From the NCBI GenBank assembly GCA_022539475.1, contig VCMS01000060.1, positions 1-64,000 on the forward strand: a stretch of 64,000 nt of DNA, in the 5' to 3' direction. The stretch comes from Gracilaria domingensis. Taxonomy: Eukaryota; Rhodophyta; Florideophyceae; Gracilariales; Gracilariaceae. The position numbers were made by a program, and so were the translations under genes. Position 1 is the first letter of the stretch; every line of letters starts with the position of its first letter. The notes below the pieces were generated by a model. The model did no database searches and was not told the DNA's origin. It saw nothing but the letters and a program-made list of their open reading frames with translations. Positions 1 to 64,000 of the stretch are shown here, piece after piece.

Positions 1-2440
1 AGGAAGAGTCATGGAAGTGGTTCCTGCAGAACGCGAAGTGCATCTTTTCTGCTCCATCGAATGAAGATACGTTGAAGACCCAGACAACAACGCAGCTGTG
101 TATCAGTTCCCTTTTGGGACAAGTTGTGAACTTCACACATTGCCGCGTGTTCGGAGCAGGACGATCAATTAGAACTGTCCACGATAACCGTTTCAGAATC
201 GATTGCGGACGATGCTCAGTAATTCCGCCCCCCGACAGTGAAGCAGTCCGTGACGAAGAGGAGAACTCCCGCCTGCTGCTGCTGCAACATCTGAGTGAAG
301 AAGGGGAGCCGCGAAGAAGAGTTGCACGAGAACGGGCGCAGGGTGAGTTATAGGGAAATTGAGCACGGCGAAATCGAGGTGCCATAGAAGTTCTGGATAG
401 CTCTGAAGAAGAACAGCGGGCCTCCGCCGAGGAAGAAACGGAGAAAGACTTTCACACAACAGCATAGATCTACTCTGACAGCCGAACCGGATGACCTGAT
501 GTCTCAACTAAATGAACATTGTGCTGAAGAGGAAGGTTCGATGAAGGTTCAGTTCGTGCAATTGGGAGAGGGAGCGAATGCAGAGAAGCAGGCAGTTCTG
601 CATTGTAGATGAGAAGAGCTTCTTTCTGTGAGCAGTTCCACGGGTTGTTCACCGTCGAGAAGAATGCTGCGCCCAGACGATCAGCAGAACAGGTGGGGGG
701 TCATTTGATGACGCAAGTTACTACAGCTTCTTCCGAATCTGAGGAGCAACGGACTTTGTTCGAGGTGACCATATGATGGAGATGAGATCTACTTGTGAAA
801 CAGCAGTGACCACCGGATGACCTATGTTCTCAACTAAATGAACATTGCTGAGAGAAGTCGATGAAGGTTCAGTTCGTGCATGCGGAGAGGGAGCGAATGC
901 AGAGACGCAGGCAGTTTCTCCATAGTGGATGACGAAGAGCTTCTTTCTGTGACAGTTCCACGGGTTGTCACCGTCGAAAAAAGATGCCTGCGCAACATCA
1001 GCAAGAGACAGTGGGGGGTCATTTTGATGACGAGTTACCTTACACTCTTCCGGAATCTGAGGAGCAGACTTGTTCGGGTGACCCCATATGATGGCCCACT
1101 GAACCCATCATGGTGCGGGTATGCCAGGCTGAGACCGCAGGAATGGCAAGGGAAGAACGTAATTGAGCACAAGGACCCCTGGCTCAGAGTCATTCACTTG
1201 CGAAGGGACATAGGTCGGAGCTGCTAAGTGTCTCGAATCTCAGAGATGTACACCATCTTGTCTTTTGGCACGCTGCAAGGGCTGAACATCGCCTACGTGG
1301 GAGACATTGGTATGCAGTATCCTCGTACTCGACCGACAGGTATGGATGATGAAGAGGTGCTGTGGTTGCTGCGAAGGAGCATGACGAATTGGGCAAATGT
1401 TCTTCGCCCGAATGCAAGCTGAGCTAAGGCAGAATGGATATTGCGTGCTTGATGGCTTTGCGACGGATAATGGTGTCCCTAAATGGGAGGAGTTGGAAGA
1501 AGTTCGGGAGTCGGAGATGTGTCGGGGAAGTTGTGGACTTCTTCGAGAATGAGTATGGAGCGATGCGGATATACGGAAAGGAGAGGAACAGAAGTCGTTT
1601 GTTCAAATAATCAACGATGATAAGGATGGAAGGACGGTAGCGATGGACCATTTGAGGGAGAGTGATGTCGACACGTTGGGGGTACGGTGGAGAAGCCGGA
1701 GGATAATGAGGAGCTCAGGTGGGTTGTAAGGTCGCGTGCTTTACTTGATGTTCGAATGGGTACAATTGCTGCGGCTTTGGGACTATGGACAATGAAAGGG
1801 AAGCTGTGAAGATGTACACTCCGAAAACTGGTGGTCGATTTCTGGGGACGACGAGAAAGTGCAAGCGCCAGACGCTGCCACATCGACTTCATGGTCTGGT
1901 TACGAAGGAAACAATGAATACTGGCAACCCCGGATACTTTGTAATGGCCTCTGGAAAGAGGGCTTTCCTCTCTGGGTGAGCGCTGGAAGCCATCAACTGG
2001 TGGGGGAACAACCAACAGTTGCGAGTGATGTCGGAGGTGTATCCAGCGAAGAAGATAATCATCCACCGTACTCTGTATTCGTGGGCCGTGGTGATGTGAC
2101 ACATGCTGGAGCAAGTGGGAAGGACAAGGTGGATAGGCCCGAGTCTATGGATTTGCTGGTTAGATACCACATGTACATGGTACCAGAGGCTACGCACTAC
2201 CTGATGCTGTTCATCGGGTGCGGGATTTCCGACCACGTTTGTCAATGGTGACGAGGAGGAGGAGGCGGAGGATGAACTGTTGTCCGATAAGGAGGGTGGG
2301 GCGGTTGACATGGACGAAGACCAAGTGGTCGTGGAGATTGGTGTGGAAGCGGACGCCGGTAGAACCGAAGTGCTCGAGAGTAGTAGTGATGACGATTTGC
2401 CAATAATGAGGCTGCGAGCGCCTCGAAGTGGATGAGAATG
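1..2440 (+). pseudogene. Decayed gene of unknown identity, acidic C-terminal tail
   Basis: Short open stretches in different + frames run through this region and no frame is continuous, so I read it as a decayed gene or element. The clearest parts are a segment near 2085-2200 reading VFVGRGDVTHAGA followed by RYHMYMVPE, and an acidic stretch near 2240-2430 rich in Glu, Asp and Ser that ends at a TGA. The GDxxHAG plus R-x-H pattern resembles the last strands of double-stranded beta-helix oxygenase-like folds; that is an inference from pattern only. A GYCVLDGF stretch lies near 1440. The upstream part contains a tandem duplication, listed separately. The left end is cut by the window. Confidence 0.35.
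464..1094 (+). repeat. Diverged tandem duplication of about 310 bp
   Basis: Two adjacent copies, about 464-780 and 784-1094, share long aligned blocks: CTCAACTAAATGAACATT, ATGAAGGTTCAGTTCGTGCA, GAGAGGGAGCGAATGCAGAG, AAGAGCTTCTTTCTGTGA, and near the end GAATCTGAGGAGCA and ATATGATGG. They differ by many small insertions and deletions, so the duplication is not recent. Confidence 0.75.
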
Positions 2441-2748
2441 AGATGATTAGTAAATTATGTGTGTCTTGCGAGTATTAAGAGTAGTATACTATTACAAGGC
2501 TATACATATGAACATAGAAAAGGTGCGGCAGGCTGTAATTGAACAAATGTCAAACGTCTTTGGTCCAGTTGCGTCTAATTGCAACATGCGAAATGCTCGG
2601 TATCGTTAACATCATTGTGGCACCAGTCAATTCGCAATTGAACATGTAGCGTCCTAACATTTCTGAAACTGCACTTAAGGTTGCTTTTAAGAGAAGTGTG
2701 AAACTGAGAAGTCTATACAGTTCCTGTCTATGCGGTACTTGTGGCAGT

Positions 2749-3609
2749 ATGGTGACTGTATCAGGAAAAATGGCAGAGGAACAGAGAGACTTGGCGGAAA
2801 TTTCACCAAATACCTTGTCTAAGTTCATATATGCCAATGGTTACGGTATATTAAGTTCCGTTGATGGAACGTTGAGAAGAGAAGGAGAGTCAATTCCAGA
2901 AGAAGTTGTGAAGTGTATGAAGTTCATTGACGAACGTGTTGGTTTCGGACTTGTCACAGGGGGTGATGTGGGCGACGTGGAGGGGAAAATGGAAGGACTC
3001 GGAGACTATAAGTTTGGTGTCTCGGCGAATCATGGAGCTTTCCTGCGTTTCTCTGACGAGAGGGAAATTAAGGGTGCATTCAATGATCACACCCTTGACC
3101 ACACTGTTGACGGACTACTGTTCCTGGCAAGGGATTTGAATAGGAGGCATGGTATTGTGAATGATGATGACAAGGGGTTCGTGGAGACCAGAAGTGATAG
3201 TGGCCTTCGCAATTTCGTGTACAACAAACTGTGGCAGTGGAAAGAAGAAGTGGATTCTGCTATTGGGGACCTGTTGCAGAAGATGGATGCGTTTGTTATC
3301 TATCCCGGCGATAAAAGTTGCGAAATTGTGGACAAGCGATACACAAAACGAAGCGGAGGAGAAAATCTTGTGGATAATGAACCGAGATTTATTGATACGG
3401 ATGACGTCGTGACGTTCGGAAGTGCTTTGAGCGACGGGCCTTTGCATGAGGTAGGCGTGTACGGCGTTCACGTCAAAGAAGATTGTATCCCGCGTGGAGT
3501 ACACAACCTGTTCGAAAGCGTGGAGGATGTACATTCGACAATTATGTTGGTGGCTCTGTTGTACGGCTACGAGGAAAAGCAGCACGATAAAAACCACCAA
3601 GATTCATAA
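2749..3609 (+). CDS. HAD-superfamily phosphatase-like protein with altered active site
   Basis: A 286-residue frame with the layout of type IIB HAD phosphatases (trehalose-phosphatase-like). Motif I lies at residues 36-42 and reads SSVDGTL. In the neighbouring paralog the same place reads SDVDGTL, so the first Asp, the family's catalytic nucleophile, is Ser37 here, while Asp39 (the acid/base) is kept. Motif II keeps Thr70 but the usual GR is GG. Later segments (CEIVDKRYTK, TDDVVTFGSALSDG) match the region of motifs III and IV. It is probably catalytically dead or a pseudoenzyme; the frame itself is intact. The ATG at 2749 is the first in frame; one at 2770 aligns better with the paralog start. 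It faces the paralog tail to tail, with 30 bp between the stops. Confidence 0.7.
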   Translation: MVTVSGKMAEEQRDLAEISPNTLSKFIYANGYGILSSVDGTLRREGESIPEEVVKCMKFIDERVGFGLVTGGDVGDVEGKMEGLGDYKFGVSANHGAFLRFSDEREIKGAFNDHTLDHTVDGLLFLARDLNRRHGIVNDDDKGFVETRSDSGLRNFVYNKLWQWKEEVDSAIGDLLQKMDAFVIYPGDKSCEIVDKRYTKRSGGENLVDNEPRFIDTDDVVTFGSALSDGPLHEVGVYGVHVKEDCIPRGVHNLFESVEDVHSTIMLVALLYGYEEKQHDKNHQDS

Positions 3610-3639
3610 AAGGGTATTGAGATATACACGACACTTTTA

Positions 3640-4444
3640 TTACTGAGATCTCATATCATAGCTAAGTATTAAAGGCATCGTAGCACTTGAAACAAATTCC
3701 AAGAGCATTTCTAAACCTTTGACACTTGCATTTCTGTACCCGTACAGTTCTGCCACCCTTCTGATGGTCTCATGCACGTCCTCCACGCCATCAACAGATA
3801 TGTTACCGCTGCTGATGTCTTCTCCTCACATAACTGCCAGGTTCATTTCATATAGAGGCATCATTGAAGCATTCCAAAGCAACGATTAAATGTTGTCGAA
3901 GGGGTCGTTTCACCAAGGCTAGCGCCCCACTATTTTTCTGAATTTATTCACAGTTTTCTTTTACCAACCATTCGAAGGATTCCACTTTTTAGTTTTTTTT
4001 TCCTTTCATTTACGTGAATTAGAGTTTTTTTTTGCTACCCTGTTGTTGACTCTTCGTGAGTCCGTGCGATTCATTTAAGGAGAGTGCAAGTCTCTCAAGT
4101 TCGGCTGCACATCTTTCGTAACCTTCCCTGTCAAGGTCCTGATCAATTTCGGTACCATTGGATAATCTCACCCGTGCGCCTTGGTTTCCAGAGATGCCAA
4201 AAGTGTAGCCACCCAGGTGCTCCATGAAACTCTCGGCATCCTCTATATCTCGCCCAGTAGCAATTCCGAAACCAACGCGTGCGTTGATGTACTTCATGCA
4301 TTTGACTGTTTCGGCAGGAATGTTCTCCCCAGCTCTTTTCAGAGTACCGTCAACATCACTAATCACGGCGTAGCCATTTTCGAATATTTCGTTAGCCAGC
4401 TGCTGAGGAGTTACTTCTTGGGCTCTAACTTCCGAGTTATACAT
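3640..4444 (-). pseudogene. Broken HAD phosphatase paralog, inverted copy
   Basis: On the - strand, from an ATG at 4444, the protein reads MYNSEVRAQEV and then a good HAD motif I (SDVDGTL) and motif II (ATGRD). It aligns with the 2749-3609 gene as far as LNESHGL and then runs into an unrelated tail ending at 4019. Its missing C-terminal part can be recognised further on at about 3640-3890 (PLYEMNLAVM, VEDVHETIRRVAELYGYR), matching the end of the other copy (PLHEVGVYGVHV, VEDVHSTIMLVALLYGYE). About 100 codons between the two parts are lost and the C-terminal part has at least one stop. So the copy with a good catalytic start is truncated, while the full-length copy has lost its nucleophile. 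Confidence 0.75.
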
Positions 4445-5039
4445 GTTTTGAAAGCTTTCGAAAGGGTTCGTTTTGCAAATGGGTGTGGGTATACGAATGA
4501 GAAGGATGTGATTGATGTTCACAAGGTGTTTCGTAGTATAAAAAGAGTCTAAGAACGACCATATACGGGTATTGTAGTACTGTTTTAAAACGTTACTACG
4601 ACGAGAAGCTTTTGCATCGATTTGCAGTAAAGAAAGGATGATTTAGTCATAAATTATAAGTACGGGTTCAAGTGGGTAAAGAAAACTATGAATGTCTTCA
4701 ACATGAGCTTAGAAATCAAGATCAGTAAAACAACCTCCATTAAGGGTTGAAACCCATAAAAGGTTTACCTTACTTTATACGGGTGGCCCAAGTATTGCAA
4801 AGGCTTGGTTCTTCAGAAATATCACAATTTTGTACTTGTTTTGTTACTAGTATCGTGCACTTTAATGATGTGGAATGACCCTTTTCCATCTAGCAAAAAC
4901 TTAGCCAGGTATTAGTGATAAGGGATGTAGGATTTAAAGGGGCATATTTGAACCACAGAAGGACGAACAATATAAGTAATGTAATAGAAACAGGTCATTT
5001 CGATAAAGTAACTTTTATGTTTAACCATCTCTAAACGGT
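4445..5039. other. Intergenic, no gene seen
   Basis: AT-rich sequence with no frame of note between the broken HAD copy and the reductase-like gene. I see no repeat or RNA gene. Confidence 0.6.
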
Positions 5040-5969
5040 TTACAACACCGAAAATTCATGTGTTCTAACCTCAAAGCTAGGGGAAAGGGGAGGTAACTTT
5101 TCCTTAACAACGTTGACGTAGTTTGTATGAAAAGGAGCGCGGTCACCGCCTACGAAGTTTCTTTCTTGGCGGGAAAAGTCGTAGAAGTACGCGTTCCTAA
5201 ACTGAAAGTCGGAGAAAGAAGTAGGGAAGCCAATTAGAGTTTTCCCATATGCGAGAAGTCGCCCAACGGTCTCTTCCAGGTTGAAAGTAGTAGCTGTCTT
5301 AAGCGAAACTATCTTCAACAGCTCTTTCATTATTGTGAGCACAACCGTACTGCACTCCGTAGCGACTACGTCCATAGGAATGAAACCTCTTGAGGCCCCG
5401 ACGATGTTGAACGCTGATAGCCACACGAGCTTCTCATAATAGCTTACGAGAAATGTGTCTTCGTCGACAACCCCGCAAGTGAGACCCATAGACCTAAACC
5501 TGTCTGCAACGTTGGAGGCCCACTTTCCTGTTGCGACAGTGAGACCATCCGGACTTTGAGGAGTGACACCATCCTGCGGAGCTGCGTTTCTTGAGGGGAC
5601 ACCAACGTATAGGACAACTTTTGAACATTTGTCCACACAGAGCTTCGAAAGCAATGGTATGATGTCTCCATTCTGGAAGAAAACGAGATTCTCTCTGAGC
5701 GAATAAGGGCAAGCCTGAATTACGGTCTCCAGGGTGTTCGTTCTTCCACAAACTAGTATCGGTACATCAGAAAGATGAGAGGTAGCAGCCATGCTGCAAA
5801 ATTCGTGTGCGGAAATGACCGTATCTTCTTCGTTCGCCAGCATGGTACCTATACGCCCCCTTCCAACAATAACGGCCCGAGTCCTTCGGGCGGGAGATGA
5901 GGCCTGAGGGACGTCGGAGTATCTGGGACTCGGAGGCGGAGTGGGAGGCATGTCGGACTGGGAGTTCAT
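5040..5969 (-). CDS. Ketopantoate reductase-like NAD(P)-binding protein
   Basis: 309 residues from the first ATG in frame; the frame is open further upstream but has no ATG there. After a Pro/Ser-rich leader of about 28 residues comes a Rossmann-type beta strand and nucleotide loop, RAVIVGRGRIG (GxGxxG at 36-41). A central segment YEKLVWLSAFNIVGA (168-182) has the Lys-x7-Asn spacing of the ketopantoate reductase C-terminal domain, and a later HTNYVNVVKE lies where the family closes its active site. The fold call is fair. The substrate is unknown, because many algal members of this family are not true PanE enzymes. The leader could be an organelle-targeting extension. It lies back to back with the epimerase fragment. 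Confidence 0.65.
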   Translation of the reverse strand: MNSQSDMPPTPPPSPRYSDVPQASSPARRTRAVIVGRGRIGTMLANEEDTVISAHEFCSMAATSHLSDVPILVCGRTNTLETVIQACPYSLRENLVFFQNGDIIPLLSKLCVDKCSKVVLYVGVPSRNAAPQDGVTPQSPDGLTVATGKWASNVADRFRSMGLTCGVVDEDTFLVSYYEKLVWLSAFNIVGASRGFIPMDVVATECSTVVLTIMKELLKIVSLKTATTFNLEETVGRLLAYGKTLIGFPTSFSDFQFRNAYFYDFSRQERNFVGGDRAPFHTNYVNVVKEKLPPLSPSFEVRTHEFSVL

Positions 5970-6368
5970 TGCAAGTGTTCGATTGTTTTTGTGTGACGAT
6001 AAAAATGGAAGATGGGGCGGAGAACTGCTGGGGTAGAGAGTGATACGTAAGTACAAACGGTTGGGAAGCGCAGAACGAGAACATGGTTCACTTTGTGAAA
6101 GTGAGCGAAATGTATGATATGTGATTGTACTGAATGAATGATAGGCCTTGTATGAGACGACAAGCCACAAAGTGTGATGATGTTTTATGAAAGGTAGGTG
6201 GAACAGTAGAAAGTGTGCAATGAATGAAACTGATTTCGAACCTGAGTTGTAAAGTAGTTGTAAGGTACGAGTTACGGGGAGCTTGAATACAGGATGAAAG
6301 GAGCCATTTTGGCTTCATAAATGAGGTGAACGGGTTTTATAGCTTCAATCGGATTGCCATAATTAAAA
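5970..6368. other. Intergenic between reductase-like gene and epimerase fragment
   Basis: About 400 bp that should hold the promoter of the - strand reductase-like gene. I see no convincing TATA box and no N-terminal half of the epimerase. Confidence 0.5.
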
Positions 6369-6687
6369 GGATGGAGTTGGATTGCGCCCGAATACGTCTA
6401 TAAAGGTCGTAGAAGCACTTATGAAAGAAGGAGTTGTAGACATGTTATTGTTGATGACGGTGGAGCCAGGGTTTGGAGGACAGGCGTTTATGGAGGGTGT
6501 TCTTGATAAGGTGCGACATGCAAGGGAGTTGTACCCAAGAATAGGGATACAGGTGGATGGAGGTATTGGACTGAGTACTGTGAAAGCAGTAGTGAAGGCC
6601 GGTGCAAACATTTCAGTTGCAGGATCTGCCATCTTTGGCTCGAGTAACCCAGCTCATGTCATAGCTGGTTTTCGAAAGGTTGGTTAG
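6369..6687 (+). pseudogene. rpe: C-terminal half of ribulose-phosphate 3-epimerase
   Basis: The frame carries the family signature MTVEPGFGGQAFM, then IGIQVDGGI and a phosphate-loop-like stretch AGANISVAGSAIFG. This is the C-terminal part of the TIM barrel of ribulose-5-phosphate 3-epimerase (pentose phosphate and Calvin cycles). The enzyme is usually about 220 residues; only about 105 are here, with no ATG at the start of the frame and no N-terminal half upstream. An AG just before the frame (AAAAG) could be a 3' splice site, so a last exon is possible. A truncated copy is more likely because the upstream 400 bp have no matching exon. Confidence 0.75.
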
Positions 6688-6779
6688 AGATAGTAGCATA
6701 AATTTATTGTTTATTACATTGTTACCTTTACGTGTTATCACGACTATATTCTCCGTCTCCATTGGAGATGTATTTCTCT

Positions 6780-6998
6780 TGTATGACAACCGGGAAAGGA
6801 TGTGAGAGAACATAAATATATCCCCAGTGGACGCTGAGAGGGAGGATGAACTACTCTACGTGCTATCATTGTCACCCATCCGGTGTCGAGTGGTGACATA
6901 TTCTTTTTTTGTCACAACCCACAAAGGATGTGACGGAAGAAGAACATGCCCCCAGTCGAGACAGAGGGTGAGCAACTCTAAGTACAATCACTAGTCCC
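6780..6998 (+). repeat. Degenerate tandem duplication of about 110 bp
   Basis: Two related stretches, about 6780-6885 and 6906-6998. Both contain AAAGGATGTGA, then CCCCAGT, GAGAGGGAGGATGAACTACTCTA versus GACAGAGGGTGAGCAACTCTA, and then a TAC.ATCA end. Related but much diverged. Confidence 0.5.
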
Positions 6999-7320
6999 TA
7001 GCTTGCCTCCACTGGCAATATCTTCCTGTTTTGCTATAACCATCGAGTGGGGTTATGGTGGAAGAGAAAAATATCGCCGGTCGAGGCGAGGTGGGTGGGG
7101 ACTATGTGAAGAGGGGACAGAGAGATGGCGCTTAAATAGTGGAAGGTGCGGAGGTGTACAGTGGATGTTTTGGCGGGAAATGGGATGAGGGAAACAGGGA
7201 CAATCATGGTGCTGGATATAGCCCGTGTGGTTGGACAGTGGGGGTGGACAGCACAGTTTAGCTCGATTGCACTGTATCGCAGCGGAAACTTCGATCCAAC
7301 TACTACTTCTTTTTCTGAAG

Positions 7321-8250
7321 ATGTCGAACGGATACGTGAAGGATGAGGAGCTGTGGGTGCTGTTGGAGGGGAAGGAGGTACCGCAGACGCCGTCACCAAA
7401 GCGGGAAGAGGACGTGATTACGGCGGCTGGTCGGATGTCGCAGAAGAAGGAAGTGGCTGAGGAAGGAAAGAAGTGTGAGGCGAGGAGAGGGGATGGTGAT
7501 GAGGTGGAGAAGGGGGTAGAATTGGAGGTGGAGGGGGTCGCAATGGAGAGAAGGGGTGCGGTGCATCTGAGTCAGTTAGAGGTTGGAGACCAGATAGAGA
7601 GTGGGGGCGGAGAGGGTGACAGGGAGATGCGGTTTGTGGGGGAGATGAAGGCGAGGGTGGGGATGTTGGGGTTGGTGATGAAGGAGCAACTGGACGATGG
7701 AATTGTGGAGATTGTAACGGAAATGGGCGGTGTGGTGCTGAGTGGGGGTGCTAGTGGTGTTTCGGTTGAAGCGATTTCGAGCCTGCGGAATTCGTTGTCG
7801 GTATTGGGAGTGGAGATGAGAAATCATGTGTATGGGATAGTGGAGTGTGCGGGAAGGGAGGTTGGAGAGTTGCGGGAGGAGAATAGGGTTCTGAACGAGA
7901 GGTTGGACGTGCTGGAGAAGCAGGTGAAGGAGCTGTGCAAGAGGCAAAGATTGGTGGAAGAAGAGACGGTGAAAGGAGGTGTGGAGGGAAAGACGGAGAA
8001 GGGAAGTGTGGGAAGGGTGGCGGTGCAGAAGGGGTCTCCTGTGACACCGAAGACAAAGGGTGGTGGGGTTGGGGATGGGAAGAGCCGTCTGAAGAAGAGG
8101 CGTAAGGAGATGAAGAAGGTGGTGGAGGAGGTGCCGCGGGAGGGAGTGGGAGCTCCGGTGGTGACTGGGTTTAGGAGTGCGGCGGAGGTAGCGCGGACTG
8201 CGAAGGGGATTCTGAGGGGACAGGAGGAGAGAAGGATGGGAGGGATTTGA
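7321..8250 (+). CDS. Coiled-coil, highly charged protein of unknown function
   Basis: 309 residues from MSNGYVKDEELWVLLEG; codons upstream are open but this is the first ATG. The N-terminal half is rich in Glu, Lys and Gly. A segment around residues 169-207 (REENRVLNERLDVLEKQVKE) is a clear coiled coil with regular hydrophobic spacing. The last 100 residues are strongly basic (KSRLKKRRKEMKK). I recognise no catalytic motif. The layout (acidic front, coil, basic tail) is seen in nucleic-acid-binding scaffold proteins and in ORF1-type proteins of some retroelements, but nothing decides between these. The coding strand is very GA-rich, so long frames on the other strand here are shadows. Confidence 0.5.
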   Translation: MSNGYVKDEELWVLLEGKEVPQTPSPKREEDVITAAGRMSQKKEVAEEGKKCEARRGDGDEVEKGVELEVEGVAMERRGAVHLSQLEVGDQIESGGGEGDREMRFVGEMKARVGMLGLVMKEQLDDGIVEIVTEMGGVVLSGGASGVSVEAISSLRNSLSVLGVEMRNHVYGIVECAGREVGELREENRVLNERLDVLEKQVKELCKRQRLVEEETVKGGVEGKTEKGSVGRVAVQKGSPVTPKTKGGGVGDGKSRLKKRRKEMKKVVEEVPREGVGAPVVTGFRSAAEVARTAKGILRGQEERRMGGI

Positions 8251-8689
8251 AGCCGTTTTGGGGCGAGGCGGGTGTACGAGAAGGGGGAGAGTTGTCCACC
8301 TGACTTCTACAAAATGAACGCGTGATGGGCGAGAAATGGGTAAAAAGCGGGGGTGGTGTGGACTGGGAAGAAGTGATGGGACGATTGAGGTGGGATGAAT
8401 TGCGATTGGCATTGCAACATGGGAGAAAATGGAAACGCAAACTAGCACGAGTGCAGTTTTGAGAGAGGGTCGCGGAAAAGAGTGAATGGGGTGGTGCGGC
8501 GAAGTAGAACCTCTACAAAAACTAGGGGACCCAAGCACTAAACTGCGCGAAATGGAATTTAATATTCCAAAATTTCTTGATTTTTTGAGTGCCAGCCTCT
8601 GGTACCCCCTCGCGCGCCCCAAATAGCCCCAAAAATAGCTTAGTTTCCAAAGCGAACAGACTATATTCCACTTTGCAGAACACAGACGT
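8251..8689. other. Intergenic, no gene seen
   Basis: G-rich tail of the preceding gene region, then sequence leading into a copia fragment. No feature that I can support. Confidence 0.5.
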
Positions 8690-9020
8690 AGCGGATACTT
8701 GTTCATAATGTGCGGTGGTGCTGTGTCGTGGTCGTCTCGTCAACAGGAGGTAGTTGCTCTGTCGAGTGAAGAGGCTGAGTACGTGAGCTTGTGCTCTGGC
8801 ACCAAGGAGGCGATCTGGCTTAGGCGCCTTTGGCATGGTATTGGCAGTGTGATTGGCATGGAAGCAGACGGGTCTGTGAACCTGCTGGTTGAACCAACTC
8901 AAACGTATGTTGACAAGCAGGGCAACATTGACCTTGCTCAAAATGAAGTGGTGAACAGGAGAACCAAACAGATTGAGATTCGGTTCCACTTCACTCGAGA
9001 AACTCTGCATTGTTGATGTT
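8690..9020 (+). mobile_element. Ty1/copia fragment (RNase H end of pol)
   Basis: The + strand reads a copia-type RNase H C-terminal region, with the typical WSSRQQEVVALSSEEAEY followed by KEAIWLRRLW. Only this end of the element is present. It is a broken fossil. Flanking sequence to about 9560 may be part of its long terminal repeat, but I cannot pair it with a partner. Confidence 0.85.
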
Positions 9021-9244
9021 TGGATATGGTCGAGTGCTTGCCATTCCTTCAATGGGTCTCTAAGTACCTGAAACACAAAGCTGCAGGGGAGCATGTGTAC
9101 TTTTGGGCACCCCCACGCAAAAAGCGCGTATGCGCCTCTCCGCAAACCCAACGTGATACTGGAATATGATTGGCTACTGCAAATGCGTATATGCAACGTA
9201 GTTCGGACAAGTGGATCTGGCTGTATCGGCTAGGAGTGGCGGAT

Positions 9245-9339
9245 GCCACAAGTGGTTCGCTGTGATTGGCTAGAAGCTGGTAGTGCTGCTGGTAGCCACA
9301 AGTGGTGCGCTGTGATTGGCTGAAGGCTGGTAGTGCTGG
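9245..9339 (+). repeat. Two-copy 50-bp tandem repeat with CCAAT-box core
   Basis: GCCACAAGTGGTTCGCTGTG at 9245 is repeated with one change at 9295. Both units continue with ATTGGCT and CTGGTAGTGCTG. The ATTGGCT core (reverse CCAAT) also occurs just upstream near 9165. Confidence 0.85.
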
Positions 9340-10484
9340 CCACTTACGCAGTAGATGAGAATGTGGGAATACAAGCTGTTTTGACCGGTTTTAGCACTAT
9401 GTGCGATTCTAGGTTAATGCGAACGGTTTTGGAGCGAATGTGCGATTCTGAGCTGCGCGAGCGGGTTTGATGCGCCGGATTGAAAATGTTGATTTTTTGG
9501 GAGTACTAATGGATCATGGAGTTGGCATTGGATTTGGCGCCGTTTGATTTAGCTGTTTTGAATTCGTATTATGTTTTGCGCGCGCTTTCGTTGTCAAGGT
9601 GTACACTTTGACAGCGTGTGCTGTTATGTCGCATGCAGCGACGGCGACGGTGCGCGGTTGGTACTAGTAGGTTGCGATCGTCTCCGATCACTAAACTCGG
9701 TCGAAGGTGGCCTACCTCCTTTACTTGTTCTACTCTTCTTGTTTGTCTCTTTGTCACTTCCCTTTGTCTAACCTGCGCGCTTTGCGTTAGGTTATGGGCC
9801 CAGAGCGTCGACTCTTCGCAGACGTCACGCTCTTTTACTGATCTTTCTTGTGGATTTTACGAAGTTTTCCTATCTGCGAAAAGTACGCGTAGCGAGCGAG
9901 CGAGCTGAAGAACCGCGCTGATTTCCCCCAAGCGACTAGCAGAGGCTAACTGGTGAACGCATATCTTTGGCTACTAACCCCCCTGGGACGTCTCGTAGGG
10001 ATTGTAAAGCCCCTCGTTCTGAAGTACGCAGATCAGGGTAGGTCAAGAAGAATTCGTGCCTCACCTGGAGAGAGTAACCAGGGACCAGAGGTTTGGACCT
10101 CTAGGGTAACCGGATATATAGATCCTGCTAGTGCACCCGCTGTTTCTTCTTCTTCTTGTTTCCGGGTTGAGTTCTGTCTCACCCGTGAGTATACCCCAGG
10201 CGTCGAGTACCCGAACTTCGCCTGTGATCGCGCACTGGACGCGTCCCGACGAGCGTTGTAGACCTGGTTACACGGTCTCCGCTGGCGCCCTCGCTGTTAA
10301 GTGTTGAGATTACTCCACTCCAGCCTTTACCCTCTTGTGTAACTGAAGCGTTGAATCCCTCTTTCCGCTTCTTTGTTTGTGTCTTTGACCTTTGTTCTTC
10401 ACCTCCGAGCTGGTTCTCTACTTTCCTTGGCTTTGTTACGACCTGTTTTTCTGATTCTGGCTGTCTTCCTCCGGGTCTTTCGTC
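9340..10484 (+). other. Possible leader or terminal-repeat region of the copia remains
   Basis: No gene. The stretch runs from the tandem repeat to a gag start and is pyrimidine-rich near 10130-10480, as leader regions of copia elements often are. I could not identify a matching second terminal repeat or a clear primer-binding site. Confidence 0.3.
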
Positions 10485-13400
10485 ATGTCTGACTCCGAAA
10501 AGGAAAAGGACACCAACTCTGGTGTGAAGATTCCTCGCTTCCATGGCAAGCGTGGCGAGGATTACGCACTCTGGAGGCACCGACTTCGTGCCTCCTGTCG
10601 CATCAAAGGTGTCTGGAATGTGGTTAACACTGATCCTGAGCACTCTATTTCAACTACGAGGACCGGTACTGGTGGTCAAGGATCCTTTGTTGATGCTATT
10701 CGCACGTTATCGAAACGCGAGAAGGCTTGTGGAATCATCATCTGTGCAGTTGGTGATGCTCCTTCACGTGTGGTTATGGATGTGGATGACGATCCGGCAG
10801 AGATGCTCAAGTTACTGGATGCACGCTATGCTTCGAATCGCACGGTTTCTCGGATTGCCGTTCAGACCCAAATACAAAGCAACGATCTTTGGTATGTCCA
10901 TCTCGACCACAAAAGTCACAGTGATACTTGCTACCGGTGGCTGCTGCAAGTGCATGTGTGCCAGAAACATCATACGGATCATTACCGTCTCGATGATGTG
11001 TGATAGAGGAGGTACCATGAGACTTGTTGGAACCTCTTCCCTTTCCTTTCTTGCGGTTGCCACTGCGACCAGTAGTCATATGACGTGTACTATATTCATC
11101 GATGAGGGTGGTAGCAACATAGTCCCACGTCAACTCAGAGATCTGCTTGGTACGTAATGCAGCAGCCGTGGACTCCAGTGAGCTCTGTGGATAAATAGAA
11201 GCCAACAATATTGGAGCTTTGTCAGATTCAGGGATGGCAGCATCCTTGCCCATACGATCCAACTGCGAGAACAGAGCCGTGAATTGGTCGACGTATTCGG
11301 ACATGTTTTGCCCATTGTATGTCATACGGAATGTCGGACAAGGGCGACAACAGAAAGTTATTGCTCGTGAAGATGTTCGAAAGCTCCCGAGGAATATAGT
11401 GGCCAAGAATGTTGTATACGCACAGTACGAAGTTCCACACCTGAATACTCAGAAGAAGGGCATTCTTGATCAAGATGAAGATACTGGTAGTGATACGTCT
11501 GGCACGCAGAGCGATGATTCTGAAGACAGATCAATGTGTGCGCCAAGAGCTACCGCCTTGGACCCAGGGAAGACACAGGGAATAGAAAGGATGATGTTGA
11601 TGTAGAGAAAATACAACCGAGTACGGATAGTGCTGCAAAACTTCCCTCAATTTCCGAGGTACGAATGGACGAGACCGAAACCTCGCCAACTGACGATACA
11701 GATGTAGTGGGTCCATCCCAACTATTGAGACGTTCTAAACGTAAGAAGAAAGTGATTGAGAACTACACTGCGTTAAGCGTCCCAATATCCACCGATAGAG
11801 ATCGTTGTATTGAACGACAGAGGATACTGAAGTTCACATACGGACAATGGCAAAACGCGCAATTCTACGAGCGAGATGCTCCCTGGATCAACAATACAAT
11901 GTTTCGGGAGGCAGAACAAGGGAGCTGGATTCTAACTGGATGAACACCATTTGAATTGTGAAGCAAGAAAAACTGTCTCATAACCCAAACATAATTGGAT
12001 CGCATTTTGTGTATAAGATAAAGTTGGATAGCAATTCTGCAGATGAAGCACAACTAAAGTTGAAAGCGCGGTTATGTGTTCATGGCAGTAAGGAGGCAAA
12101 GAGAAAATCTCTCCGAACGGACGCGGCAGTAGTGTCCCATGAAGGCTTTCGCTTGATTTACAGCATATAATCTCAATTTGGTTTCATTTTGGCTAAAGGA
12201 GACATTTCCGGAGCTTAACCTCAGAGTGGAGAAGCAAAGCGAGAAATATATGTTGTTCCTCTCCGTTCAGTTAAAGCCACGAGTAAATACTGGTTACTAC
12301 TTGCCACATTCTATGGGATTGTAACAGCAGGTCGGAAATGGCAAAGGGCGTCTGATGTCTTAGTTACTTCTGGATTAGGTTTCGACGTAGTCATTGGAAT
12401 GCCTCTATTGTTTCGCAAGGTGACAGAATCTTTGTTGCGTAGTCTTCTTGGAAAATATGTGGACAATATGGTGGTATCCGGTCGCACAACTGCAGATCTT
12501 CGAAGGGTTAGCAACGGAATTGAACAGTCATACATCGTTGGAGAGTGGAAACAGACTCCAGAAACCTTGATTGTAAACAGCACGTCTGTACAACAGAGCT
12601 CAAGTGTGATTGATGTTTGCATATCGGACACTCAGAGAAACATTGGATCTGTAGAGCTGCCCCCTGGTCGTCGCAAGCAGATCTCAGAAGCGGCAAGTGC
12701 GTCAGACATCAGGTCAATGAGAGCTGTTGCTGGAAAAATCGGGTATCTTGGAACTACATGCTCCCCCTTAGCATGCTTTGTAGGCAGTTATATACAGCAG
12801 TGTATCCCAAAACTCACTGTCGGGAGCCTCGAGCAACTAAATGGAACTATAAGAGACAGAGTGAGAAGATCGAACCGCATTCGGTACATTCAGCCGTGTA
12901 CTGCTTCTAGAGAGGACGCAAGAATACCCAGGTAAAACTCGTTAAAGGAAAACCAAGGGGGTTTTCAGTAGACTTGCATACAAGATGACTGGTGGAGTAA
13001 GGTAATATGACCAACGTCATTGAAAAATAAGTAAGATTTTTTTTCACTGACATTTCCATGAGTGTGATTTTTTGAAAAAATTATATTCCTCGAAAGTACC
13101 CTTACATTTTATTGAATGGCATCAATTTCATTTACCGCCGCATGACAATTGAATGACAATGAGTTTTGCTAGGGATATTGGCATTCAGTGATGCAGGCTT
13201 TCCTCATCCGAATATGAAGACCGTAGCCCAAGAAGGATGCGTGGTTGAAATTGCATTTGGCACAAAGAAGTCTAGTATACTTCATACTTTGTGTTCAGTG
13301 TCATGGAAGCAGCGACTCGTGTCAACTTCAGTACCATCCGCCGAGACCATAGCCGCAACGGCTGCGTCTGGTATGGCATTGATTGTCCAAAGTATCTAGA

Positions 13401-13800
13401 AGAACATAACAGGAATTGGCCTACCGATCACTCTAGTTGTGGACAGTAAGGGATTGCACAGATGCATATCAACGCAGTCGCAAACACGGGACGCAGCGGT
13501 GACTATAGATGTACATAAGCTACGTCTCATGCATATCAATGGTGATTTAGATCGCATTGTCTGGATACATGGTATTGAAGACCCAGTGGATGCATTGACC
13601 AAACCATTGTCTGGCGCAACCAGTGGAATATTGGAAGCAATGGTTTCCGAAGGTCTTTTAATGTTTGACATGGACAACTTGAGAAACATCGGCATCGCCA
13701 AGCAAGAGGAGATCTGGCAACTTGAAGATGTGAACATAAGTTCTACTGGTTCTTGTTACATTCTGGTAACAAGAATGGGAGAATATGGAACATAAGTTTT
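10485..13800 (+). mobile_element. Broken Ty1/copia element, gag and pol remains
   Basis: A copia-type Gag start at 10485 (MSDSEKEKDTNS, IPRFHGKRGEDYALWRHRL) is followed by further Gag sequence with a CCHC knuckle, then pol parts: the linker before reverse transcriptase, reverse transcriptase pieces between about 11960 and 12940, and RNase H pieces at about 13160-13790. Parts lie on both strands, so the element has been rearranged. It is clearly dead, with more than five breaks, and by its divergence looks old. Whether it belongs with the 8690-9020 fragment is unclear. Confidence 0.8.
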
Positions 13801-15691
13801 GAATTAGAACATGTTTCTCGATATGGAACAAAGTATATACAAATATGATGAATGGATTGAAGAGTCGCGTAGTCATAATTTATGAGAATTGGTGTCTATT
13901 TCTATGGTCTTAAGATAGGAACTAGATGCGTCTGTGACGCTTTAGTTCACGTAGATGTAAGACAGTTCGGAATGGAAGAAGAAGGCAGGCACCTCCGGGA
14001 CGAAACCTACAGCATCTGGGTGATGCCACAAGATCTTTTTGATAGCAGTGTTGCGTTCTTTGGTTAAGAGGCAACCATTATGCTTCATTGCAACGTTTTA
14101 TCTGCGGATACATACAGCCCATGTTACAAAGAATAGTCGTGTAGACGCACAATGGTGCTCTGAGCCCTTGTCTTCTACAATGAAGACAGCGGAGAAAAGG
14201 TTGTGTTTTTGAGGGGTGCGTCTCTTCGTGCGCTAAAAGAAGTCATGACTTTATTGTCATATAAATGTTCTATTCCAAATTAATGCGCATTTGTCATCGA
14301 AACGCAGAACGAAAAAATATCATCATAAAACTTCTCTCCCTATCTGTACTCCGAACCAATTTCATTCTAAAACTACGTCAGGCGTCCAAAATAATTCTCG
14401 GCTATGAGTCGATCAGAATTACGTTTTACGTTTTGGATTAGTTCGCAACTCTTCTTGCGAAAAATGTCCCCTGATAGGTTTTTTCTTCGAAATCGCAACT
14501 CAAACTCGTTCGGCAGCTTTTTGATAGCCTTTATTCATTATATTACCCCAATGATTTCGGTATTTATCGTGCATATTTCCAACATCAATAACCAATTTAC
14601 TGTTCTGTTTTGCATGCTTTTCCAATGCCACCTTAAGTGTTTAAATATTTGAATAAAATATATTCAAATCAGATGGAGAACGAAGTGCATGATCGGAAAT
14701 ATTTATGGCCAATTCATTCGAAAGAACTGACACCTCACTCTTTAGACCATAAATGTTTTGCTTTTCTCTAAAATATTTTTAAGCTTCAGCCAAACTACCA
14801 GACGGACGATAGAACTGCTGAAAAATTACGTTAGTAGCGTATCGGCAATGCACATAATTAGGAAACTCCAAATTGTGCTGCAGAAGTTTTTCATAGCACA
14901 TCGTCTATCGATTGTATTCACGTAGCGAATATATAACTGCAAAGAAACGGCTAAAATAAATTTCGTAATCAATCTCTCCAATGTTCCGCCATTGATGTTG
15001 AAAACCTGCCCTTAAAAATTTTACTGGCTTTCATGCTTCAGAGTAGCAAGGGTCATAAAAAATATGCTTTTCTCGATAAATGTATATTTTCCACCCTTTT
15101 TTCGATTTCAACTCTCCGAAAATATTTTCGACGCATTGCTATAAACGAGATCAAATTCTTTAGAAGAAAAATTTGTCATTTTCATGATGGTGTCAGACTA
15201 ATTTTGAAAATAAAGCGAATCATAAATCAGTGATTCTAAATTATTCTTTTTGTTAGAATCGAAGTTGAGTTTTTGCGAGGAGTATGCTGAAAGCTTTGAA
15301 TTTCGCTCCAGTAAATGATCATGTTCTAAATCGACGGATGCCGCTGCGTGTTCCGGTGTGATTTGCTCTATTTTGGAAAAAAGAATAAAGAAGGAAGTGG
15401 AGAGGTTGGTCTACATGTCGGAAGATGCCGTTCTTGCAGAACTATACTGTTTTATTGCAATTACCTCTTTGTAGTAGGAGCTACTTTTGGTTTGTCTATA
15501 TAGTACTTTTTTATGTATGGACAAAATCATATGTCTGCAGACGTATTTACCATTCACAAAAGCAATGCTCAAAGCGCACATGTACAATTCGTGCATATAT
15601 AATCATTGCTGTATGTAACATATCTTTGCTGTACTTTTTTTTGTTTTTACTTGTTGCTGCACGTTTTGTGCTAGAGTTCTAATGTGCCCTA
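13801..15691. other. AT-rich gene-poor stretch
   Basis: Only short frames of biased, AT-rich composition; I recognise none. A pyrimidine-rich run ending in TTGCAG at about 15690 directly precedes the WD40 relic and resembles an intron 3' end. Confidence 0.5.
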
Positions 15692-16427
15692 TTGCAGGAC
15701 CCACCCTACGTGGAAAAGGTCTTTTCGAAGTACCCGACAAGGTTTAGGAGTGGTGCAGTGCGTCTTGTGGAACTGCGACGGGACGCGCGTGGTGTGCGAG
15801 TCGACGGACGGGGTGCTGCGCTATTGAGATGCGCAGAGCGGAGAGCTGGAGGCGCACCAGCGGCTGCGCGACGGCAAGCCGGGAAGCGTGGCGTTCAGCG
15901 GCGACGTCGCGCACGTGGTGTGCGCGTCGTTTGACCACGCGCGCAGCGCGTTCTTCTAGGACTCGCTGTGGGTGGGACCGCTGCAGCGCGCGCCGGCCGA
16001 GGCGGTGGGCGTGGCAGACCGCGTCGGCTACGTGTGGTGCGTGGCCATCAGCCGCGACGGCGCGCGTGGCGTTCGCCACAGAGCGGCGCGCGCTGCACAC
16101 GTGCGCGACGGGTGCAGCGGCGCACGCGTGTGCGCGCCGTTCGAGCTGCGCGAGCGTGTGCTGCGCGTGGGCGCCAGCGCCGACGGCTCGCGCGTGCTGT
16201 GCCAGCCGCGCAGCGGCCGCGTGGCGCTGCTCGCGCCCGACGAGCGCGCCGTCGGCTCCGTGGCCGTCTCGTGGCGCACCCATGTGCCGGAGAGGGAGGC
16301 ATGGTTCTGGTCTGGGCGTGCGCCCATCTGCTTGGGCACATTCGACTGCGGTCTCATGCGCACCAGCGAGCGTCCCAACGCATTCCTCGACGCCAACTTC
16401 CGGCCCGTGCGCGAGATTGTGTTGTAG
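15692..16427 (+). pseudogene. GC-rich WD40 repeat relic
   Basis: In one main + frame the sequence reads VLWNCDGTRVVC, VLRY-stop-DAQSGE, GSVAFSGDVAHVVCASFDHA, AFF-stop-DSLWVG, YVWCVAISRDGA, VGASADGSRVLCQ and ends VREIVL. These are WD40 blade patterns. Two in-frame stops (TGA and TAG) fall exactly where the Trp of a WD dipeptide is expected, so each is explained by one G-to-A change in TGG. At least one frame change lies near the start and others are likely around 16070-16140. The region is far richer in GC than its surroundings. It looks like the C-terminal part of a host WD40 protein, recently dead or transferred from a GC-rich locus. The preceding run ending TTGCAG may be an old intron end. 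Confidence 0.65.
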
Positions 16428-17038
16428 CTAACGGGAGCCGCCGGAGCTAAGAGAAAGGTTTCAGAAGAACAAAGGTTCTGTTTGCACAATCGGGCGTTGC
16501 AGCCAACACGAAAGAGATGGCGCGCTCCTTCCGCAGATCAACTGGCGCAGCCAGCACCACACACGTATTTTATTTACACAATTGCAATATGCGTTGATTG
16601 CTAAATTGTATTATACCTGGACAAACGCCAGGACATTGGCAGCTACAATCAAATGGGGATGCAGCCTTAGACCGCCTTTTCATAGAAATGCTTGAAACAG
16701 TTGCAGTTTTTTTTAAAAGAATCAACGCAAAATATGCATCGTTGGAACGAGCTTACAGAATTTAATCTATTGCACAGTGATGCTACTTCGAAGAAAAAGA
16801 ACTTGTTCACAAGTTTGTACGAAACTACGACGTATACGCAGCTATGATTTAATGTTCATATGTTTGACGTAGGAGAAAGAAATGCGTTGAGCACCAGGAT
16901 GACGTATTGCTTCTCTCCGAGCTTCACGGAACAAACCAGTTGAAAACCAGATAATGCCAAGTATTTCACGCTGGACTTGCAAACTTAGTTTCCGAAAGCG
17001 TCTACTAATGCCGTAATGGCTAAACGTTTGGAAACTGA
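16428..17038. other. Intergenic, no gene seen
   Basis: Returns abruptly to AT-rich composition after the WD40 relic. No feature supported. Confidence 0.5.
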
Positions 17039-17638
17039 TCACAGCAGCATCGGGCAATCGGCGTACGAAACTTTTTCACCGCCAAGACATGAACATATGC
17101 AAGAATCGGCGGTAGAGACAGCTCCCCATTTGTTTGTGCCACAGCAAATAGTATTGTCCCCGCCACAGAAACATTTCTCCGGTCCGGGATATTCACATTC
17201 CCCAAATTGAGTGATGACTCCGAAACACTCACACGCGTTACCAACCGTGTACTCTCTACCTCTTATATCACAACAAACCGGAACGTAGTCCATCGTGCAC
17301 GGTCCGAAGTACCTGGATGAGGCAGAAGTGATCGATGGTGCGGATACGGCCGTGGCCTTCACAGCGCCTTCAACTCCCATGCTCATCGGTATATGCCGAA
17401 GCCTAAAGCTCGGCAAGGAGCCTTTCGCGAGCAAGTGGTTGCGTGCAAGTGGCGGGAAGAGCCAGGCATGTTGTGCACTGCCATGCCCGTACGAACGAAC
17501 GGAAACAGCCGAAAATCCAACAATAAGTACGCCAACAATTCCCAACAGCACATAGCGGACAGTGACTCGGTTCGGAGACGATGATGGGGACTGCTGCGGT
17601 GCATAGCCGATGGGATTGTATGCGGGTGAGGAATCCAT
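17039..17638 (-). CDS. Single-pass membrane protein with Kazal-like Cys-rich ectodomain
   Basis: 199 residues from the ATG (MDSSPAYNPIGY). A Pro/Ser-rich N-terminus without a signal peptide is followed by one hydrophobic helix at about 29-47 (YVLLGIVGVLIVGFSAVSV), which suggests a signal-anchor with the C-terminus outside or in the lumen. Residues 114-148 read C-x4-YVPVCC-x4-GREYTVGNACECFG-x9-C, close to the Kazal pattern of serine-protease inhibitors (C..PVC.. G..Y.N.C.C). A second, looser Cys-rich module follows (Cys156-Cys195, with ICSCLGGEKVSYADC). Fourteen cysteines in 82 residues suggest disulfides. Inhibitor activity is not shown; the second module could be structural. Confidence 0.7.
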   Translation of the reverse strand: MDSSPAYNPIGYAPQQSPSSSPNRVTVRYVLLGIVGVLIVGFSAVSVRSYGHGSAQHAWLFPPLARNHLLAKGSLPSFRLRHIPMSMGVEGAVKATAVSAPSITSASSRYFGPCTMDYVPVCCDIRGREYTVGNACECFGVITQFGECEYPGPEKCFCGGDNTICCGTNKWGAVSTADSCICSCLGGEKVSYADCPMLL

Positions 17639-18545
17639 CACAGCTGCAGTGGTGTTACGTATCAGCTAGGTGCCCGTTCGAACTTGGCGATTTAGCTCAG
17701 ATGCGCCGAATTGAGCTTTAAAACGCCTGAAGAACGCTTGATCTCAGATTTATACCGAAGGTAACATTCGTGAGCGAGCGAAGGTGAGCTTACCCTCTGG
17801 TGTATAAGATGTTAAACATGGAAGCAAAGCATTTGCTCGCGAGAGCGACATGATCTCCAACGTGTTAAATACAGCGCGCGAGTATCCAATCGCGGTCGTA
17901 TTGCACCTTCGCGGGTACTGTTCCTGGAACAAGAGCAACACGAGACAGCTGCGCTTCACCAAGTTCAGTTGAAACCGGGCTCCTGATCACCTCTTTTCTT
18001 GCGTGTGTCGTTCTTGAGGGCATGAAATGACCTCAGTCGTGTAGTAAGGTTACTTACCTTGAAGAAGTTATTCCAACTGGAGTGGGATATTATTTTTGAA
18101 GCCTGAAGGTTGGGTTTCATATCAAGCAGTTTTCTCGTTTTGAGATTGGGACGCAATTCTGGTAGATTCGTGATTGAGACACAACTCTCGAGGTAGGCTC
18201 TAAAGTTATGAGTGAGTTCGGGTTTGAAACAGAAGCTGCATTGTTATTTATTGTGGGGGCACACATTGCATAGCTGGAATATGTACAAAAAGAACAAACA
18301 TCTTTCTTATCTCGAGAGCTTCCTGATTCTTGTGCTCGCACTCGATGAACGACGATGCGAGCCTGAGATCCAGATCAATTGGCCTTACCAACAGTCCTAT
18401 TCCGGTTTAGATACATGTAGGCGAATGAGTGCCGTTTTATGGTCAAAAGAGAGATTTGTGTGGCTCCATTATACTTTTAAAAGTCTATAAATTGCTACCA
18501 CAGATTCAGTTTTGCATCTAACGTAAATCCTACTTGACCATGAAT

Positions 18546-18589
18546 ATGGAAAAACCACTGAGCAACTACTGTGTCTCAACCCTTTTATA
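18546..18589 (+). repeat. Direct repeat, shorter copy
   Basis: ATGGAAAAACCACTGAGCAAC is joined directly to TACTGTGTCTCAACCCTTTTATA. The partner at 19760-19827 has the same two halves separated by 24 bp. Confidence 0.75.
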
Positions 18590-19759
18590 ATGAACGTATA
18601 TTTTATTCGTTGTAAATCTTGAGTCGAAAACCTTTGGTCATACCCTGAAAGCTTTATTTGTCCCGTCGAAGATGAAGCTGCTGTGTGTAACCCTGTGGTC
18701 TCGCACCACAGGCGGGTCCATCGGTGGAACTTTTAATCATAGCCAGGAAATGGCATCTTGTCTCATGTCCGTCCCGCACCTCTGAAATCACTCAGCTTTT
18801 GCACTGGCTCGTTGGAACTTGATAGACACGAAAAGTTTGCTGCGTTCATACTTGAGAAAAATTGTTAATCATTCGTTTAGCTATTCATGTTGCCAGAACT
18901 GGAGTTTTAGAACGCAATAAACAATCGTTTATTGAACTGTTGAAACTGAAGAGCTGTCCGAGGCGTCTATTCATTTGCAAGAATAAACTCTTGGGCAGCA
19001 CGGGGCCAAGAGGGTCAGAGCCTCAGGTGGTTGAATGCATCATCTGAATGCGATTTATTGACTACCAGCAACCCCAGGGTAGGGTAGGGGTGATCGAAAA
19101 GACCTTGAGTTGCCAGAGAAGGTTGCTGGCCGAGAAAGGCAGTTGAGGTTAAAGCATCCAGACAGGAAACCAAGCTCAACAGCCCCAGAAGACACGATCG
19201 ACAAGCTCATACCTTGGTATTCACCTAGAGGCTTGTCAGCAAACTTGGAGTGTCAATCACGGCGAGTACGCTTCAACGCTCTGCAAGGGCCGCTGTCTGC
19301 CAAAAATAGTAGACACTCAAAAGCACACCCGTCTCCGTTGCGTCACCATCCCGCCCAGCATGATAAAACCTCTTCTTCGTGCCACGAAACGTCCCTTGTC
19401 CGAGCTCTGGACTCACGGGTGGACTCACAGTCGGTCCACTTGGGTGAGTCAGTACCGTTCTAGATGTGTGTGATGGTGACCACGAGCAGTGAAGCGAATA
19501 GCTTCGCGGCTACCTGTCGAGAAAGTACATGACGCCGTATCGGATACATAATGCATCATGGTAATGTATTCGGAACTATGCAGCAACGCATACGGAGATT
19601 TTGCGCGCAACTAAACGTCTTCGTATAAATCTCGTGAAAGCAAATCATGAAATGGTTTGAACAAGACAGACAGCATGATTTATTGCCCAAACGGTTCCAT
19701 TCAAACCCTATGTCGTCAGTGAATTGACTGATAGTGAGTGTCGGGTCCTTGGTTTTACC

Positions 19760-19827
19760 ATGGAAAAATCACTGAGCAACTCCGGGGCTTTGCCTGGTCC
19801 TGTGTACTGTGTCTCAACCCTTTTATA
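19760..19827 (+). repeat. Direct repeat, longer copy
   Basis: Carries the two halves found joined at 18546-18589, here with TCCGGGGCTTTGCCTGGTCC and four more bases between them. Confidence 0.75.
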
Positions 19828-20132
19828 GTTACTGTCAGGGAAGGGGATTGGTTGAGTGGCAAGGAAAGGAAAGGGCGCGCCTCCCCTATAGCTATCCTTC
19901 GGGCTATCCGAGCGTGCTATGTGCTGAGCTGACTACTTACAGCATTGACAGGTTGTTGACACGAGTTGTTGACAAAATCCGAAGTTCAGACACGTTCTAG
20001 TGTACTACTTTTGTGTACGTGTACCTGCTGCAATATAGGTACACATCGATGGCTATTACTCTGCCCTAACAAGTAGCCGGGAATTCCTGTCATGGGAAGC
20101 AACTAACTTCTCCCGGGAACCAAAAGATCACA

Positions 20133-20148
20133 GAAGAATGTTCTAGAA
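20133..20148. promoter_or_regulatory. Heat-shock-element-like site
   Basis: GAAGAATGTTCTAGAA contains alternating GAA-n2-TTC-n2-GAA, the textbook heat-shock factor pattern. Several TCTAGA/TTCTAGA motifs follow within 150 bp. No clear gene starts nearby, so this may be chance in a TCTAGAA-rich stretch. Confidence 0.25.
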
Positions 20149-23100
20149 CACTCTGGAAATCTTGAAAACAACGTAGGAACAATTATGTCTAGAAGTATTT
20201 CGCATGATCTAGAACCTTCTATAGACGACTTCTACACTTAAAGATGTAGAAATTATTCATGTTTGTAGAAGTATCTAGACCTAGATCTAAGTAGTGTAAA
20301 AGAGTAAAGCAGACTTCCAGCTCCTAACAATGGAGACCTCAAAGTCAGTCTTGCCAACTCAAAACAAATCTGAAAAAATTTCTCAGGGGACCTCTCACCT
20401 CCTTCCCAATGCACTGTTGCACCTACAAGGGTACACAGTAGACGTATCTGTGGAGAAAAAAAAAAACGCAGAAACAGAAAAACGCATTTTACTATAAGAT
20501 TTAACGCAAAACCTACTAGATCTTAAAACAATCACTACTGCTTACGACACGGACGATAGCACATACCATTCATAACTTGGCGTGGTGTCAAGACGCTCTT
20601 AGTCTTCCTCACTCCGACAAAGGAAATCAATTTCTAACGCGCAACACGGAGACGGAGGACAGCATTACAAAAGCCGTACATATATCCATGGCGGTAATCG
20701 ACTGTACAGTTAGACAACACTTTAAAAATTCCATTAATGAAAGAAACCTCGGTGACCTCTATGTCAGGAACGAAACGCTAAGAAGAAGGAATAGCAAGAT
20801 CAAAATTGCAAAGGAAATAAGCAAAGCCGGCAAAAGAAGGAGTAGTGCACAAGACTTTTATGCTCTGCTGCTTGCAAAGTTATATATATGCTCGAGCTGA
20901 GACCGAGATCATTGGTGTAAAAAAACTCTGGATTGTGATGCAAAACCGTGCAAAGGGAGAAGACAATAAAGGCGTTAGGGACCTTTTCCAGAAGAGGTGA
21001 GAACCAGAAATAGATTGCTTCCAGAAATGGTGCAACGAGTCGGGTTTAGGCCGAAAACAAACCGTCAAAACGGCCATAAGAAGGTAAAAAAAAGGAATAG
21101 AAGTCGAGGGTGTTGTGTAGACAGCGGGGATGCCGAGCTTGAGTTGTTACGAGACAGACAGACACACATTGATGCGACACGAACTGCGACGAGCAGGGCG
21201 AGCCCGCTGATCAACAAGAGGGTGCAGAAAGAAACACGAGCACACGAGTCGTGCATATTAGTTAAACAGTACCACCAACAAAAAAAGCATATAAAAAAAC
21301 ACACACAGTAGTGTGGTGCAATCCCAAGAGTGGGCAAAAACGAGCGAAGTCACGGAAAGCGCAGCGAAAGGGTGTTAAAAACCTACTCTCTATAGGGGTA
21401 AATGCGGCAAGAGAACCCTCTGAAAGGTCCATCGCGATGCAGGGTGGAAGTCTGGGTGGCTTTGATCTGACCATGCAGTCAGAGGTGAAAGGGAAGAATC
21501 GGCGTAGATATCCTGTTGTTACGGCGAGCCACAGCGAGTCGAGATATCCAGCCTAACGGTAGTGAGTGACACGAGATCAACAAACAAGCCGCATTGCGGA
21601 GCACTGACTCGTAATAAACGGGAATAAGTCCCGAGACTAGTGAGCAAAAACGTGTATAACAGGGCAGAGAAACGAGAGCCGTTTGAGGCAAATAATAACA
21701 GAGAAACAACAAAAGATGCCGTAACGACGGTGTAGAACTCTTCAGTCATAGAAGTCGGATGACTAGCCCGAAATTATGGCGGCTTGCCCTATTAGGGACG
21801 AAGACCGTTCACAAATGGCAAGAAAGTCAGAGCCAGAAGTCTCTTTGAGGTTTACTTCCCTTCAAGTGGCGGCAAGTGCCGCCATCTATATAGGGCACTT
21901 GAAAATATCAACTAGAAATATCTAACTATCTGGCGCTGCCGGCCAACATCCTACACGTGTGAAACCATAGCAGGCTTGCCATGGCGCACTTGGCATCGGG
22001 CCAACTCAGCACACGTGTGCAGAAAAGAAGTACCCTTCCTAGGCATACCCCAAAATGGGGCCATCACTACAGTAATTTCTCATTACATGAGGTGTCGAAG
22101 CCGGTAACAGATCAACAAACTATGAAAAACATCTTGGTGCATCCCTACAAAGAGCGGTATGCTCTTCATTTTTTTCTTTTTAGGCTAAGACACCGACTTC
22201 GTCGGCTCGATGCGCTTCGAGATGGAGGTACATAAACAAGGTTGCCAAGACGGGTCTGCCGAGAACTGTTCGGAATAACGCACACCGAGTGCAACAAGCT
22301 CTCGTGATTGTAAGATTCTAACAGCTTTGTCTAGCGCGAACAACTAGAATACTCTACTGAGCGGCCTTCCGTCTTTGATGGCTCGTATGCAGGTCTCTAA
22401 TCCGCTATCCTGGTCCGTACCCCTCCGGCAGTTGGCGGCTGCTTCTCAGCTGGGTCCTTCCTGTCCAAAAGAAAGTCGTAAGTCGCGTAATTATTTTGAG
22501 TAGGTGGGGAGCACGCATTGTTTGCAACATCACTTTTTGCTAATTAGAGGCGCCTGCAGTTCCAAAAAATGCAAGGAACAAATTTTCCGAAAAAAAATCT
22601 AGAGAAACTTTAGTTCTACGGTGCATAACTAAAGACTATTCAATGTGAATCTTCTCTATGTAAACCCTCGAAAAGACAGCTTCACGGCCAATACTTCTCG
22701 GCCAAACTACCTCGCCTGTCTTTTGCATCTCTCTTCGGCATCATCTCCCACTATTCTTTAAATCAGTCTTCTCCTCCTTGTTATCAACCTTTTTCAATTT
22801 AATCAAACCCTGAGCGGCCTAGTTTTTTGCTTAACAAGCAGTTTGTCTACAGGTTGACGTGTTGCGCTACATTGGGCTCATTGTGCACGTCGGCACTTGT
22901 GTTCATTTCATATAGGCATCCAGTTTTGGCGAGCTCAGGCTATCTTTTCTTTACGTTTTGCGCTTTTCATTTAAACGCGGAGAAGTATTTGTGCCCAGTT
23001 GCAGAATGCCTCTTTTAAAGGTGAACGTGTTGATGGTTAGTATCAATTCACTCTTCACTGGCCAACAAGTGTCACGTTTGCCGTTGGCTACCTCTCAACC

Positions 23101-23526
23101 GGTGGTGACCTCCGGTGCTTTGTTTTTGCTCTTAGGTTTGAAACCACTCGTGCCGAATCCACCTAAAATGTCGTCCACAGTATCTATGTAGAATCCCGTT
23201 CGTATTGTTTGTGGTTGTTATCCTTGGAGGCTAAGGGCTGCACCAAAACGTTAATCTGATACATTTTGCTGGAGAAAACAAAAGATTATCGCTCAGATTT
23301 GTGTCGTTAGGAACAGACAGATCTGAGCCATAATTCCCCGTCGTTGGACATCTGAACTAGAACTGGCAATTACATAAGATTTAAAGCCTTTAATTAATCG
23401 AATGAAGACATGTTGATGTATTCAAGTTCATTAAGCCAGGCGGTGCAGTTTCTACGGAAATAAACCACTGTCGTCAATTGCTTTCGTGTGCGCTTTCGGT
23501 TGCAATTATTGGGAAAAAGGCTGGAG
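20149..23526. other. Gene-poor stretch
   Basis: Only short frames that I do not recognise, including a Lys/Arg-rich 107-codon frame at 20577-20900. The part 21000-21750 is purine-rich on the + strand and could be an inverted untranslated leader of a retroelement, but no coding part confirms that. Confidence 0.4.
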
Positions 23527-24073
23527 CAGACCCGTATTTGTGACTGACTGACTTGATAGAAAAACAAATAACTAATGACTGACTGACTTCCACATGCAAA
23601 AAATTAGGCATACTTAGTCAGTTCCAGTATACGTGGCCATAAAGACACGTTTCATATTAATAACCACTAATATTGCTTCATTTCTTTTTTTATAGTAGCT
23701 TACATGGTTTTCAAATTAGGTCTCAAGTTTTAATTTTACTACAAATAGTATACATAGTCAATAATTTGCTAAGATATCCCTTCGTTTGATTAATTTGGCC
23801 CCTGTTTCCAATTTTTGGTCATTTCTAAAAACTTTTATGAACTTTGAAGTTTGATATTAACATTCTTTAGAACGAATATACGATGTTAGAAGCTGAACCA
23901 TTTGACAAACATACTTTTATATCTCAAAAGAAGGGCAGTACATATTGTTTCTAAGCAAACACGCTTAGAAAAAGAACCAAGAAAAACGTGACTAAATATA
24001 ACTGACTATGAATTTTTTTTAATGACTTTGACTTTCGGACTTGCTCAAAAATGTAGTCACAAATACGGCCCTG
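23527..24073. mobile_element. hAT-type MITE, copy A (547 bp)
   Basis: Starts CAGACCCGTATTTGTGACT and ends with the reverse complement of CAGGGCCGTATTTGTGACT. It has no coding capacity. The flanking 8-bp duplications are GGCTGGAG and TGCTGGAG (7 of 8 match), the size used by hAT transposases. The interior matches copy B at 37308-37875 over its length, for example CAAAAATGTAGTCACAAATACG, TTTCTAAGCAAAC and AAACTTGAAGTTTGAT-like blocks. Confidence 0.85.
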
Positions 24074-24705
24074 TGCTGGAGTCCAACGCCCTCCTTGTTT
24101 TCTGAGGAGGTTTTTTGAGGTGGCGTTAAGAACTCAATGTTGAGCGCTATCGCCAATTTCTGTGCCTTCCAACTGTCGCTCTGGGTGCTGGTTCCTCTCC
24201 AGATCAAAGTGAGGTGATGGACAATTGCAAGTCGTGACTAAGAGCATAGGTTACGCTCTATCCAAAGTCTACATGGCTACACGCAATCGAACGAGTCTAT
24301 CAACAAAAGTGGTTGTGTAACAGCCACTGCAGCTCGAACCATGCTCTCACGAGTCCATATTGTTTTAGACAGGTCAAAGGCTACACACGAGAGAGGAAAT
24401 ACCATTGGGAAGTTCGGTTCGCCCTCAAACTACCAGGTTTGTGTACTTATCACGCTGATGGGAGGTTGCCACTTTTCCTCTCCATAAGCGAACTAAACGC
24501 ATCTGATTATATCTGCGTATGCACCCAGTGGAGTATAGTGAAAGTCTGAGTTTCGTGCGCAACTTTCAATGAGATTGAAGTCATCCGCGCGGGAAGTAAG
24601 AATATATGCGACGAAGTCGGTGTCAGCAGAAACGCACACGAGAAATAGATAGAAATCAAGCTTGAGATCAAGATTGCCGACGCAAATTGAGACTATGCGA
24701 ATCAG
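24074..24705. other. Intergenic, no gene seen
   Basis: Short unrecognised frames only, between the MITE and the Pro-rich small gene. Confidence 0.5.
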
Positions 24706-24960
24706 TCAACAATGCTGCTGACCTACAGACGGCGGCAAGAAGAATGGTGGGGGCGTTATGTACACACGCTGTATTGGTGGGGGGGGCGGGGCCGAAGGAG
24801 TTCTGAGCGTGCTGCGTTCACCCTGAGGAGAGAGTTGCGAATAAGGAATCGGTTGCGACGGCGGAGCAGGCAATGAATTAGATCGAGGCTGCTGTGCAGA
24901 ATGCAGTTGAGCTTCAGAAGAACTGCTTTGGGCCGTTGGGTTCTGTGGATGGGTTTTCAT
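24706..24960 (-). CDS. Small Pro/Ser/Gln-rich protein, copy 1
   Basis: An 84-residue frame starting MKTHPQNPTAQSSSSEAQ. It has the same length and the same C-terminal block as the frame at 35387-35641: TPSAP, then PPPF-x-LPPSVGQ-x-H before the stop. No domain is recognised; composition suggests a disordered protein. A TATA box on the same strand lies about 80 bp before the ATG. A first exon of a longer gene is possible, but I see no good 5' splice site at the shared end. Confidence 0.5.
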   Translation of the reverse strand: MKTHPQNPTAQSSSSEAQLHSAQQPRSNSLPAPPSQPIPYSQLSPQGERSTLRTPSAPPPPPIQRVYITPPPFFLPPSVGQQHC

Positions 24961-25035
24961 GGTGCGGAGGGGAAGTGAGACTGCCTTTGAGTAGAGGAGG
25001 GCTTGAAACAGATGAACCGGAAAATGAAGGTGCTC

Positions 25036-25042
25036 TTTTATA
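25036..25042 (-). promoter_or_regulatory. TATA box of the small Pro-rich gene
   Basis: TATAAAAGAGCA on the - strand, 76-82 bp before the ATG at 24960, followed by a CT-rich leader. Confidence 0.5.
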
Positions 25043-25189
25043 CTTACCCCTAAGGTTGTTTCCTGATAAGATCTGATCTGCCGTGCATGTCGTGTAATGT
25101 TACATAATATCTACCTGCAGCGGTCCCGGATCCGCCTGTTTCTTCTACTTTGGGTACCCAATATTACCTCATCCACTTACAGAAGAAGA

Positions 25190-25383
25190 TGACAAGAGCT
25201 GGCGATAGTAAGGATACACGAGTATCTGGTAAGTTAAAGTTTGCCCTAAAAAGAATACTGTGGAGAAAAAGAAGGTTGTTCGCATTGGTCGATGGAGAAT
25301 TGGGCGTCATGGACTCGCGACGTTCGATTGATTTTGCGGTGAGAATTCGAGTTGAAAGTAGGAAGTCACGGTGTGTTCTGTAA
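25190..25383 (+). pseudogene. Possible PH-domain-like fragment
   Basis: The frame reads VSGKLKFALKRILWRKRR followed by LFALVDGELGVMDSRRS. The G-x-L-x8-W-x-x-R-x-F-x-L-x-D-G-x-L rhythm is that of the first strands of PH domains. It breaks off after about 60 residues. A related stretch (ACACGAGTATCT and following) recurs near 25412, which suggests a small local duplication. Weak call. Confidence 0.2.
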
Positions 25384-26902
25384 ACCGAAAAGAGGATCAC
25401 CTGAACGATTACACGAGTATCTCAAAAAGAAGGTTGCCCTAAACGCACCGTTGGGCAATAAGGTTATTTGCGCACGTGAAACAGACCTAGGTCGGTCGAC
25501 TGGCAGAAGAACTGGGAGTACCTGGGAATTAATAGGCGCGCCATGTTCCTCAGATTCCATGGCCAGAATTCGCGCGGAAGAACACGAAATCCACAGCGCA
25601 ATTGAGGGGCCGATGAGTATCTACGCCGCCTCTCATCAAAGTAGCGCCAAAAATGGAAGGGGGATGAGTAACAAGAACAGTGTTCGATTTTTCCAACGAA
25701 TAGAAGGCCACCGTGATTGTATGGACATTGATTGTATGGACATGTCGATGAAGGTGGTGGTATATCAAATGAGAAGGCTCGTAACTATAGATCGGGCGGT
25801 GGATTCGTACGCAGATCCGCCACCTCAAGATGCGAAGCAAATAATGTACATTGATATCTTACGTTGCGTCATGCGGAGATGTATCATGGCGTGTTGCAAA
25901 AAGTGGTGGCCTATACGATTCCTTACATCGCTAAATCGATACCTGTTTATATCTCCGTATATTTGCAACTTTCAACGTTTCATATCCACTAAATAGTTAC
26001 TATCACACAGATATAAGTTAGTCCCCCTGGCCATATACATCGCAATTCAGTCGCCATACTCACGGGACCCAATGAAATCAACGTTGGGGTTGGAAATCGC
26101 ACTTAGCCCTTTCTTTGAAAATGGGAGCTCAAGTTTGTTCTTCCCGATGTTGACTAATTTTAATCTAATCTATAAATGTCTGTTTTGCCACGGTCATCGA
26201 CCGAGCGCGACGTAGTTCCTCCCCGGCGAGGTCAGTCCGCACACGTGACGCAGCTCCACCGCGGGGTCGTAAGTTGCGTTGCACCTGCAGCGCTCCGTGG
26301 TGCTGTAAGATAGTTTACTATATCGGATAGATCACAAGACAGTTGTAGCTTGTATAGTTTGTACAATAAAGGCAAGGACCGCGTCCATTCTGCCAGGTGA
26401 GATCTCCACAAGATCAATCATTCTGGGTTATGGGTGGGTGGGTATGAAAAGCAAGAACCTTGCAAAGATCGCAGCGCGATTGGAAAGAGAGACCCCGCAA
26501 ACTATGTCTTGAGAAAGACGTCTGCTGAACACGATGGACAAGACGTGTGGGTCTGTCGTGGTGGTCGCCACGCGACGGCGGTGCACCAAACAAAAGCATA
26601 ACTGTCCAAGAGCAGAAACCTATAAATAAATTATATTCTTCGTCCTTCAAAAAGATCAGAAGTGCTGGGCATTTACTGGCTCTGAGCATTTTACAGAACT
26701 GTTGATGGCTACGCAGTGTAGGCACTGCGTGGCTGGAAGAATTCAGCACAGATTTGTATCAGTTCCTGAATTGGAACTGCGTAGGTAGTTTGTACGCGCA
26801 CGCACAAAGAATTGTGCAAGTGCAACTCACGATGGAGGGGGCAGTGGGTACAGTTACACTTGCCCGTGCAAATTTAATTATTTAAACGTGCCCGATGTCG
26901 CA
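25384..26902. other. Gene-poor stretch
   Basis: A 214-codon + frame (25352-25996) is open but of biased composition and matches nothing I know; I do not call it a gene. The rest is empty. Confidence 0.4.
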
Positions 26903-26938
26903 TAAGGCTTATACGCGCCCGGGCACGTATAAGCCTTA
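26903..26938. repeat. Perfect 13-bp inverted repeat
   Basis: TAAGGCTTATACG and its exact complement CGTATAAGCCTTA flank a 10-base centre that contains the palindrome GCCCGGGC. Neighbouring sequence carries TTTAAACGTGCCCG, a motif that recurs at 29101-29147. Confidence 0.85.
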
Positions 26939-28368
26939 AAGGTGCCCGGAGGAATTTGAAGCGCTCCTGAGGTCCGGAAGTGCTACTCTTCGTCTCGTAG
27001 CGTCGTAACTCCGCTCTGGTAGAAAAACTACGATATGCAGCTCACGTATACAATACGAAACTATTAATAAATCTATGCCATCATCCGTTGGTCTTGGATT
27101 TAAAGTGTTACCATATCGATCATCAACTTTGTAGTATTGTAGGTCTCTTGCTTTAGATTTATGAGTAAAATAGAAGAGGTTGACTAATGGACATGCGGGA
27201 AACAAACGGCGAGAATCGTACTGAGAATTCTTTTATTCCTTTTGATAATTATCTTTATCGTATAGAATATATGCTTGCAGCGTAACAATATGATTCGTGA
27301 ATATTTGGTGATAAATCGCGAGAATGGGCCTCCTAATTGCTGATATAACAATAGTAGAGCGGCTTGTGCAGCAAAAAGGGAAAGTGGTGCAGCTTTTCTA
27401 ACCGAGGAAGTCGAGCAGTCGTTTCGGCCTGCAAAAGGCATACGTTTGAAAAGAATAAGCTTAAAACCCCGCCAACAGCTCAATCGTGCATTTAATAAGT
27501 CCTTGGGTGAGCCCAAGTAGCAGTACAGAGAAGAAATCCACTCTTAGTAGTCAGGCACGCTGATAAATAATACCAAATTTGGTATTAACAATATTCAGAT
27601 TCTTAATTGCCAAGAAGTAAGTTGGAATGCATCTAATCGGGTTCTATGGGTTTCAATCTAGAGTTTACAGACCGCAAAAGGTTATCGGCTCTTAAGTCAG
27701 CGTGCTAAATCCGACATTTCTCCTAATACTACAGCCCGTTAAAGATACTTCATATCAATTAATGCGCAGAAAAAAAGGAAATGAAGCGTAAACTAGTTTC
27801 GTTTGTTAAGAGATTAAGTCCGAGAGAGCAGGGGTAGTTTAATTAGAAACAAGTTGAGCTTTCTAATCTCCAATACTTATCTAAATATTAGAAAGAACTA
27901 TATCCAATTACAATAAATTCACCTGATTGCGAAGGTTCGTGACCGAAGAGTAGATAAGAGTGCAAATAGGCCGATCTTTACTCTGAATCTGTATAGTGGT
28001 TGCTCTGCAACCACTCTTGCGGAGCAGCGCCCCTTGCACTGCCTCACCGCCGTCATGAGCCATCGCCGTGGCGACCTCTCATGACGGCAGTGATCTGTAG
28101 TAATCTACATCTAGATAGATTGATCTAGCCCCGGTCCGATCGGCCGGCGTGGCAAGACTTATCATCAGCCGTCCTTCGCCTTCTCAATAAACCGGAGGCA
28201 TCGAACCTTCTTCATTCATTATTACCCTCGCGCTTGCATCTAACTCGCACACATTCTGATGTCCATCAAAAAATTTAACGTCTCAGACTTTTATAAACGG
28301 CTATCTTATCTTCTTATCTCGACAAGAAAACCTTGGGATGTGACTGCGAGACAGGCGTGAAGCTCTTC
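26939..28368. other. Gene-poor stretch with two small hairpins
   Basis: No gene recognised. AGTGGTTGC and GCAACCACT form a short hairpin at 27995-28015. GCCGTCATGAG (28049-28059) and CTCATGACGGC (28078-28088) form a second. A 110-codon - frame at 27184-27516 is unrecognised. Confidence 0.5.
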
Positions 28369-28459
28369 ACTGGTGGGTGCATCAAAAGACACCGTGTTGT
28401 CAATCTCTCTTCACGAAGAGAGATTGACAACACGGTGTTTTTTGATGCTCCCACCAGTA
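28369..28459. repeat. 91-bp near-perfect hairpin
   Basis: Arms of about 44 bp (28369-28412 and 28415-28459) are almost exact inverted copies, separated by about two bases. The arms contain ACACCGTGTTGTCAATCTCT and its complement, with only one or two mismatches near the CATCAAAAGACACC part. A transcript would fold into one long stem. Confidence 0.9.
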
Positions 28460-29097
28460 CGCCACGTGAAGCACACCCTTGGCTCACACGCTACCAGCAG
28501 CTCGCACAGCGGTCAGCGCCCAAATTGGACATACTTCAAAATAGTTTTTGCCTTTCTAGAGAGAGAAAGCGTTTTATAAAGCCTTACTTCAGAGTAGTAT
28601 TACAACTCTGATGTACACAATAAAAAAAAAGAAGATAGCGGGCCATGTGCAACATGACCTAGACCGGGACTCAACGCGCCCATCAGTGATACGGTTAAGC
28701 TCAATTCAAGAAATATCATCATCCTTTTACAAAGATGACCACGAAAGATAGACAACTCCTCAAGTTTCCATCTCAGTAGCTTTGTAGAGATTGTACCTCC
28801 ACCCTACTCTCAACAAGTACTGCCGTAACGATAGTTAGCAACTTTGACACGACCACCTTTAAACTTTTGTACAGTTCTGGATCGCTCTGCTTGATCTTTT
28901 AGACCCACGGCGATGATATAATTTTAGTGTCTTTTTAACATCCCAAACCGCCTTCTTCGCACAGTCTCAAGCTCCAGCTGTGGTAAAGGGCCACTTTCAC
29001 TCTCTTTCTAGAGAGTATTTCGATGAAGAAAATATGTAGCTTCAGCCAAGAACCACAACGAGCGGGTTACGAATCCGTACTGCCTCCGGGCACGTGT
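28460..29097. other. Intergenic, no gene seen
   Basis: No feature supported. Confidence 0.5.
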
Positions 29098-29156
29098 AGG
29101 CTTAAACGTGCCCGGGGTCGCTTAACCCTTAAACGTGCCCGGGGTCGTTTAAGCCT
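29098..29156. repeat. 27-bp direct repeats inside an inverted repeat
   Basis: CTTAAACGTGCCCGGGGTCG occurs at 29101-29120 and again at 29128-29147. The block is bounded by AGGCTTAAACG (29098-29108) and CGTTTAAGCCT (29146-29156), an 11-bp perfect inverted pair. The same words, TAAGGCTT-like and ACGTGCCCG, occur at 26880-26950. Confidence 0.8.
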
Positions 29157-29869
29157 TAAACGACCGCGGGTAACTGTAACCGTACCCATGGAGGGCAGTC
29201 CTCTCCATTCGCCTGAGTCAGGCACAATAAATACCCGGACACAGCAGCAATCTGCTAGTGTCCGGAGGCATGCTCGGGAAGAACCTCCCGAGGCCTTTGT
29301 GCCTGCTCTTCTTGATTTTGCCTTCCTCCGTCTTTCCACGCACCGCCTATGCGAGCGACTACGTGCGACTGCAGTCCGTCCTGTCCCTGTCTTGACCAAC
29401 AAGAACCAGGCCCGACGAACTGTCGGTGTCTGGAGCAAACAAGAGCCTCACGCTGAAGTGAGCTCAGTACTTGCACTAATTGTATGGTCGTGATGTAATC
29501 ACAGGTAATGGTCGTAATAGCTAAGTGGGTGCCACTCTATTACATGTGCTGCCACTGTTTGTTCTCAGCCAAACGCCGAGACTGCCACCCCGGGCTTTGC
29601 TGACCATTCTGCCTCGTTCCACTCCTGGAGGAGAGCAGGTTGTGTCACAGATCGCAACGGTAGGCGATGTCGTTGGTTGTCGTGCGGCCGGCTGGAGACA
29701 AGACGGTGGCAGTGGCATAGGGAACTGGGAGAGGATGGCGAACGTTTTGATCGCTCTTCGCTTTTGGCAGTTATATCGGTCACACGTGTACAAGGGTACA
29801 CGTACGCCCAGTAAATATCAAAAAGAAGCCAAATAACGTGCACCGTTTTACAGCAATGTAGTCAGGTTC
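29157..29869. other. Intergenic, no gene seen
   Basis: Several short overlapping frames with no recognised product. GTACAAGGGTACACGTACG near 29788 resembles GTCCAAGGGTACACGTATGG near 62580, just beyond the other end of the array. Confidence 0.4.
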
Positions 29870-30788
29870 AGCTCGGCGATGATGTACATGGCACGTATTG
29901 CGCCATGAAGGAACTCTCGAGCAACCTGCTCTTCTTCAACAACAAGAATGACCCGAAAAGCATAGAGTTGTGTGTTGTTAGGAAAGATAATCGCTCTGGA
30001 ATAGATGTAGAGCGGCTGGATTTCGAACGTCAGAGTGTCAACGTCGTATTGTAATGTAGCTCAGCCCAGGCGTATACCGACATCTTGCCAGTCCCTCCGC
30101 GTACTGTGCCTCGTTTCCAACCTCGTAGCGAAATCGCGAAATTCCATCGTCCCTGCTGCTATCTCTGTACGAACCGCTTCCCATCGTATTTATCATACCT
30201 CGAGAATGTCGTCGCCGCCGACACCGAGACGATGCGTGGGACGCGGTCATTACCTGGGTCGTCGCCTTGATAGCAGTTTGTGAGCTCTCACGGGAGGAGG
30301 CTTTTACTACAAAGTTTTAGATCATTGCGAGAAGGCAGGAAGGTAGACCTTGTAGTACACAGTATACGGCCGAGAATTGGCTCTTTGTAAAGTGCCCCGC
30401 GAAGTCGACGTGATCAACTGTAAGACACTAGGCATGTGACGCATATGTCAGGGACATCTCACTCCTGACGCATGATTCGCCCAAGTGGAAGGTGAGAAGA
30501 TTCCGACAAACAATAAGTGTGTGGTGTCGCTCCACCCGAGCTGGAGGCAAATATCGCGGAGGTGACGTCACTGTGTTGCACTCATCCAACCCACTCAATA
30601 TCTCGCCGTGCGAGCGGCGCCCGCGGTGGAAAGCGCCTCTCCAAACGCCGCTGCGATAACGCGTCGCCTCTCCCTCCGCCTCTCACGCGGCGGCAGAGTC
30701 ACTTGGAATTAATGAAGGAGAGGCTCTTGAAATTATTCCGCTCGGCGTGACAAGATCCGCCTGCCGGCCATGTTCGGAACTGCGTTTG

Positions 30789-30796
30789 TATAAAAG
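30789..30796 (+). promoter_or_regulatory. TATA box, array gene 1
   Basis: TATAAAAG 126 bp before the ATG, followed by the shared CTTCTGCTGCTGACATACC. Confidence 0.7.
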
Positions 30797-30914
30797 CTCA
30801 GCGATCTTCTGCTGCTGACATACCTGATGGTTTGATTCACCGCTTCCCCTCCCTTACACACCAAAGTTCAGCTTGCATCTCCCCCACATTCACCGTTAAC
30901 TTCTCCTCCGCATC

Positions 30915-31823
30915 ATGGCCACCTCTACTCGGAACGGCTCTCCGCATCGCATCAGCGCCACCTCTTCCGAAGTGAGCGCAAGCGCTTCGCCAATCGCACA
31001 GCTTCGCACACCCGAAGGCACGATTGCCTCTTGCCTCCGATCCCGGCGAGGCATTGCTAAGCCTCGCGTGTACCGGGCGCTCGGCCAGCGCCACCATGGC
31101 CACCGCCTCACCGTCACAACGGTCAAGTCAGTGTCCACGCCTGCGCTGCCGAGGACGCTGTCGGATGAGAGCAGCAACAACGAAGCTGTACGATGTGCTT
31201 TACCAACCCCCGTCAACCCCCCGCCTTGCTTCGACGCCAGCTCATCCGCGTCGGAGCCAGCCGCCTCGCCCACGGCACAAGCCCAAGCAGTTGAAGGGCC
31301 AATCGCCTCGCGCCTCCGGAGCCGAGCGAACGCCATCACAGCGCGCGGTCATCGGAAGCTCCGCCCGTGGTGCCGAGGCCGTGGCACGCGCGACGCCTCG
31401 CGAAAATCTGTTTGCACGCCACCACCGTCAACGCTTACTTCGCCCGCTCCAGCAATGTCACTCCGGCGTCGAGGATGCAAGAGAGACGCGAGCTTCCTGT
31501 CGGGTGACAGCAGTGTCAGTGAAGCCGTGCAAAGTGCTCTAGCTTTTTCGCCCGACGTTGCCGCGGTCATAGCAACCACCTCGCCACCTCCGAAACGACG
31601 ACGTTCGCATCTCGCTGTCCGCGATCGCACCGTCGCGCGAGCTCTGTCCGCACCGCTGTACCGCGAATGGAAGACACAACGCTTTTTGAAGCAACGCCGC
31701 GCGATGGAGAAAAATAGCGGTCAGAGTTTGGCGCATTACGCCGGTCTGGCTGAGGCTGCGGCGGCTGGCGTCGCGTTCAGTAGGCGGGAGGGCTTCATGC
31801 TGCGTGAGGCGGCTCCACATTGA
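30915..31823 (+). pseudogene. Array gene 1: family protein, degraded C-terminus
   Basis: 302 residues from the conserved ATG context (CATCATGGCC). It has both RLRSR modules (first one EGTIASCLRSR, altered; second EGPIASRLRSR), the basic patch RRGCKRDASFLSGD, the PPPKRRRS patch, and the EWK..FLKQRRAMEKNSGQSLAHYAGLAEAAAAGVAF block. It then ends early at REAAPH. The usual C-terminal residues continue in the +1 frame (31804-31995), but the cysteine motif is gone (LWGGRGACMALDRTS instead of LWEGCxGCELCTEQ). So it is a family member with a frameshift and a lost cysteine motif; it could still make a shortened protein. Confidence 0.7.
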
Positions 31824-32340
31824 TGCACATAAAGCGGAGCGGGAAGCGTGCTGCGACAGGGCGCGGGCGCGGGCTGTGCCTCAGCCGATGCGGAGTGAGT
31901 TTGTCGCACCGGGGGAAGGCGGCGCAACGATGAAAGAAAAGGAGCGGTTGTGGGGAGGGAGGGGTGCTTGCATGGCCCTCGACAGAACTTCTTGATGTAC
32001 ATCGCTAATCTGAAAGGTTGAACTGCAAATAAATTAGCTTCGTCCAATTGTAATGTCGTTTAGAACGTTATCTTCCACGCTGGAGTCCCGAGCCTCTTAT
32101 TCTAGAGAACAATTTTAATTGGATCGGTGGCATGGAAACTACTGGAGGATGATTCACGTCCCCAAGTGCAATGTGCGACCACGCAGAGAGCAACGACCCG
32201 CGACCACGAAGCGCGAGCGCGCTGGCCTCACCTCTACGTCACCACAGCGTTTGGAGCTTCTTGCACATCGGCCCCAACGTATTATATATCCCTGACGATC
32301 CCATTCGTGTCGCGTGTGTCTTCACTACGGCGCTGCAACT

Positions 32341-33520
32341 GCGGTGAGTTAGTCCGGCCAAATTCGTTCCGCACACGCGCTGGTAGCGTGACGCTGTAAA
32401 TACCGTGTACCAACGGTAGAAGGACACCATGTCATACCGCGAATAACCTTCCCGGAGAGCATCGACTGCTGTAGGGCTCAATCGACGTACCACGTGTCTC
32501 ACGGCGCAGATGGGAAAGCTTTCGCTCTTGTATACCGCCTATGACACATGTTCGCGTTGGTGACCAAAGCCATGTGTACACGCAGATACGTATGACACTA
32601 GCCACATTCTCAGGTTCTCCCCGCTACTGCGCTGAAAATAATATTTTCTATTATGACAAATACCACGTTGAATGAGATCGCCCAATCAGGTAAACGCAAC
32701 AATGCTCGAGCTGATTGCGTCCTCAAGCAAGCGGAAAGTGATTGAGCTCGCGTAGGGAGCGTGCCTACCATCCGCATGAAGGTTTCTAATGTTAAGTTTC
32801 TTTTGATCTTGGTCTTACTCTGGACAACACGTTTCCAAAACCATCAGGGAAGCCCGCTGAGATTGCACAAATCGTTCAGTCCACACAAGGGCACAACTCG
32901 GATATCTCCATGTCATGTAAAGTAACGCGTAGAGGCGTGGGATGCACTGCTTCGCAACCTGCCTTGATACTGCATGCAACGTACATGTTATGTACGGATC
33001 TCCTTCTTTCCGCCTCGCTGAAGGTGACGAGAACAAACGGAGTTCCGTTCGGAACTAAATTCTCAAGTGGTGCAAGACATCCCTCAAAGTATTACAACCA
33101 ACCGATGCGCCTAGCTCGCGATCTGATAAAGTTTTATCCACAAGTGTCCCAATCAGCGTCGATCCCGAAGAAACACGAACACAAATCGAGCTCGGCGTTG
33201 CGAAAGAGTTGCGACGCGGAAACAGTGACCACGTGTGCATTAAATTACAAGAGGTGTGTGAGCCGCCGTAAGCCCATCTCACGTGGGTCATGTGACGTAG
33301 ATAAAATTATCTACAATTCTTCGAATTGCTGGCATGTCATTCCTCTTCACGCCGTGGAGAGGGGTTGAACAAAGATACAAATGCACTATGTGAAGAGAGG
33401 CATTAAGTGGCATTCCGCATTCCACCTGATTCATGACCAGCGCTGCAATGCCTGCACTTGGCCGAGAAATAGAGTCAGGCGAACAGCATTTGACGGCATC
33501 TGCTTGCCCCGTCTTGACGG
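32341..33520. other. Intergenic, no gene seen
   Basis: Short frames only. This break in the array contains no family sequence that I can see. Confidence 0.5.
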
Positions 33521-33527
33521 TATAAAA
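33521..33527 (+). promoter_or_regulatory. TATA box of the PH-like gene
   Basis: TATAAAA 101 bp before the ATG at 33622, followed by a pyrimidine-rich leader (TCGTCTGTTCGCCTCCACC). Confidence 0.6.
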
Positions 33528-33621
33528 CCCAACGTACGTCCACTTTCGTCTGTTCGCCTCCACCGCTCCATCATCTCAGTATACCTCTGTGTACAATCTG
33601 GCTCCTCACTCGCAGAAAAAT

Positions 33622-34254
33622 ATGGTTCAACAGCCTTTCGATCAAGCCGTTCACTTCGCCGGGTTCGTGGACTTGCGGTTCTCGCTCTCGTTTATTCATT
33701 TCCGCAACCGTCTTAAGTTCGCCCCACTGCATTACATGGAATTGTGCGAAGATGTGATGCTGTTGTACCCCGCCGCGCAGATCGTCAAACACTCGCCCGA
33801 CATGTCAAGCGAGAACGACCTGCAGTACGCGTCGCAGTCGGAGCTGTCAGCCCTTGCGCGTCAAATCCTGCCGAGCAATGTACTCGTGTTCTTCCCACAC
33901 GACACGCAGTTCATCGAGCTCAGCGACGCCAGTATTGTGCTGAGGAGCAAGGAGAACGGCTACACTCGCATGTTTTTTTCGCGGCAAGAAGACCGGGACA
34001 CTTGGCTGTTGGCTCTGAAGAGAGTCTACAATAAGGATCTGATGGGCAGGTCGAAGCTGGACAACGTGCGTTGTCACCACAAATCGCGGGCGTTGTACAA
34101 CGAGATATCGATGTCAACGGTATTGAATGGAGCGAGGCGCGGCGCAGAAAGCCCTCCACCCAGCGCTCTTACGTACCGAATTGTGAACCCGGCGGCTGCA
34201 CTGAAGTGGGCGGCGCTGAAACATCTCGCCAAGAAGAAGAAAACAATGACATGA
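33622..34254 (+). CDS. PH-domain-like protein
   Basis: 210 residues from the first ATG (MVQQPFDQAVHFAGFVDLRFS). The body reads like a PH fold: a first strand AGFVDLRF, a second and third pair (FRNRLKFAPLHYMELCED, VMLLYPAAQIV), a further strand pair (NVLVFFPHDTQFIELSDASIVLRSKEN), then YTRMFFSRQEDRDTWLLALKRVYN, where the Trp in the final amphipathic helix is the one invariant PH residue. The tail is basic (ending AKKKKTMT). PH domains bind phosphoinositides or proteins at membranes; the ligand here is unknown. The gene is intact, has its own TATA box, and stands alone between array segments. Confidence 0.6.
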   Translation: MVQQPFDQAVHFAGFVDLRFSLSFIHFRNRLKFAPLHYMELCEDVMLLYPAAQIVKHSPDMSSENDLQYASQSELSALARQILPSNVLVFFPHDTQFIELSDASIVLRSKENGYTRMFFSRQEDRDTWLLALKRVYNKDLMGRSKLDNVRCHHKSRALYNEISMSTVLNGARRGAESPPPSALTYRIVNPAAALKWAALKHLAKKKKTMT

Positions 34255-34845
34255 CTGTGTTAGTTCCCCGCCTTGGTCTCTCTTCTTTTCGCACCCCTTC
34301 TCCCCGCCTCCAATCATCTCTTTGCCGTCGTCTACATGTTGTCCGCGTTTTGCTCCAAACTTCATCACGAACCCACGTAATGTGAAGCAGTCGCCCATGA
34401 TCGATCGCTGGCACGATGCAGGAGCGCGTGCTCTCGAGAGCTCACGCACACTTTTCATGAGTTCGTCAGCGGATGCTTAGCAATGACTTTGCCCACGCGT
34501 CACCGGCGGAGATCGAGGACATCAATGCATGATTTTCAAAAATGAAAAATTAACATTGCTTACACTGTCTAACATGTTCTTGTCGTTTCCACTGGCGGAA
34601 AAAAACAACGCACTGCAAATAACGCACCCAGTCGCCCACCGACCCCATCTCCATATATGTGTGCAACGTGTCCATGTGTCACGGCTCTCCCCCGATGAAG
34701 CTCTAAATGAAGTCAACAGTGATATCTGTACTACTACCTTACTATTTGCCCAGCAGGGAATGCGCATTGTGGAAACAAATCACATTTACTCTATCTGAAA
34801 CAAGCAAACAAGACGCAACAACATTAGAGAAGATTACGTTTTACC
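34255..34845. other. Intergenic, no gene seen
   Basis: 3' flank of the PH-like gene. No feature supported. Confidence 0.5.
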
Positions 34846-35029
34846 CAGGGCCGTATTTATGACTACCTGTTTTGCTAAATTATGGACATTGACTGACTAT
34901 TCCGGCAAAACGAGTAGTCATTATCTTATTTAATGAATACTTTTTCGGCGGTCTGACTACTAGATTTTGACGTTTTGTCACTATTTGACTATTTATTCGG
35001 GTGTTTTGGTAGTCACGAATACGCCCCTG
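34846..35029. mobile_element. hAT-type MITE, copy D (184 bp)
   Basis: Begins CAGGGCCGTATTTATGACTAC and ends with the complement of CAGGGGCGTATTCGTGACTAC. The 8-bp flanks are GTTTTACC and GTTTTTCC (7 of 8). Interior shorter than and different from copies A and B; same terminal family. Confidence 0.8.
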
Positions 35030-35386
35030 GTTTTTCCGCCATTGGGCGTCTGATTTGCCTTCCTAAAAAATATCTACATGCAGTTGAGTTGGGGTTTGGG
35101 TATGTTTTACTTGGTACATAATGTAGCCCAATTTAGATCGAATCTCACGATCAATATTTCTGGTGACAGAACAATGTATCGCGACTCCATGGCAATAACA
35201 TATCTCCAATGGAGGTAGCAGCCGAGATTAGTTGGGCTAACTGTAATCTACAGAGAAGTTGAAAGAATAGATGAAATTTGTACGCATTATGATATGTGTC
35301 ACCGAGGCAAAAGGTGGAGGGGGACTGGCCAGTGTTGAAATGATGAAGATGATCTCATGCTCTCTGAATGGGAAGACACGATACAT
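35030..35386. other. Intergenic, no gene seen
   Basis: No feature supported. Confidence 0.5.
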
Positions 35387-35641
35387 TCAGAAATGAGTCT
35401 GGCCGACAGACGGTGGCAGACAGAACGGCGGCGGGGATACAAGGACAGGCAGCAGAGATGACGAAAGCGGCGCCGAAGGGGTTGCAAGGGTGATTGACTG
35501 GTGTTGCGGGGTGGCGTGCGAGGCTGGTGCGTGAAGCGACTGTGAAGCCGACATTGGCACAGATGTGCGTGGTTGTGCAGTGCGACTCTGCGAGTAGGAA
35601 GTGGATATGGGGACCGAGGAGGTAGGCGGAGGGGAGGTCAT
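35387..35641 (-). CDS. Small Pro/Ser-rich protein, copy 2
   Basis: 84 residues starting MTSPPPTSSVPISTSYSQS. It ends SPPPFCLPPSVGQTHF, the same block as the 24706-24960 copy (TPPPFFLPPSVGQQHC), with TPSAP at the same distance before it. The front halves align poorly apart from Ser/Gln/Pro content. Conservation at the end of two otherwise drifting frames argues that the frames are, or were, translated. No domain is recognised. Confidence 0.5.
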   Translation of the reverse strand: MTSPPPTSSVPISTSYSQSRTAQPRTSVPMSASQSLHAPASHATPQHQSITLATPSAPLSSSLLPVLVSPPPFCLPPSVGQTHF

Positions 35642-37307
35642 GTTTGTCGAAGGAGTGTGTCACAATGTGGATTGCAGATAGCGTGCAATTTTGATGAGGA
35701 AGTTGGAGGGCGATGAGAGATTCGGTGGCTTACGTAGCCCTATAAATTGGGGCAGCAGCACCCTCTTGGTTTGGGCGACGAATCCATTCCTCATCATTTT
35801 TTGCACAAGTCGATACGTGTATCGCGGAATTTAAGCGCATTTCAAGCTACTGTATATTCGTGTGTGACGGCGCCTTACAGAGGTAGGCGTAACGTGGGTC
35901 AGCCTCGTTTGAAGCTGTTTCGAACACGCCACACTTTGTTGCCGGCGCAGAACACTGGCTGTGAATCGCTCACGTGCTCACCGCAGATAAACTGTTGTCA
36001 CAAGTCTTTCGTCTTTCGGCTCTCGCCGCGGGGGACCCTTCGAAGCGACCGTTCTCCCTGACGCAAACATTCGAGCCGTTCGCACTGGCATGTGGCACAT
36101 GCGTGTAAAAGCAACATTGCTCGACTGACTTGCACGGCTATCTCTATTCACCCATCCGGCTTTTTACATGGACTCCATCTAAAGGGCAACATGACACTAC
36201 CAGGGGTAGGTACGTGCGATAGACACATCGACTCGATGTCCGCTTTTGCATACTTCGCGAGTGCAACGTTTCGTGGTAGGCTACCGCGCTACACGCGCGC
36301 CGAGCGCGCGAACAAGTGACACCATTCTAAAAGCTCGTCTTTGCTTTTCGCAGTTGGAATCCTCAACGCACGTGTAAGCTCGACCGTCTTCACTCGTATC
36401 TAACAGCCATTCGCCCTAGCGCACTTCGTGCGTCGCACGTCGTGCGCCTCGTGACAAACCACAGACGCCAGTCCCGCGCGATACCTGCATCCAGTGTTTT
36501 CAATCATATGTTGCCCGCCAATTAACATACCCTTGTACCGTCCGAGAGATATGAGTCTTCCCTAGACCGCAGCCCCGCTGGGTTACAGGGTTACACGGTG
36601 TCCATTGGTCCAGTACTTACTAAGTAAGTTGATAAACAGCCAAACTCTGCAATACTCGTTTTCTCTCTTCGCCTTTGTCGTGCAATTCGCACAAGCAGCA
36701 TCCAATTTGTTTGGCTTCCCCTGCGCATGTGTTCACACCCCGCCAGCCGGGGTAAGCAGCCAATGCAAGGTATAACAGGCTTTCCGACAGGCTTGTTCTG
36801 CAGCGACCTGAATCCTGCACGTGACCCATGCTAGAGCAAACAGAAGCGGCCCGTTTAGTGGCTAGGTTTGTCTTTGTTCCCCCCCTGCTGGGGGAACAAA
36901 GACAACATGTCATGACACCACGCAGTGGTAACAAAGTGTGTCGTGTTGACACTGCCGATTGCTGAGACTTCTTTTTCGCACAGCGTAACGTTGTGAACCA
37001 CATGGCTTGAATTTCGCATAAATTTCAAGTTACATGTACTGTTGTGGCCTAGTGTATTCCTTATCGTGAGGAGTAACACTCGGCGGGCACAGCTGTCAGC
37101 CGCCTTGGACAGAGAAATCACATAACCGGTGCGCCGTGACATGCTCGTATTCGGAACACAGAACACACGTGCCGATTGAAGAAAGCAATGACGATGACAA
37201 ATCATTAGCGTGCAATGCAGACCCGATTCGATGAGCCGTAGTCTACGGCCATTTTTGACATGACTAGACTCCGTGACTTCTTAGATCTGAACTGTAGTCA
37301 TAAAAGT
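35642..37307. other. Gene-poor stretch with one strong hairpin
   Basis: No recognised gene. The hairpin at 36868-36905 is listed separately. Confidence 0.45.
36868..36905. repeat. Perfect 16-bp-arm hairpin
   Basis: TTGTCTTTGTTCCCCC (36868-36883) and GGGGGAACAAAGACAA (36890-36905) are exact complements with a 6-base loop. Confidence 0.85.
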
Positions 37308-37875
37308 CAGGCCCGTAGTTGTGACTGACTGACTTGATGGAAAAATAAGTGACTAGTGACTGACTGACTAGCAAATGCAATAAAATTCTAGTCAAATTTA
37401 GTCATTTATAGTACACGTGGCCGCTAACTTACGTGTCACATTCATAACCACTAATTTTCCTACACGTGTGTAATTAATAGCTTAAATGATTTTCAAATTA
37501 AGTCTTAAGTTTATTTTTGACTATAAATAGTAAACATAGTTATCAATATGTTGAGATATCCCTGTGTTTGTTTAATTTTGCTGTTTTTCTCAATGTTTTG
37601 CTCATTTTTAAAAACTTTTCTAAAACTTGAAGTTTGATAATAACACTCTTTAGAAGGAATATACCTTGTTAGAGCCTAAGCAAATTGACATATACACTTA
37701 TATATCTCCGACCAAGAGCAGCGCTATTTAATTTCTAAGCAAACGCGCTTAGAGAAAGAACCAAGGAAAATGTGACTAAATATGACTGATTACGAATTTT
37801 TTTGAGTGACTTTGACTTTTGGAGTGACTTTGACTTTTGGACTTGCTCAAAAATGTAGTCACAAATACGGGCCTG
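37308..37875. mobile_element. hAT-type MITE, copy B (568 bp)
   Basis: Terminal repeats CAGGCCCGTAGTTGTGACT and, inverted, CAGGCCCGTATTTGTGACT. It is flanked on both sides by the identical 8-bp duplication ATAAAAGT (37300-37307 and 37876-37883). Non-coding. The interior aligns with copy A along its whole length. A short internal doubling of GTGACTTTGACTTTTGGA near the right end is private to this copy. Confidence 0.92.
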
Positions 37876-39049
37876 ATAAAAGTAGTCAAGCTGTCTAGAA
37901 CTCCCGGTAGAGTCCATCAAACCAGTTCCTGCGCCGTCAGATGATCTGTTAATCTTCAGACGACGTGAGATTTGACCGCCGGCCGGTCATAAAGTTTTGC
38001 TCTGTTCACAATCATGCGTCACTTTAATGAGTCATGCAGAAGGACTTAAGGCCGTCTTCGCCTTGTTATACGAAGAACTGTACAGTACGTTGCAGGAGAA
38101 GGAAAGAGAGAGCCCTTCGTGGCGTTAAGGTTTTAGAAATGTGCCAACGAGCTTCCGAGACTAGTGAGCCCTGTACCGTCCAACCGTATTGCTCGAGCAG
38201 CTTTATCTGCTCAAGCTTCATCGGCGTCGGCCGAACGGCACAGCGACCTAGGTCGCATTGAAGGCCATAAAAGGCACTCTCTATTGTCTGGAAATTTTGA
38301 ACTGACGGAGATTATAAGGTGTCTTGTTCATTCTGAGGTACAAACACCCTGTGAGCCTCAAAGTTCTTTGCTCCATCCAAAGACATCAGCGTTTCGTAGG
38401 ACTGTTCTTAAGGTCGCAAACAAGATTTTTGAGCAGTGAGTTACATATACAAACTAAACAATTCATGTGCTTGGCCAATGCTTGCCTGATGACTACCACT
38501 GACTACCACAGGGGCGACTACAGCCAAATTCGCCTGACTTCTTGACTTTTGGCCCCTGACTACAAGTAGTCACCAATACGCCTTTGGTGCAATGCCATGC
38601 ATTGCGTTGGACATGGTGCCTCAAAATTTTCAGCAGATGTCGCTTATTTTGGATAAAGACTACCGACGGTACCTCTTCGACGTCCCCGACGTCGTCGACG
38701 GTCGCTGGCATGGTACATAGCATGAATCAGCCTCAAACAATTCATCACCTTCTCAACAAACCCAAAACAAATAAACAGGCCGAACCATGGGGCGATTGAA
38801 GGACATTTACAAGCTCACAGGACAACAGAATGCTCCCTACCAGGTTGAAACGGGCACCGCATACGTCAGAGGAAAGGGTGCAAAACGTTTTACAAGTGGG
38901 CGTTTACATTAGAACAAACCAATGCCAATGAGTCTGGGAAAGATGCAGAGGCTTGATGAGCTTAGTCACATACGGTGATGCTTGCCAGTACAGTTTCACT
39001 GAATAGCCGGCACAGACATTGTCTCAAGTAGACGTGAGAGAAGTCCAAC
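37876..39049. other. Gene-poor stretch
   Basis: Short frames only. Near 38509-38586 there are words like the MITE ends (CAGGGGC, and GTAGTCACCAATACGCCTTTG), perhaps a worn terminus, but no matching flanks. Confidence 0.4.
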
Positions 39050-39660
39050 TTGAGGAATATCCCTCATGAGAGAATTTCGTTAGTGGTGCGGATCACGCCA
39101 TGGTTCAACATGGGTCATCGCCTTGATAGGAGTTTTTGCTTTCCGTGAGGAGGCTTTTACTGTAATGATTTAGTTCATGGCGGGAAGATGGGAAATTAGA
39201 AACTGTACTACGCACGGTAGATACGGAGGAGAATTTGCTCTTTGGTTAATACCCATGTGACGTCTACGTGATCAACTGTTCGACAGTGAAGATGACGCAT
39301 ATGTCAATTTAATAAAGGGATATCTCTGCTGACACATGATTCGCCATGCTGGAAGGTGAGAACATCGGACACATTCTACGTGCGTGGTGTCCCTCCACCC
39401 GAGCTTGAGGCAAATATCTCGGAAGCGACTTCACCATGTTGCACTCATCCAACCCACTCAAAAACTCGCCGAGCGCCTTTGCCACGGCGAGGTTGAAAAC
39501 GCCTCTCCAACCGCCACTACGAGCACACGCGTCGCCTTTCCCGCCGAATCTCACGCGGTGGTAGAGGTACTTGGAATTAATGGAGAGGCATTTGGAACTA
39601 GTGCGGGACAGGAACTTGGAATAAATCTTCCCAGCGTGACTAGAGCTGCAAGCCGGTAAT

Positions 39661-39720
39661 GGCCAGAACTGCGTGTGCATGCAGAAGCCGTGCGCGTTTC
39701 TGCTGCTGACATTCCTGATG
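39661..39720 (+). promoter_or_regulatory. Second, worn copy of the core promoter before gene 2
   Basis: GGCCAGAACTGCGTGTGCAT and CTGCTGCTGACATTCCTGAT repeat the core-promoter words 244 bp upstream of the real one, with the TATA box replaced by GCATGCAG. Gene 5 has the same second copy at the same distance (about 58383). Confidence 0.65.
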
Positions 39721-39921
39721 ATATAATCATTAATTCGCCGTGCACAGGGCGCCCGAAGTGGAAAGCGCCTCTCCATCCGCCGCTATGATAGCGTGTCGCC
39801 TCTCCCGCTGCCTCCCACGGAGGCGGGAGAGACATTTGGAATTAACGAAGGAGATGCTCTTGGAATTAATCAACTCGGCGTGACAGGAGCCGCCAGCCGG
39901 TCATGCTCCCAACTGCGTGTG

Positions 39922-39929
39922 TATATAAG
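39922..39929 (+). promoter_or_regulatory. TATA box, array gene 2
   Basis: TATATAAG 132 bp before the ATG, in the shared context AACTGCGTGTGTATATAAGC followed by CTTCTGCTGCTGACATACC. Confidence 0.8.
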
Positions 39930-40053
39930 CGGCGCGCGCTTCTGCTGCTGACATACCAAAAGATTTCAACCAACCATCTTCTCGCTACATCCTCACACGC
40001 CAAAATTCAGCCTGCATCTCCCCCACATTCCTCGTCAACTTCTCCTTTGCATC

Positions 40054-41031
40054 ATGGCCAAAACTACTCCGAACGGCTCGACGCATCGCATCACCGCCAC
40101 TTCTTCCGAGCTAGGCGCAAACGTTTCGCCCTCCACACAGCCTGGCACACGGGAAGGCCCGATCGCCTCTCGCCTCCGATCCCGGGGAGGCATCGCCAAG
40201 CCTCACGTGCCCCAGGTGCTCGGACATCGCCGCCGTACCCACGTCAACCTCGCGCCTTGCTTCGACGCAAGCTTCTCCGCGTCCGTTTCACCCGCTTCGC
40301 TCACTGCGCTCGCCAACGCAGTTGAGGGGCCCGTGGCGTCGCGCCTTCGAAGCCGTGCGAAGACGACCAAACCCCGTGGTCGCCCGACGCTCCGCCCGCG
40401 CCGCAATGGACGTCGCACGCCCGTCGCCACCCGCAAGTCTGTGCGCACCCAGACCCCGCCAACCACGCCGCCGCCCGCATCGTCATCGCAGCGTCGAGGA
40501 CGCAAGAGAGATGCAAGCTTCCTGACAGGTGACAGCACCGTCAGTGAAGCTCTGCGAAGTCCTCTTCCCTTCTCGCCCGACGCTGCAGCGGTTACGCCGG
40601 CAACCACCCCGCCTCCGAAACGCCGACGTTCGCCCGTCGCCGTCCTCGATCGCACCATCGCGCGAGCTCTATCGCCATCGCTGTCCCGCGAATGGAAGAT
40701 GACAAGCTTCTTAGAGCAACGCCGCGCGATGGAAAGGAATAGCGGTCAGAGCTTGGCGCATTACGCCAGTCTGGCAGAGGCGGCGGCGGCGGGCGTCGCG
40801 TTCAGTACGCGCGAGGGCTTCATGCCGCGCGAGGCGGCTTCAGATGAAGCGGGGCGGGAGGCGCAGAGCGACGATGCGTGGGCGCGGGGGGGGCCTCAGC
40901 CGACGGGGAATGTGTTTGGCGCACCGGGGGAAGGCGGCGCTGCGGTGAAGGAAGAAGAGCGGCTGTGGGAAGGCTGTTCAGGGTGCGAGCTGTGTACGGA
41001 ACAGACGTTGTTGATGTACATCGATCTCTAG
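40054..41031 (+). CDS. Array gene 2: disordered basic protein with C-terminal Cys motif
   Basis: 325 residues, one of three intact-looking members. In order: Ser/Thr-rich start; EGPIASRLRSR at 34-44; a second module EGPVASRLRSR at 91-101, each followed by an Arg/Lys/Pro-rich stretch; RRGRKRD at 147-153; SEALRSPLPFSPDAA; PPPKRRR at 186-192; EWKMTSFLEQRRAMERNSG near 213-231; SLAHYASLAEAAAAGVAF at 233-250; a Gly/Glu-rich linker; then EERLWEGCSGCELCTEQ with Cys308, Cys311 and Cys314, ending MYIDL. The two basic patches look like nuclear localisation signals and the Cys spacing (CxxCxxC) could bind metal; both are inferences. No known domain is recognised. Promoter and start context are shared with the other copies. 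Confidence 0.8.
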   Translation: MAKTTPNGSTHRITATSSELGANVSPSTQPGTREGPIASRLRSRGGIAKPHVPQVLGHRRRTHVNLAPCFDASFSASVSPASLTALANAVEGPVASRLRSRAKTTKPRGRPTLRPRRNGRRTPVATRKSVRTQTPPTTPPPASSSQRRGRKRDASFLTGDSTVSEALRSPLPFSPDAAAVTPATTPPPKRRRSPVAVLDRTIARALSPSLSREWKMTSFLEQRRAMERNSGQSLAHYASLAEAAAAGVAFSTREGFMPREAASDEAGREAQSDDAWARGGPQPTGNVFGAPGEGGAAVKEEERLWEGCSGCELCTEQTLLMYIDL

Positions 41032-41075
41032 TTTGTAAGGGGGAGCTGCAAGTAAAATAATTTTGGCAAATTGTA

Positions 41076-41094
41076 ATGTCGTTCAGAACGACAT
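41076..41094. repeat. Palindrome just downstream of the array genes
   Basis: ATGTCGTTCAGAACGACAT, a 9-bp inverted repeat around one base, 45 bp after the stop of gene 2. Genes 4 and 5 have it with one change each, gene 6 in part, and gene 1 in worn form. It lies where a 3'-end or binding signal would be. Confidence 0.8.
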
Positions 41095-41481
41095 CCTTCA
41101 CGCTGGAGGCCCCAAACTCGTACTCCAGAACAATTGTAATTGGATCGGTAGCATGCAAAATCGTGTTGTTCCACCTCCGCGACTGCGAAGTGCGACCGCG
41201 CAAGACGAAGGAGTCAACAAGGAGCCTTGTGAAGTTCGGTAGTGATGTACATGAGACGTATTGCACCTTGATTTAGAGTCTCTAGCAACCTGCTGTTCTT
41301 CAACGAGACGAATGAGAGGTATGTGATGTTTGGAAAGAGATATCACTGTCAGATAGATGTAGAGCAATATGGATTTCAATCGTCCATAATATCATCGTCG
41401 CATTGAAAAGTGGAGCAGGTATACTGTTAACTGCGCCCGCTTGAAAAATCTCTTCAGCCACAGACGCAGCCATACCTAAAG

Positions 41482-41972
41482 CAGGGCCGTATTTGTGACT
41501 GACTGACTACGCTAAACAATGAGTGGCTAATGACTGACTGACTACGACGGTAAAAAATATTTAGTCATCTTAGTCATAGGAAAGCTCAGGTCCTTCACGA
41601 TGGTGTATTAAATGCGGACGTCTACAATAATACTGAATTACGAGCATATGCACAAATATTAGAGATTAGGTATGCTCTTTTTCACGAAAATTTGCTCAAA
41701 GATTTTCAAAAAAATGTTTGAAAACTTCCAATTTATTTCGATTTTATGTTACAAGTGAGCTTAAAAGCAATTATGTAGCGCAGAATAGACTTCAACATCT
41801 TGCTGAAGGCACCGAAGGTGCTTTGGTGGACCTAAGTGCGTCTAAAGTTGATAAAAGTGAGCTAAAAAAATATTTCAAAGCTTTCTATGACTAACATGAC
41901 TGACTACATGATGTTTTGTGGTGACTAGTGACTAAGGGAATTGCAATTTAGTCAGTCACAAATACGCCCCTG
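41482..41972. mobile_element. hAT-type MITE, copy C (491 bp) inside the array
   Basis: Ends CAGGGCCGTATTTGTGACT and, inverted, CAGGGGCGTATTTGTGACTGA. Perfect 8-bp target duplication ACCTAAAG at 41474-41481 and 41973-41980. Unit 5 keeps the uninterrupted site (GCCTAAAGCCAG near 60207). The interior differs from copies A and B but shares GACTGACTGACTACG-like subterminal words. Confidence 0.92.
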
Positions 41973-42290
41973 ACCTAAAGCCAGAGCGGATACAGCCGTC
42001 TTGCCAGTCACTTCGCGTACTGTACCTCGTTTCCTACCAGCGAAATCGCGAAAGTCTATGGTTCCCACTGCTACCTCTAAAGACCTCAAAAGAGGTCCTT
42101 TACTCACTGCTTCCCATGGCATCGCACTTATCTTACTCTGAGAATGTCGTCGCCGCCAACATCGAGGCGATGCAGGAGATAAGCCGACATCACTCAGAGC
42201 GATAGCATACATCAGTTGCAGCGCATCCAGCGGTCCAAGTGTCATTCGCAAGCCAACCGAAAGCAAACATCCCCCCAAAGGTTTGGTATT

Positions 42291-42358
42291 GTGGTGCTGT
42301 CAGCTGCAGATGGCAGTCACAGGGAGTCGTGAATTCCATCTGCAGCTGACAGCACCAC
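42291..42358. repeat. Perfect 23-bp-arm hairpin in the 5' region of unit 3
   Basis: GTGGTGCTGTCAGCTGCAGA (arm 42291-42313) is matched exactly in inverse at 42336-42358. The corresponding places in unit 4 (about 49433) and unit 6 (about 60494) keep weaker forms. Confidence 0.85.
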
Positions 42359-43062
42359 TGGTATCCTCATGACGCTGAGGCACCAGGCTTTGATTATGGG
42401 GCAGGCATGTACATTCCATGGGTTGTCGCCTGAGAGGACTTTCTGATCTCTCCAGTGAGGAGGCCTTCACTACAAAGTTTTTGATCACTGCGGGAAGAAA
42501 GGACGGTAGAAGTTGTACTGCGCAGGGTACGGGAGAGAAACATTTCGACTTGACATCGAACTTCACTAAAAAGCTATTTCGTGCAATCCCCCTTTGTTGA
42601 AGTCCCATGTGAGGTCCCCGTGATCCACTGTAATGGCCAATGTATGTGTGTGACAGTATGTGACGCATATGTCTGTTGGGACATCTCACCGCTGAGTCAG
42701 CAGCGCTGACAGGTGATTCGCCCAAGCGAGAGATCAGAAGATTCGGACAAATAGTCATATTATGTAACTCTAATAAGTGTGCGGTACCCCTTCACCCGAG
42801 CTGGAGGCCAGTATCTCGGAAGCGATGTCACTGTGTTGCACTCATCTGTTGGATGAGTGCAATTAACTCAAAACCTCGACGTGCGCCATTGCCACGGCGA
42901 GTTTAGAAGCGCCTCTGCAACTGCCACTACGGTAACGCGTCGCCTCCCCCTCCACGTCTCACGCGGCCTCAGAGTCCCTTGGAATTAGGGGAGAGGCACT
43001 TGGAATTGATCCCCACGGCGTGACAGGAGCGGCCAGCCGGTCATGGCCGGAACTGCGAGTGC

Positions 43063-43069
43063 CTACAAG
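43063..43069 (+). promoter_or_regulatory. Worn TATA position, array gene 3
   Basis: The shared promoter context is kept (AACTGCGAGTG before, CTTCTGCTGCTGACATACC after) but TATATAAG is CTACAAG here, so this promoter is probably weak. Confidence 0.55.
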
Positions 43070-43193
43070 AAGCGCGAGCTTCTGCTGCTGACATACCGGC
43101 AGATGTCTTCCAACCCTTCTCCTCCGTACAAGTTCTCACGCCAAAATCAGCCTACATCTCCCTCACACTCAACGTCAACTTTTCCTCCACATC

Positions 43194-44222
43194 ATGGCCA
43201 CCAGCTCTACTCATGACAGCTCCCCGCATTGCGCCGTCATTAACTCTTCGGCATGGGACACAAGCGCTTCGCCAATCGCACCTTCTGGCGAGACATCCGG
43301 CGCACAGGAAGGCCCGATCGCCTCTCGCCTTCGATCCCGGCGAAACAGTGACAAACCTCGTGTGCACCAGGCACTAGGACAGCGCCGCCATCGCCGCCGA
43401 ATCGCCGTCGCCACGGCTAAGTATGTGCCCGCGTTGGCACCATCAAGGACAGTGTCGAATGATAGCAGCGACAAGGAAGCTGTGCGAAGTGCTTCGCGAA
43501 CCCCAATAACTCCTCCGTTTTGCTTCGACACGAGCTTATCCGCGTCATTTCCAGCGGCCTCGCCCACTGCACAAGACAACGCAGTTGAAGGGCCAATCGC
43601 ATCGCGCCTCAGAAGCCGAGCGACCGCTGTTAAACCTCACCAGACCCTCCACTCGGGCCGCCAAGGACGTCGCCCGCCCGCCGCCTCCCGCAAGTCTGTG
43701 CGCACCCAGACCCCGCCAACTACGCCGTCGCCCGCATCGTCATCGCAGCGTCGAGGACGCAAGAGAGACGCGAGCTTCCTGTCAGGTGACAGCACCGTCA
43801 GTGAAGCTCTGCGAAGTCCTCTTGCTTTTTTGCCCGACGCTGCAGCGCTTACGCTGGCACCCACCTCCCCACCGCCGAAAAGACGACGTTCGCCCGTCGC
43901 CGTCCTCGATCGCACCATCGCGCGAGCTCTGTCCCCATCGCTGTCAGGCGCATGGAAGACGAAACTCTTTTTAGAGCAACGCCGCGCGATGGACAGAGAT
44001 AGCGGTCTGAGTTTGGCGCATTACGCCAGTCTGACAGAGGCGGCGGCGGCGGGCGTCGCGTTTAGCAGGAGGGAGGGCTTCATGCCGCGGGAGGTGGCCT
44101 CTGGTGAAGCGGGGCGGGAAGCGCAGAGCGACGATTCGCGGGCGCCGGCTGTGCCTCAGCTGATGCGTAGCGAATTTGTGGCAGCGGCAGTGGGCGGCGC
44201 AGCGATGGGAGCGCAGTGGTGA
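43194..44222 (+). pseudogene. Array gene 3: C-terminus shifted, then hit by Harbinger
   Basis: 342 residues with both EGPIASRLRSR modules, RRGRKRDASFLSGD, PPPKRRRS, and the FLEQRRAMDRDSGLSLAHYASL block. The frame then ends at GGAAMGAQW. The expected KEEELLWEGCAGCELCTEQ sequence is present just downstream but in another frame, and the Harbinger element starts in its last codons (44284). Together with the worn TATA box this is probably a dying copy. The first three quarters of the protein remain open. Confidence 0.7.
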
Positions 44223-44403
44223 AGGAGGAGGAGCTGCTGTGGGAGGGCTGTGCGGGGTGCGAGCTGTGCACGGAGCAGACGTTAGAGAGTTTACGCAAAA
44301 AGAAAATCTCGCCCAAGTATGGTAGCCACAACTGCCACGTTGAAGTGGAAAATAGGGCGTACGAGAATTAGAAATAGGGCTTACGCAAAAGCTTTTGCGT
44401 GCT

Positions 44404-45579
44404 ATGGAATCATCCATACGTGCACGCGAAGAACTCGCGATGGTTCGTCAACGTGATTATAGCGTTCCGGCAGCTCGTAGTCGCCTCTATCGCCGCATTG
44501 CGATGGCTGCGAGCCTAGAAGAGGCAGACGAAGACGACCCTCTTGTTCCTTATCTGTGGTATCGTGTGCGGCAGGCTCAGAGAGATATAGGTAACCTTCG
44601 TCTCCGTTACGGTTACATCACTTCACACAAGTTTAATTTGAACGTGTTTTCCGATGAACAGTGCCTACATGATTTCCGCTTTAGACGTCAGGATATTGGA
44701 CGAATTGCAAAGACGTTCATGTGGTACAAGAAACGAACTGCAAGAAACCGGTACAAATGTGATTGTATCACAGCATGTGCCATTGTGCTCAAACGCTTAG
44801 CATCCGCTTGCACCTGGTACGACGCTGAACCGATGTTTGGTATGCGATACAGTCATATTAGTGAGATATTCTGGGAGGCAATAGAAACATTTGTCGAAGC
44901 AAAAGGGCACTTGATCACAAATGTACAACAACCTATGCTACAGTCGCGATTAGAGCTTTACGCTACAGCAATCTCGAGAGTTGGTGCTCCCTTGAATCGA
45001 TGTGTTGGCTTCGTAGATTGCACGAAAATTGAAATGTGTCGTCCTGGAGGAGCCCGTAGTATGCAGCAGTCATGCTACTCTGGACACACTCGCAAGCATG
45101 TGTTAAAGTACTTAACAATCTCCACACCTGATGGGCTCATATTCTATTTGTTCGGACCCAAAGAAGGCCGCCATTATGACTTGACGGTGTTGAGAGCGAG
45201 TGGTCTAGAAGTAGACTTGGAAACCTGTTTATTGTATAATGGACTACAGTATTACGTATATGCGGATCCAGCGTTCTGCTTGAGACCTTGGATGCAAACC
45301 GCGTTCGAGAGACTGTTTGCGACTGCAGATCAGCTATCTTTCAACTGGTGTATGAATCGTTTGCGGACTTCTGTGGAGTGGAACTATCGCGATTTAAAAC
45401 AGCTTTGGGTTCGGAATGGATTTTCACGTCTTTTGTGCGTTCGACGTTATCCAGTTGCGCTACTTTACATTGCCTCTGCGTTGCTCCTCAACTTTAAGAT
45501 ATGTATCGAGAAGGGAGGACAGGCTAGTCATTTTTTCTCCTGTCTTGCTCCAGACTTTGATGCTTATGCAAACACGTAA
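44404..45579 (+). CDS. Harbinger DDE transposase
   Basis: 391 residues from the first ATG (MESSIRAREELAM). The catalytic core matches the DDE_Tnp_4 type: first Asp in VGFVDCTKIEMCRPGG, a block GPKEGRHYDLTVLRASGL typical of the family, second Asp in YVYADPAFCLRPW (usually ADSGY), and the Glu in RTSVEWNYRDLKQLW. The N-terminal 180 residues are helical, with an FRRQDIGRIAKTF segment that acts as the usual Harbinger helix-turn-helix region. The frame has no break. It would cut and paste the element, normally with help from the second protein, which is broken here, so activity in cis is doubtful. Confidence 0.88.
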   Translation: MESSIRAREELAMVRQRDYSVPAARSRLYRRIAMAASLEEADEDDPLVPYLWYRVRQAQRDIGNLRLRYGYITSHKFNLNVFSDEQCLHDFRFRRQDIGRIAKTFMWYKKRTARNRYKCDCITACAIVLKRLASACTWYDAEPMFGMRYSHISEIFWEAIETFVEAKGHLITNVQQPMLQSRLELYATAISRVGAPLNRCVGFVDCTKIEMCRPGGARSMQQSCYSGHTRKHVLKYLTISTPDGLIFYLFGPKEGRHYDLTVLRASGLEVDLETCLLYNGLQYYVYADPAFCLRPWMQTAFERLFATADQLSFNWCMNRLRTSVEWNYRDLKQLWVRNGFSRLLCVRRYPVALLYIASALLLNFKICIEKGGQASHFFSCLAPDFDAYANT

Positions 45580-46220
45580 TGTACGTTAAAATCTTTCGCC
45601 TACAGACGTTACACCTTCAATGTAACCCACTCCAGCCCTCCATTTCATAACGACATATTGAAAAGGTACGGCAATACTTCTGACTTCACTTGCAGTACAG
45701 GATTAGAAGTACGGTATGTCAGGCGATGAAGGAAGTACGGTATTGCGGCAGCAGTTACCACAGAGGGAAGCTTGGAAAGTATCAAAGATTTATGAAGATT
45801 ACAATGGAACTGAGGGCGAAGTTACGTCTCGAAGGTTCATTAATTTCTACGAAAGATGACGAACCGGGAGGCCAGTGCAACCGACTGCGCACAGGAAGCG
45901 TATTCTTTGCTCGCAAGCATCAAACCTCCCTTGCCGGTTAACTAGACAAAAATCAATTGGCATGCATTCTTCACATGGCAAGCAAGACACAGACGTTGCC
46001 TCTCTCAGAAAAGCGCAAGAACGAAGGCTGTGTAGCGGCAGCAATTCGTAGTTGGGTATATCGCTCATGTAGCAAGTTCTTTCTGCGCGTGAAGGAGACC
46101 CTGAAACAGGAAAGGAGCAGGCTTGAACCTTTTGACAGCAAGCATTTGATTTCCGTTGTTTCCGAACACGGTGTCCAAGAATAGCATATGAAGACGCGCC
46201 TGACGCAGAACCCACGGCAT
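45580..46220. other. Non-coding part of the Harbinger element
   Basis: Between the transposase stop and the captured-looking fragment; only short unrecognised frames. Confidence 0.4.
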
Positions 46221-46956
46221 TCACAAGTCGCCAAAACTGAGCTGCTTACTTTTACCGGAGGAGATGGGCGTATCTGTTGCATTTTGAATCAGGGCGGATT
46301 TGGCGGTGCGTGTATGCTTTCGAAACTCTGCGATGGATAACCTGGTGCCGATGGGAGCAAATGACGCAGCGAAATATACGCCGCCATGTTCCGCCTGGAC
46401 GTAGAGCGAAAGAGCATGCAATCCGAGCCCCGATCCGGAAACAAACGAAATTGGCGGCGGCCCGGCTGTGACGACTTCAATGCGCTGTCGCTCAAACTCA
46501 ACAGATTCAGCACTACTGGCATCAAACACACTCAAACTATAGTCCGAAGTCAGCAGCATCAAAAACGTTGTCGCGGAAGACAACTACTGCACGTGGAGAA
46601 TACGCGACGCGGGGCCGTTCAAACAGGGCGGTGGCGACGCTGTAGCAAACACCGCTTTGTTAATGCAGCACGGAAAGTTCAGTGGAGGCGACAAGGGCGG
46701 TGTGACTGCCACTCTCCACCTCGTAGAGCGGCGAGAACGGAAGCGATGTGCGACGCGACTTTGCGCGCGCAGTGAGAGGGATCATGTGCATCTGGTCGTT
46801 GGATAATACGGCGGCGTGTGTTGGCCAAAGCGAAGGTAGCGTGTGCTGGGCGGCGTCAGCGGGCGTCTGTTGGTCGAGCGGTACGCTCTGCGGACGCAGA
46901 TATGTGCGGAGAGAGAGCATTTTGGAGGCGCACTTGTTGACGGCGCAATGGGCCAC
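46221..46956 (-). pseudogene. Nup88-like beta-propeller fragment inside the transposon
   Basis: Two - strand stretches in different frames read like consecutive parts of a propeller protein. First: LPSLWPTHAAVLSNDQMHMIPL, then PFSPLYEVESG and HTALVASTELSVL. Second: HVQ-stop-LSSATTFLMLLTSDYSL, SVFDASSAESVEFE and SLYVQAEHGGVYFAASFAPIG. The order and words resemble vertebrate Nup88 (VVLLTSDNVIRIYSL, YPLYILYENGETFLTYISL), a nuclear pore component, and the stop sits where a Trp would fit. It is broken by at least a frame change and stops. If right, it is a host gene piece carried by the transposon. The family call rests on my memory of Nup88, so it is tentative. Confidence 0.35.
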
Positions 46957-47689
46957 ACGACGTGGCGAGGATCGGGGGGATTGAAATGACGCAGTCTGTC
47001 TGTTGAAGCTATACGTACCAGTTGTGCGCGTCGTTTGGAGGAGTTTTGTCTGACGGTCTGGCAGTGGCGAGCCTCCTCAAGGTGGCACTAGGTGTCCCAG
47101 TTGTCCTCGTCATCGATTGGAACTCTTTTCATTGACCTCTGCACTAGAATTGAAGCATGCCCCCATGTTGAAAGTGCTACACTGCGGAAGTCACGGCTTG
47201 GACCCAGAAGAAACTTCTCTTCTCATATGTTAGTAGGATTCTGCAGCCTTAATCCGGATGAAATGAACTTCCAGAATGAATTGGGGACTCCTAAAGGGAA
47301 CTGAGGAGGAGAGTCATCAACGAACTAGACGCGTGCGGAGCACACGAGCTCTGTGTTCTGGATCCCAGATCTGAGATGGCGAGGACGGGCGTGACCGGAC
47401 CCGTGGGATTTGCACTGTGTGCTTGCCGCCAATTGGGAGATGAGCTGAAGGTTATCTTTGAGCATGGCCATCTGTTGAGTTACTGTCGTGCGCACTGGTA
47501 GAAGAAACGAAACATGTAGGAATCTAGAAAAGTTTGACATAAGCATTTTCTCATGTGATTAAACCTACGCATTTGTCTTCCGTTCTGGCGCTACCTTCTC
47601 CGCTAACATCGTACCATTCATTTCAATTAATCTCGCACGGGCTCATGGACAGACAGTATGATACTATCCATTTCTCCAAATCATATCCC
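46957..47689. other. Non-coding part of the Harbinger element
   Basis: May include the worn front of the propeller fragment; nothing else supported. Confidence 0.35.
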
Positions 47690-48733
47690 CTAGTCTTTCT
47701 TCTTTCTAAGCATTTCCACTAAATGCATGAACTGTTTTCGCTCCTCCATTGCCACCATACGCTCCTCTCTCTCTAGTGCATAACGACGGTCTCTTTCTTG
47801 CTTTTCAAGGTCAAAACGGCGCTCGCGATCAGATTTATCGAGCTCAAAACGTCGATTACGCTCCTCCACTTCAAGATTGAAACGCTTTTCGGACTCAGAT
47901 CTTTCTATCTCCAGCCGTTTCTCTGCGAGCTCAAGACGCTTCACTGACTCTGCTTGGAGGGTGATAAGCTTCTGTCTTTCTGTGTCTAACTTGTTTTGCT
48001 CAGCTTCCATGCGATCCCGCTCAATTTGCAATCTTTCTGTATCTACTCGGTTTCTCATATTCGCTTGCTTTTCTAGTTACTGACTAATTGCGTCTCCTGA
48101 AGATGTATCGTGCCGCACACGCTTCTGTCTTTCATTTGCTTTGTTGTGCGTCTCGCTGCCACTGCTATTACCTCTTGACGCTCGTTTCAATGCACTCATA
48201 CGAATAATTTCACCAGCTTCAATCAATCGCCGCTCCTTCTTATTTTGTTGCTCTTTTTCTTCCCGTAATTGTTCGGCCTTTTCATCCATTTCCAGAATGA
48301 GGTCGTCTAAGAGTTCTTCTTTCTCACCAAACACTTCTGCAATATCGCTCGCAGACTCATTTTGTTTTACAGCGCTACGTCTCAGTGCTATAAGCCGTTT
48401 AAAACGGTCTACCAGTGTTTTTGTTGACGGCTTTTTTGTGTAGAGAAATACCGGGGAAGGTACTTGTGAGAGAAACGTCTGGAGCACTTTGTCAAATGCG
48501 GTCTCCGTGTGGCTCTATTTTGCTACATGTGCGTCTTCTTTTCGAACCGCGCGAAGCAGGAAGAGATCGTACGTATCAGTGAACCGAAACCGACAATTTT
48601 TCGCTTGTGAAGAGGGTCTTGCTGCAGTTTCATGTGGTTTAAGGCGTGTTTGCTCCGGTGAAGGGGACATGGACGTTTTCTCCTCATCAGTAGAGGCTCG
48701 TGCTGGAACTTGCGCCGGGTCCGGTGGGCTCAT
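47690..48733 (-). pseudogene. Harbinger second protein: Myb/trihelix-like domain and coiled coil
   Basis: One frame on the - strand interrupted by two stops, a TAG at 48515-48517 and a TAA at 48077-48079, with no frame change. From MSPPDPAQVPARAS it reads FRFTDTYDLFLLRAVRKEDA, then FDKVLQTFLSQVP and LVDRFKRLIALRRSA, a tri-helical DNA-binding layout common in the second protein of algal and oomycete Harbingers; then GEKEELLDDLILEMDEKAEQ and a long charged coiled coil (RLELAEKRLEIERSESEKRF) ending LRKKKD. Convergent with the transposase. In the family this partner brings the transposase to the ends and the nucleus. An earlier in-frame ATG at 48901 also lies inside the element. Confidence 0.7.
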
Positions 48734-50115
48734 GGCGTCTGCACTGATGTTTGTATTGAGGGTTGGACAGAGATATGTCATGAAGAGCCATACGAGAATG
48801 TTTTCGTACGCCGCTCGGTTTGTACGAATTTTCGTACAGAGATCTCGTACAATTCTCGCACAGCTACTCCAGATCTTCCATCTGTGTGAGCTGTTTCTCA
48901 TAAATTTACGAGATTTGTCGGTGCGTAAACTCTCTGTTGTAGATGTACGTCGATAGTTTGTAGGGCTCAACTGTAAATAAATTACGTTTGGCAAATTGTA
49001 ATGTCGTACTCTAGAATAATTCTAATTGGATCGGTAGCATGCAAATTAGCGTTGATTCATCTCTGCATCTGCGAAGTGCGACCAAGCAAAGCCGAAGGCC
49101 TAGAGAACTTTGCTATCCTCGGTAGTGATGTACAAGCGAGTTGCGCCTTTTGGTAGTGATGTACGCGAGAAGTATTTCGTCTTGATCTGAAGTCCCCAGG
49201 AACCTGCTGTTCTTCATCGTCCCCGCTGCTACCTTTTTACTAACTGCTTCTCATCGTATTGCACTTATCTTACCCTTAGAATGTCATCGCCGCTGACATT
49301 GAGGCGATGCGTGAGATAAGCCGACATCAATCAGACCGATAGCATGCGTCAGGCGCAGCGGTTGCCCGTCTGCCACAGCCAACGGTGCAAGTGCCTTATG
49401 CCAGCTAATCGAAAGCCAATTCCGGAAATTAGTGGTGTCAGCTGCAGATGGCAGTAACAGAGTCTTAACTGACACCCACAGCTGACAGCATCACGCATAT
49501 TCAGCCGTCAGGCTGTGGTTTTGGGACAGGTATGTACATTCCATGGGACGTCGCCTTGATAGCGGTTTTTGATCTCTCAGGTGAGGAGGTCTTTATTACA
49601 AAGTTTTAGATCACTGCGGGAAGATAGGAAGGTAGACGTTGTACTGCGCAGGCTACGGGAGAGAAACAGCTCTATGGTGAAACCCCATGTGAAGTCTACG
49701 TGATCAACTGAAATCGACAATGCATGTGACGCATATGTCACTTTAATTGAAGGGACATCTCGCTGTTGACGCGTGCTTCGGCAACACGGAAGGTGGCGAG
49801 ATTCGAATACATACGACGTGTGTGGTGCCGCTCCACCCGAGCTGGAGACAAATATCAAGGAAGCGACGTCACTGTGTTGCACTCATCCAACCCACTCAAA
49901 ACCTCGCCGTGTGCCATTGCCACGGCGAGGTTGAAAGCGCCTCTGCAATCGCTGCTACGATCACGCGCCGTCTCTCCCGCCTCTCTCACGCGGCGGCAGA
50001 GTCACTTGGAAATGGGGCAGGAGAATCAGTTGGAATTAATGTAAGAGATGCACTTGGAATTGATCACCGCGGCGTGACCAGAGCTGCCAGCCGGTCATGG
50101 TTCCAACTGCGTGTG

Positions 50116-50123
50116 TATATAAG
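50116..50123 (+). promoter_or_regulatory. TATA box, array gene 4
   Basis: TATATAAG 133 bp before the ATG, in the context AACTGCGTGTGTATATAAGC. Confidence 0.8.
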
Positions 50124-50248
50124 CTGAGCGCGCTTCTGCTACTGACATACCTGCTGATTTCATCCAACCCTTCTCCTCACTGCAATTTAACACACCACAG
50201 TTCAACCTTCATCTTCTGCGCATTCATCGTCAACATCTCCTCTCCATC

Positions 50249-51319
50249 ATGGCCAGCTTCAATGACGACAGCTCCGCGCATCGCACCACCCCTAGCTGTG
50301 CCGAATGGGACACAAGGGCCACGCCCATCGCACTGTCTAGCGAGACATCTGGCAAACCGGAAGGACCGATCGCTTCTCGCCTCCGATCCCGGCGAAACAG
50401 TGCCAATCCTCGCATCCTCCTCACGCTCGCACCGCGCCGCCATAGGCGCAGCCTCGCCATCACCAAGGCTGAGTCCAATGACAGCAGCGACGAGGCTCTG
50501 CGAAGTGCTTCACCTGCCCCCACCACCCATCCCCCTTCCTTCGACCGCGGCTCAAGCGCATCGGTTCGAGGCGCCTCGCCCACTGCACTCACCAACGCAG
50601 TTGAAGGGCCAATCGCGTCGCGCCTCAGAAGCCGAACGAAGCCGACCAAACCTCGCGGTCGCCAGACGCTCCGCCCGCGCCGCCAAGGACGTCGCACACC
50701 CGTCGCCTCCCGCAACTCACCGCCCACCACGACCGCGCAAACCACACCGCCGCCCACACCGTCATCGCAGCGTCGAGGACGCAAGAGAGACGCGAGCTGC
50801 CTGTCGGATGACAGAACCGTCAGTGAAGCTGTGCGAAGTCCTCTTGTTTTTTCGCCCGACGCTGCAGCGGCCACGTCGGCAATCACCCCCCCACCGCCGA
50901 AACGCCGACGTCCGCCCGTCGCTGTTCGCGATCGTACCGTCGCGCGAGCTCTGTCGCCATCGCTCTCCCGCGCATGGAAGACGAAACTCTTTTTAGAGCA
51001 ACGCCGCGCGATGGAACGGAACAGCGGCCTGAGCTTGGCACACTACGCCAGCCTGGTAGAGGCGGCGGCGGCGGGCGTCGCGTTTAGCAGGCGGGAGGGC
51101 TTCATGCCGCGCGAGGCGGCCTCTGGTGAAGCGGGACCGGAGGCGCAAAGCGACGATGCGCGTGCAGTGCCTCAGCCGATGCGGAGGGCATTTGTTGCAT
51201 CGGCGGCGGGCGGCGCAGTGGTGAAGGAGGAGCTGTCGTGGGAGGGCTGCGCGGGTTGTGGGCTGTGCACGGAACAAACGTTGTTGATGTACATCGATAG
51301 TTGTAAGGCTGACTTGTAA
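50249..51319 (+). CDS. Array gene 4: longest + strand family member
   Basis: 356 residues. It has EGPIASRLRSRRNSANPRI and, about 90 residues later, EGPIASRLRSRTKPTKPRG; RRGRKRDASCLSDD; SEAVRSPLVFSPDAAA; PPPPKRRRPPVAVRDRTVAR; AWKTKLFLEQRRAMERNSG; SLAHYASLVEAAAAGVAFSR; and the C-terminal KEELSWEGCAGCGLCTEQ, with CxxCxxC intact. The end is extended by a few residues (MYIDSCKADL) past the stop position of genes 2 and 5. Closest to gene 6 in text (both have NSPPTTT, SDDRTVSE and RRPPVAV). The gap between modules lacks the PALAPSRTVSND-type stretch of genes 3 and 6. Confidence 0.8.
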   Translation: MASFNDDSSAHRTTPSCAEWDTRATPIALSSETSGKPEGPIASRLRSRRNSANPRILLTLAPRRHRRSLAITKAESNDSSDEALRSASPAPTTHPPSFDRGSSASVRGASPTALTNAVEGPIASRLRSRTKPTKPRGRQTLRPRRQGRRTPVASRNSPPTTTAQTTPPPTPSSQRRGRKRDASCLSDDRTVSEAVRSPLVFSPDAAAATSAITPPPPKRRRPPVAVRDRTVARALSPSLSRAWKTKLFLEQRRAMERNSGLSLAHYASLVEAAAAGVAFSRREGFMPREAASGEAGPEAQSDDARAVPQPMRRAFVASAAGGAVVKEELSWEGCAGCGLCTEQTLLMYIDSCKADL

Positions 51320-51825
51320 GTAAATTAAGTTTGGCGAATTGTAATGTCGTTCAAAACGACATCCTCCGCGCTGGAGGCCTCACCCTCGTACTACCCAATA
51401 CCGATTGTACTTGGAATGGTGGCATGCAAGTTCCTGCGACCACGCTCGGACGAATTAGCCTCTCCAACGGACCAGCAACGACTCGTGCCTGTGAAGTGCG
51501 AGCGCACTCGCCTCACCTGGACGTCAACCACAGCGTTTGAGGTTCCGTGCACGTCGTCCCCAACATCTTGGGTTTCATTGGCGATCCCATCAGCTGCCGT
51601 CGTAACTCCCTTCACAGGCGGAGCTGCCCAGCGAAGGCAACGAAGTGTGCGCTGTGGAAAGTAGTCGCTCTTCCGCCGAGGCAGCTCAACAACGAACTCG
51701 TGGAAAGTGTCACAATTGCAATTTAGTAAAGTTAATTTACTTTCTGCTGCTGTCGAAACTTCAAAAATGTAGCTACGTGTACAGAGGTAACATCACCGAC
51801 AGCTCAGAACGTCACGACGAATGTG

Positions 51826-52605
51826 TCAACCTCCTCCGCCCTCCTTCGGCGAGGCGTCCCACAGCGCGTCCACGAGCGCCTTGGGCAGGGGCGGAAGATA
51901 GACGCGGTACGTCCATGGTGGCCGCTCTGCCGGAAACTGTCTTGCCCCATCAATGTCGCGCAGTCCCCCTGGATAGTTCCGTTCAGCTTCCGCGACGGTG
52001 GGGTTGACGGCAGCGGCAGAAGCGCCGGCAGCTGGAACTTGCGTGTGGCGGCGTCGCAACACGCGACCGACACCGTTATCCATCGCGTGACGATGCTGCT
52101 CAAACCGCGGCCTCCTCCACTCGCGATGCCCCGTCGGCGAGCCTGCTTCGGGCGAGCTATCGGAGAGGGAGATAGGCACGCGGAGTCGCTTTGGCACCGG
52201 CGGGGAGGACGGCGGCGTGAAGGCAAACAGCAGCGAGGGCGATGAACACATTTGCACCACTTCGCTGTCCGTGGTGTCTCCCGAGCTGCCATCTGACAGA
52301 GCTTCGGCGCCTCTCTTCGTTCCTCTTGGCGCCGGCGACGGTATCGCGATTGGCTGCGGGGACGGCGGCGTCGGCCACGCGAGGCCGGTGGCGAGCAGGA
52401 CGCGGCGGCGGCGGCGGCGATTGCGGATGGCCTTTCGAAGGCGGAGCTTCGCGATGTGCCCTCGGGGCCGGCGCGGCGCCGTCGGGACATGATGAGTGGG
52501 AACGGGATGGACGGCGGATGTGGGGTTTGCGTCCAGTGGGGAGCGTGAGGCAGCGGGTCTAGTGGGGGGTCTATTGGGGGTGGTGTCGGGCGTGAAGTCG
52601 GCCAT
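51826..52605 (-). CDS. Divergent family member on the opposite strand (259 aa)
   Basis: Starts MADFTPDTTPNRPPTRPAAS. The family layout is recognisable though the text has drifted: GHIAKLRLRKAIRNRRRRRR at 49-68 (first RLRSR module plus basic run), TKRGAEALSDGSSGD at 96-110 (RKRDASFLSGD), SSPPVPKRLRVP at 133-144 (PPPKRRRSP), and HREWRRPRFEQHRHAMDNGVG at 160-180 (EWKxxxFLEQRRAMExNSG). No C-terminal Cys motif; instead a Pro/Trp-rich end (PPWTYRVYLPPLPKALVDAL). The same promoter style is found 128-137 bp upstream. Same order, same spacing and different codons argue for protein-level constraint. Confidence 0.75.
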   Translation of the reverse strand: MADFTPDTTPNRPPTRPAASRSPLDANPTSAVHPVPTHHVPTAPRRPRGHIAKLRLRKAIRNRRRRRRVLLATGLAWPTPPSPQPIAIPSPAPRGTKRGAEALSDGSSGDTTDSEVVQMCSSPSLLFAFTPPSSPPVPKRLRVPISLSDSSPEAGSPTGHREWRRPRFEQHRHAMDNGVGRVLRRRHTQVPAAGASAAAVNPTVAEAERNYPGGLRDIDGARQFPAERPPWTYRVYLPPLPKALVDALWDASPKEGGGG

Positions 52606-52732
52606 GGTTGGTAGGAGTCGTGAAGACAGGAAGAAAGAACGTGATGTGCGTGTGGGGTGTGTAAGGTGAGTTTGGGGGCAAGGAAGGGATGGATGGGAGT
52701 GCGGAGCTGTTCAGCGTTGAATTCGAGCTCGG

Positions 52733-52742
52733 CTTATGTATG
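52733..52742 (-). promoter_or_regulatory. TATA-like box of the 259-aa family member
   Basis: On the - strand CATACATAAGCCGAGCTCG, matching the array form TATATAAGCTGAGCGCG in position and right-hand context. Further upstream lies CTCCCGCCGCCTCTCGCGCG, also shared with the array 5' regions. Confidence 0.55.
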
Positions 52743-53573
52743 CTGGCGGAGATGGCCAGCATTGGCTCGTGACAGGCAGCGCGCGTCATAGTGCTGATAA
52801 TGACGGAGTAACTCTCCCGCCGCCTCTCGCGCGGCGGCGGAGGCGACGCGACATGGCCGCGGCGGAATTCGAAGGGGCGTTGGGCGGATGATGGAGGAGC
52901 GGACGTCGGTAGGTCACTGCCGCGATCACGGCAGTCAACACCGATGCAGATGTGGACACGTGGGACTGTCTGATATTTCTCACCTTCGGAAATCGGCTTT
53001 CCGACAGAAGGTGCGAAGGTACGGCGCGGCCAGTGGGGTTCCAATTGGAACAGCGCGATTCGAATTAGAGAGAGTCACGCCGCGCGCAGCTGAGATCGTT
53101 CTTTGATGGCCATTTCTAATCACAACGGAGGTCAGGATACGTATACACATGATGTAGTTCTTCTCTACAAACTACTCCTATCTAAATGGATGCCTTCGAA
53201 ACCCCCCCTGGCCCCCTGTCTATGCCATCGCCCATGTAATTCTATCGCCCCACGTACACGCCAGGCCCAAGTTAAACCCAGCCGCCTCAGCACCAGGAAC
53301 ACACCAAACGTTTGCCAGGAAAACATCCGGCACCCTCTCGAGCGGCGCCACCGTCGGCTCCACCACGCGATCTAAGCTTCCATCACCCGAAGACAACGAC
53401 GAGTGCCAGCTCGCACTATCTGCCGCCCCGTCTCCGCCCCCGTTCGCATCCACACCCGCAACTGCCCCCACGCCGTCCGCCCGCCTTGCACTTCCGCCCC
53501 GCTCGATCGCCGCACCAACTACCTCCTACCGTGCACCATTTCCGGTCCTCTCTTCTTCCTGCCCAACGGATCT
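52743..53573. other. Intergenic between the two - strand family members
   Basis: Contains the promoter-side GC-rich inverted pair (CCGCC..GGCGG near 52800-52850). The rest holds Pro-rich short frames that I do not call. Confidence 0.45.
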
Positions 53574-54686
53574 TCACGGGCTTGAGATAAAGTGAGCGCC
53601 ATCGTGCACGGATGGTGTCCGGCCTTGAACCGCAGCAAGATCCTCCGCGACAGCATCGTCAGCGACATAGGCGTAGGAATCGTCGCGATATTCCGAATAG
53701 CGAGGGCTTCCAATGACGTAAGCTCCTCTCGCGTCGCCAGTTTCGCTAACAGCCTCTGCGCTTGGCTCACCCACAACCTGGCCGCTCTGCTCGTGGGGTA
53801 CAGAAGCGGCCGCAGCGGGGGAAGCGCTACGTCGCAGCGAGGACGACGGGCTTTCGATGGCGTAAGCGCGTCTCGTCCCACGCCCAGAGTTACCGCTCGC
53901 TCTCACACCTTGCAACTCCATCACCTGGCCCCGCGGTTCTCCCGCTGCTTCATCTCTTCCAACATGCCCGGAGGCAAGCACGATGCACGTCTCATGACGT
54001 ACATTACTCGCAACGGAATGCTCGCGATCGACGTAATGCACACGACGACGTTTCGGTGAGGGGCCAGGCGCGGACGGGGCGATGGTTGGTGGCAACGGAG
54101 AGGCCACAGCATGCGGGGGCTGAATTCTGTCAGCGGAGATGCTGTAAGCGTCCCTCTTCCGTCCGCGGCGCGTTGGCATCGGCGGCGAAGCCCATCTCGA
54201 CACGAGATACGTGCGTTGCATGGGGACGACCATTGGGCTGAGGTAACGGCGGGGACGAGGAACCTCTGCGACTTGGCTACAGGGTTGAAGCTGGAGCGGT
54301 ATACATGGGAGACCCGGCAAGACCGCTTCGGGGGCGTTTTCCACAGCAGCATCGGCTCCAGATGCGACAACGGCTGCCGAACATCGAGGAGAGAACGCCC
54401 ATTCCTCTCTCGATGTGTCTGTGATTGGCCCGAAAGCTGTTGCCACAGGAGCTTCCATAGGATGGTGGGGGATCGCACGGAGTCGGAGCGTGAAACCGCC
54501 AGATGGAGCTGCCACGGTCTCGCGGAATTCTGGCGGCGGTGAGGAAGCAGCGAAGCGGTTCGGGTATGGACGAACCGCATGCTGATGAGCGGTTGAGGAA
54601 AAGGCTTCTTCGCCGTACAGATCGTGGACTGATGAGGATGAGGCGGCGGAACTGGAGTGAGTGCCGGTCGGGGTGGGTGAAGACAT
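53574..54686 (-). CDS. Second divergent family member on the opposite strand (370 aa)
   Basis: Begins MSSPTPTGTHSSSAASSSSV. An ATG upstream in the same frame (54836) overlaps the TATA box, so it is not the start. Family landmarks: PTRRGRKRDAYSISADRIQP at 171-190, then AVASPLPP, then PSPKRRRVHYVDREHS at 209-224, matching RRGRKRDASFLTGD, LRSPLPFSP and PPPKRRRSPVAVLDR of array genes. The front half is Pro/Ser/Ala-rich with a GGFTLRLRAI that may be a drifted RLRSR module. The back half is unlike the array genes: two loose repeats around YAIESPSSSLRRS and YVIGSPRYSEYRD. No Cys motif. A sister of the 259-aa gene in orientation and promoter style. Confidence 0.65.
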   Translation of the reverse strand: MSSPTPTGTHSSSAASSSSVHDLYGEEAFSSTAHQHAVRPYPNRFAASSPPPEFRETVAAPSGGFTLRLRAIPHHPMEAPVATAFGPITDTSREEWAFSPRCSAAVVASGADAAVENAPEAVLPGLPCIPLQLQPCSQVAEVPRPRRYLSPMVVPMQRTYLVSRWASPPMPTRRGRKRDAYSISADRIQPPHAVASPLPPTIAPSAPGPSPKRRRVHYVDREHSVASNVRHETCIVLASGHVGRDEAAGEPRGQVMELQGVRASGNSGRGTRRAYAIESPSSSLRRSASPAAAASVPHEQSGQVVGEPSAEAVSETGDARGAYVIGSPRYSEYRDDSYAYVADDAVAEDLAAVQGRTPSVHDGAHFISSP

Positions 54687-54821
54687 GGTTGAAGGGTTGG
54701 TAAGAAAGGAGGAAGACTGAACGGCAGAGTTAGAAGGAGAGAAGAAAATAGGTTGGTTTGAAGTTGGAGGCAGAGAAGAAACGCAGCGGGCTGTATCGGG
54801 TAGCGACGAACGCGCTCGATT

Positions 54822-54828
54822 CTTATAC
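54822..54828 (-). promoter_or_regulatory. TATA box of the 370-aa family member
   Basis: GTATAAGAATCGAGCGCG on the - strand, 136-142 bp before the ATG. Compare GTATATAAGCTGAGCGCG in array units. Confidence 0.65.
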
Positions 54829-56282
54829 GCTTCCATCCGAACAACGGCGCTCGCCCTCTCCCAAAGCGCGCGTCATTTTCACGGCGGTTCGGGAGAGTGT
54901 GTGCTGTTTCGGGGCATGTTGACGGTGACGGTTTCGTGGAGGTGACGCCGGTGGGTGGCGGCGTGGAGGGCGAGGCGCTTCGCGCGAGCGGTAAATGGAG
55001 CTCAATGCAATGGGGGACAACGCAACGGAGGAGAATGCAACGGAGGCTTGTCCGCTTCGTTGACGTCGATGATCTCCCGTCACGATGGGTCAATGGCCAT
55101 CACAGTGTCCACGTGCGACTTGTGGCCACGACGTGTGCTGTGCTCATCTGACAAGATCCTCACTTCGTAGGCCGACAATGTATACCTTCCTACGTGAAAA
55201 CCTGGTTAGGTTGCCGGGCGGGGCTGCTTCAGAGCCGTATCATCTTCCAATTCCAAGTCCCTCTTGATCTTTCGCGGAAGACGCATATTCATCTTGAACG
55301 ATCTGCAGCACATGAGCAACTGCAGCCAGCTTCAGTGGTAAATCCCGAAGAATAGAAAGAATAAAAAGCTTGCTGCCCTCCTGCCTTGCAGTACCTTGCC
55401 GCTATCTTTTTGGTCACGACGCTCCCCGTTTTCACTTTCCATGTTATTTCAACTTGCATCTCTGTTGAGAGCAATTGCGTTAACCTCATGTCTTGAATGA
55501 AGGCCGCATCCCTCGTAGTAATCGAATCCACAGTTCGTTTTGGATAAAAACCTTCTGAATGTGTGGACCCGGCCATCGTCTTGATCGTTCGTTTTGAATT
55601 TGTAGATCACTTCGACAGAGAGGGCAACCAGTTTCTCGATAAGGGAAACTGCCAAAACGACGTAGCATACGAGAAGTTGAACTCGAACCGCGAGATGATC
55701 CCCAGAATGAATGCAAAGCTTTGAACAACCAAAAAACAACGGACACGATCCGCATTCTGAATTTACAAATACACGCACCCAGGTCCACCACCGCTGTCCA
55801 GTGGAACAGCACTACCCAGCGTCGGGACAGCGGGCCTCTCTGGTCTGATTGTCTAGCTCCACGCGGAGCTAGAGCGTCTCAAGTCGATGAACTTGGACAG
55901 GGACAGATCATCTTAGATACTCTTACCAAGTGCAAATCGCTATAAGAGTTTTGGCCGTACCACCATCGTGCCTTTCGACTTCACTACGTTTCTGGAATCT
56001 AATAGCTTTTGCATTCATATGTGTGATATAATCTATTTTGCATTTCCTATGAAACAAAGTTCTCGATGTAATACCGATTAGTGCGTACTTCTCAAATGTA
56101 TTATGAGTCCGAATTCTGACTTTCTTTTTTCTCATAAGTACACTGATCTTCATCTGAAAGCAACGATTACACTATCCATACAAATCAGTCCTTATCCATA
56201 AAACGCCATACTGCTTCTCATCAATTAGTCTGTCTTTCATACATTTTCTTCACCCATATACCCAAGCTCTGATTTGCAAGTG
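54829..56282. other. Intergenic, no gene called
   Basis: Overlapping - strand frames at 55289-55812 contain a Cys-rich look (CSCSCAADRS) but do not agree with each other; I do not call them. Confidence 0.4.
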
Positions 56283-56290
56283 TATAAATA
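56283..56290 (+). promoter_or_regulatory. TATA box of the zinc-finger gene
   Basis: TATAAATA 133 bp before the ATG, the same spacing as in the array genes. A short CATA-type microsatellite lies in the leader (56346-56373). Confidence 0.65.
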
Positions 56291-56415
56291 TATGTACTGC
56301 TTCAGCCCATTGAAAATCTCTCTCTCATCGACACACAGAGAGGAGACATACATACACACATACATATACATACCGACGCACACATCAGAAGGCATACAAA
56401 AAGCACTATCTCGAC

Positions 56416-57426
56416 ATGAATCACGAAAATAGAAATTCACATCCAGGAAGTGGAGATAGAAAAAGACCCCTGCAAGGACAAGACCACAATCGTAGTCAGA
56501 GACAACGCCAGGCATCTTCAAATCGGCCCACTCCGTCTCCTGAACTCCCTTCATTTGCTGAGGTTGTAAGACGAGCTGAGAACATCAACATGAGGACACC
56601 GGCAAGTACTGCTCGTTTGACTTCATGGGGCACATTCTCTTCCGATGCTTCTCCTTTTGTTCTCCCTTCTGTTACATCTCTTATGGATGAGGCCAATCGA
56701 ACGGAGAGTAGCGGTACTAATTCTGGCCGGACATCAAACTTGCCAGCGCCTTCTAGTCGTCCTCAAAATCACGCTGCTTCTAGGCCGCCAAGAGCCCCAA
56801 AGCCACCAGGGTCCCCAGATCTAGCCACTCCAGTGCTTGTGTCTCCAGCAAGTGCCCCATCCAGAGCCGGAAGAGGTCGCGTAGCTGGTAGTAGTGATGG
56901 TGGCGGAGGTCGAAGCAGAGCATCAGGGCAGGCGGGAGGCGCAGCACGCAAAGAAAAATGTCCAAAGTGCTCGTTGCGCATCTCCGGACCAATGAATTCT
57001 CACACGTGCGAAACACTGACATGTGATAAATGTGATTACACCACTGTCCGCACTTCCAACTTACGCCGTCATGTATATTTGAGACACATTGGAACGAGTG
57101 GCGAAGCAGGTAGAAGTGACAGTCATGCAGGAGGGAGTGGCAGCACATCAGGGGACGTTGCAGCTTCTAGTTCTAGGCGAAGATGCACGAGGTGTTCCTT
57201 GTATGTGTCCGGAGCGATGCATTCTCACAAATGCAAAATATGGACGTGTCCAGTTGAAAATTGTGGTTTCACGACTGTTCGTCAAGCAAACTTGCGCCGT
57301 CATGAATCTGCGCTGCATGCGGAGGGTACACGCCCGCAGTTTCGGTGCCCTGATTGTGGAAAGATATTTAATAGGAAAGATAATATGGATCAACACATGT
57401 TGCTTAGTTGCAGAGGTAAACGCTGA
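56416..57426 (+). CDS. Zinc-finger protein with a duplicated CCHC-CCHH module
   Basis: 336 residues. The first 175 are Ser/Pro/Arg-rich and probably disordered. Then module 1: a CxxC-x10-HxC knuckle (Cys182, Cys185, His196, Cys198) and a classical finger (Cys203, Cys206, His219, His224, TCDKCDYTTVRTSNLRRH). A Gly/Ser linker is followed by module 2: knuckle (Cys257, Cys260, His271, Cys273) and finger (Cys278, Cys283, His296, His301, TTVRQANLRRH). A last finger FRCPDCGKIFNRKDNMDQH closes with Cys332 instead of the second His. The two modules are clear duplicates. Likely a DNA-binding regulator; targets unknown. The frame is intact, with TATA box and leader. Not related to the array proteins by any motif I can see, though it lies inside their cluster. 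Confidence 0.85.
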   Translation: MNHENRNSHPGSGDRKRPLQGQDHNRSQRQRQASSNRPTPSPELPSFAEVVRRAENINMRTPASTARLTSWGTFSSDASPFVLPSVTSLMDEANRTESSGTNSGRTSNLPAPSSRPQNHAASRPPRAPKPPGSPDLATPVLVSPASAPSRAGRGRVAGSSDGGGGRSRASGQAGGAARKEKCPKCSLRISGPMNSHTCETLTCDKCDYTTVRTSNLRRHVYLRHIGTSGEAGRSDSHAGGSGSTSGDVAASSSRRRCTRCSLYVSGAMHSHKCKIWTCPVENCGFTTVRQANLRRHESALHAEGTRPQFRCPDCGKIFNRKDNMDQHMLLSCRGKR

Positions 57427-57949
57427 AGACATTTCCAACTGGATGAAGAATTGTCTCCAAGTTAGGGTGCGGCTTCAGTAAGTAAACCATAGATACTTTG
57501 ACCTCCTCTGTAAACGTTTTCGACATTTTCAATAGTGCGGTGCTTCCAGTTTTATTGTTATCAGCTAGTTTAGAGAATAAGTTTGACGATGCGCTGAGTC
57601 CGGTAATGGGCTTGTCTCAGGCAAAACCGAGCACAGAAACCCGCAGATGATTGTGTACTACCACTGCAGGTTCCCGCCGAAAGCGGACGCCTACATAAGA
57701 TCACTTCAGTGCCGCGATGCCCGTAGCTTGCGGATCGTGGAGACCTCCCCATTCAGCTTAGCATCGAGTATTGTTTAGAGTAACTTTAGCCGCCGAAACC
57801 TTACACAATCTATAACCTGACTCTTTTCGTACGGCTTTTCTGAATTTCCATCGATAGCGGCAGATCTCACGTCCAACGGTGATTCAGCTCAAAACCGTTT
57901 GAAATGCCGAGCGTCAGCCAGGCAGTCCCCGCAGGGTATGATAGGGAAT
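57427..57949. other. Intergenic, no gene seen
   Basis: 3' flank of the zinc-finger gene up to the start of array unit 5. Confidence 0.5.
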
Positions 57950-58382
57950 TGGCTCATTGGCAACGTCCCATGCGAAGTCCACGAGACGAGATCAACTGTA
58001 AGAGACATTGAAGATGACGCATATGTCAATTTAATGAAGGGATATCTCATTGCTGAGGCGTAATTCGCTCAAGCGGAAGGTGAGAAGATTCGGACAAATA
58101 TATATAAAGTGCGTGGTGCCGCTCCACTCGAGCTGTAGGCAAATTCCACGGAGGCCTCCTCGCCGTGTTGAACTCATCCAACGCACTCAAAACTTCGCCG
58201 TGCGCCATTGTCACGGCGAGGTTGAAAGCGCCTCTCCAACCATCGCAACGGTAACGCGTCGCCTTTCCCGCTGCCTCTCACGCGGCCGTAGAGGCACTTG
58301 GAACTGGTGCGGGACGGGAACTTGGAATTAATCACCCTGGCGTGACAAGCAGGCCCTGGTGACTAGAGCCGCAATTCGGTCA

Positions 58383-58445
58383 TGGCCAGAACTGGGTGTG
58401 TATACACAAGCCGTGCGCGTTCCTGCTGCTGATATTCCTGATGAT
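58383..58445 (+). promoter_or_regulatory. Second, worn copy of the core promoter before gene 5
   Basis: GGCCAGAACTGGGTGTGTAT and CTGCTGCTGATATTCCTGAT, 244 bp upstream of the working promoter, as in unit 2. Confidence 0.65.
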
Positions 58446-58645
58446 ATAATCATTACCTCGTCGTGCACACGGCGCCTGAAGGGGAAAGCGCGTCTCCATT
58501 TGCCGCTACGATAACGCGTCGCCTCTCTTCCCGCCTCTCACGGCGGCGGGAGAGTCATTTAGAATTAACGAAGGAGATGCTCTTTGGAATTAATCAACTC
58601 GGCGTGACAGGAGCCGCCAGCCGGTCATACTCCCAACTGCGTGTG

Positions 58646-58653
58646 TATATAAG
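58646..58653 (+). promoter_or_regulatory. TATA box, array gene 5
   Basis: TATATAAG 129 bp before the first ATG. Confidence 0.8.
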
Positions 58654-58774
58654 CGGCACGCGCTTCTGCTGCTGACATACCTGATGATCTGATTCAGCCC
58701 TCTCCTCGCTTCATCCTCACAGGCTAAACTTTTACCTGCATCTCCCCCACATTCCTCGTCAACTTCTCCTTTGC

Positions 58775-59743
58775 ATGATGACCACATCTACTCAGAACGG
58801 CTCCCCTCGTCGCATCACCAATGCTTCTTCCGAACTGGGCACAACCGCTTCGCCCCCCGCACAGCCTGGCACACCGGAAGGCCCGATCGCTTCTCGCCTC
58901 CGATCCCGGGGAAGCATCACCAAGCCTCGCATGCCCCAGGCGCTGGGACAGCGCCGCCGTACCCACGTCAACCGCCTGCGTGGCTTCGATGCGAGCTCCT
59001 CCGCGTCGGTTTCGCCCGCTACGCCCACTGCACTCGCCAACGCAGTTGATGGGCCCGTGGCGTCGCGCCTGCGAAGCCGTACGAAGGCGGCCAAACCTCA
59101 TGGTAGCGAGACGCTCCGCCGGCGCCGCAATGGAAATCAAACGCCCGTCGCCACTCGCAACTCACCGCCCACCACGACCCCGCAAACCACACCGCCGCTC
59201 ACACCATCATCGCAGCGTCGAGGACGCAAGAGAGATGCGAGCTTCCTGACAGGTGACAGCACCGTCAGTGAAGCTCTGCGAAGTCCTCTTGCTTTTTCGC
59301 CCGACGCTGCAGCGGTTACGCCGGCAAATACCCCCCCGCCTCCGAAACGCCGACGTTCGCCCGTCGCCGTCTTCGATCGCACCATCGCGCGAGCTCTGTC
59401 CCCATCGCTATCTTGCGAATGGAAGACGACACGCTTCTTAGAGCAACGCCGCGCGATGGAAAAAGATAGCGGTCAGAGTTTGGCACACTACGCCAGTCTG
59501 GCAGAGGCGGCGGCGGCGGGCGTCGCGTTCAGTACGCGCGAAGGCTTCATGCCGAGCGAGGCGGGGTGGGAGGCGCAGAGCGACGATGGGTGGGCGCGGG
59601 CTGGGCCTCAGCCGGCCGGGGGTGTGTTTGGCGCACCGGGGGAAGGCGGCGTTGCGGTGAAGGAAGAGGAGCTGCTGTGGGAGGGCTGTTCAGGGTGCGA
59701 GCTGTGTACGGAACAGACGTTGTTGATGTACATCGATCTCTAG
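58775..59743 (+). CDS. Array gene 5: intact family member, sister of gene 2
   Basis: 322 residues (two ATGs in a row; the second at 58778 aligns with the other copies). Modules EGPIASRLRSRGSITKPRM and DGPVASRLRSRTKAAKPHG; RRGRKRDASFLTGD; SEALRSPLAFSPDAAA; PPPPKRRRSPVAVFDRTIAR; EWKTTRFLEQRRAMEKDSG; SLAHYASLAEAAAAGVAFST; and an intact end EEELLWEGCSGCELCTEQ with MYIDL. It shares TGDST, AFSTREGFM and the GVFGAPGEGG stretch with gene 2, and the doubled promoter, so genes 2 and 5 are the closest pair. Its centre (NSPPTTTPQTTPPLTP) is instead like genes 4 and 6, a hint of gene conversion. Confidence 0.8.
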   Translation: MMTTSTQNGSPRRITNASSELGTTASPPAQPGTPEGPIASRLRSRGSITKPRMPQALGQRRRTHVNRLRGFDASSSASVSPATPTALANAVDGPVASRLRSRTKAAKPHGSETLRRRRNGNQTPVATRNSPPTTTPQTTPPLTPSSQRRGRKRDASFLTGDSTVSEALRSPLAFSPDAAAVTPANTPPPPKRRRSPVAVFDRTIARALSPSLSCEWKTTRFLEQRRAMEKDSGQSLAHYASLAEAAAAGVAFSTREGFMPSEAGWEAQSDDGWARAGPQPAGGVFGAPGEGGVAVKEEELLWEGCSGCELCTEQTLLMYIDL

Positions 59744-61171
59744 TTTGTAAGGGGGAGCGGCAAGTAAAATAAGTTTGGCAAATTGTAATGGCGTTCAGAA
59801 CGACATCCTTCACGCTGGAGGCCCCAAACTCGTACTCCAGAACAATTGTAATTGGATCGGTAGCATGCACATTCGTGTTGTTCCACCTCCGCAACTGCAA
59901 AGTGCGACAACGCAAGACGAAGGTCTGAACAATGGTACAGGGGTAGTAGTGTACACGAGACGTATTGCACCTTGATCTAAAGTCCCTGGCAAGCTGCTGT
60001 TCTTCAACGAGACGAATGAAACGAAACACATAGAGGTATGTGGGGTAGGTGATGTTGAGAAAGAGATATCACTCTCAGATAGATGTAGAGCAATATGGAT
60101 TTCAAACGTCCGTGATATCAACGTCGCATTGAAATGTGGCGCAGGTGTATATTAACTGCGTCCGCTTGACAAATCTCTTCGGCCACGGACACAGCCGTGC
60201 CTAAAGCCAGGGCGGATGCAGCCGTCTTACCAGTCCCTCCACAAACTGTGCCTCCTTTCCAACCCCACATCGAAATCGCACAAGTCCATCGCCCCCGCTG
60301 CTACTTTTCACTAACCGTTTTCCATCGTATTGCACTTATCTTACCCTTAGAATGTCATCGCCGCTGACATCGAGGCGATGCGTGAGATAAGCCGACATCA
60401 ATCAGACCGATTGCCTGCATCAGGCGCAGCGGTTGCCCGTCTGCCACAGCCAATGGTCCAAGTGCCTCCTGCCAGCTAATCACAAGCTAATTCCGGTATT
60501 GTGGTGCTGTCAGCTGCAAATTACAGTCACAGACATCTACAGCTGACGGCATCGATATTCAGCCGCCAGGATTTGGTTTTGGGACAGGTATGTACATTAC
60601 ATTGGACGTCGCCTTGATAGCGGTTTTCGATCTCTCAGGTGAGGAGGCTTTTATTACAAAGTTTTAGATCACTGCGGGAAGATAGGAAGGTAGACATTGT
60701 ACTCAGGCTACGGTAGAGAAACAGCTCTATGGTGAAAACCCATGTGAAGTCCACGTGATCAACTGAAATCGACAATGCATGTGACGCATATGTCACTTTA
60801 ATTGAAGGGACATCTCGCTGTTGACGCGTGCTTCGGCAACACGGAAGGTGGCAAGATTCGAATACATACGACGCGTGTGGCGCCGCTCCACCCGAGCTGG
60901 AGACAAATGTCAAGGAAGCGACGTCACTGTGTTGCACTCATCCAACCCACTCAAAACCTCGCCGTGCGTCATTGCAACGGCGAGGTTGAGAGCGCCTCTG
61001 TAATCGCTGCTACGATCACGCGTCACCTCTCCCGCCGCCTCTCACGCGGCGGCAGAGTCACTTGGAAATGGGGCAGGAGAATCAGTTGGAATTATTGTAA
61101 GAGATGCACTTGGAATTGATAACCGCGGCGTGACTAGAGCCGCCAGCCGGTCATGGTCCCAACTGCGTGTG

Positions 61172-61179
61172 TATATAAG
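61172..61179 (+). promoter_or_regulatory. TATA box, array gene 6
   Basis: TATATAAG 133 bp before the ATG, context AACTGCGTGTGTATATAAGC. Confidence 0.8.
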
Positions 61180-61304
61180 CTGAGCGCGCTTCTGCTGCTG
61201 ACATACCTGCTGCTTTCAACCAACACTTCTCCTCACTGCAAATTCACACACCACAGTCCAACCTTCATCTCCTCCGCATTTAACATCAACAACTCCTCCG
61301 CACT

Positions 61305-62421
61305 ATGGCCAGCTTCACTGAAGACAGCTCCACGCATCGCACCACCCCTAGCCGTTCCGAATGGGACACAAGCGCAACGCCCATCGCACGCTCTGGCGCG
61401 ACATCTGGCGCACCGGAAGGACCGATCGCCTCTCGCCTCCGATCCCGGCGAAACAGTGCCAATCCTCGCGTGCTCCACACGCTCGCACACCGCCGTTCTA
61501 GCCGCCGCCTCGCCATCACCAAGGCTAAGTCTAAGTCTACACCGGCACCCGCGAGGACGCTGTCCAATGACAGCAGCGACAATGAAGCTCTGCAAAGTGC
61601 TTCACCTGCCCCCACCACCTCTCCCCTTTCCTTCGACGCCGGCTCATCGGCATCGGTTCCATGCGCGTCGCCCACTGCAAAAGTCAACGCAGTTGAAGGG
61701 CCAATCGCATCGCGCCTCCGAAGCCGTGCGAAGGCGACCAAACCTCGTGGTCGCCAGACGCTGTGCTCGCGCCGCCAAGGACGTCGCACGCCCGCCACCT
61801 CCCGCAACTCACCGCCCACCACGACCCCGCCAGCCACACCGTCGCCCACACCGTCATCGCAGCGTCGAGGACGCAAGAGAGACGCGAGCTTCCTGTCGGA
61901 TGACAGAACCGTCAGTGAAGCTCTGCGAAGTCCTCTTGTTTTTTCGCCCGACGCTGCAGCGGCTACGCCGGCAATCGCACCCGCACCGCCGAAACGCCGA
62001 CGTCCGCCTGTCGCCGTCCGCGATCGTACCGTCGCGCGAGCTCTGTCACCATCGCTCTCCCGCGAATGGAAGACGAAACTCTTTTTAGAGCAACGCCGCG
62101 CGATGGAAAAGAATGGCGGTCAGAGCTTGGCACACTACGCCAGCCTGGCAGAGGCGGCGGGCGGCGGGCGTCGCGTTCAGCAGGAGGGAGGGCTTCATGC
62201 CGCGCGAGGCGGCCTCTGGTGAAGCGGGGCGGGAGGTGCACAGCGACGATGCGCGGGCGCGGGCTGTCCCGCAGCCGATGCGTAGCGCATTTGCAGCGGC
62301 GGTGGGCGGCGCAGTGGTGGGCGGCGCAGAGGTGAAGGAGGAGGAGCTGCTGTGGGAGGGCTGTGCGGGGTGCGAGCTGTGCACGGAACAGACGTTGTTG
62401 ATGTACGTCGATAGTTTGTAG
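61305..62421 (+). pseudogene. Array gene 6: frameshift in a GCG run, C-terminus in +1 frame
   Basis: From the ATG the frame runs 305 residues to 62222 with all front motifs (two EGPIASRLRSR modules, RRGRKRDASFLSDD, PPKRRRPPVAV, FLEQRRAMEKNGG, SLAHYASLAEAA). It then passes into an odd GGGRRVQQEGG tail. The cause is one extra base in the alanine-coding GCG run (GAGGCGGCGGGCGGCGGGCG, against GAGGCGGCGGCGGCGGGCG elsewhere). The normal end, AAGVAFSRREGFM through EEELLWEGCAGCELCTEQ and MYVDSL, continues open in the next frame to 62421. So the C-terminus is conserved but out of frame: a recent lesion, slippage at the run, or an assembly error. Confidence 0.7.
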
Positions 62422-62480
62422 CGCTCAACTGGAAGTAAATTACGTGTGGCAAATTGTAATGTCGTTCAGGGCGGCACGTG

Positions 62481-63018
62481 ACTGCATGGCAGTAGCCAAT
62501 CATGGCGGTTTGCCATTCGAATGTTCCTCCACGGAGCAGAAGCTCTTTATATTTACATGGTCGCACAGGTGGTGTCGTGTCCAAGGGTACACGTATGGTT
62601 CACCTACCGCGTACAAAGTGAATGACCGGTCGTGGCGAACGCACGCGTCCGCTGCGAGGAGCGCGCGCATTCGTCACCCTCCATGCCAGCAACCGCACGC
62701 CCGCAGCGCTGAGCGGTATGTCGCTCTACTACCGCCGTTCCACCATTCTCTCTGTAGCCAAGGCCGCGGCAGAGTGGCGCCCAGTTAGAAATCACCCCCA
62801 TTTCCTGTCATTTCTTCGCGACCGCACAACTAGTACAAAAACTGAGCTCACTGTCGAGTGACGCTCAGTCGCTTCTCGTCATTGGCAATTTGTCCTGTCG
62901 GTCCAGCTGCTGGCGTGCTGGGAGACATGGTCAGGGCCCGTCCACGTCAAATTTGACTATCTCGCGCAAACTGCTTTCAGTCTTCTTCGTCATTCTATCT
63001 ATGGACTTGGCCACTGCA
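62481..63018. other. Intergenic beyond the array
   Basis: Family sequence stops near 62480. A CCAATCATGG box and short frames follow; nothing else supported. Confidence 0.45.
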
Positions 63019-63092
63019 CGGTAACAGGTGCTTTTAACTTTGTCTCAATGCACAACTGTCACTTTTCGACAAAGTTAAATGCACTTTTACCG
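63019..63092. repeat. Imperfect 25-bp-arm hairpin
   Basis: CGGTAACAGGTGCTTTTAAC with TTTGTC (63019-63044) pairs with GACAAAGTTAAATGCACTTTTACCG-type sequence at 63068-63092, with a few mismatches and a 23-base loop. Confidence 0.75.
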
Positions 63093-63223
63093 AGCAGTAG
63101 CAAATCCACTTGCGCCTCCATTCTTCTTTCTTTTTTCTAGTCCGTCTATTCATCAAGCTCCCATTCCGCTGTTCTTTTCATATTTGCAGTTGACTCAAGC
63201 CTAATGAATCAACCGAAAATGTG

Positions 63224-63324
63224 CAAAACGAAACGCCGCTCCTGTTGTTCGTATTTGAGCTCATTCTCCGCCAAAGTCGCAGAATGACCGCAAATAAGAA
63301 CAACAGCGATGGCGATTCGTTTTG
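63224..63324. repeat. Imperfect 44-bp-arm hairpin
   Basis: Arms 63224-63267 and 63281-63324 (CAAAACGAAACGCC with CTGTTGTTC, against CAAAACGAATCGCC with CTGTTGTTC when inverted), 13-base loop. Mismatches are scattered, so it is older than the 28.4-kb hairpin. Confidence 0.8.
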
Positions 63325-63538
63325 GACATCGAAAAAAACGTCCCGAAACTTGGAAAGGTTTCCGCCCGTTTCACGGCCATCGCTCGCGATCCACACAGCA
63401 GCCTGGAAGCACATTTAGTTCGCAGTTTACACTATCTTGCCACAATCTTTCTACAACACGAGACAACGAGACTGCTCGAAGTGTTTAAGCAGCGTCATTG
63501 CATCACCTCCGACCACAGCCACTGTGGCCGTATTACAG

Positions 63539-63616
63539 CCCCGAAAAGGAGTTATCGCCTTTGACGAAAGTGCGTGGCTCAGCCACACTTTCGTGACTGG
63601 TGATAACTTTTCGGCG
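63539..63616. repeat. Imperfect hairpin, arms about 38 bp
   Basis: CCCCGAAAAGGAGTTATC, then ACGAAAGTGCGTGGCT on the left; AGCCACACTTTCGT, then GATAACTTTTCGGCG on the right. Almost no loop. Confidence 0.8.
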
Positions 63617-64000
63617 TCTACATTCCTCTCGTCTGTATCCGATGCCATCCCATCTTTCTGAGGAAATGCGTCGGAGCACTCCACGCAAACCTCCTGATGG
63701 ACTTCATAAGCTGCCGCCGCCACTTGATTTAGTTTTGCGAGACGTTCGTGCGATCCGTCACTTTCGTGAATTGCAATTAATGTAATTGCAATTTACTAAA
63801 GTTTTTTTTGATTTTTCGCCTGCCCAATGTCAATTCCATTCCAGAGACCATCACCGACCGCGTCAAGAACTTCTTCTTGAAGACGGGTCAATCTCCTCCT
63901 CGACGCCGGCATCTTCCGCGCCGCGCCGCCCCGCTCCGCACTTCATACAGCGCGCGTCGCTCCCCGGCCGGCCGCAGCACCAGCGGGAAGAACGCGTTCG
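63617..64000. other. Window end, possible start of a GC-rich coding region
   Basis: AATTGCAATTAATGTAATTGCAATT near 63771 is an inverted repeat. After a CCATTCCAG (possible 3' splice site, about 63845) the sequence becomes GC-rich and open to the edge (TITDRVKNFFLKTG), too short to identify. Confidence 0.25.

Follow-up and report, generated by a model that had tools for sequence, protein, structure and literature searches.

The array of similar open reading frames on contig VCMS01000060.1 (C60) of the Gracilaria domingensis assembly GCA_022539475.1 raises the question of whether it holds genuine genes or decaying repeats, and of what its products may do. The stretch analyzed, hereafter the window, comprises 64,000 nt (positions 1 to 64,000, forward strand). 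The six plus-strand copies of the original prediction, termed type 1, are confirmed, with starts at 30915, 40054, 43194, 50249, 58775 and 61305, and the motifs occur in an identical order in 6/6 copies, as had been claimed. The three copies thought to be whole, B (40054), D (50249) and E (58775), do reach the C-x2-C-x2-C end in frame, and the 3' end is broken in the other three (A, C and F). The CxxCxxC codons of C and F persist in another frame, and none are seen in A. The ATG-initiated open frames of A to F span 302, 325, 342, 356, 322 and 305 codons, respectively. The genes are as follows:

30915..31823, plus strand: type-1 copy A, truncated by a stop after REAAPH, with the CxxCxxC end lost; within it, the first module reads IASCLRSR, not IASRLRSR
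40054..41031, plus strand: type-1 copy B, frame complete, 325 aa, CxxCxxC tail terminal
43194..44222, plus strand: type-1 copy C, intact until a frame shift near the C-terminus, 342 aa
44356..45576, plus strand: DDE_Tnp_4 transposase gene, inserted between copies C and D, outside the family
50249..51319, plus strand: type-1 copy D, frame complete, 356 aa
51829..52605, minus strand: sister gene type 1', 259 aa, with GTKRGAE, PKRLRV and REWRRPRFEQHRHAM, without the RLRS core
53577..54686, minus strand: type 2, a neighbouring family, 370 aa, with RRYL..RTYL..RRGRKRDA..SPKRRRV and RRAYxIESPSSS repeats
58775..59743, plus strand: type-1 copy E, frame complete, 322 aa
61305..62222, plus strand: type-1 copy F, with a frame shift in an Ala-rich stretch that leaves the CxxCxxC tail out of frame

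The unit had been described as recurring with its flanks every 2.4-2.6 kb; the repetition of the flanks stands, and the E-F interval (2,530 bases) is the only one that shows the spacing directly, with unrelated stretches of DNA lying in the remaining inter-copy gaps. The DDE_Tnp_4 gene is one clear transposon insertion in the array. Part of the gap between D and E (51.4-57.6 kb) belongs to the cluster itself: it holds both minus-strand genes together with a C2H2 zinc-finger frame, and each of these has a counterpart on contig C102. The array extends past 62480, with sister genes up to about 78 kb on C60, and further family copies lie on C102, C169, C42, C54 and C124. Both minus-strand genes were overlooked in the earlier reading of this DNA. 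The type 1' gene matches type-1 loci with E values of 4.8e-21 (C169) and 3.3e-9 (copy E); the homology of type 2 to type 1 is not established.

The family evolves via tandem and segmental duplication, and its copies often decay. Tandem units that carry their flanks, 3/6 broken copies in the window and an inverted 3.4 kb repeat of 98% identity at C169 would also be expected of a degenerate repeat or a transposon-derived (Gag-like) unit that is functionless at present, a reading to which the nearly unconstrained pair D/F (ratio 0.92) lends itself as well. We consider it improbable in view of the confinement of constraint to the motifs. A dN/dS ratio below 1 in the motif blocks had been set beforehand as the test, and it is observed in the two modules (0.13 and 0.12), in DRTxARALSP (0.27) and in FLEQRRAM (0.27), with weaker constraint in two other named blocks, RRGRKRD..SPDA (0.74) and PPPKRRR (0.49). 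Ratios are 0.79-1.15 in the N-terminus and the linkers, with neutral evolution of the former and of linker 2. The most constrained elements map to copy D as follows:

50363..50392, plus strand: first GPIASRLRSR module, residues 39-48, pN/pS 0.13 in the block
50606..50635, plus strand: second GPIASRLRSR module, residues 120-129, pN/pS 0.12 in the block, columns conserved
50963..51070, plus strand: predicted single helix, residues 239-274 (WKTKLFLEQRRAM..EAAAAG), pLDDT about 61-71, pN/pS 0.27

Parsimony on the tree yields 0.08-0.29 for the motif blocks versus 0.70-1.07 for the linkers, and the nonsynonymous to synonymous changes number 35.5 : 53.5 in the motif blocks versus 265.8 : 114.2 in the linkers (Fisher p 1.9e-7). 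The clustering of low-pN windows is matched by 0/2000 column shuffles, and that of pS windows by 614/2000. In the GY codon model, a free omega is better than an omega of 1 by 7.2 log units with eight sequences and by 4.7 with seven (the comparison is for GY only, MG having no fixed null). Selection thus keeps the short linear motifs and the predicted helix, and the linkers are almost free to drift. Among the sense frames, frame 0 has the lowest ratio of the three in 9/10 pairs, the exception being D/F. The ratio of antisense frame -1 is equal to or below that of the sense frame in 5/10 pairs, which is expected because third positions coincide there, and the frame test by itself therefore leaves the strand unfixed; what fixes the coding strand is the ATG common to the copies, together with the promoter element and distant sense-frame relatives. 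Gap lengths are multiples of three in 81/181 coding versus 16/107 upstream cases, a test of little weight because the pairs are non-independent and the aligner fragmented the indels.

Copy turnover, nearly free linkers, a structurally different counterpart of the cluster on C102 and the failure to find relatives elsewhere are also compatible with a cluster that is selfish or driven by conflict (drive or sex-linked) and whose copies would persist through competition and not through host benefit. However, no clear nonsynonymous excess is found among the blocks (the highest ratio is 1.15, at the N-terminus), and we regard such a cluster as very improbable.

The claim that the proteins contain no known domain holds for Pfam, NCBIfam and the PDB, none of which gives a usable match. 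Three type-1 proteins have no Pfam match at E <= 1, and types 1' and 2 have none at E <= 0.1, the nearest among five type-2 members being L-fibroin at E 0.11 in one. The single weak NCBIfam match (E 0.0044, SCO2400 family, 1/10 members) was set aside as likely due to composition, and the best PDB chain (E 1.3) is unrelated. The units do not prove to be a known transposon protein in the Pfam and NCBIfam profile searches, in which no transposase, gag, RT or integrase domain appears in type-1, type-1' or type-2 members; this, together with the few family loci against 43 genome-wide matches of the adjoining transposase gene, also argues against the transposon-derived unit. A dispersed transposon was rejected, given that upstream type-1 DNA is matched on C60 and C102 only and the proteins on five contigs, and a viral origin was rejected as scans of viral_contigs returned no relatives. 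Protein relatives outside G. domingensis were not found in word-based searches that scored about 8,000 candidates each, with red algal coverage lacking a positive control. Disordered nuclear families are readily dismissed as repeats or as "hypothetical" because domain libraries miss such proteins, and here DNA alone sorts conserved motifs from free linkers and links the family to a distinct promoter.

The promoter elements, all on the plus strand, are as follows:

30668..30698: copy A, inverted repeat at the E2F-like place, decayed, without TYTCCCGCC
30789..30822: copy A core promoter, TATAAAAG and the TCTTCTGCTGCTGACATA element
39800..39831: copy B, imperfect inverted repeat with GGCGGGAGA (TYTCCCGCC on the minus strand)
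39922..39955: copy B core promoter, TATATAAG and GCTTCTGCTGCTGACATA
43078..43095: copy C core element GCTTCTGCTGCTGACATA, without TATAWA
49970..50003: copy D, imperfect inverted repeat with TCTCCCGCC
50116..50149: copy D core promoter, TATATAAG and GCTTCTGCTACTGACATA
58523..58554: copy E, imperfect inverted repeat with GGCGGGAGA
58646..58679: copy E core promoter, TATATAAG and GCTTCTGCTGCTGACATA
61027..61057: copy F, imperfect inverted repeat (11/12) with TCTCCCGCC
61172..61205: copy F core promoter, TATATAAG and GCTTCTGCTGCTGACATA

The 18-base core element, with one mismatch allowed, was located 11 times in the 78 Mb assembly, and 11/11 precede type-1 copies; a promoter element of its own is a further feature at odds with a functionless unit. 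At -197 to -277, TYTCCCGCC is present in 8/10 type-1, 2/2 type-1' and 0/7 type-2 promoters, counts that are non-independent because the copies share ancestry; its background over all fetched sequence is 0.045 per 400 bases. One mark of an E2F target gene is an E2F element in the proximal promoter, another being E2F-dependent expression in the cell cycle; TYTCCCGCC provides the first except in copies A and C, in whose promoters it is not found. A perfect palindrome with 10-base arms exists at two places in the genome, both type-1 promoters, and the inverted repeat is decayed in other copies. As 2/40 shuffles of the copy D upstream DNA reach 10/12 paired bases, the inverted repeats scoring 10/12 (A, D, f102 and c169) are not beyond chance on their own.

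TYTCCCGCC is a plant E2F element according to the available part of PMC5464667, and on that basis the type-1 genes resemble E2F-regulated S-phase genes (MCM, plant DRTS) in having E2F-type elements upstream. The MCM genes of G. domingensis carry TTTSSCGSS in 5/6 upstream regions, mostly 159-296 bases upstream, a distance band similar to that of the family TYTCCCGCC, whereas TTTSSCGSS is not found in any type-1 or type-1' promoter examined. Unlike MCM and DRTS, the type-1 products are not replication enzymes, and the core element is found at the type-1 family only. Genes with an E2F_TDP domain are found in G. domingensis. Since the copies share the core element and most also have an E2F-type element, they are probably transcribed alongside S-phase genes, judging from these promoter sites.

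Given the motif-limited selection, the E2F-like promoters and the lack of relatives in the databases searched, type 1 looks like an uncharacterised but genuine gene family. The proteins are disordered and basic, as had been proposed, with a mean pLDDT of 45 for the copy D model and pI values of 10.6-11.8 for copies A-F (computed on the frame-intact part only for A, C and F). The structure models average pLDDT 45 and 34, and that of copy D contains one longer helix. Our preferred reading, to which we assign a probability of roughly 45%, is that of a lineage-restricted birth-and-death family of disordered basic nuclear proteins that would be made around S phase and possibly tethered to chromatin via the duplicated module. 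The E2F-type sites in most promoters and the RLRS core lend indirect support to a putative role as nuclear regulators or chromatin-binding proteins. Nuclear import would rely on two basic clusters, RRGRKRD and PPPKRRR. More tentatively, the duplicated GPIASRLRSR module may retain the protein on chromatin, most probably with an arginine anchoring it to the acidic patch of H2A-H2B; with its pair of modules each protein may bind two-handedly, and the helix block may recruit a partner.

The modules may instead be docking or phosphorylation sites (for a cell-cycle kinase, an importin, RNA or a transcription cofactor) of a nuclear disordered regulator or scaffold that does not bind nucleosomes. This alternative is possible: each of eight type-1 proteins has 10-16 SP/TP sites counted from the ATG (three of six window copies being trimmed), NLS-like basic clusters are present, the promoters have E2F-type sites, and the helix block is constrained as well. 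However, the RLRS core is duplicated and falls within the blocks under the strongest constraint, a pattern that multivalent tethering fits somewhat better. Against tethering, this core has only four residues and no counterpart in type 1', and the first module of copy A departs from it (IASCLRSR). The cyclin-docking motif is RxL, and cyclin docking was rejected as a role of the module, the core being RLR; an Akirin-like interpretation of KRRR was given up as well.

Nucleosome tethering by means of the duplicated RLRS core is put forward as a lead. EYLTAEVLEL and DEEL, stretches that we take to be the acidic patch site, are kept in 3/3 H2A genes found. HMGN and Dsup are basic, disordered proteins, as are those of type 1. 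The acidic-patch binders HMGN (RRSARLSA) and Dsup (RRSSR) represent arginine-anchor motifs in otherwise unrelated proteins, as the available part of PMC12487698 describes, and the type-1 proteins share with them a short arginine/serine motif. However, no homology is detected, the motif and its flanks differ, type 1 has two modules, and its binding is only predicted. Neither the RRSARLSA nor the RRSSR core is present in type-1 proteins, where the core is GPIASRLRSR; the similarity is in kind only, and the family is therefore not classed as a member of HMGN or Dsup. The acidic-patch contacts of KSHV LANA include R7, L8 and R9 in the available part of PMC9040877, an Arg-Leu-Arg run as in the type-1 module, but type 1 is a cellular algal family and this likeness, drawn from sequence alone, carries no claim of homology. 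A more specific version, which we rate as rather unlikely, is a two-module disordered nucleosome clamp that would place RLRS cores on the acidic patches of both faces, be multicopy and S-phase-expressed, and have evolved independently in red algae, with the freely drifting linker constrained merely as a tether. Such a clamp would be an HMGN/Dsup-like solution reached with unrelated sequence and under an E2F-type promoter of its own. Should the modules prove to bind nucleosomes, acidic-patch tethering would have arisen independently once more, and the family would offer a red algal case for studying how chromatin proteins emerge and turn over.

Several deposited predictions correspond to type-1, type-1' and type-2 members or parts of them: FGB62_60g02, 60g07, 60g016, 60g017 and 60g019, FGB62_102g05 and 102g017-019, plus one labelled "alpha-catulin". 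Copy E is deposited as FGB62_60g07 with a different C-terminus, and several of the models end differently from the frames read here. All are labelled hypothetical except "alpha-catulin", which is on a type-1' member and looks like a wrong name.

The six plus-strand type-1 copies A to F of the original prediction start at the expected bases (30915, 40054, 43194, 50249, 58775 and 61305), share one fixed order of motifs and repeat together with their flanking DNA, and B, D and E keep the whole frame, in line with the three complete copies that had been proposed. Copy A is truncated, and the frame is lost towards the 3' end in C and F. The repeat unit of 2.4-2.6 kb holds for the step from E to F (2,530 bases); the other spacings hold other DNA. 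The family proteins match the deposited G. domingensis records FGB62_60g07 and FGB62_102g018.

The family is larger than originally reported. A whole-genome protein search of the assembly (77.9 Mb, 680 contigs) reveals further type-1 copies on other contigs, two on C102, two on C169 and one on C42, in addition to a decayed copy on C54, a count that leaves out two matches at E 0.24 and 0.71. One of the C102 copies is split into two pieces approximately 6 kb apart, and the two C169 copies sit in a 98% inverted repeat. Each arm of this repeat (C169:374874-382767, 3.4 kb, 98.3% identity) holds one type-1 gene together with a type-2-like frame. Two further frames and the split in the C102 copy are as follows.

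51829-52605, minus strand: type 1' frame (sister gene), matching the C169 type-1 copies (E 4.8e-21) and copy E (E 3.3e-9)
53577-54686, minus strand: type 2 frame (neighbouring family), with RRGRKRDA and SPKRRR clusters in common with type 1
C102:55994-61990: stretch of approximately 6 kb that parts the two halves of the C102 counterpart of copy E, open frame on both sides

Type 2 may be a homologue of type 1 or may resemble it in these two clusters only. Type 2 has two more relatives on C60, the contig of the window, and others on C102, C124, C42 and C54 (one match at E 0.096 omitted), and four copies, including that of the window, have open frames of 370-533 codons. Another type 1' copy lies at C60:75.1-75.9 kb, with fragments on C102, and on both C54 and C60 type 2 is followed by type 1'. 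Additionally, C60:51.4-64.5 kb is collinear with C102:39.6-70.7 kb in pieces at 82-93%, as would result either from a segmental duplication or from a second haplotype that has been rearranged. The type 1' protein at C60:75097-75930 is deposited as alpha-catulin, a name that looks like a misannotation.

The predicted basic and disordered character is borne out by a pI of 10.6-11.8 for A to F (A, C and F trimmed) and a mean AlphaFold2 pLDDT of 45 for type 1, and the proteins are poor in hydrophobic residues. A 36-residue helix is modelled over the FLEQRRAM (helix) block with a pLDDT of approximately 61-71, together with a C-terminal helix. Type 2 is also modelled as disordered (pLDDT 34), with a net charge near neutral. 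Library and structure searches gave no usable match, in agreement with the claim of no known domain; protein database searches found no relative outside G. domingensis, and viral contig scans no viral one. Among the literature matches listed for the module motif, red algal E2F and orphan or tandem genes of Rhodophyta, a scope mostly outside subscription papers, the family is undescribed; the one paper listed for the motif is unrelated. We regard it as a family of disordered proteins of nuclear type that is restricted to its lineage, shows unusually clear selection at the level of motifs and has a promoter element of its own.

Pairwise dN/dS values for type 1 are mostly 0.4-0.7 (range 0.24-1.17 when the short fragments of the split C102 copy are counted in). 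Summed over pairs by block, the ratio is 0.13 and 0.12 in modules 1 and 2 (the GPIASRLRSR blocks), 0.27 in both DRTxARALSP and the helix block, 0.36 in the C-terminus, 1.15 in the N-terminus, and 0.79 and 0.96 in linkers 1 and 2. The expected ratio below 1 in the motif blocks is thus observed, also in the RRGRKRD region (0.74) and PPPKRRR (0.49), although these two lie above the 0.12-0.27 of the other motif blocks. Parsimony on the tree, which keeps one change from being counted repeatedly, gives 53.5 synonymous versus 35.5 nonsynonymous changes in the motif blocks (both modules, DRTxARALSP and helix) and 114.2 versus 265.8 in the N-terminus and linkers; the Fisher p of 1.9e-7 is biased because the blocks were chosen by amino-acid conservation. 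Column shuffles are independent of block naming: pN falls below 0.05 in 25 of 273 windows of ten codons, a number equalled in 0 of 2000 shuffles, and low-pS windows are unclustered (614 of 2000). The GY codon model fits better with free omega than with omega 1, at -4500.4 versus -4507.6 log units for eight sequences and -3798.3 versus -3803.0 for seven (null kappa from a five-point grid; columns filled in at least 5 of 8 sequences). The closely related copies D and F have an almost neutral ratio (0.92), which counts against constraint. The pN/pS is 0.58-0.89 for type 2 (six pairs) and 0.56 for the type 1' pair.

Upstream, a TATA box lies at -126 to -133 in 7 of 10 type-1 copies (TATAWA is absent in C and in the C169 and C42 copies c169 and c42), and the element GCTTCTGCTGCTGACATA lies a short way downstream of the TATA position in all ten; seven copies have it in identical form and three differ by a single change. 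With at most one mismatch, this 18-mer was found at 11 genome places, all before type-1 copies (control 0). Further upstream of the core promoter, type-1 copies have an inverted repeat, CTCTCCCGCC..GGCGGGAGAG, whose perfect form was found at two genome places, on C42 and C102, each a type-1 promoter. The repeats of other copies are weaker, and those with 10 of 12 bases paired do not beat the best of 40 shuffles, two of which reached that pairing; no clear inverted repeat was found upstream of C. One half is TYTCCCGCC, a plant E2F element (PMC5464667), which is present within 400 bases upstream in 8 of 10 type-1 and both type 1' promoters, against a background of 0.045 per 400 bases over the 167,500 bases fetched, a total that includes these promoters. 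Because they share ancestry, the family promoters do not count as independent, but the element persists in type 1' and in the distant copies on C42 and C169. Within the same distance it is found in none of seven type-2 promoters, one of which has the shorter TCCCGCC, and it was not found upstream of the zinc-finger gene at 56314-57423. As a yardstick, six of ten MCM family matches (two with the start outside the stretch and two weak ones excluded; starts are first-methionine guesses) contain TTTSSCGSS in five and TYTCCCGCC in two, between -159 and -296, whereas none of the family promoters contains TTTSSCGSS. E2F_TDP genes are present in the genome, and E2F drives S-phase genes in the red alga C. 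merolae (PMC6606799, PMC11376382). Judging from the promoter sites, E2F may set an S-phase timing of expression.

The basic clusters, from their sites, would bring the protein into the nucleus, where the modules may tether it to the nucleosome acidic patch. Constraint in type 1 is strongest in the blocks with the duplicated RLRS core, although the first module of copy A reads IASCLRSR and type 1' is without the core; the acidic-patch stretches are kept in all three H2A genes found. Published acidic-patch binders are described as having many arginines and serines, with R7, L8 and R9 all in contact in one structure (PMC9040877), and HMGN and Dsup, otherwise unrelated, are described as having this binding mode in common (PMC12487698); the likeness of such arginine/serine-rich binders to the RLRS module is by analogy. 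On these grounds, tethering would be the leading candidate for what the modules do, with a probability of perhaps one in four.

The C2H2 zinc-finger frame (56314-57423, plus strand) lies between D and E; its C102 copy is 90% identical, and distant relatives on other contigs include several with stops. A duplicated open frame (MTQGQQTGTGEIKTVTWAWFEAGTPP...) of approximately 490 codons per copy lies beside type-2 genes at C60:65604-67088 and 71276-72754. A possible copia-type gag remnant (Retrotran_gag_2, under the curated cut-off) is present at 10810-11448 on the minus strand, and two HAD-type hydrolase frames (Hydrolase_3) lie on opposite strands at 2650-3606 (plus) and 4022-4642 (minus).
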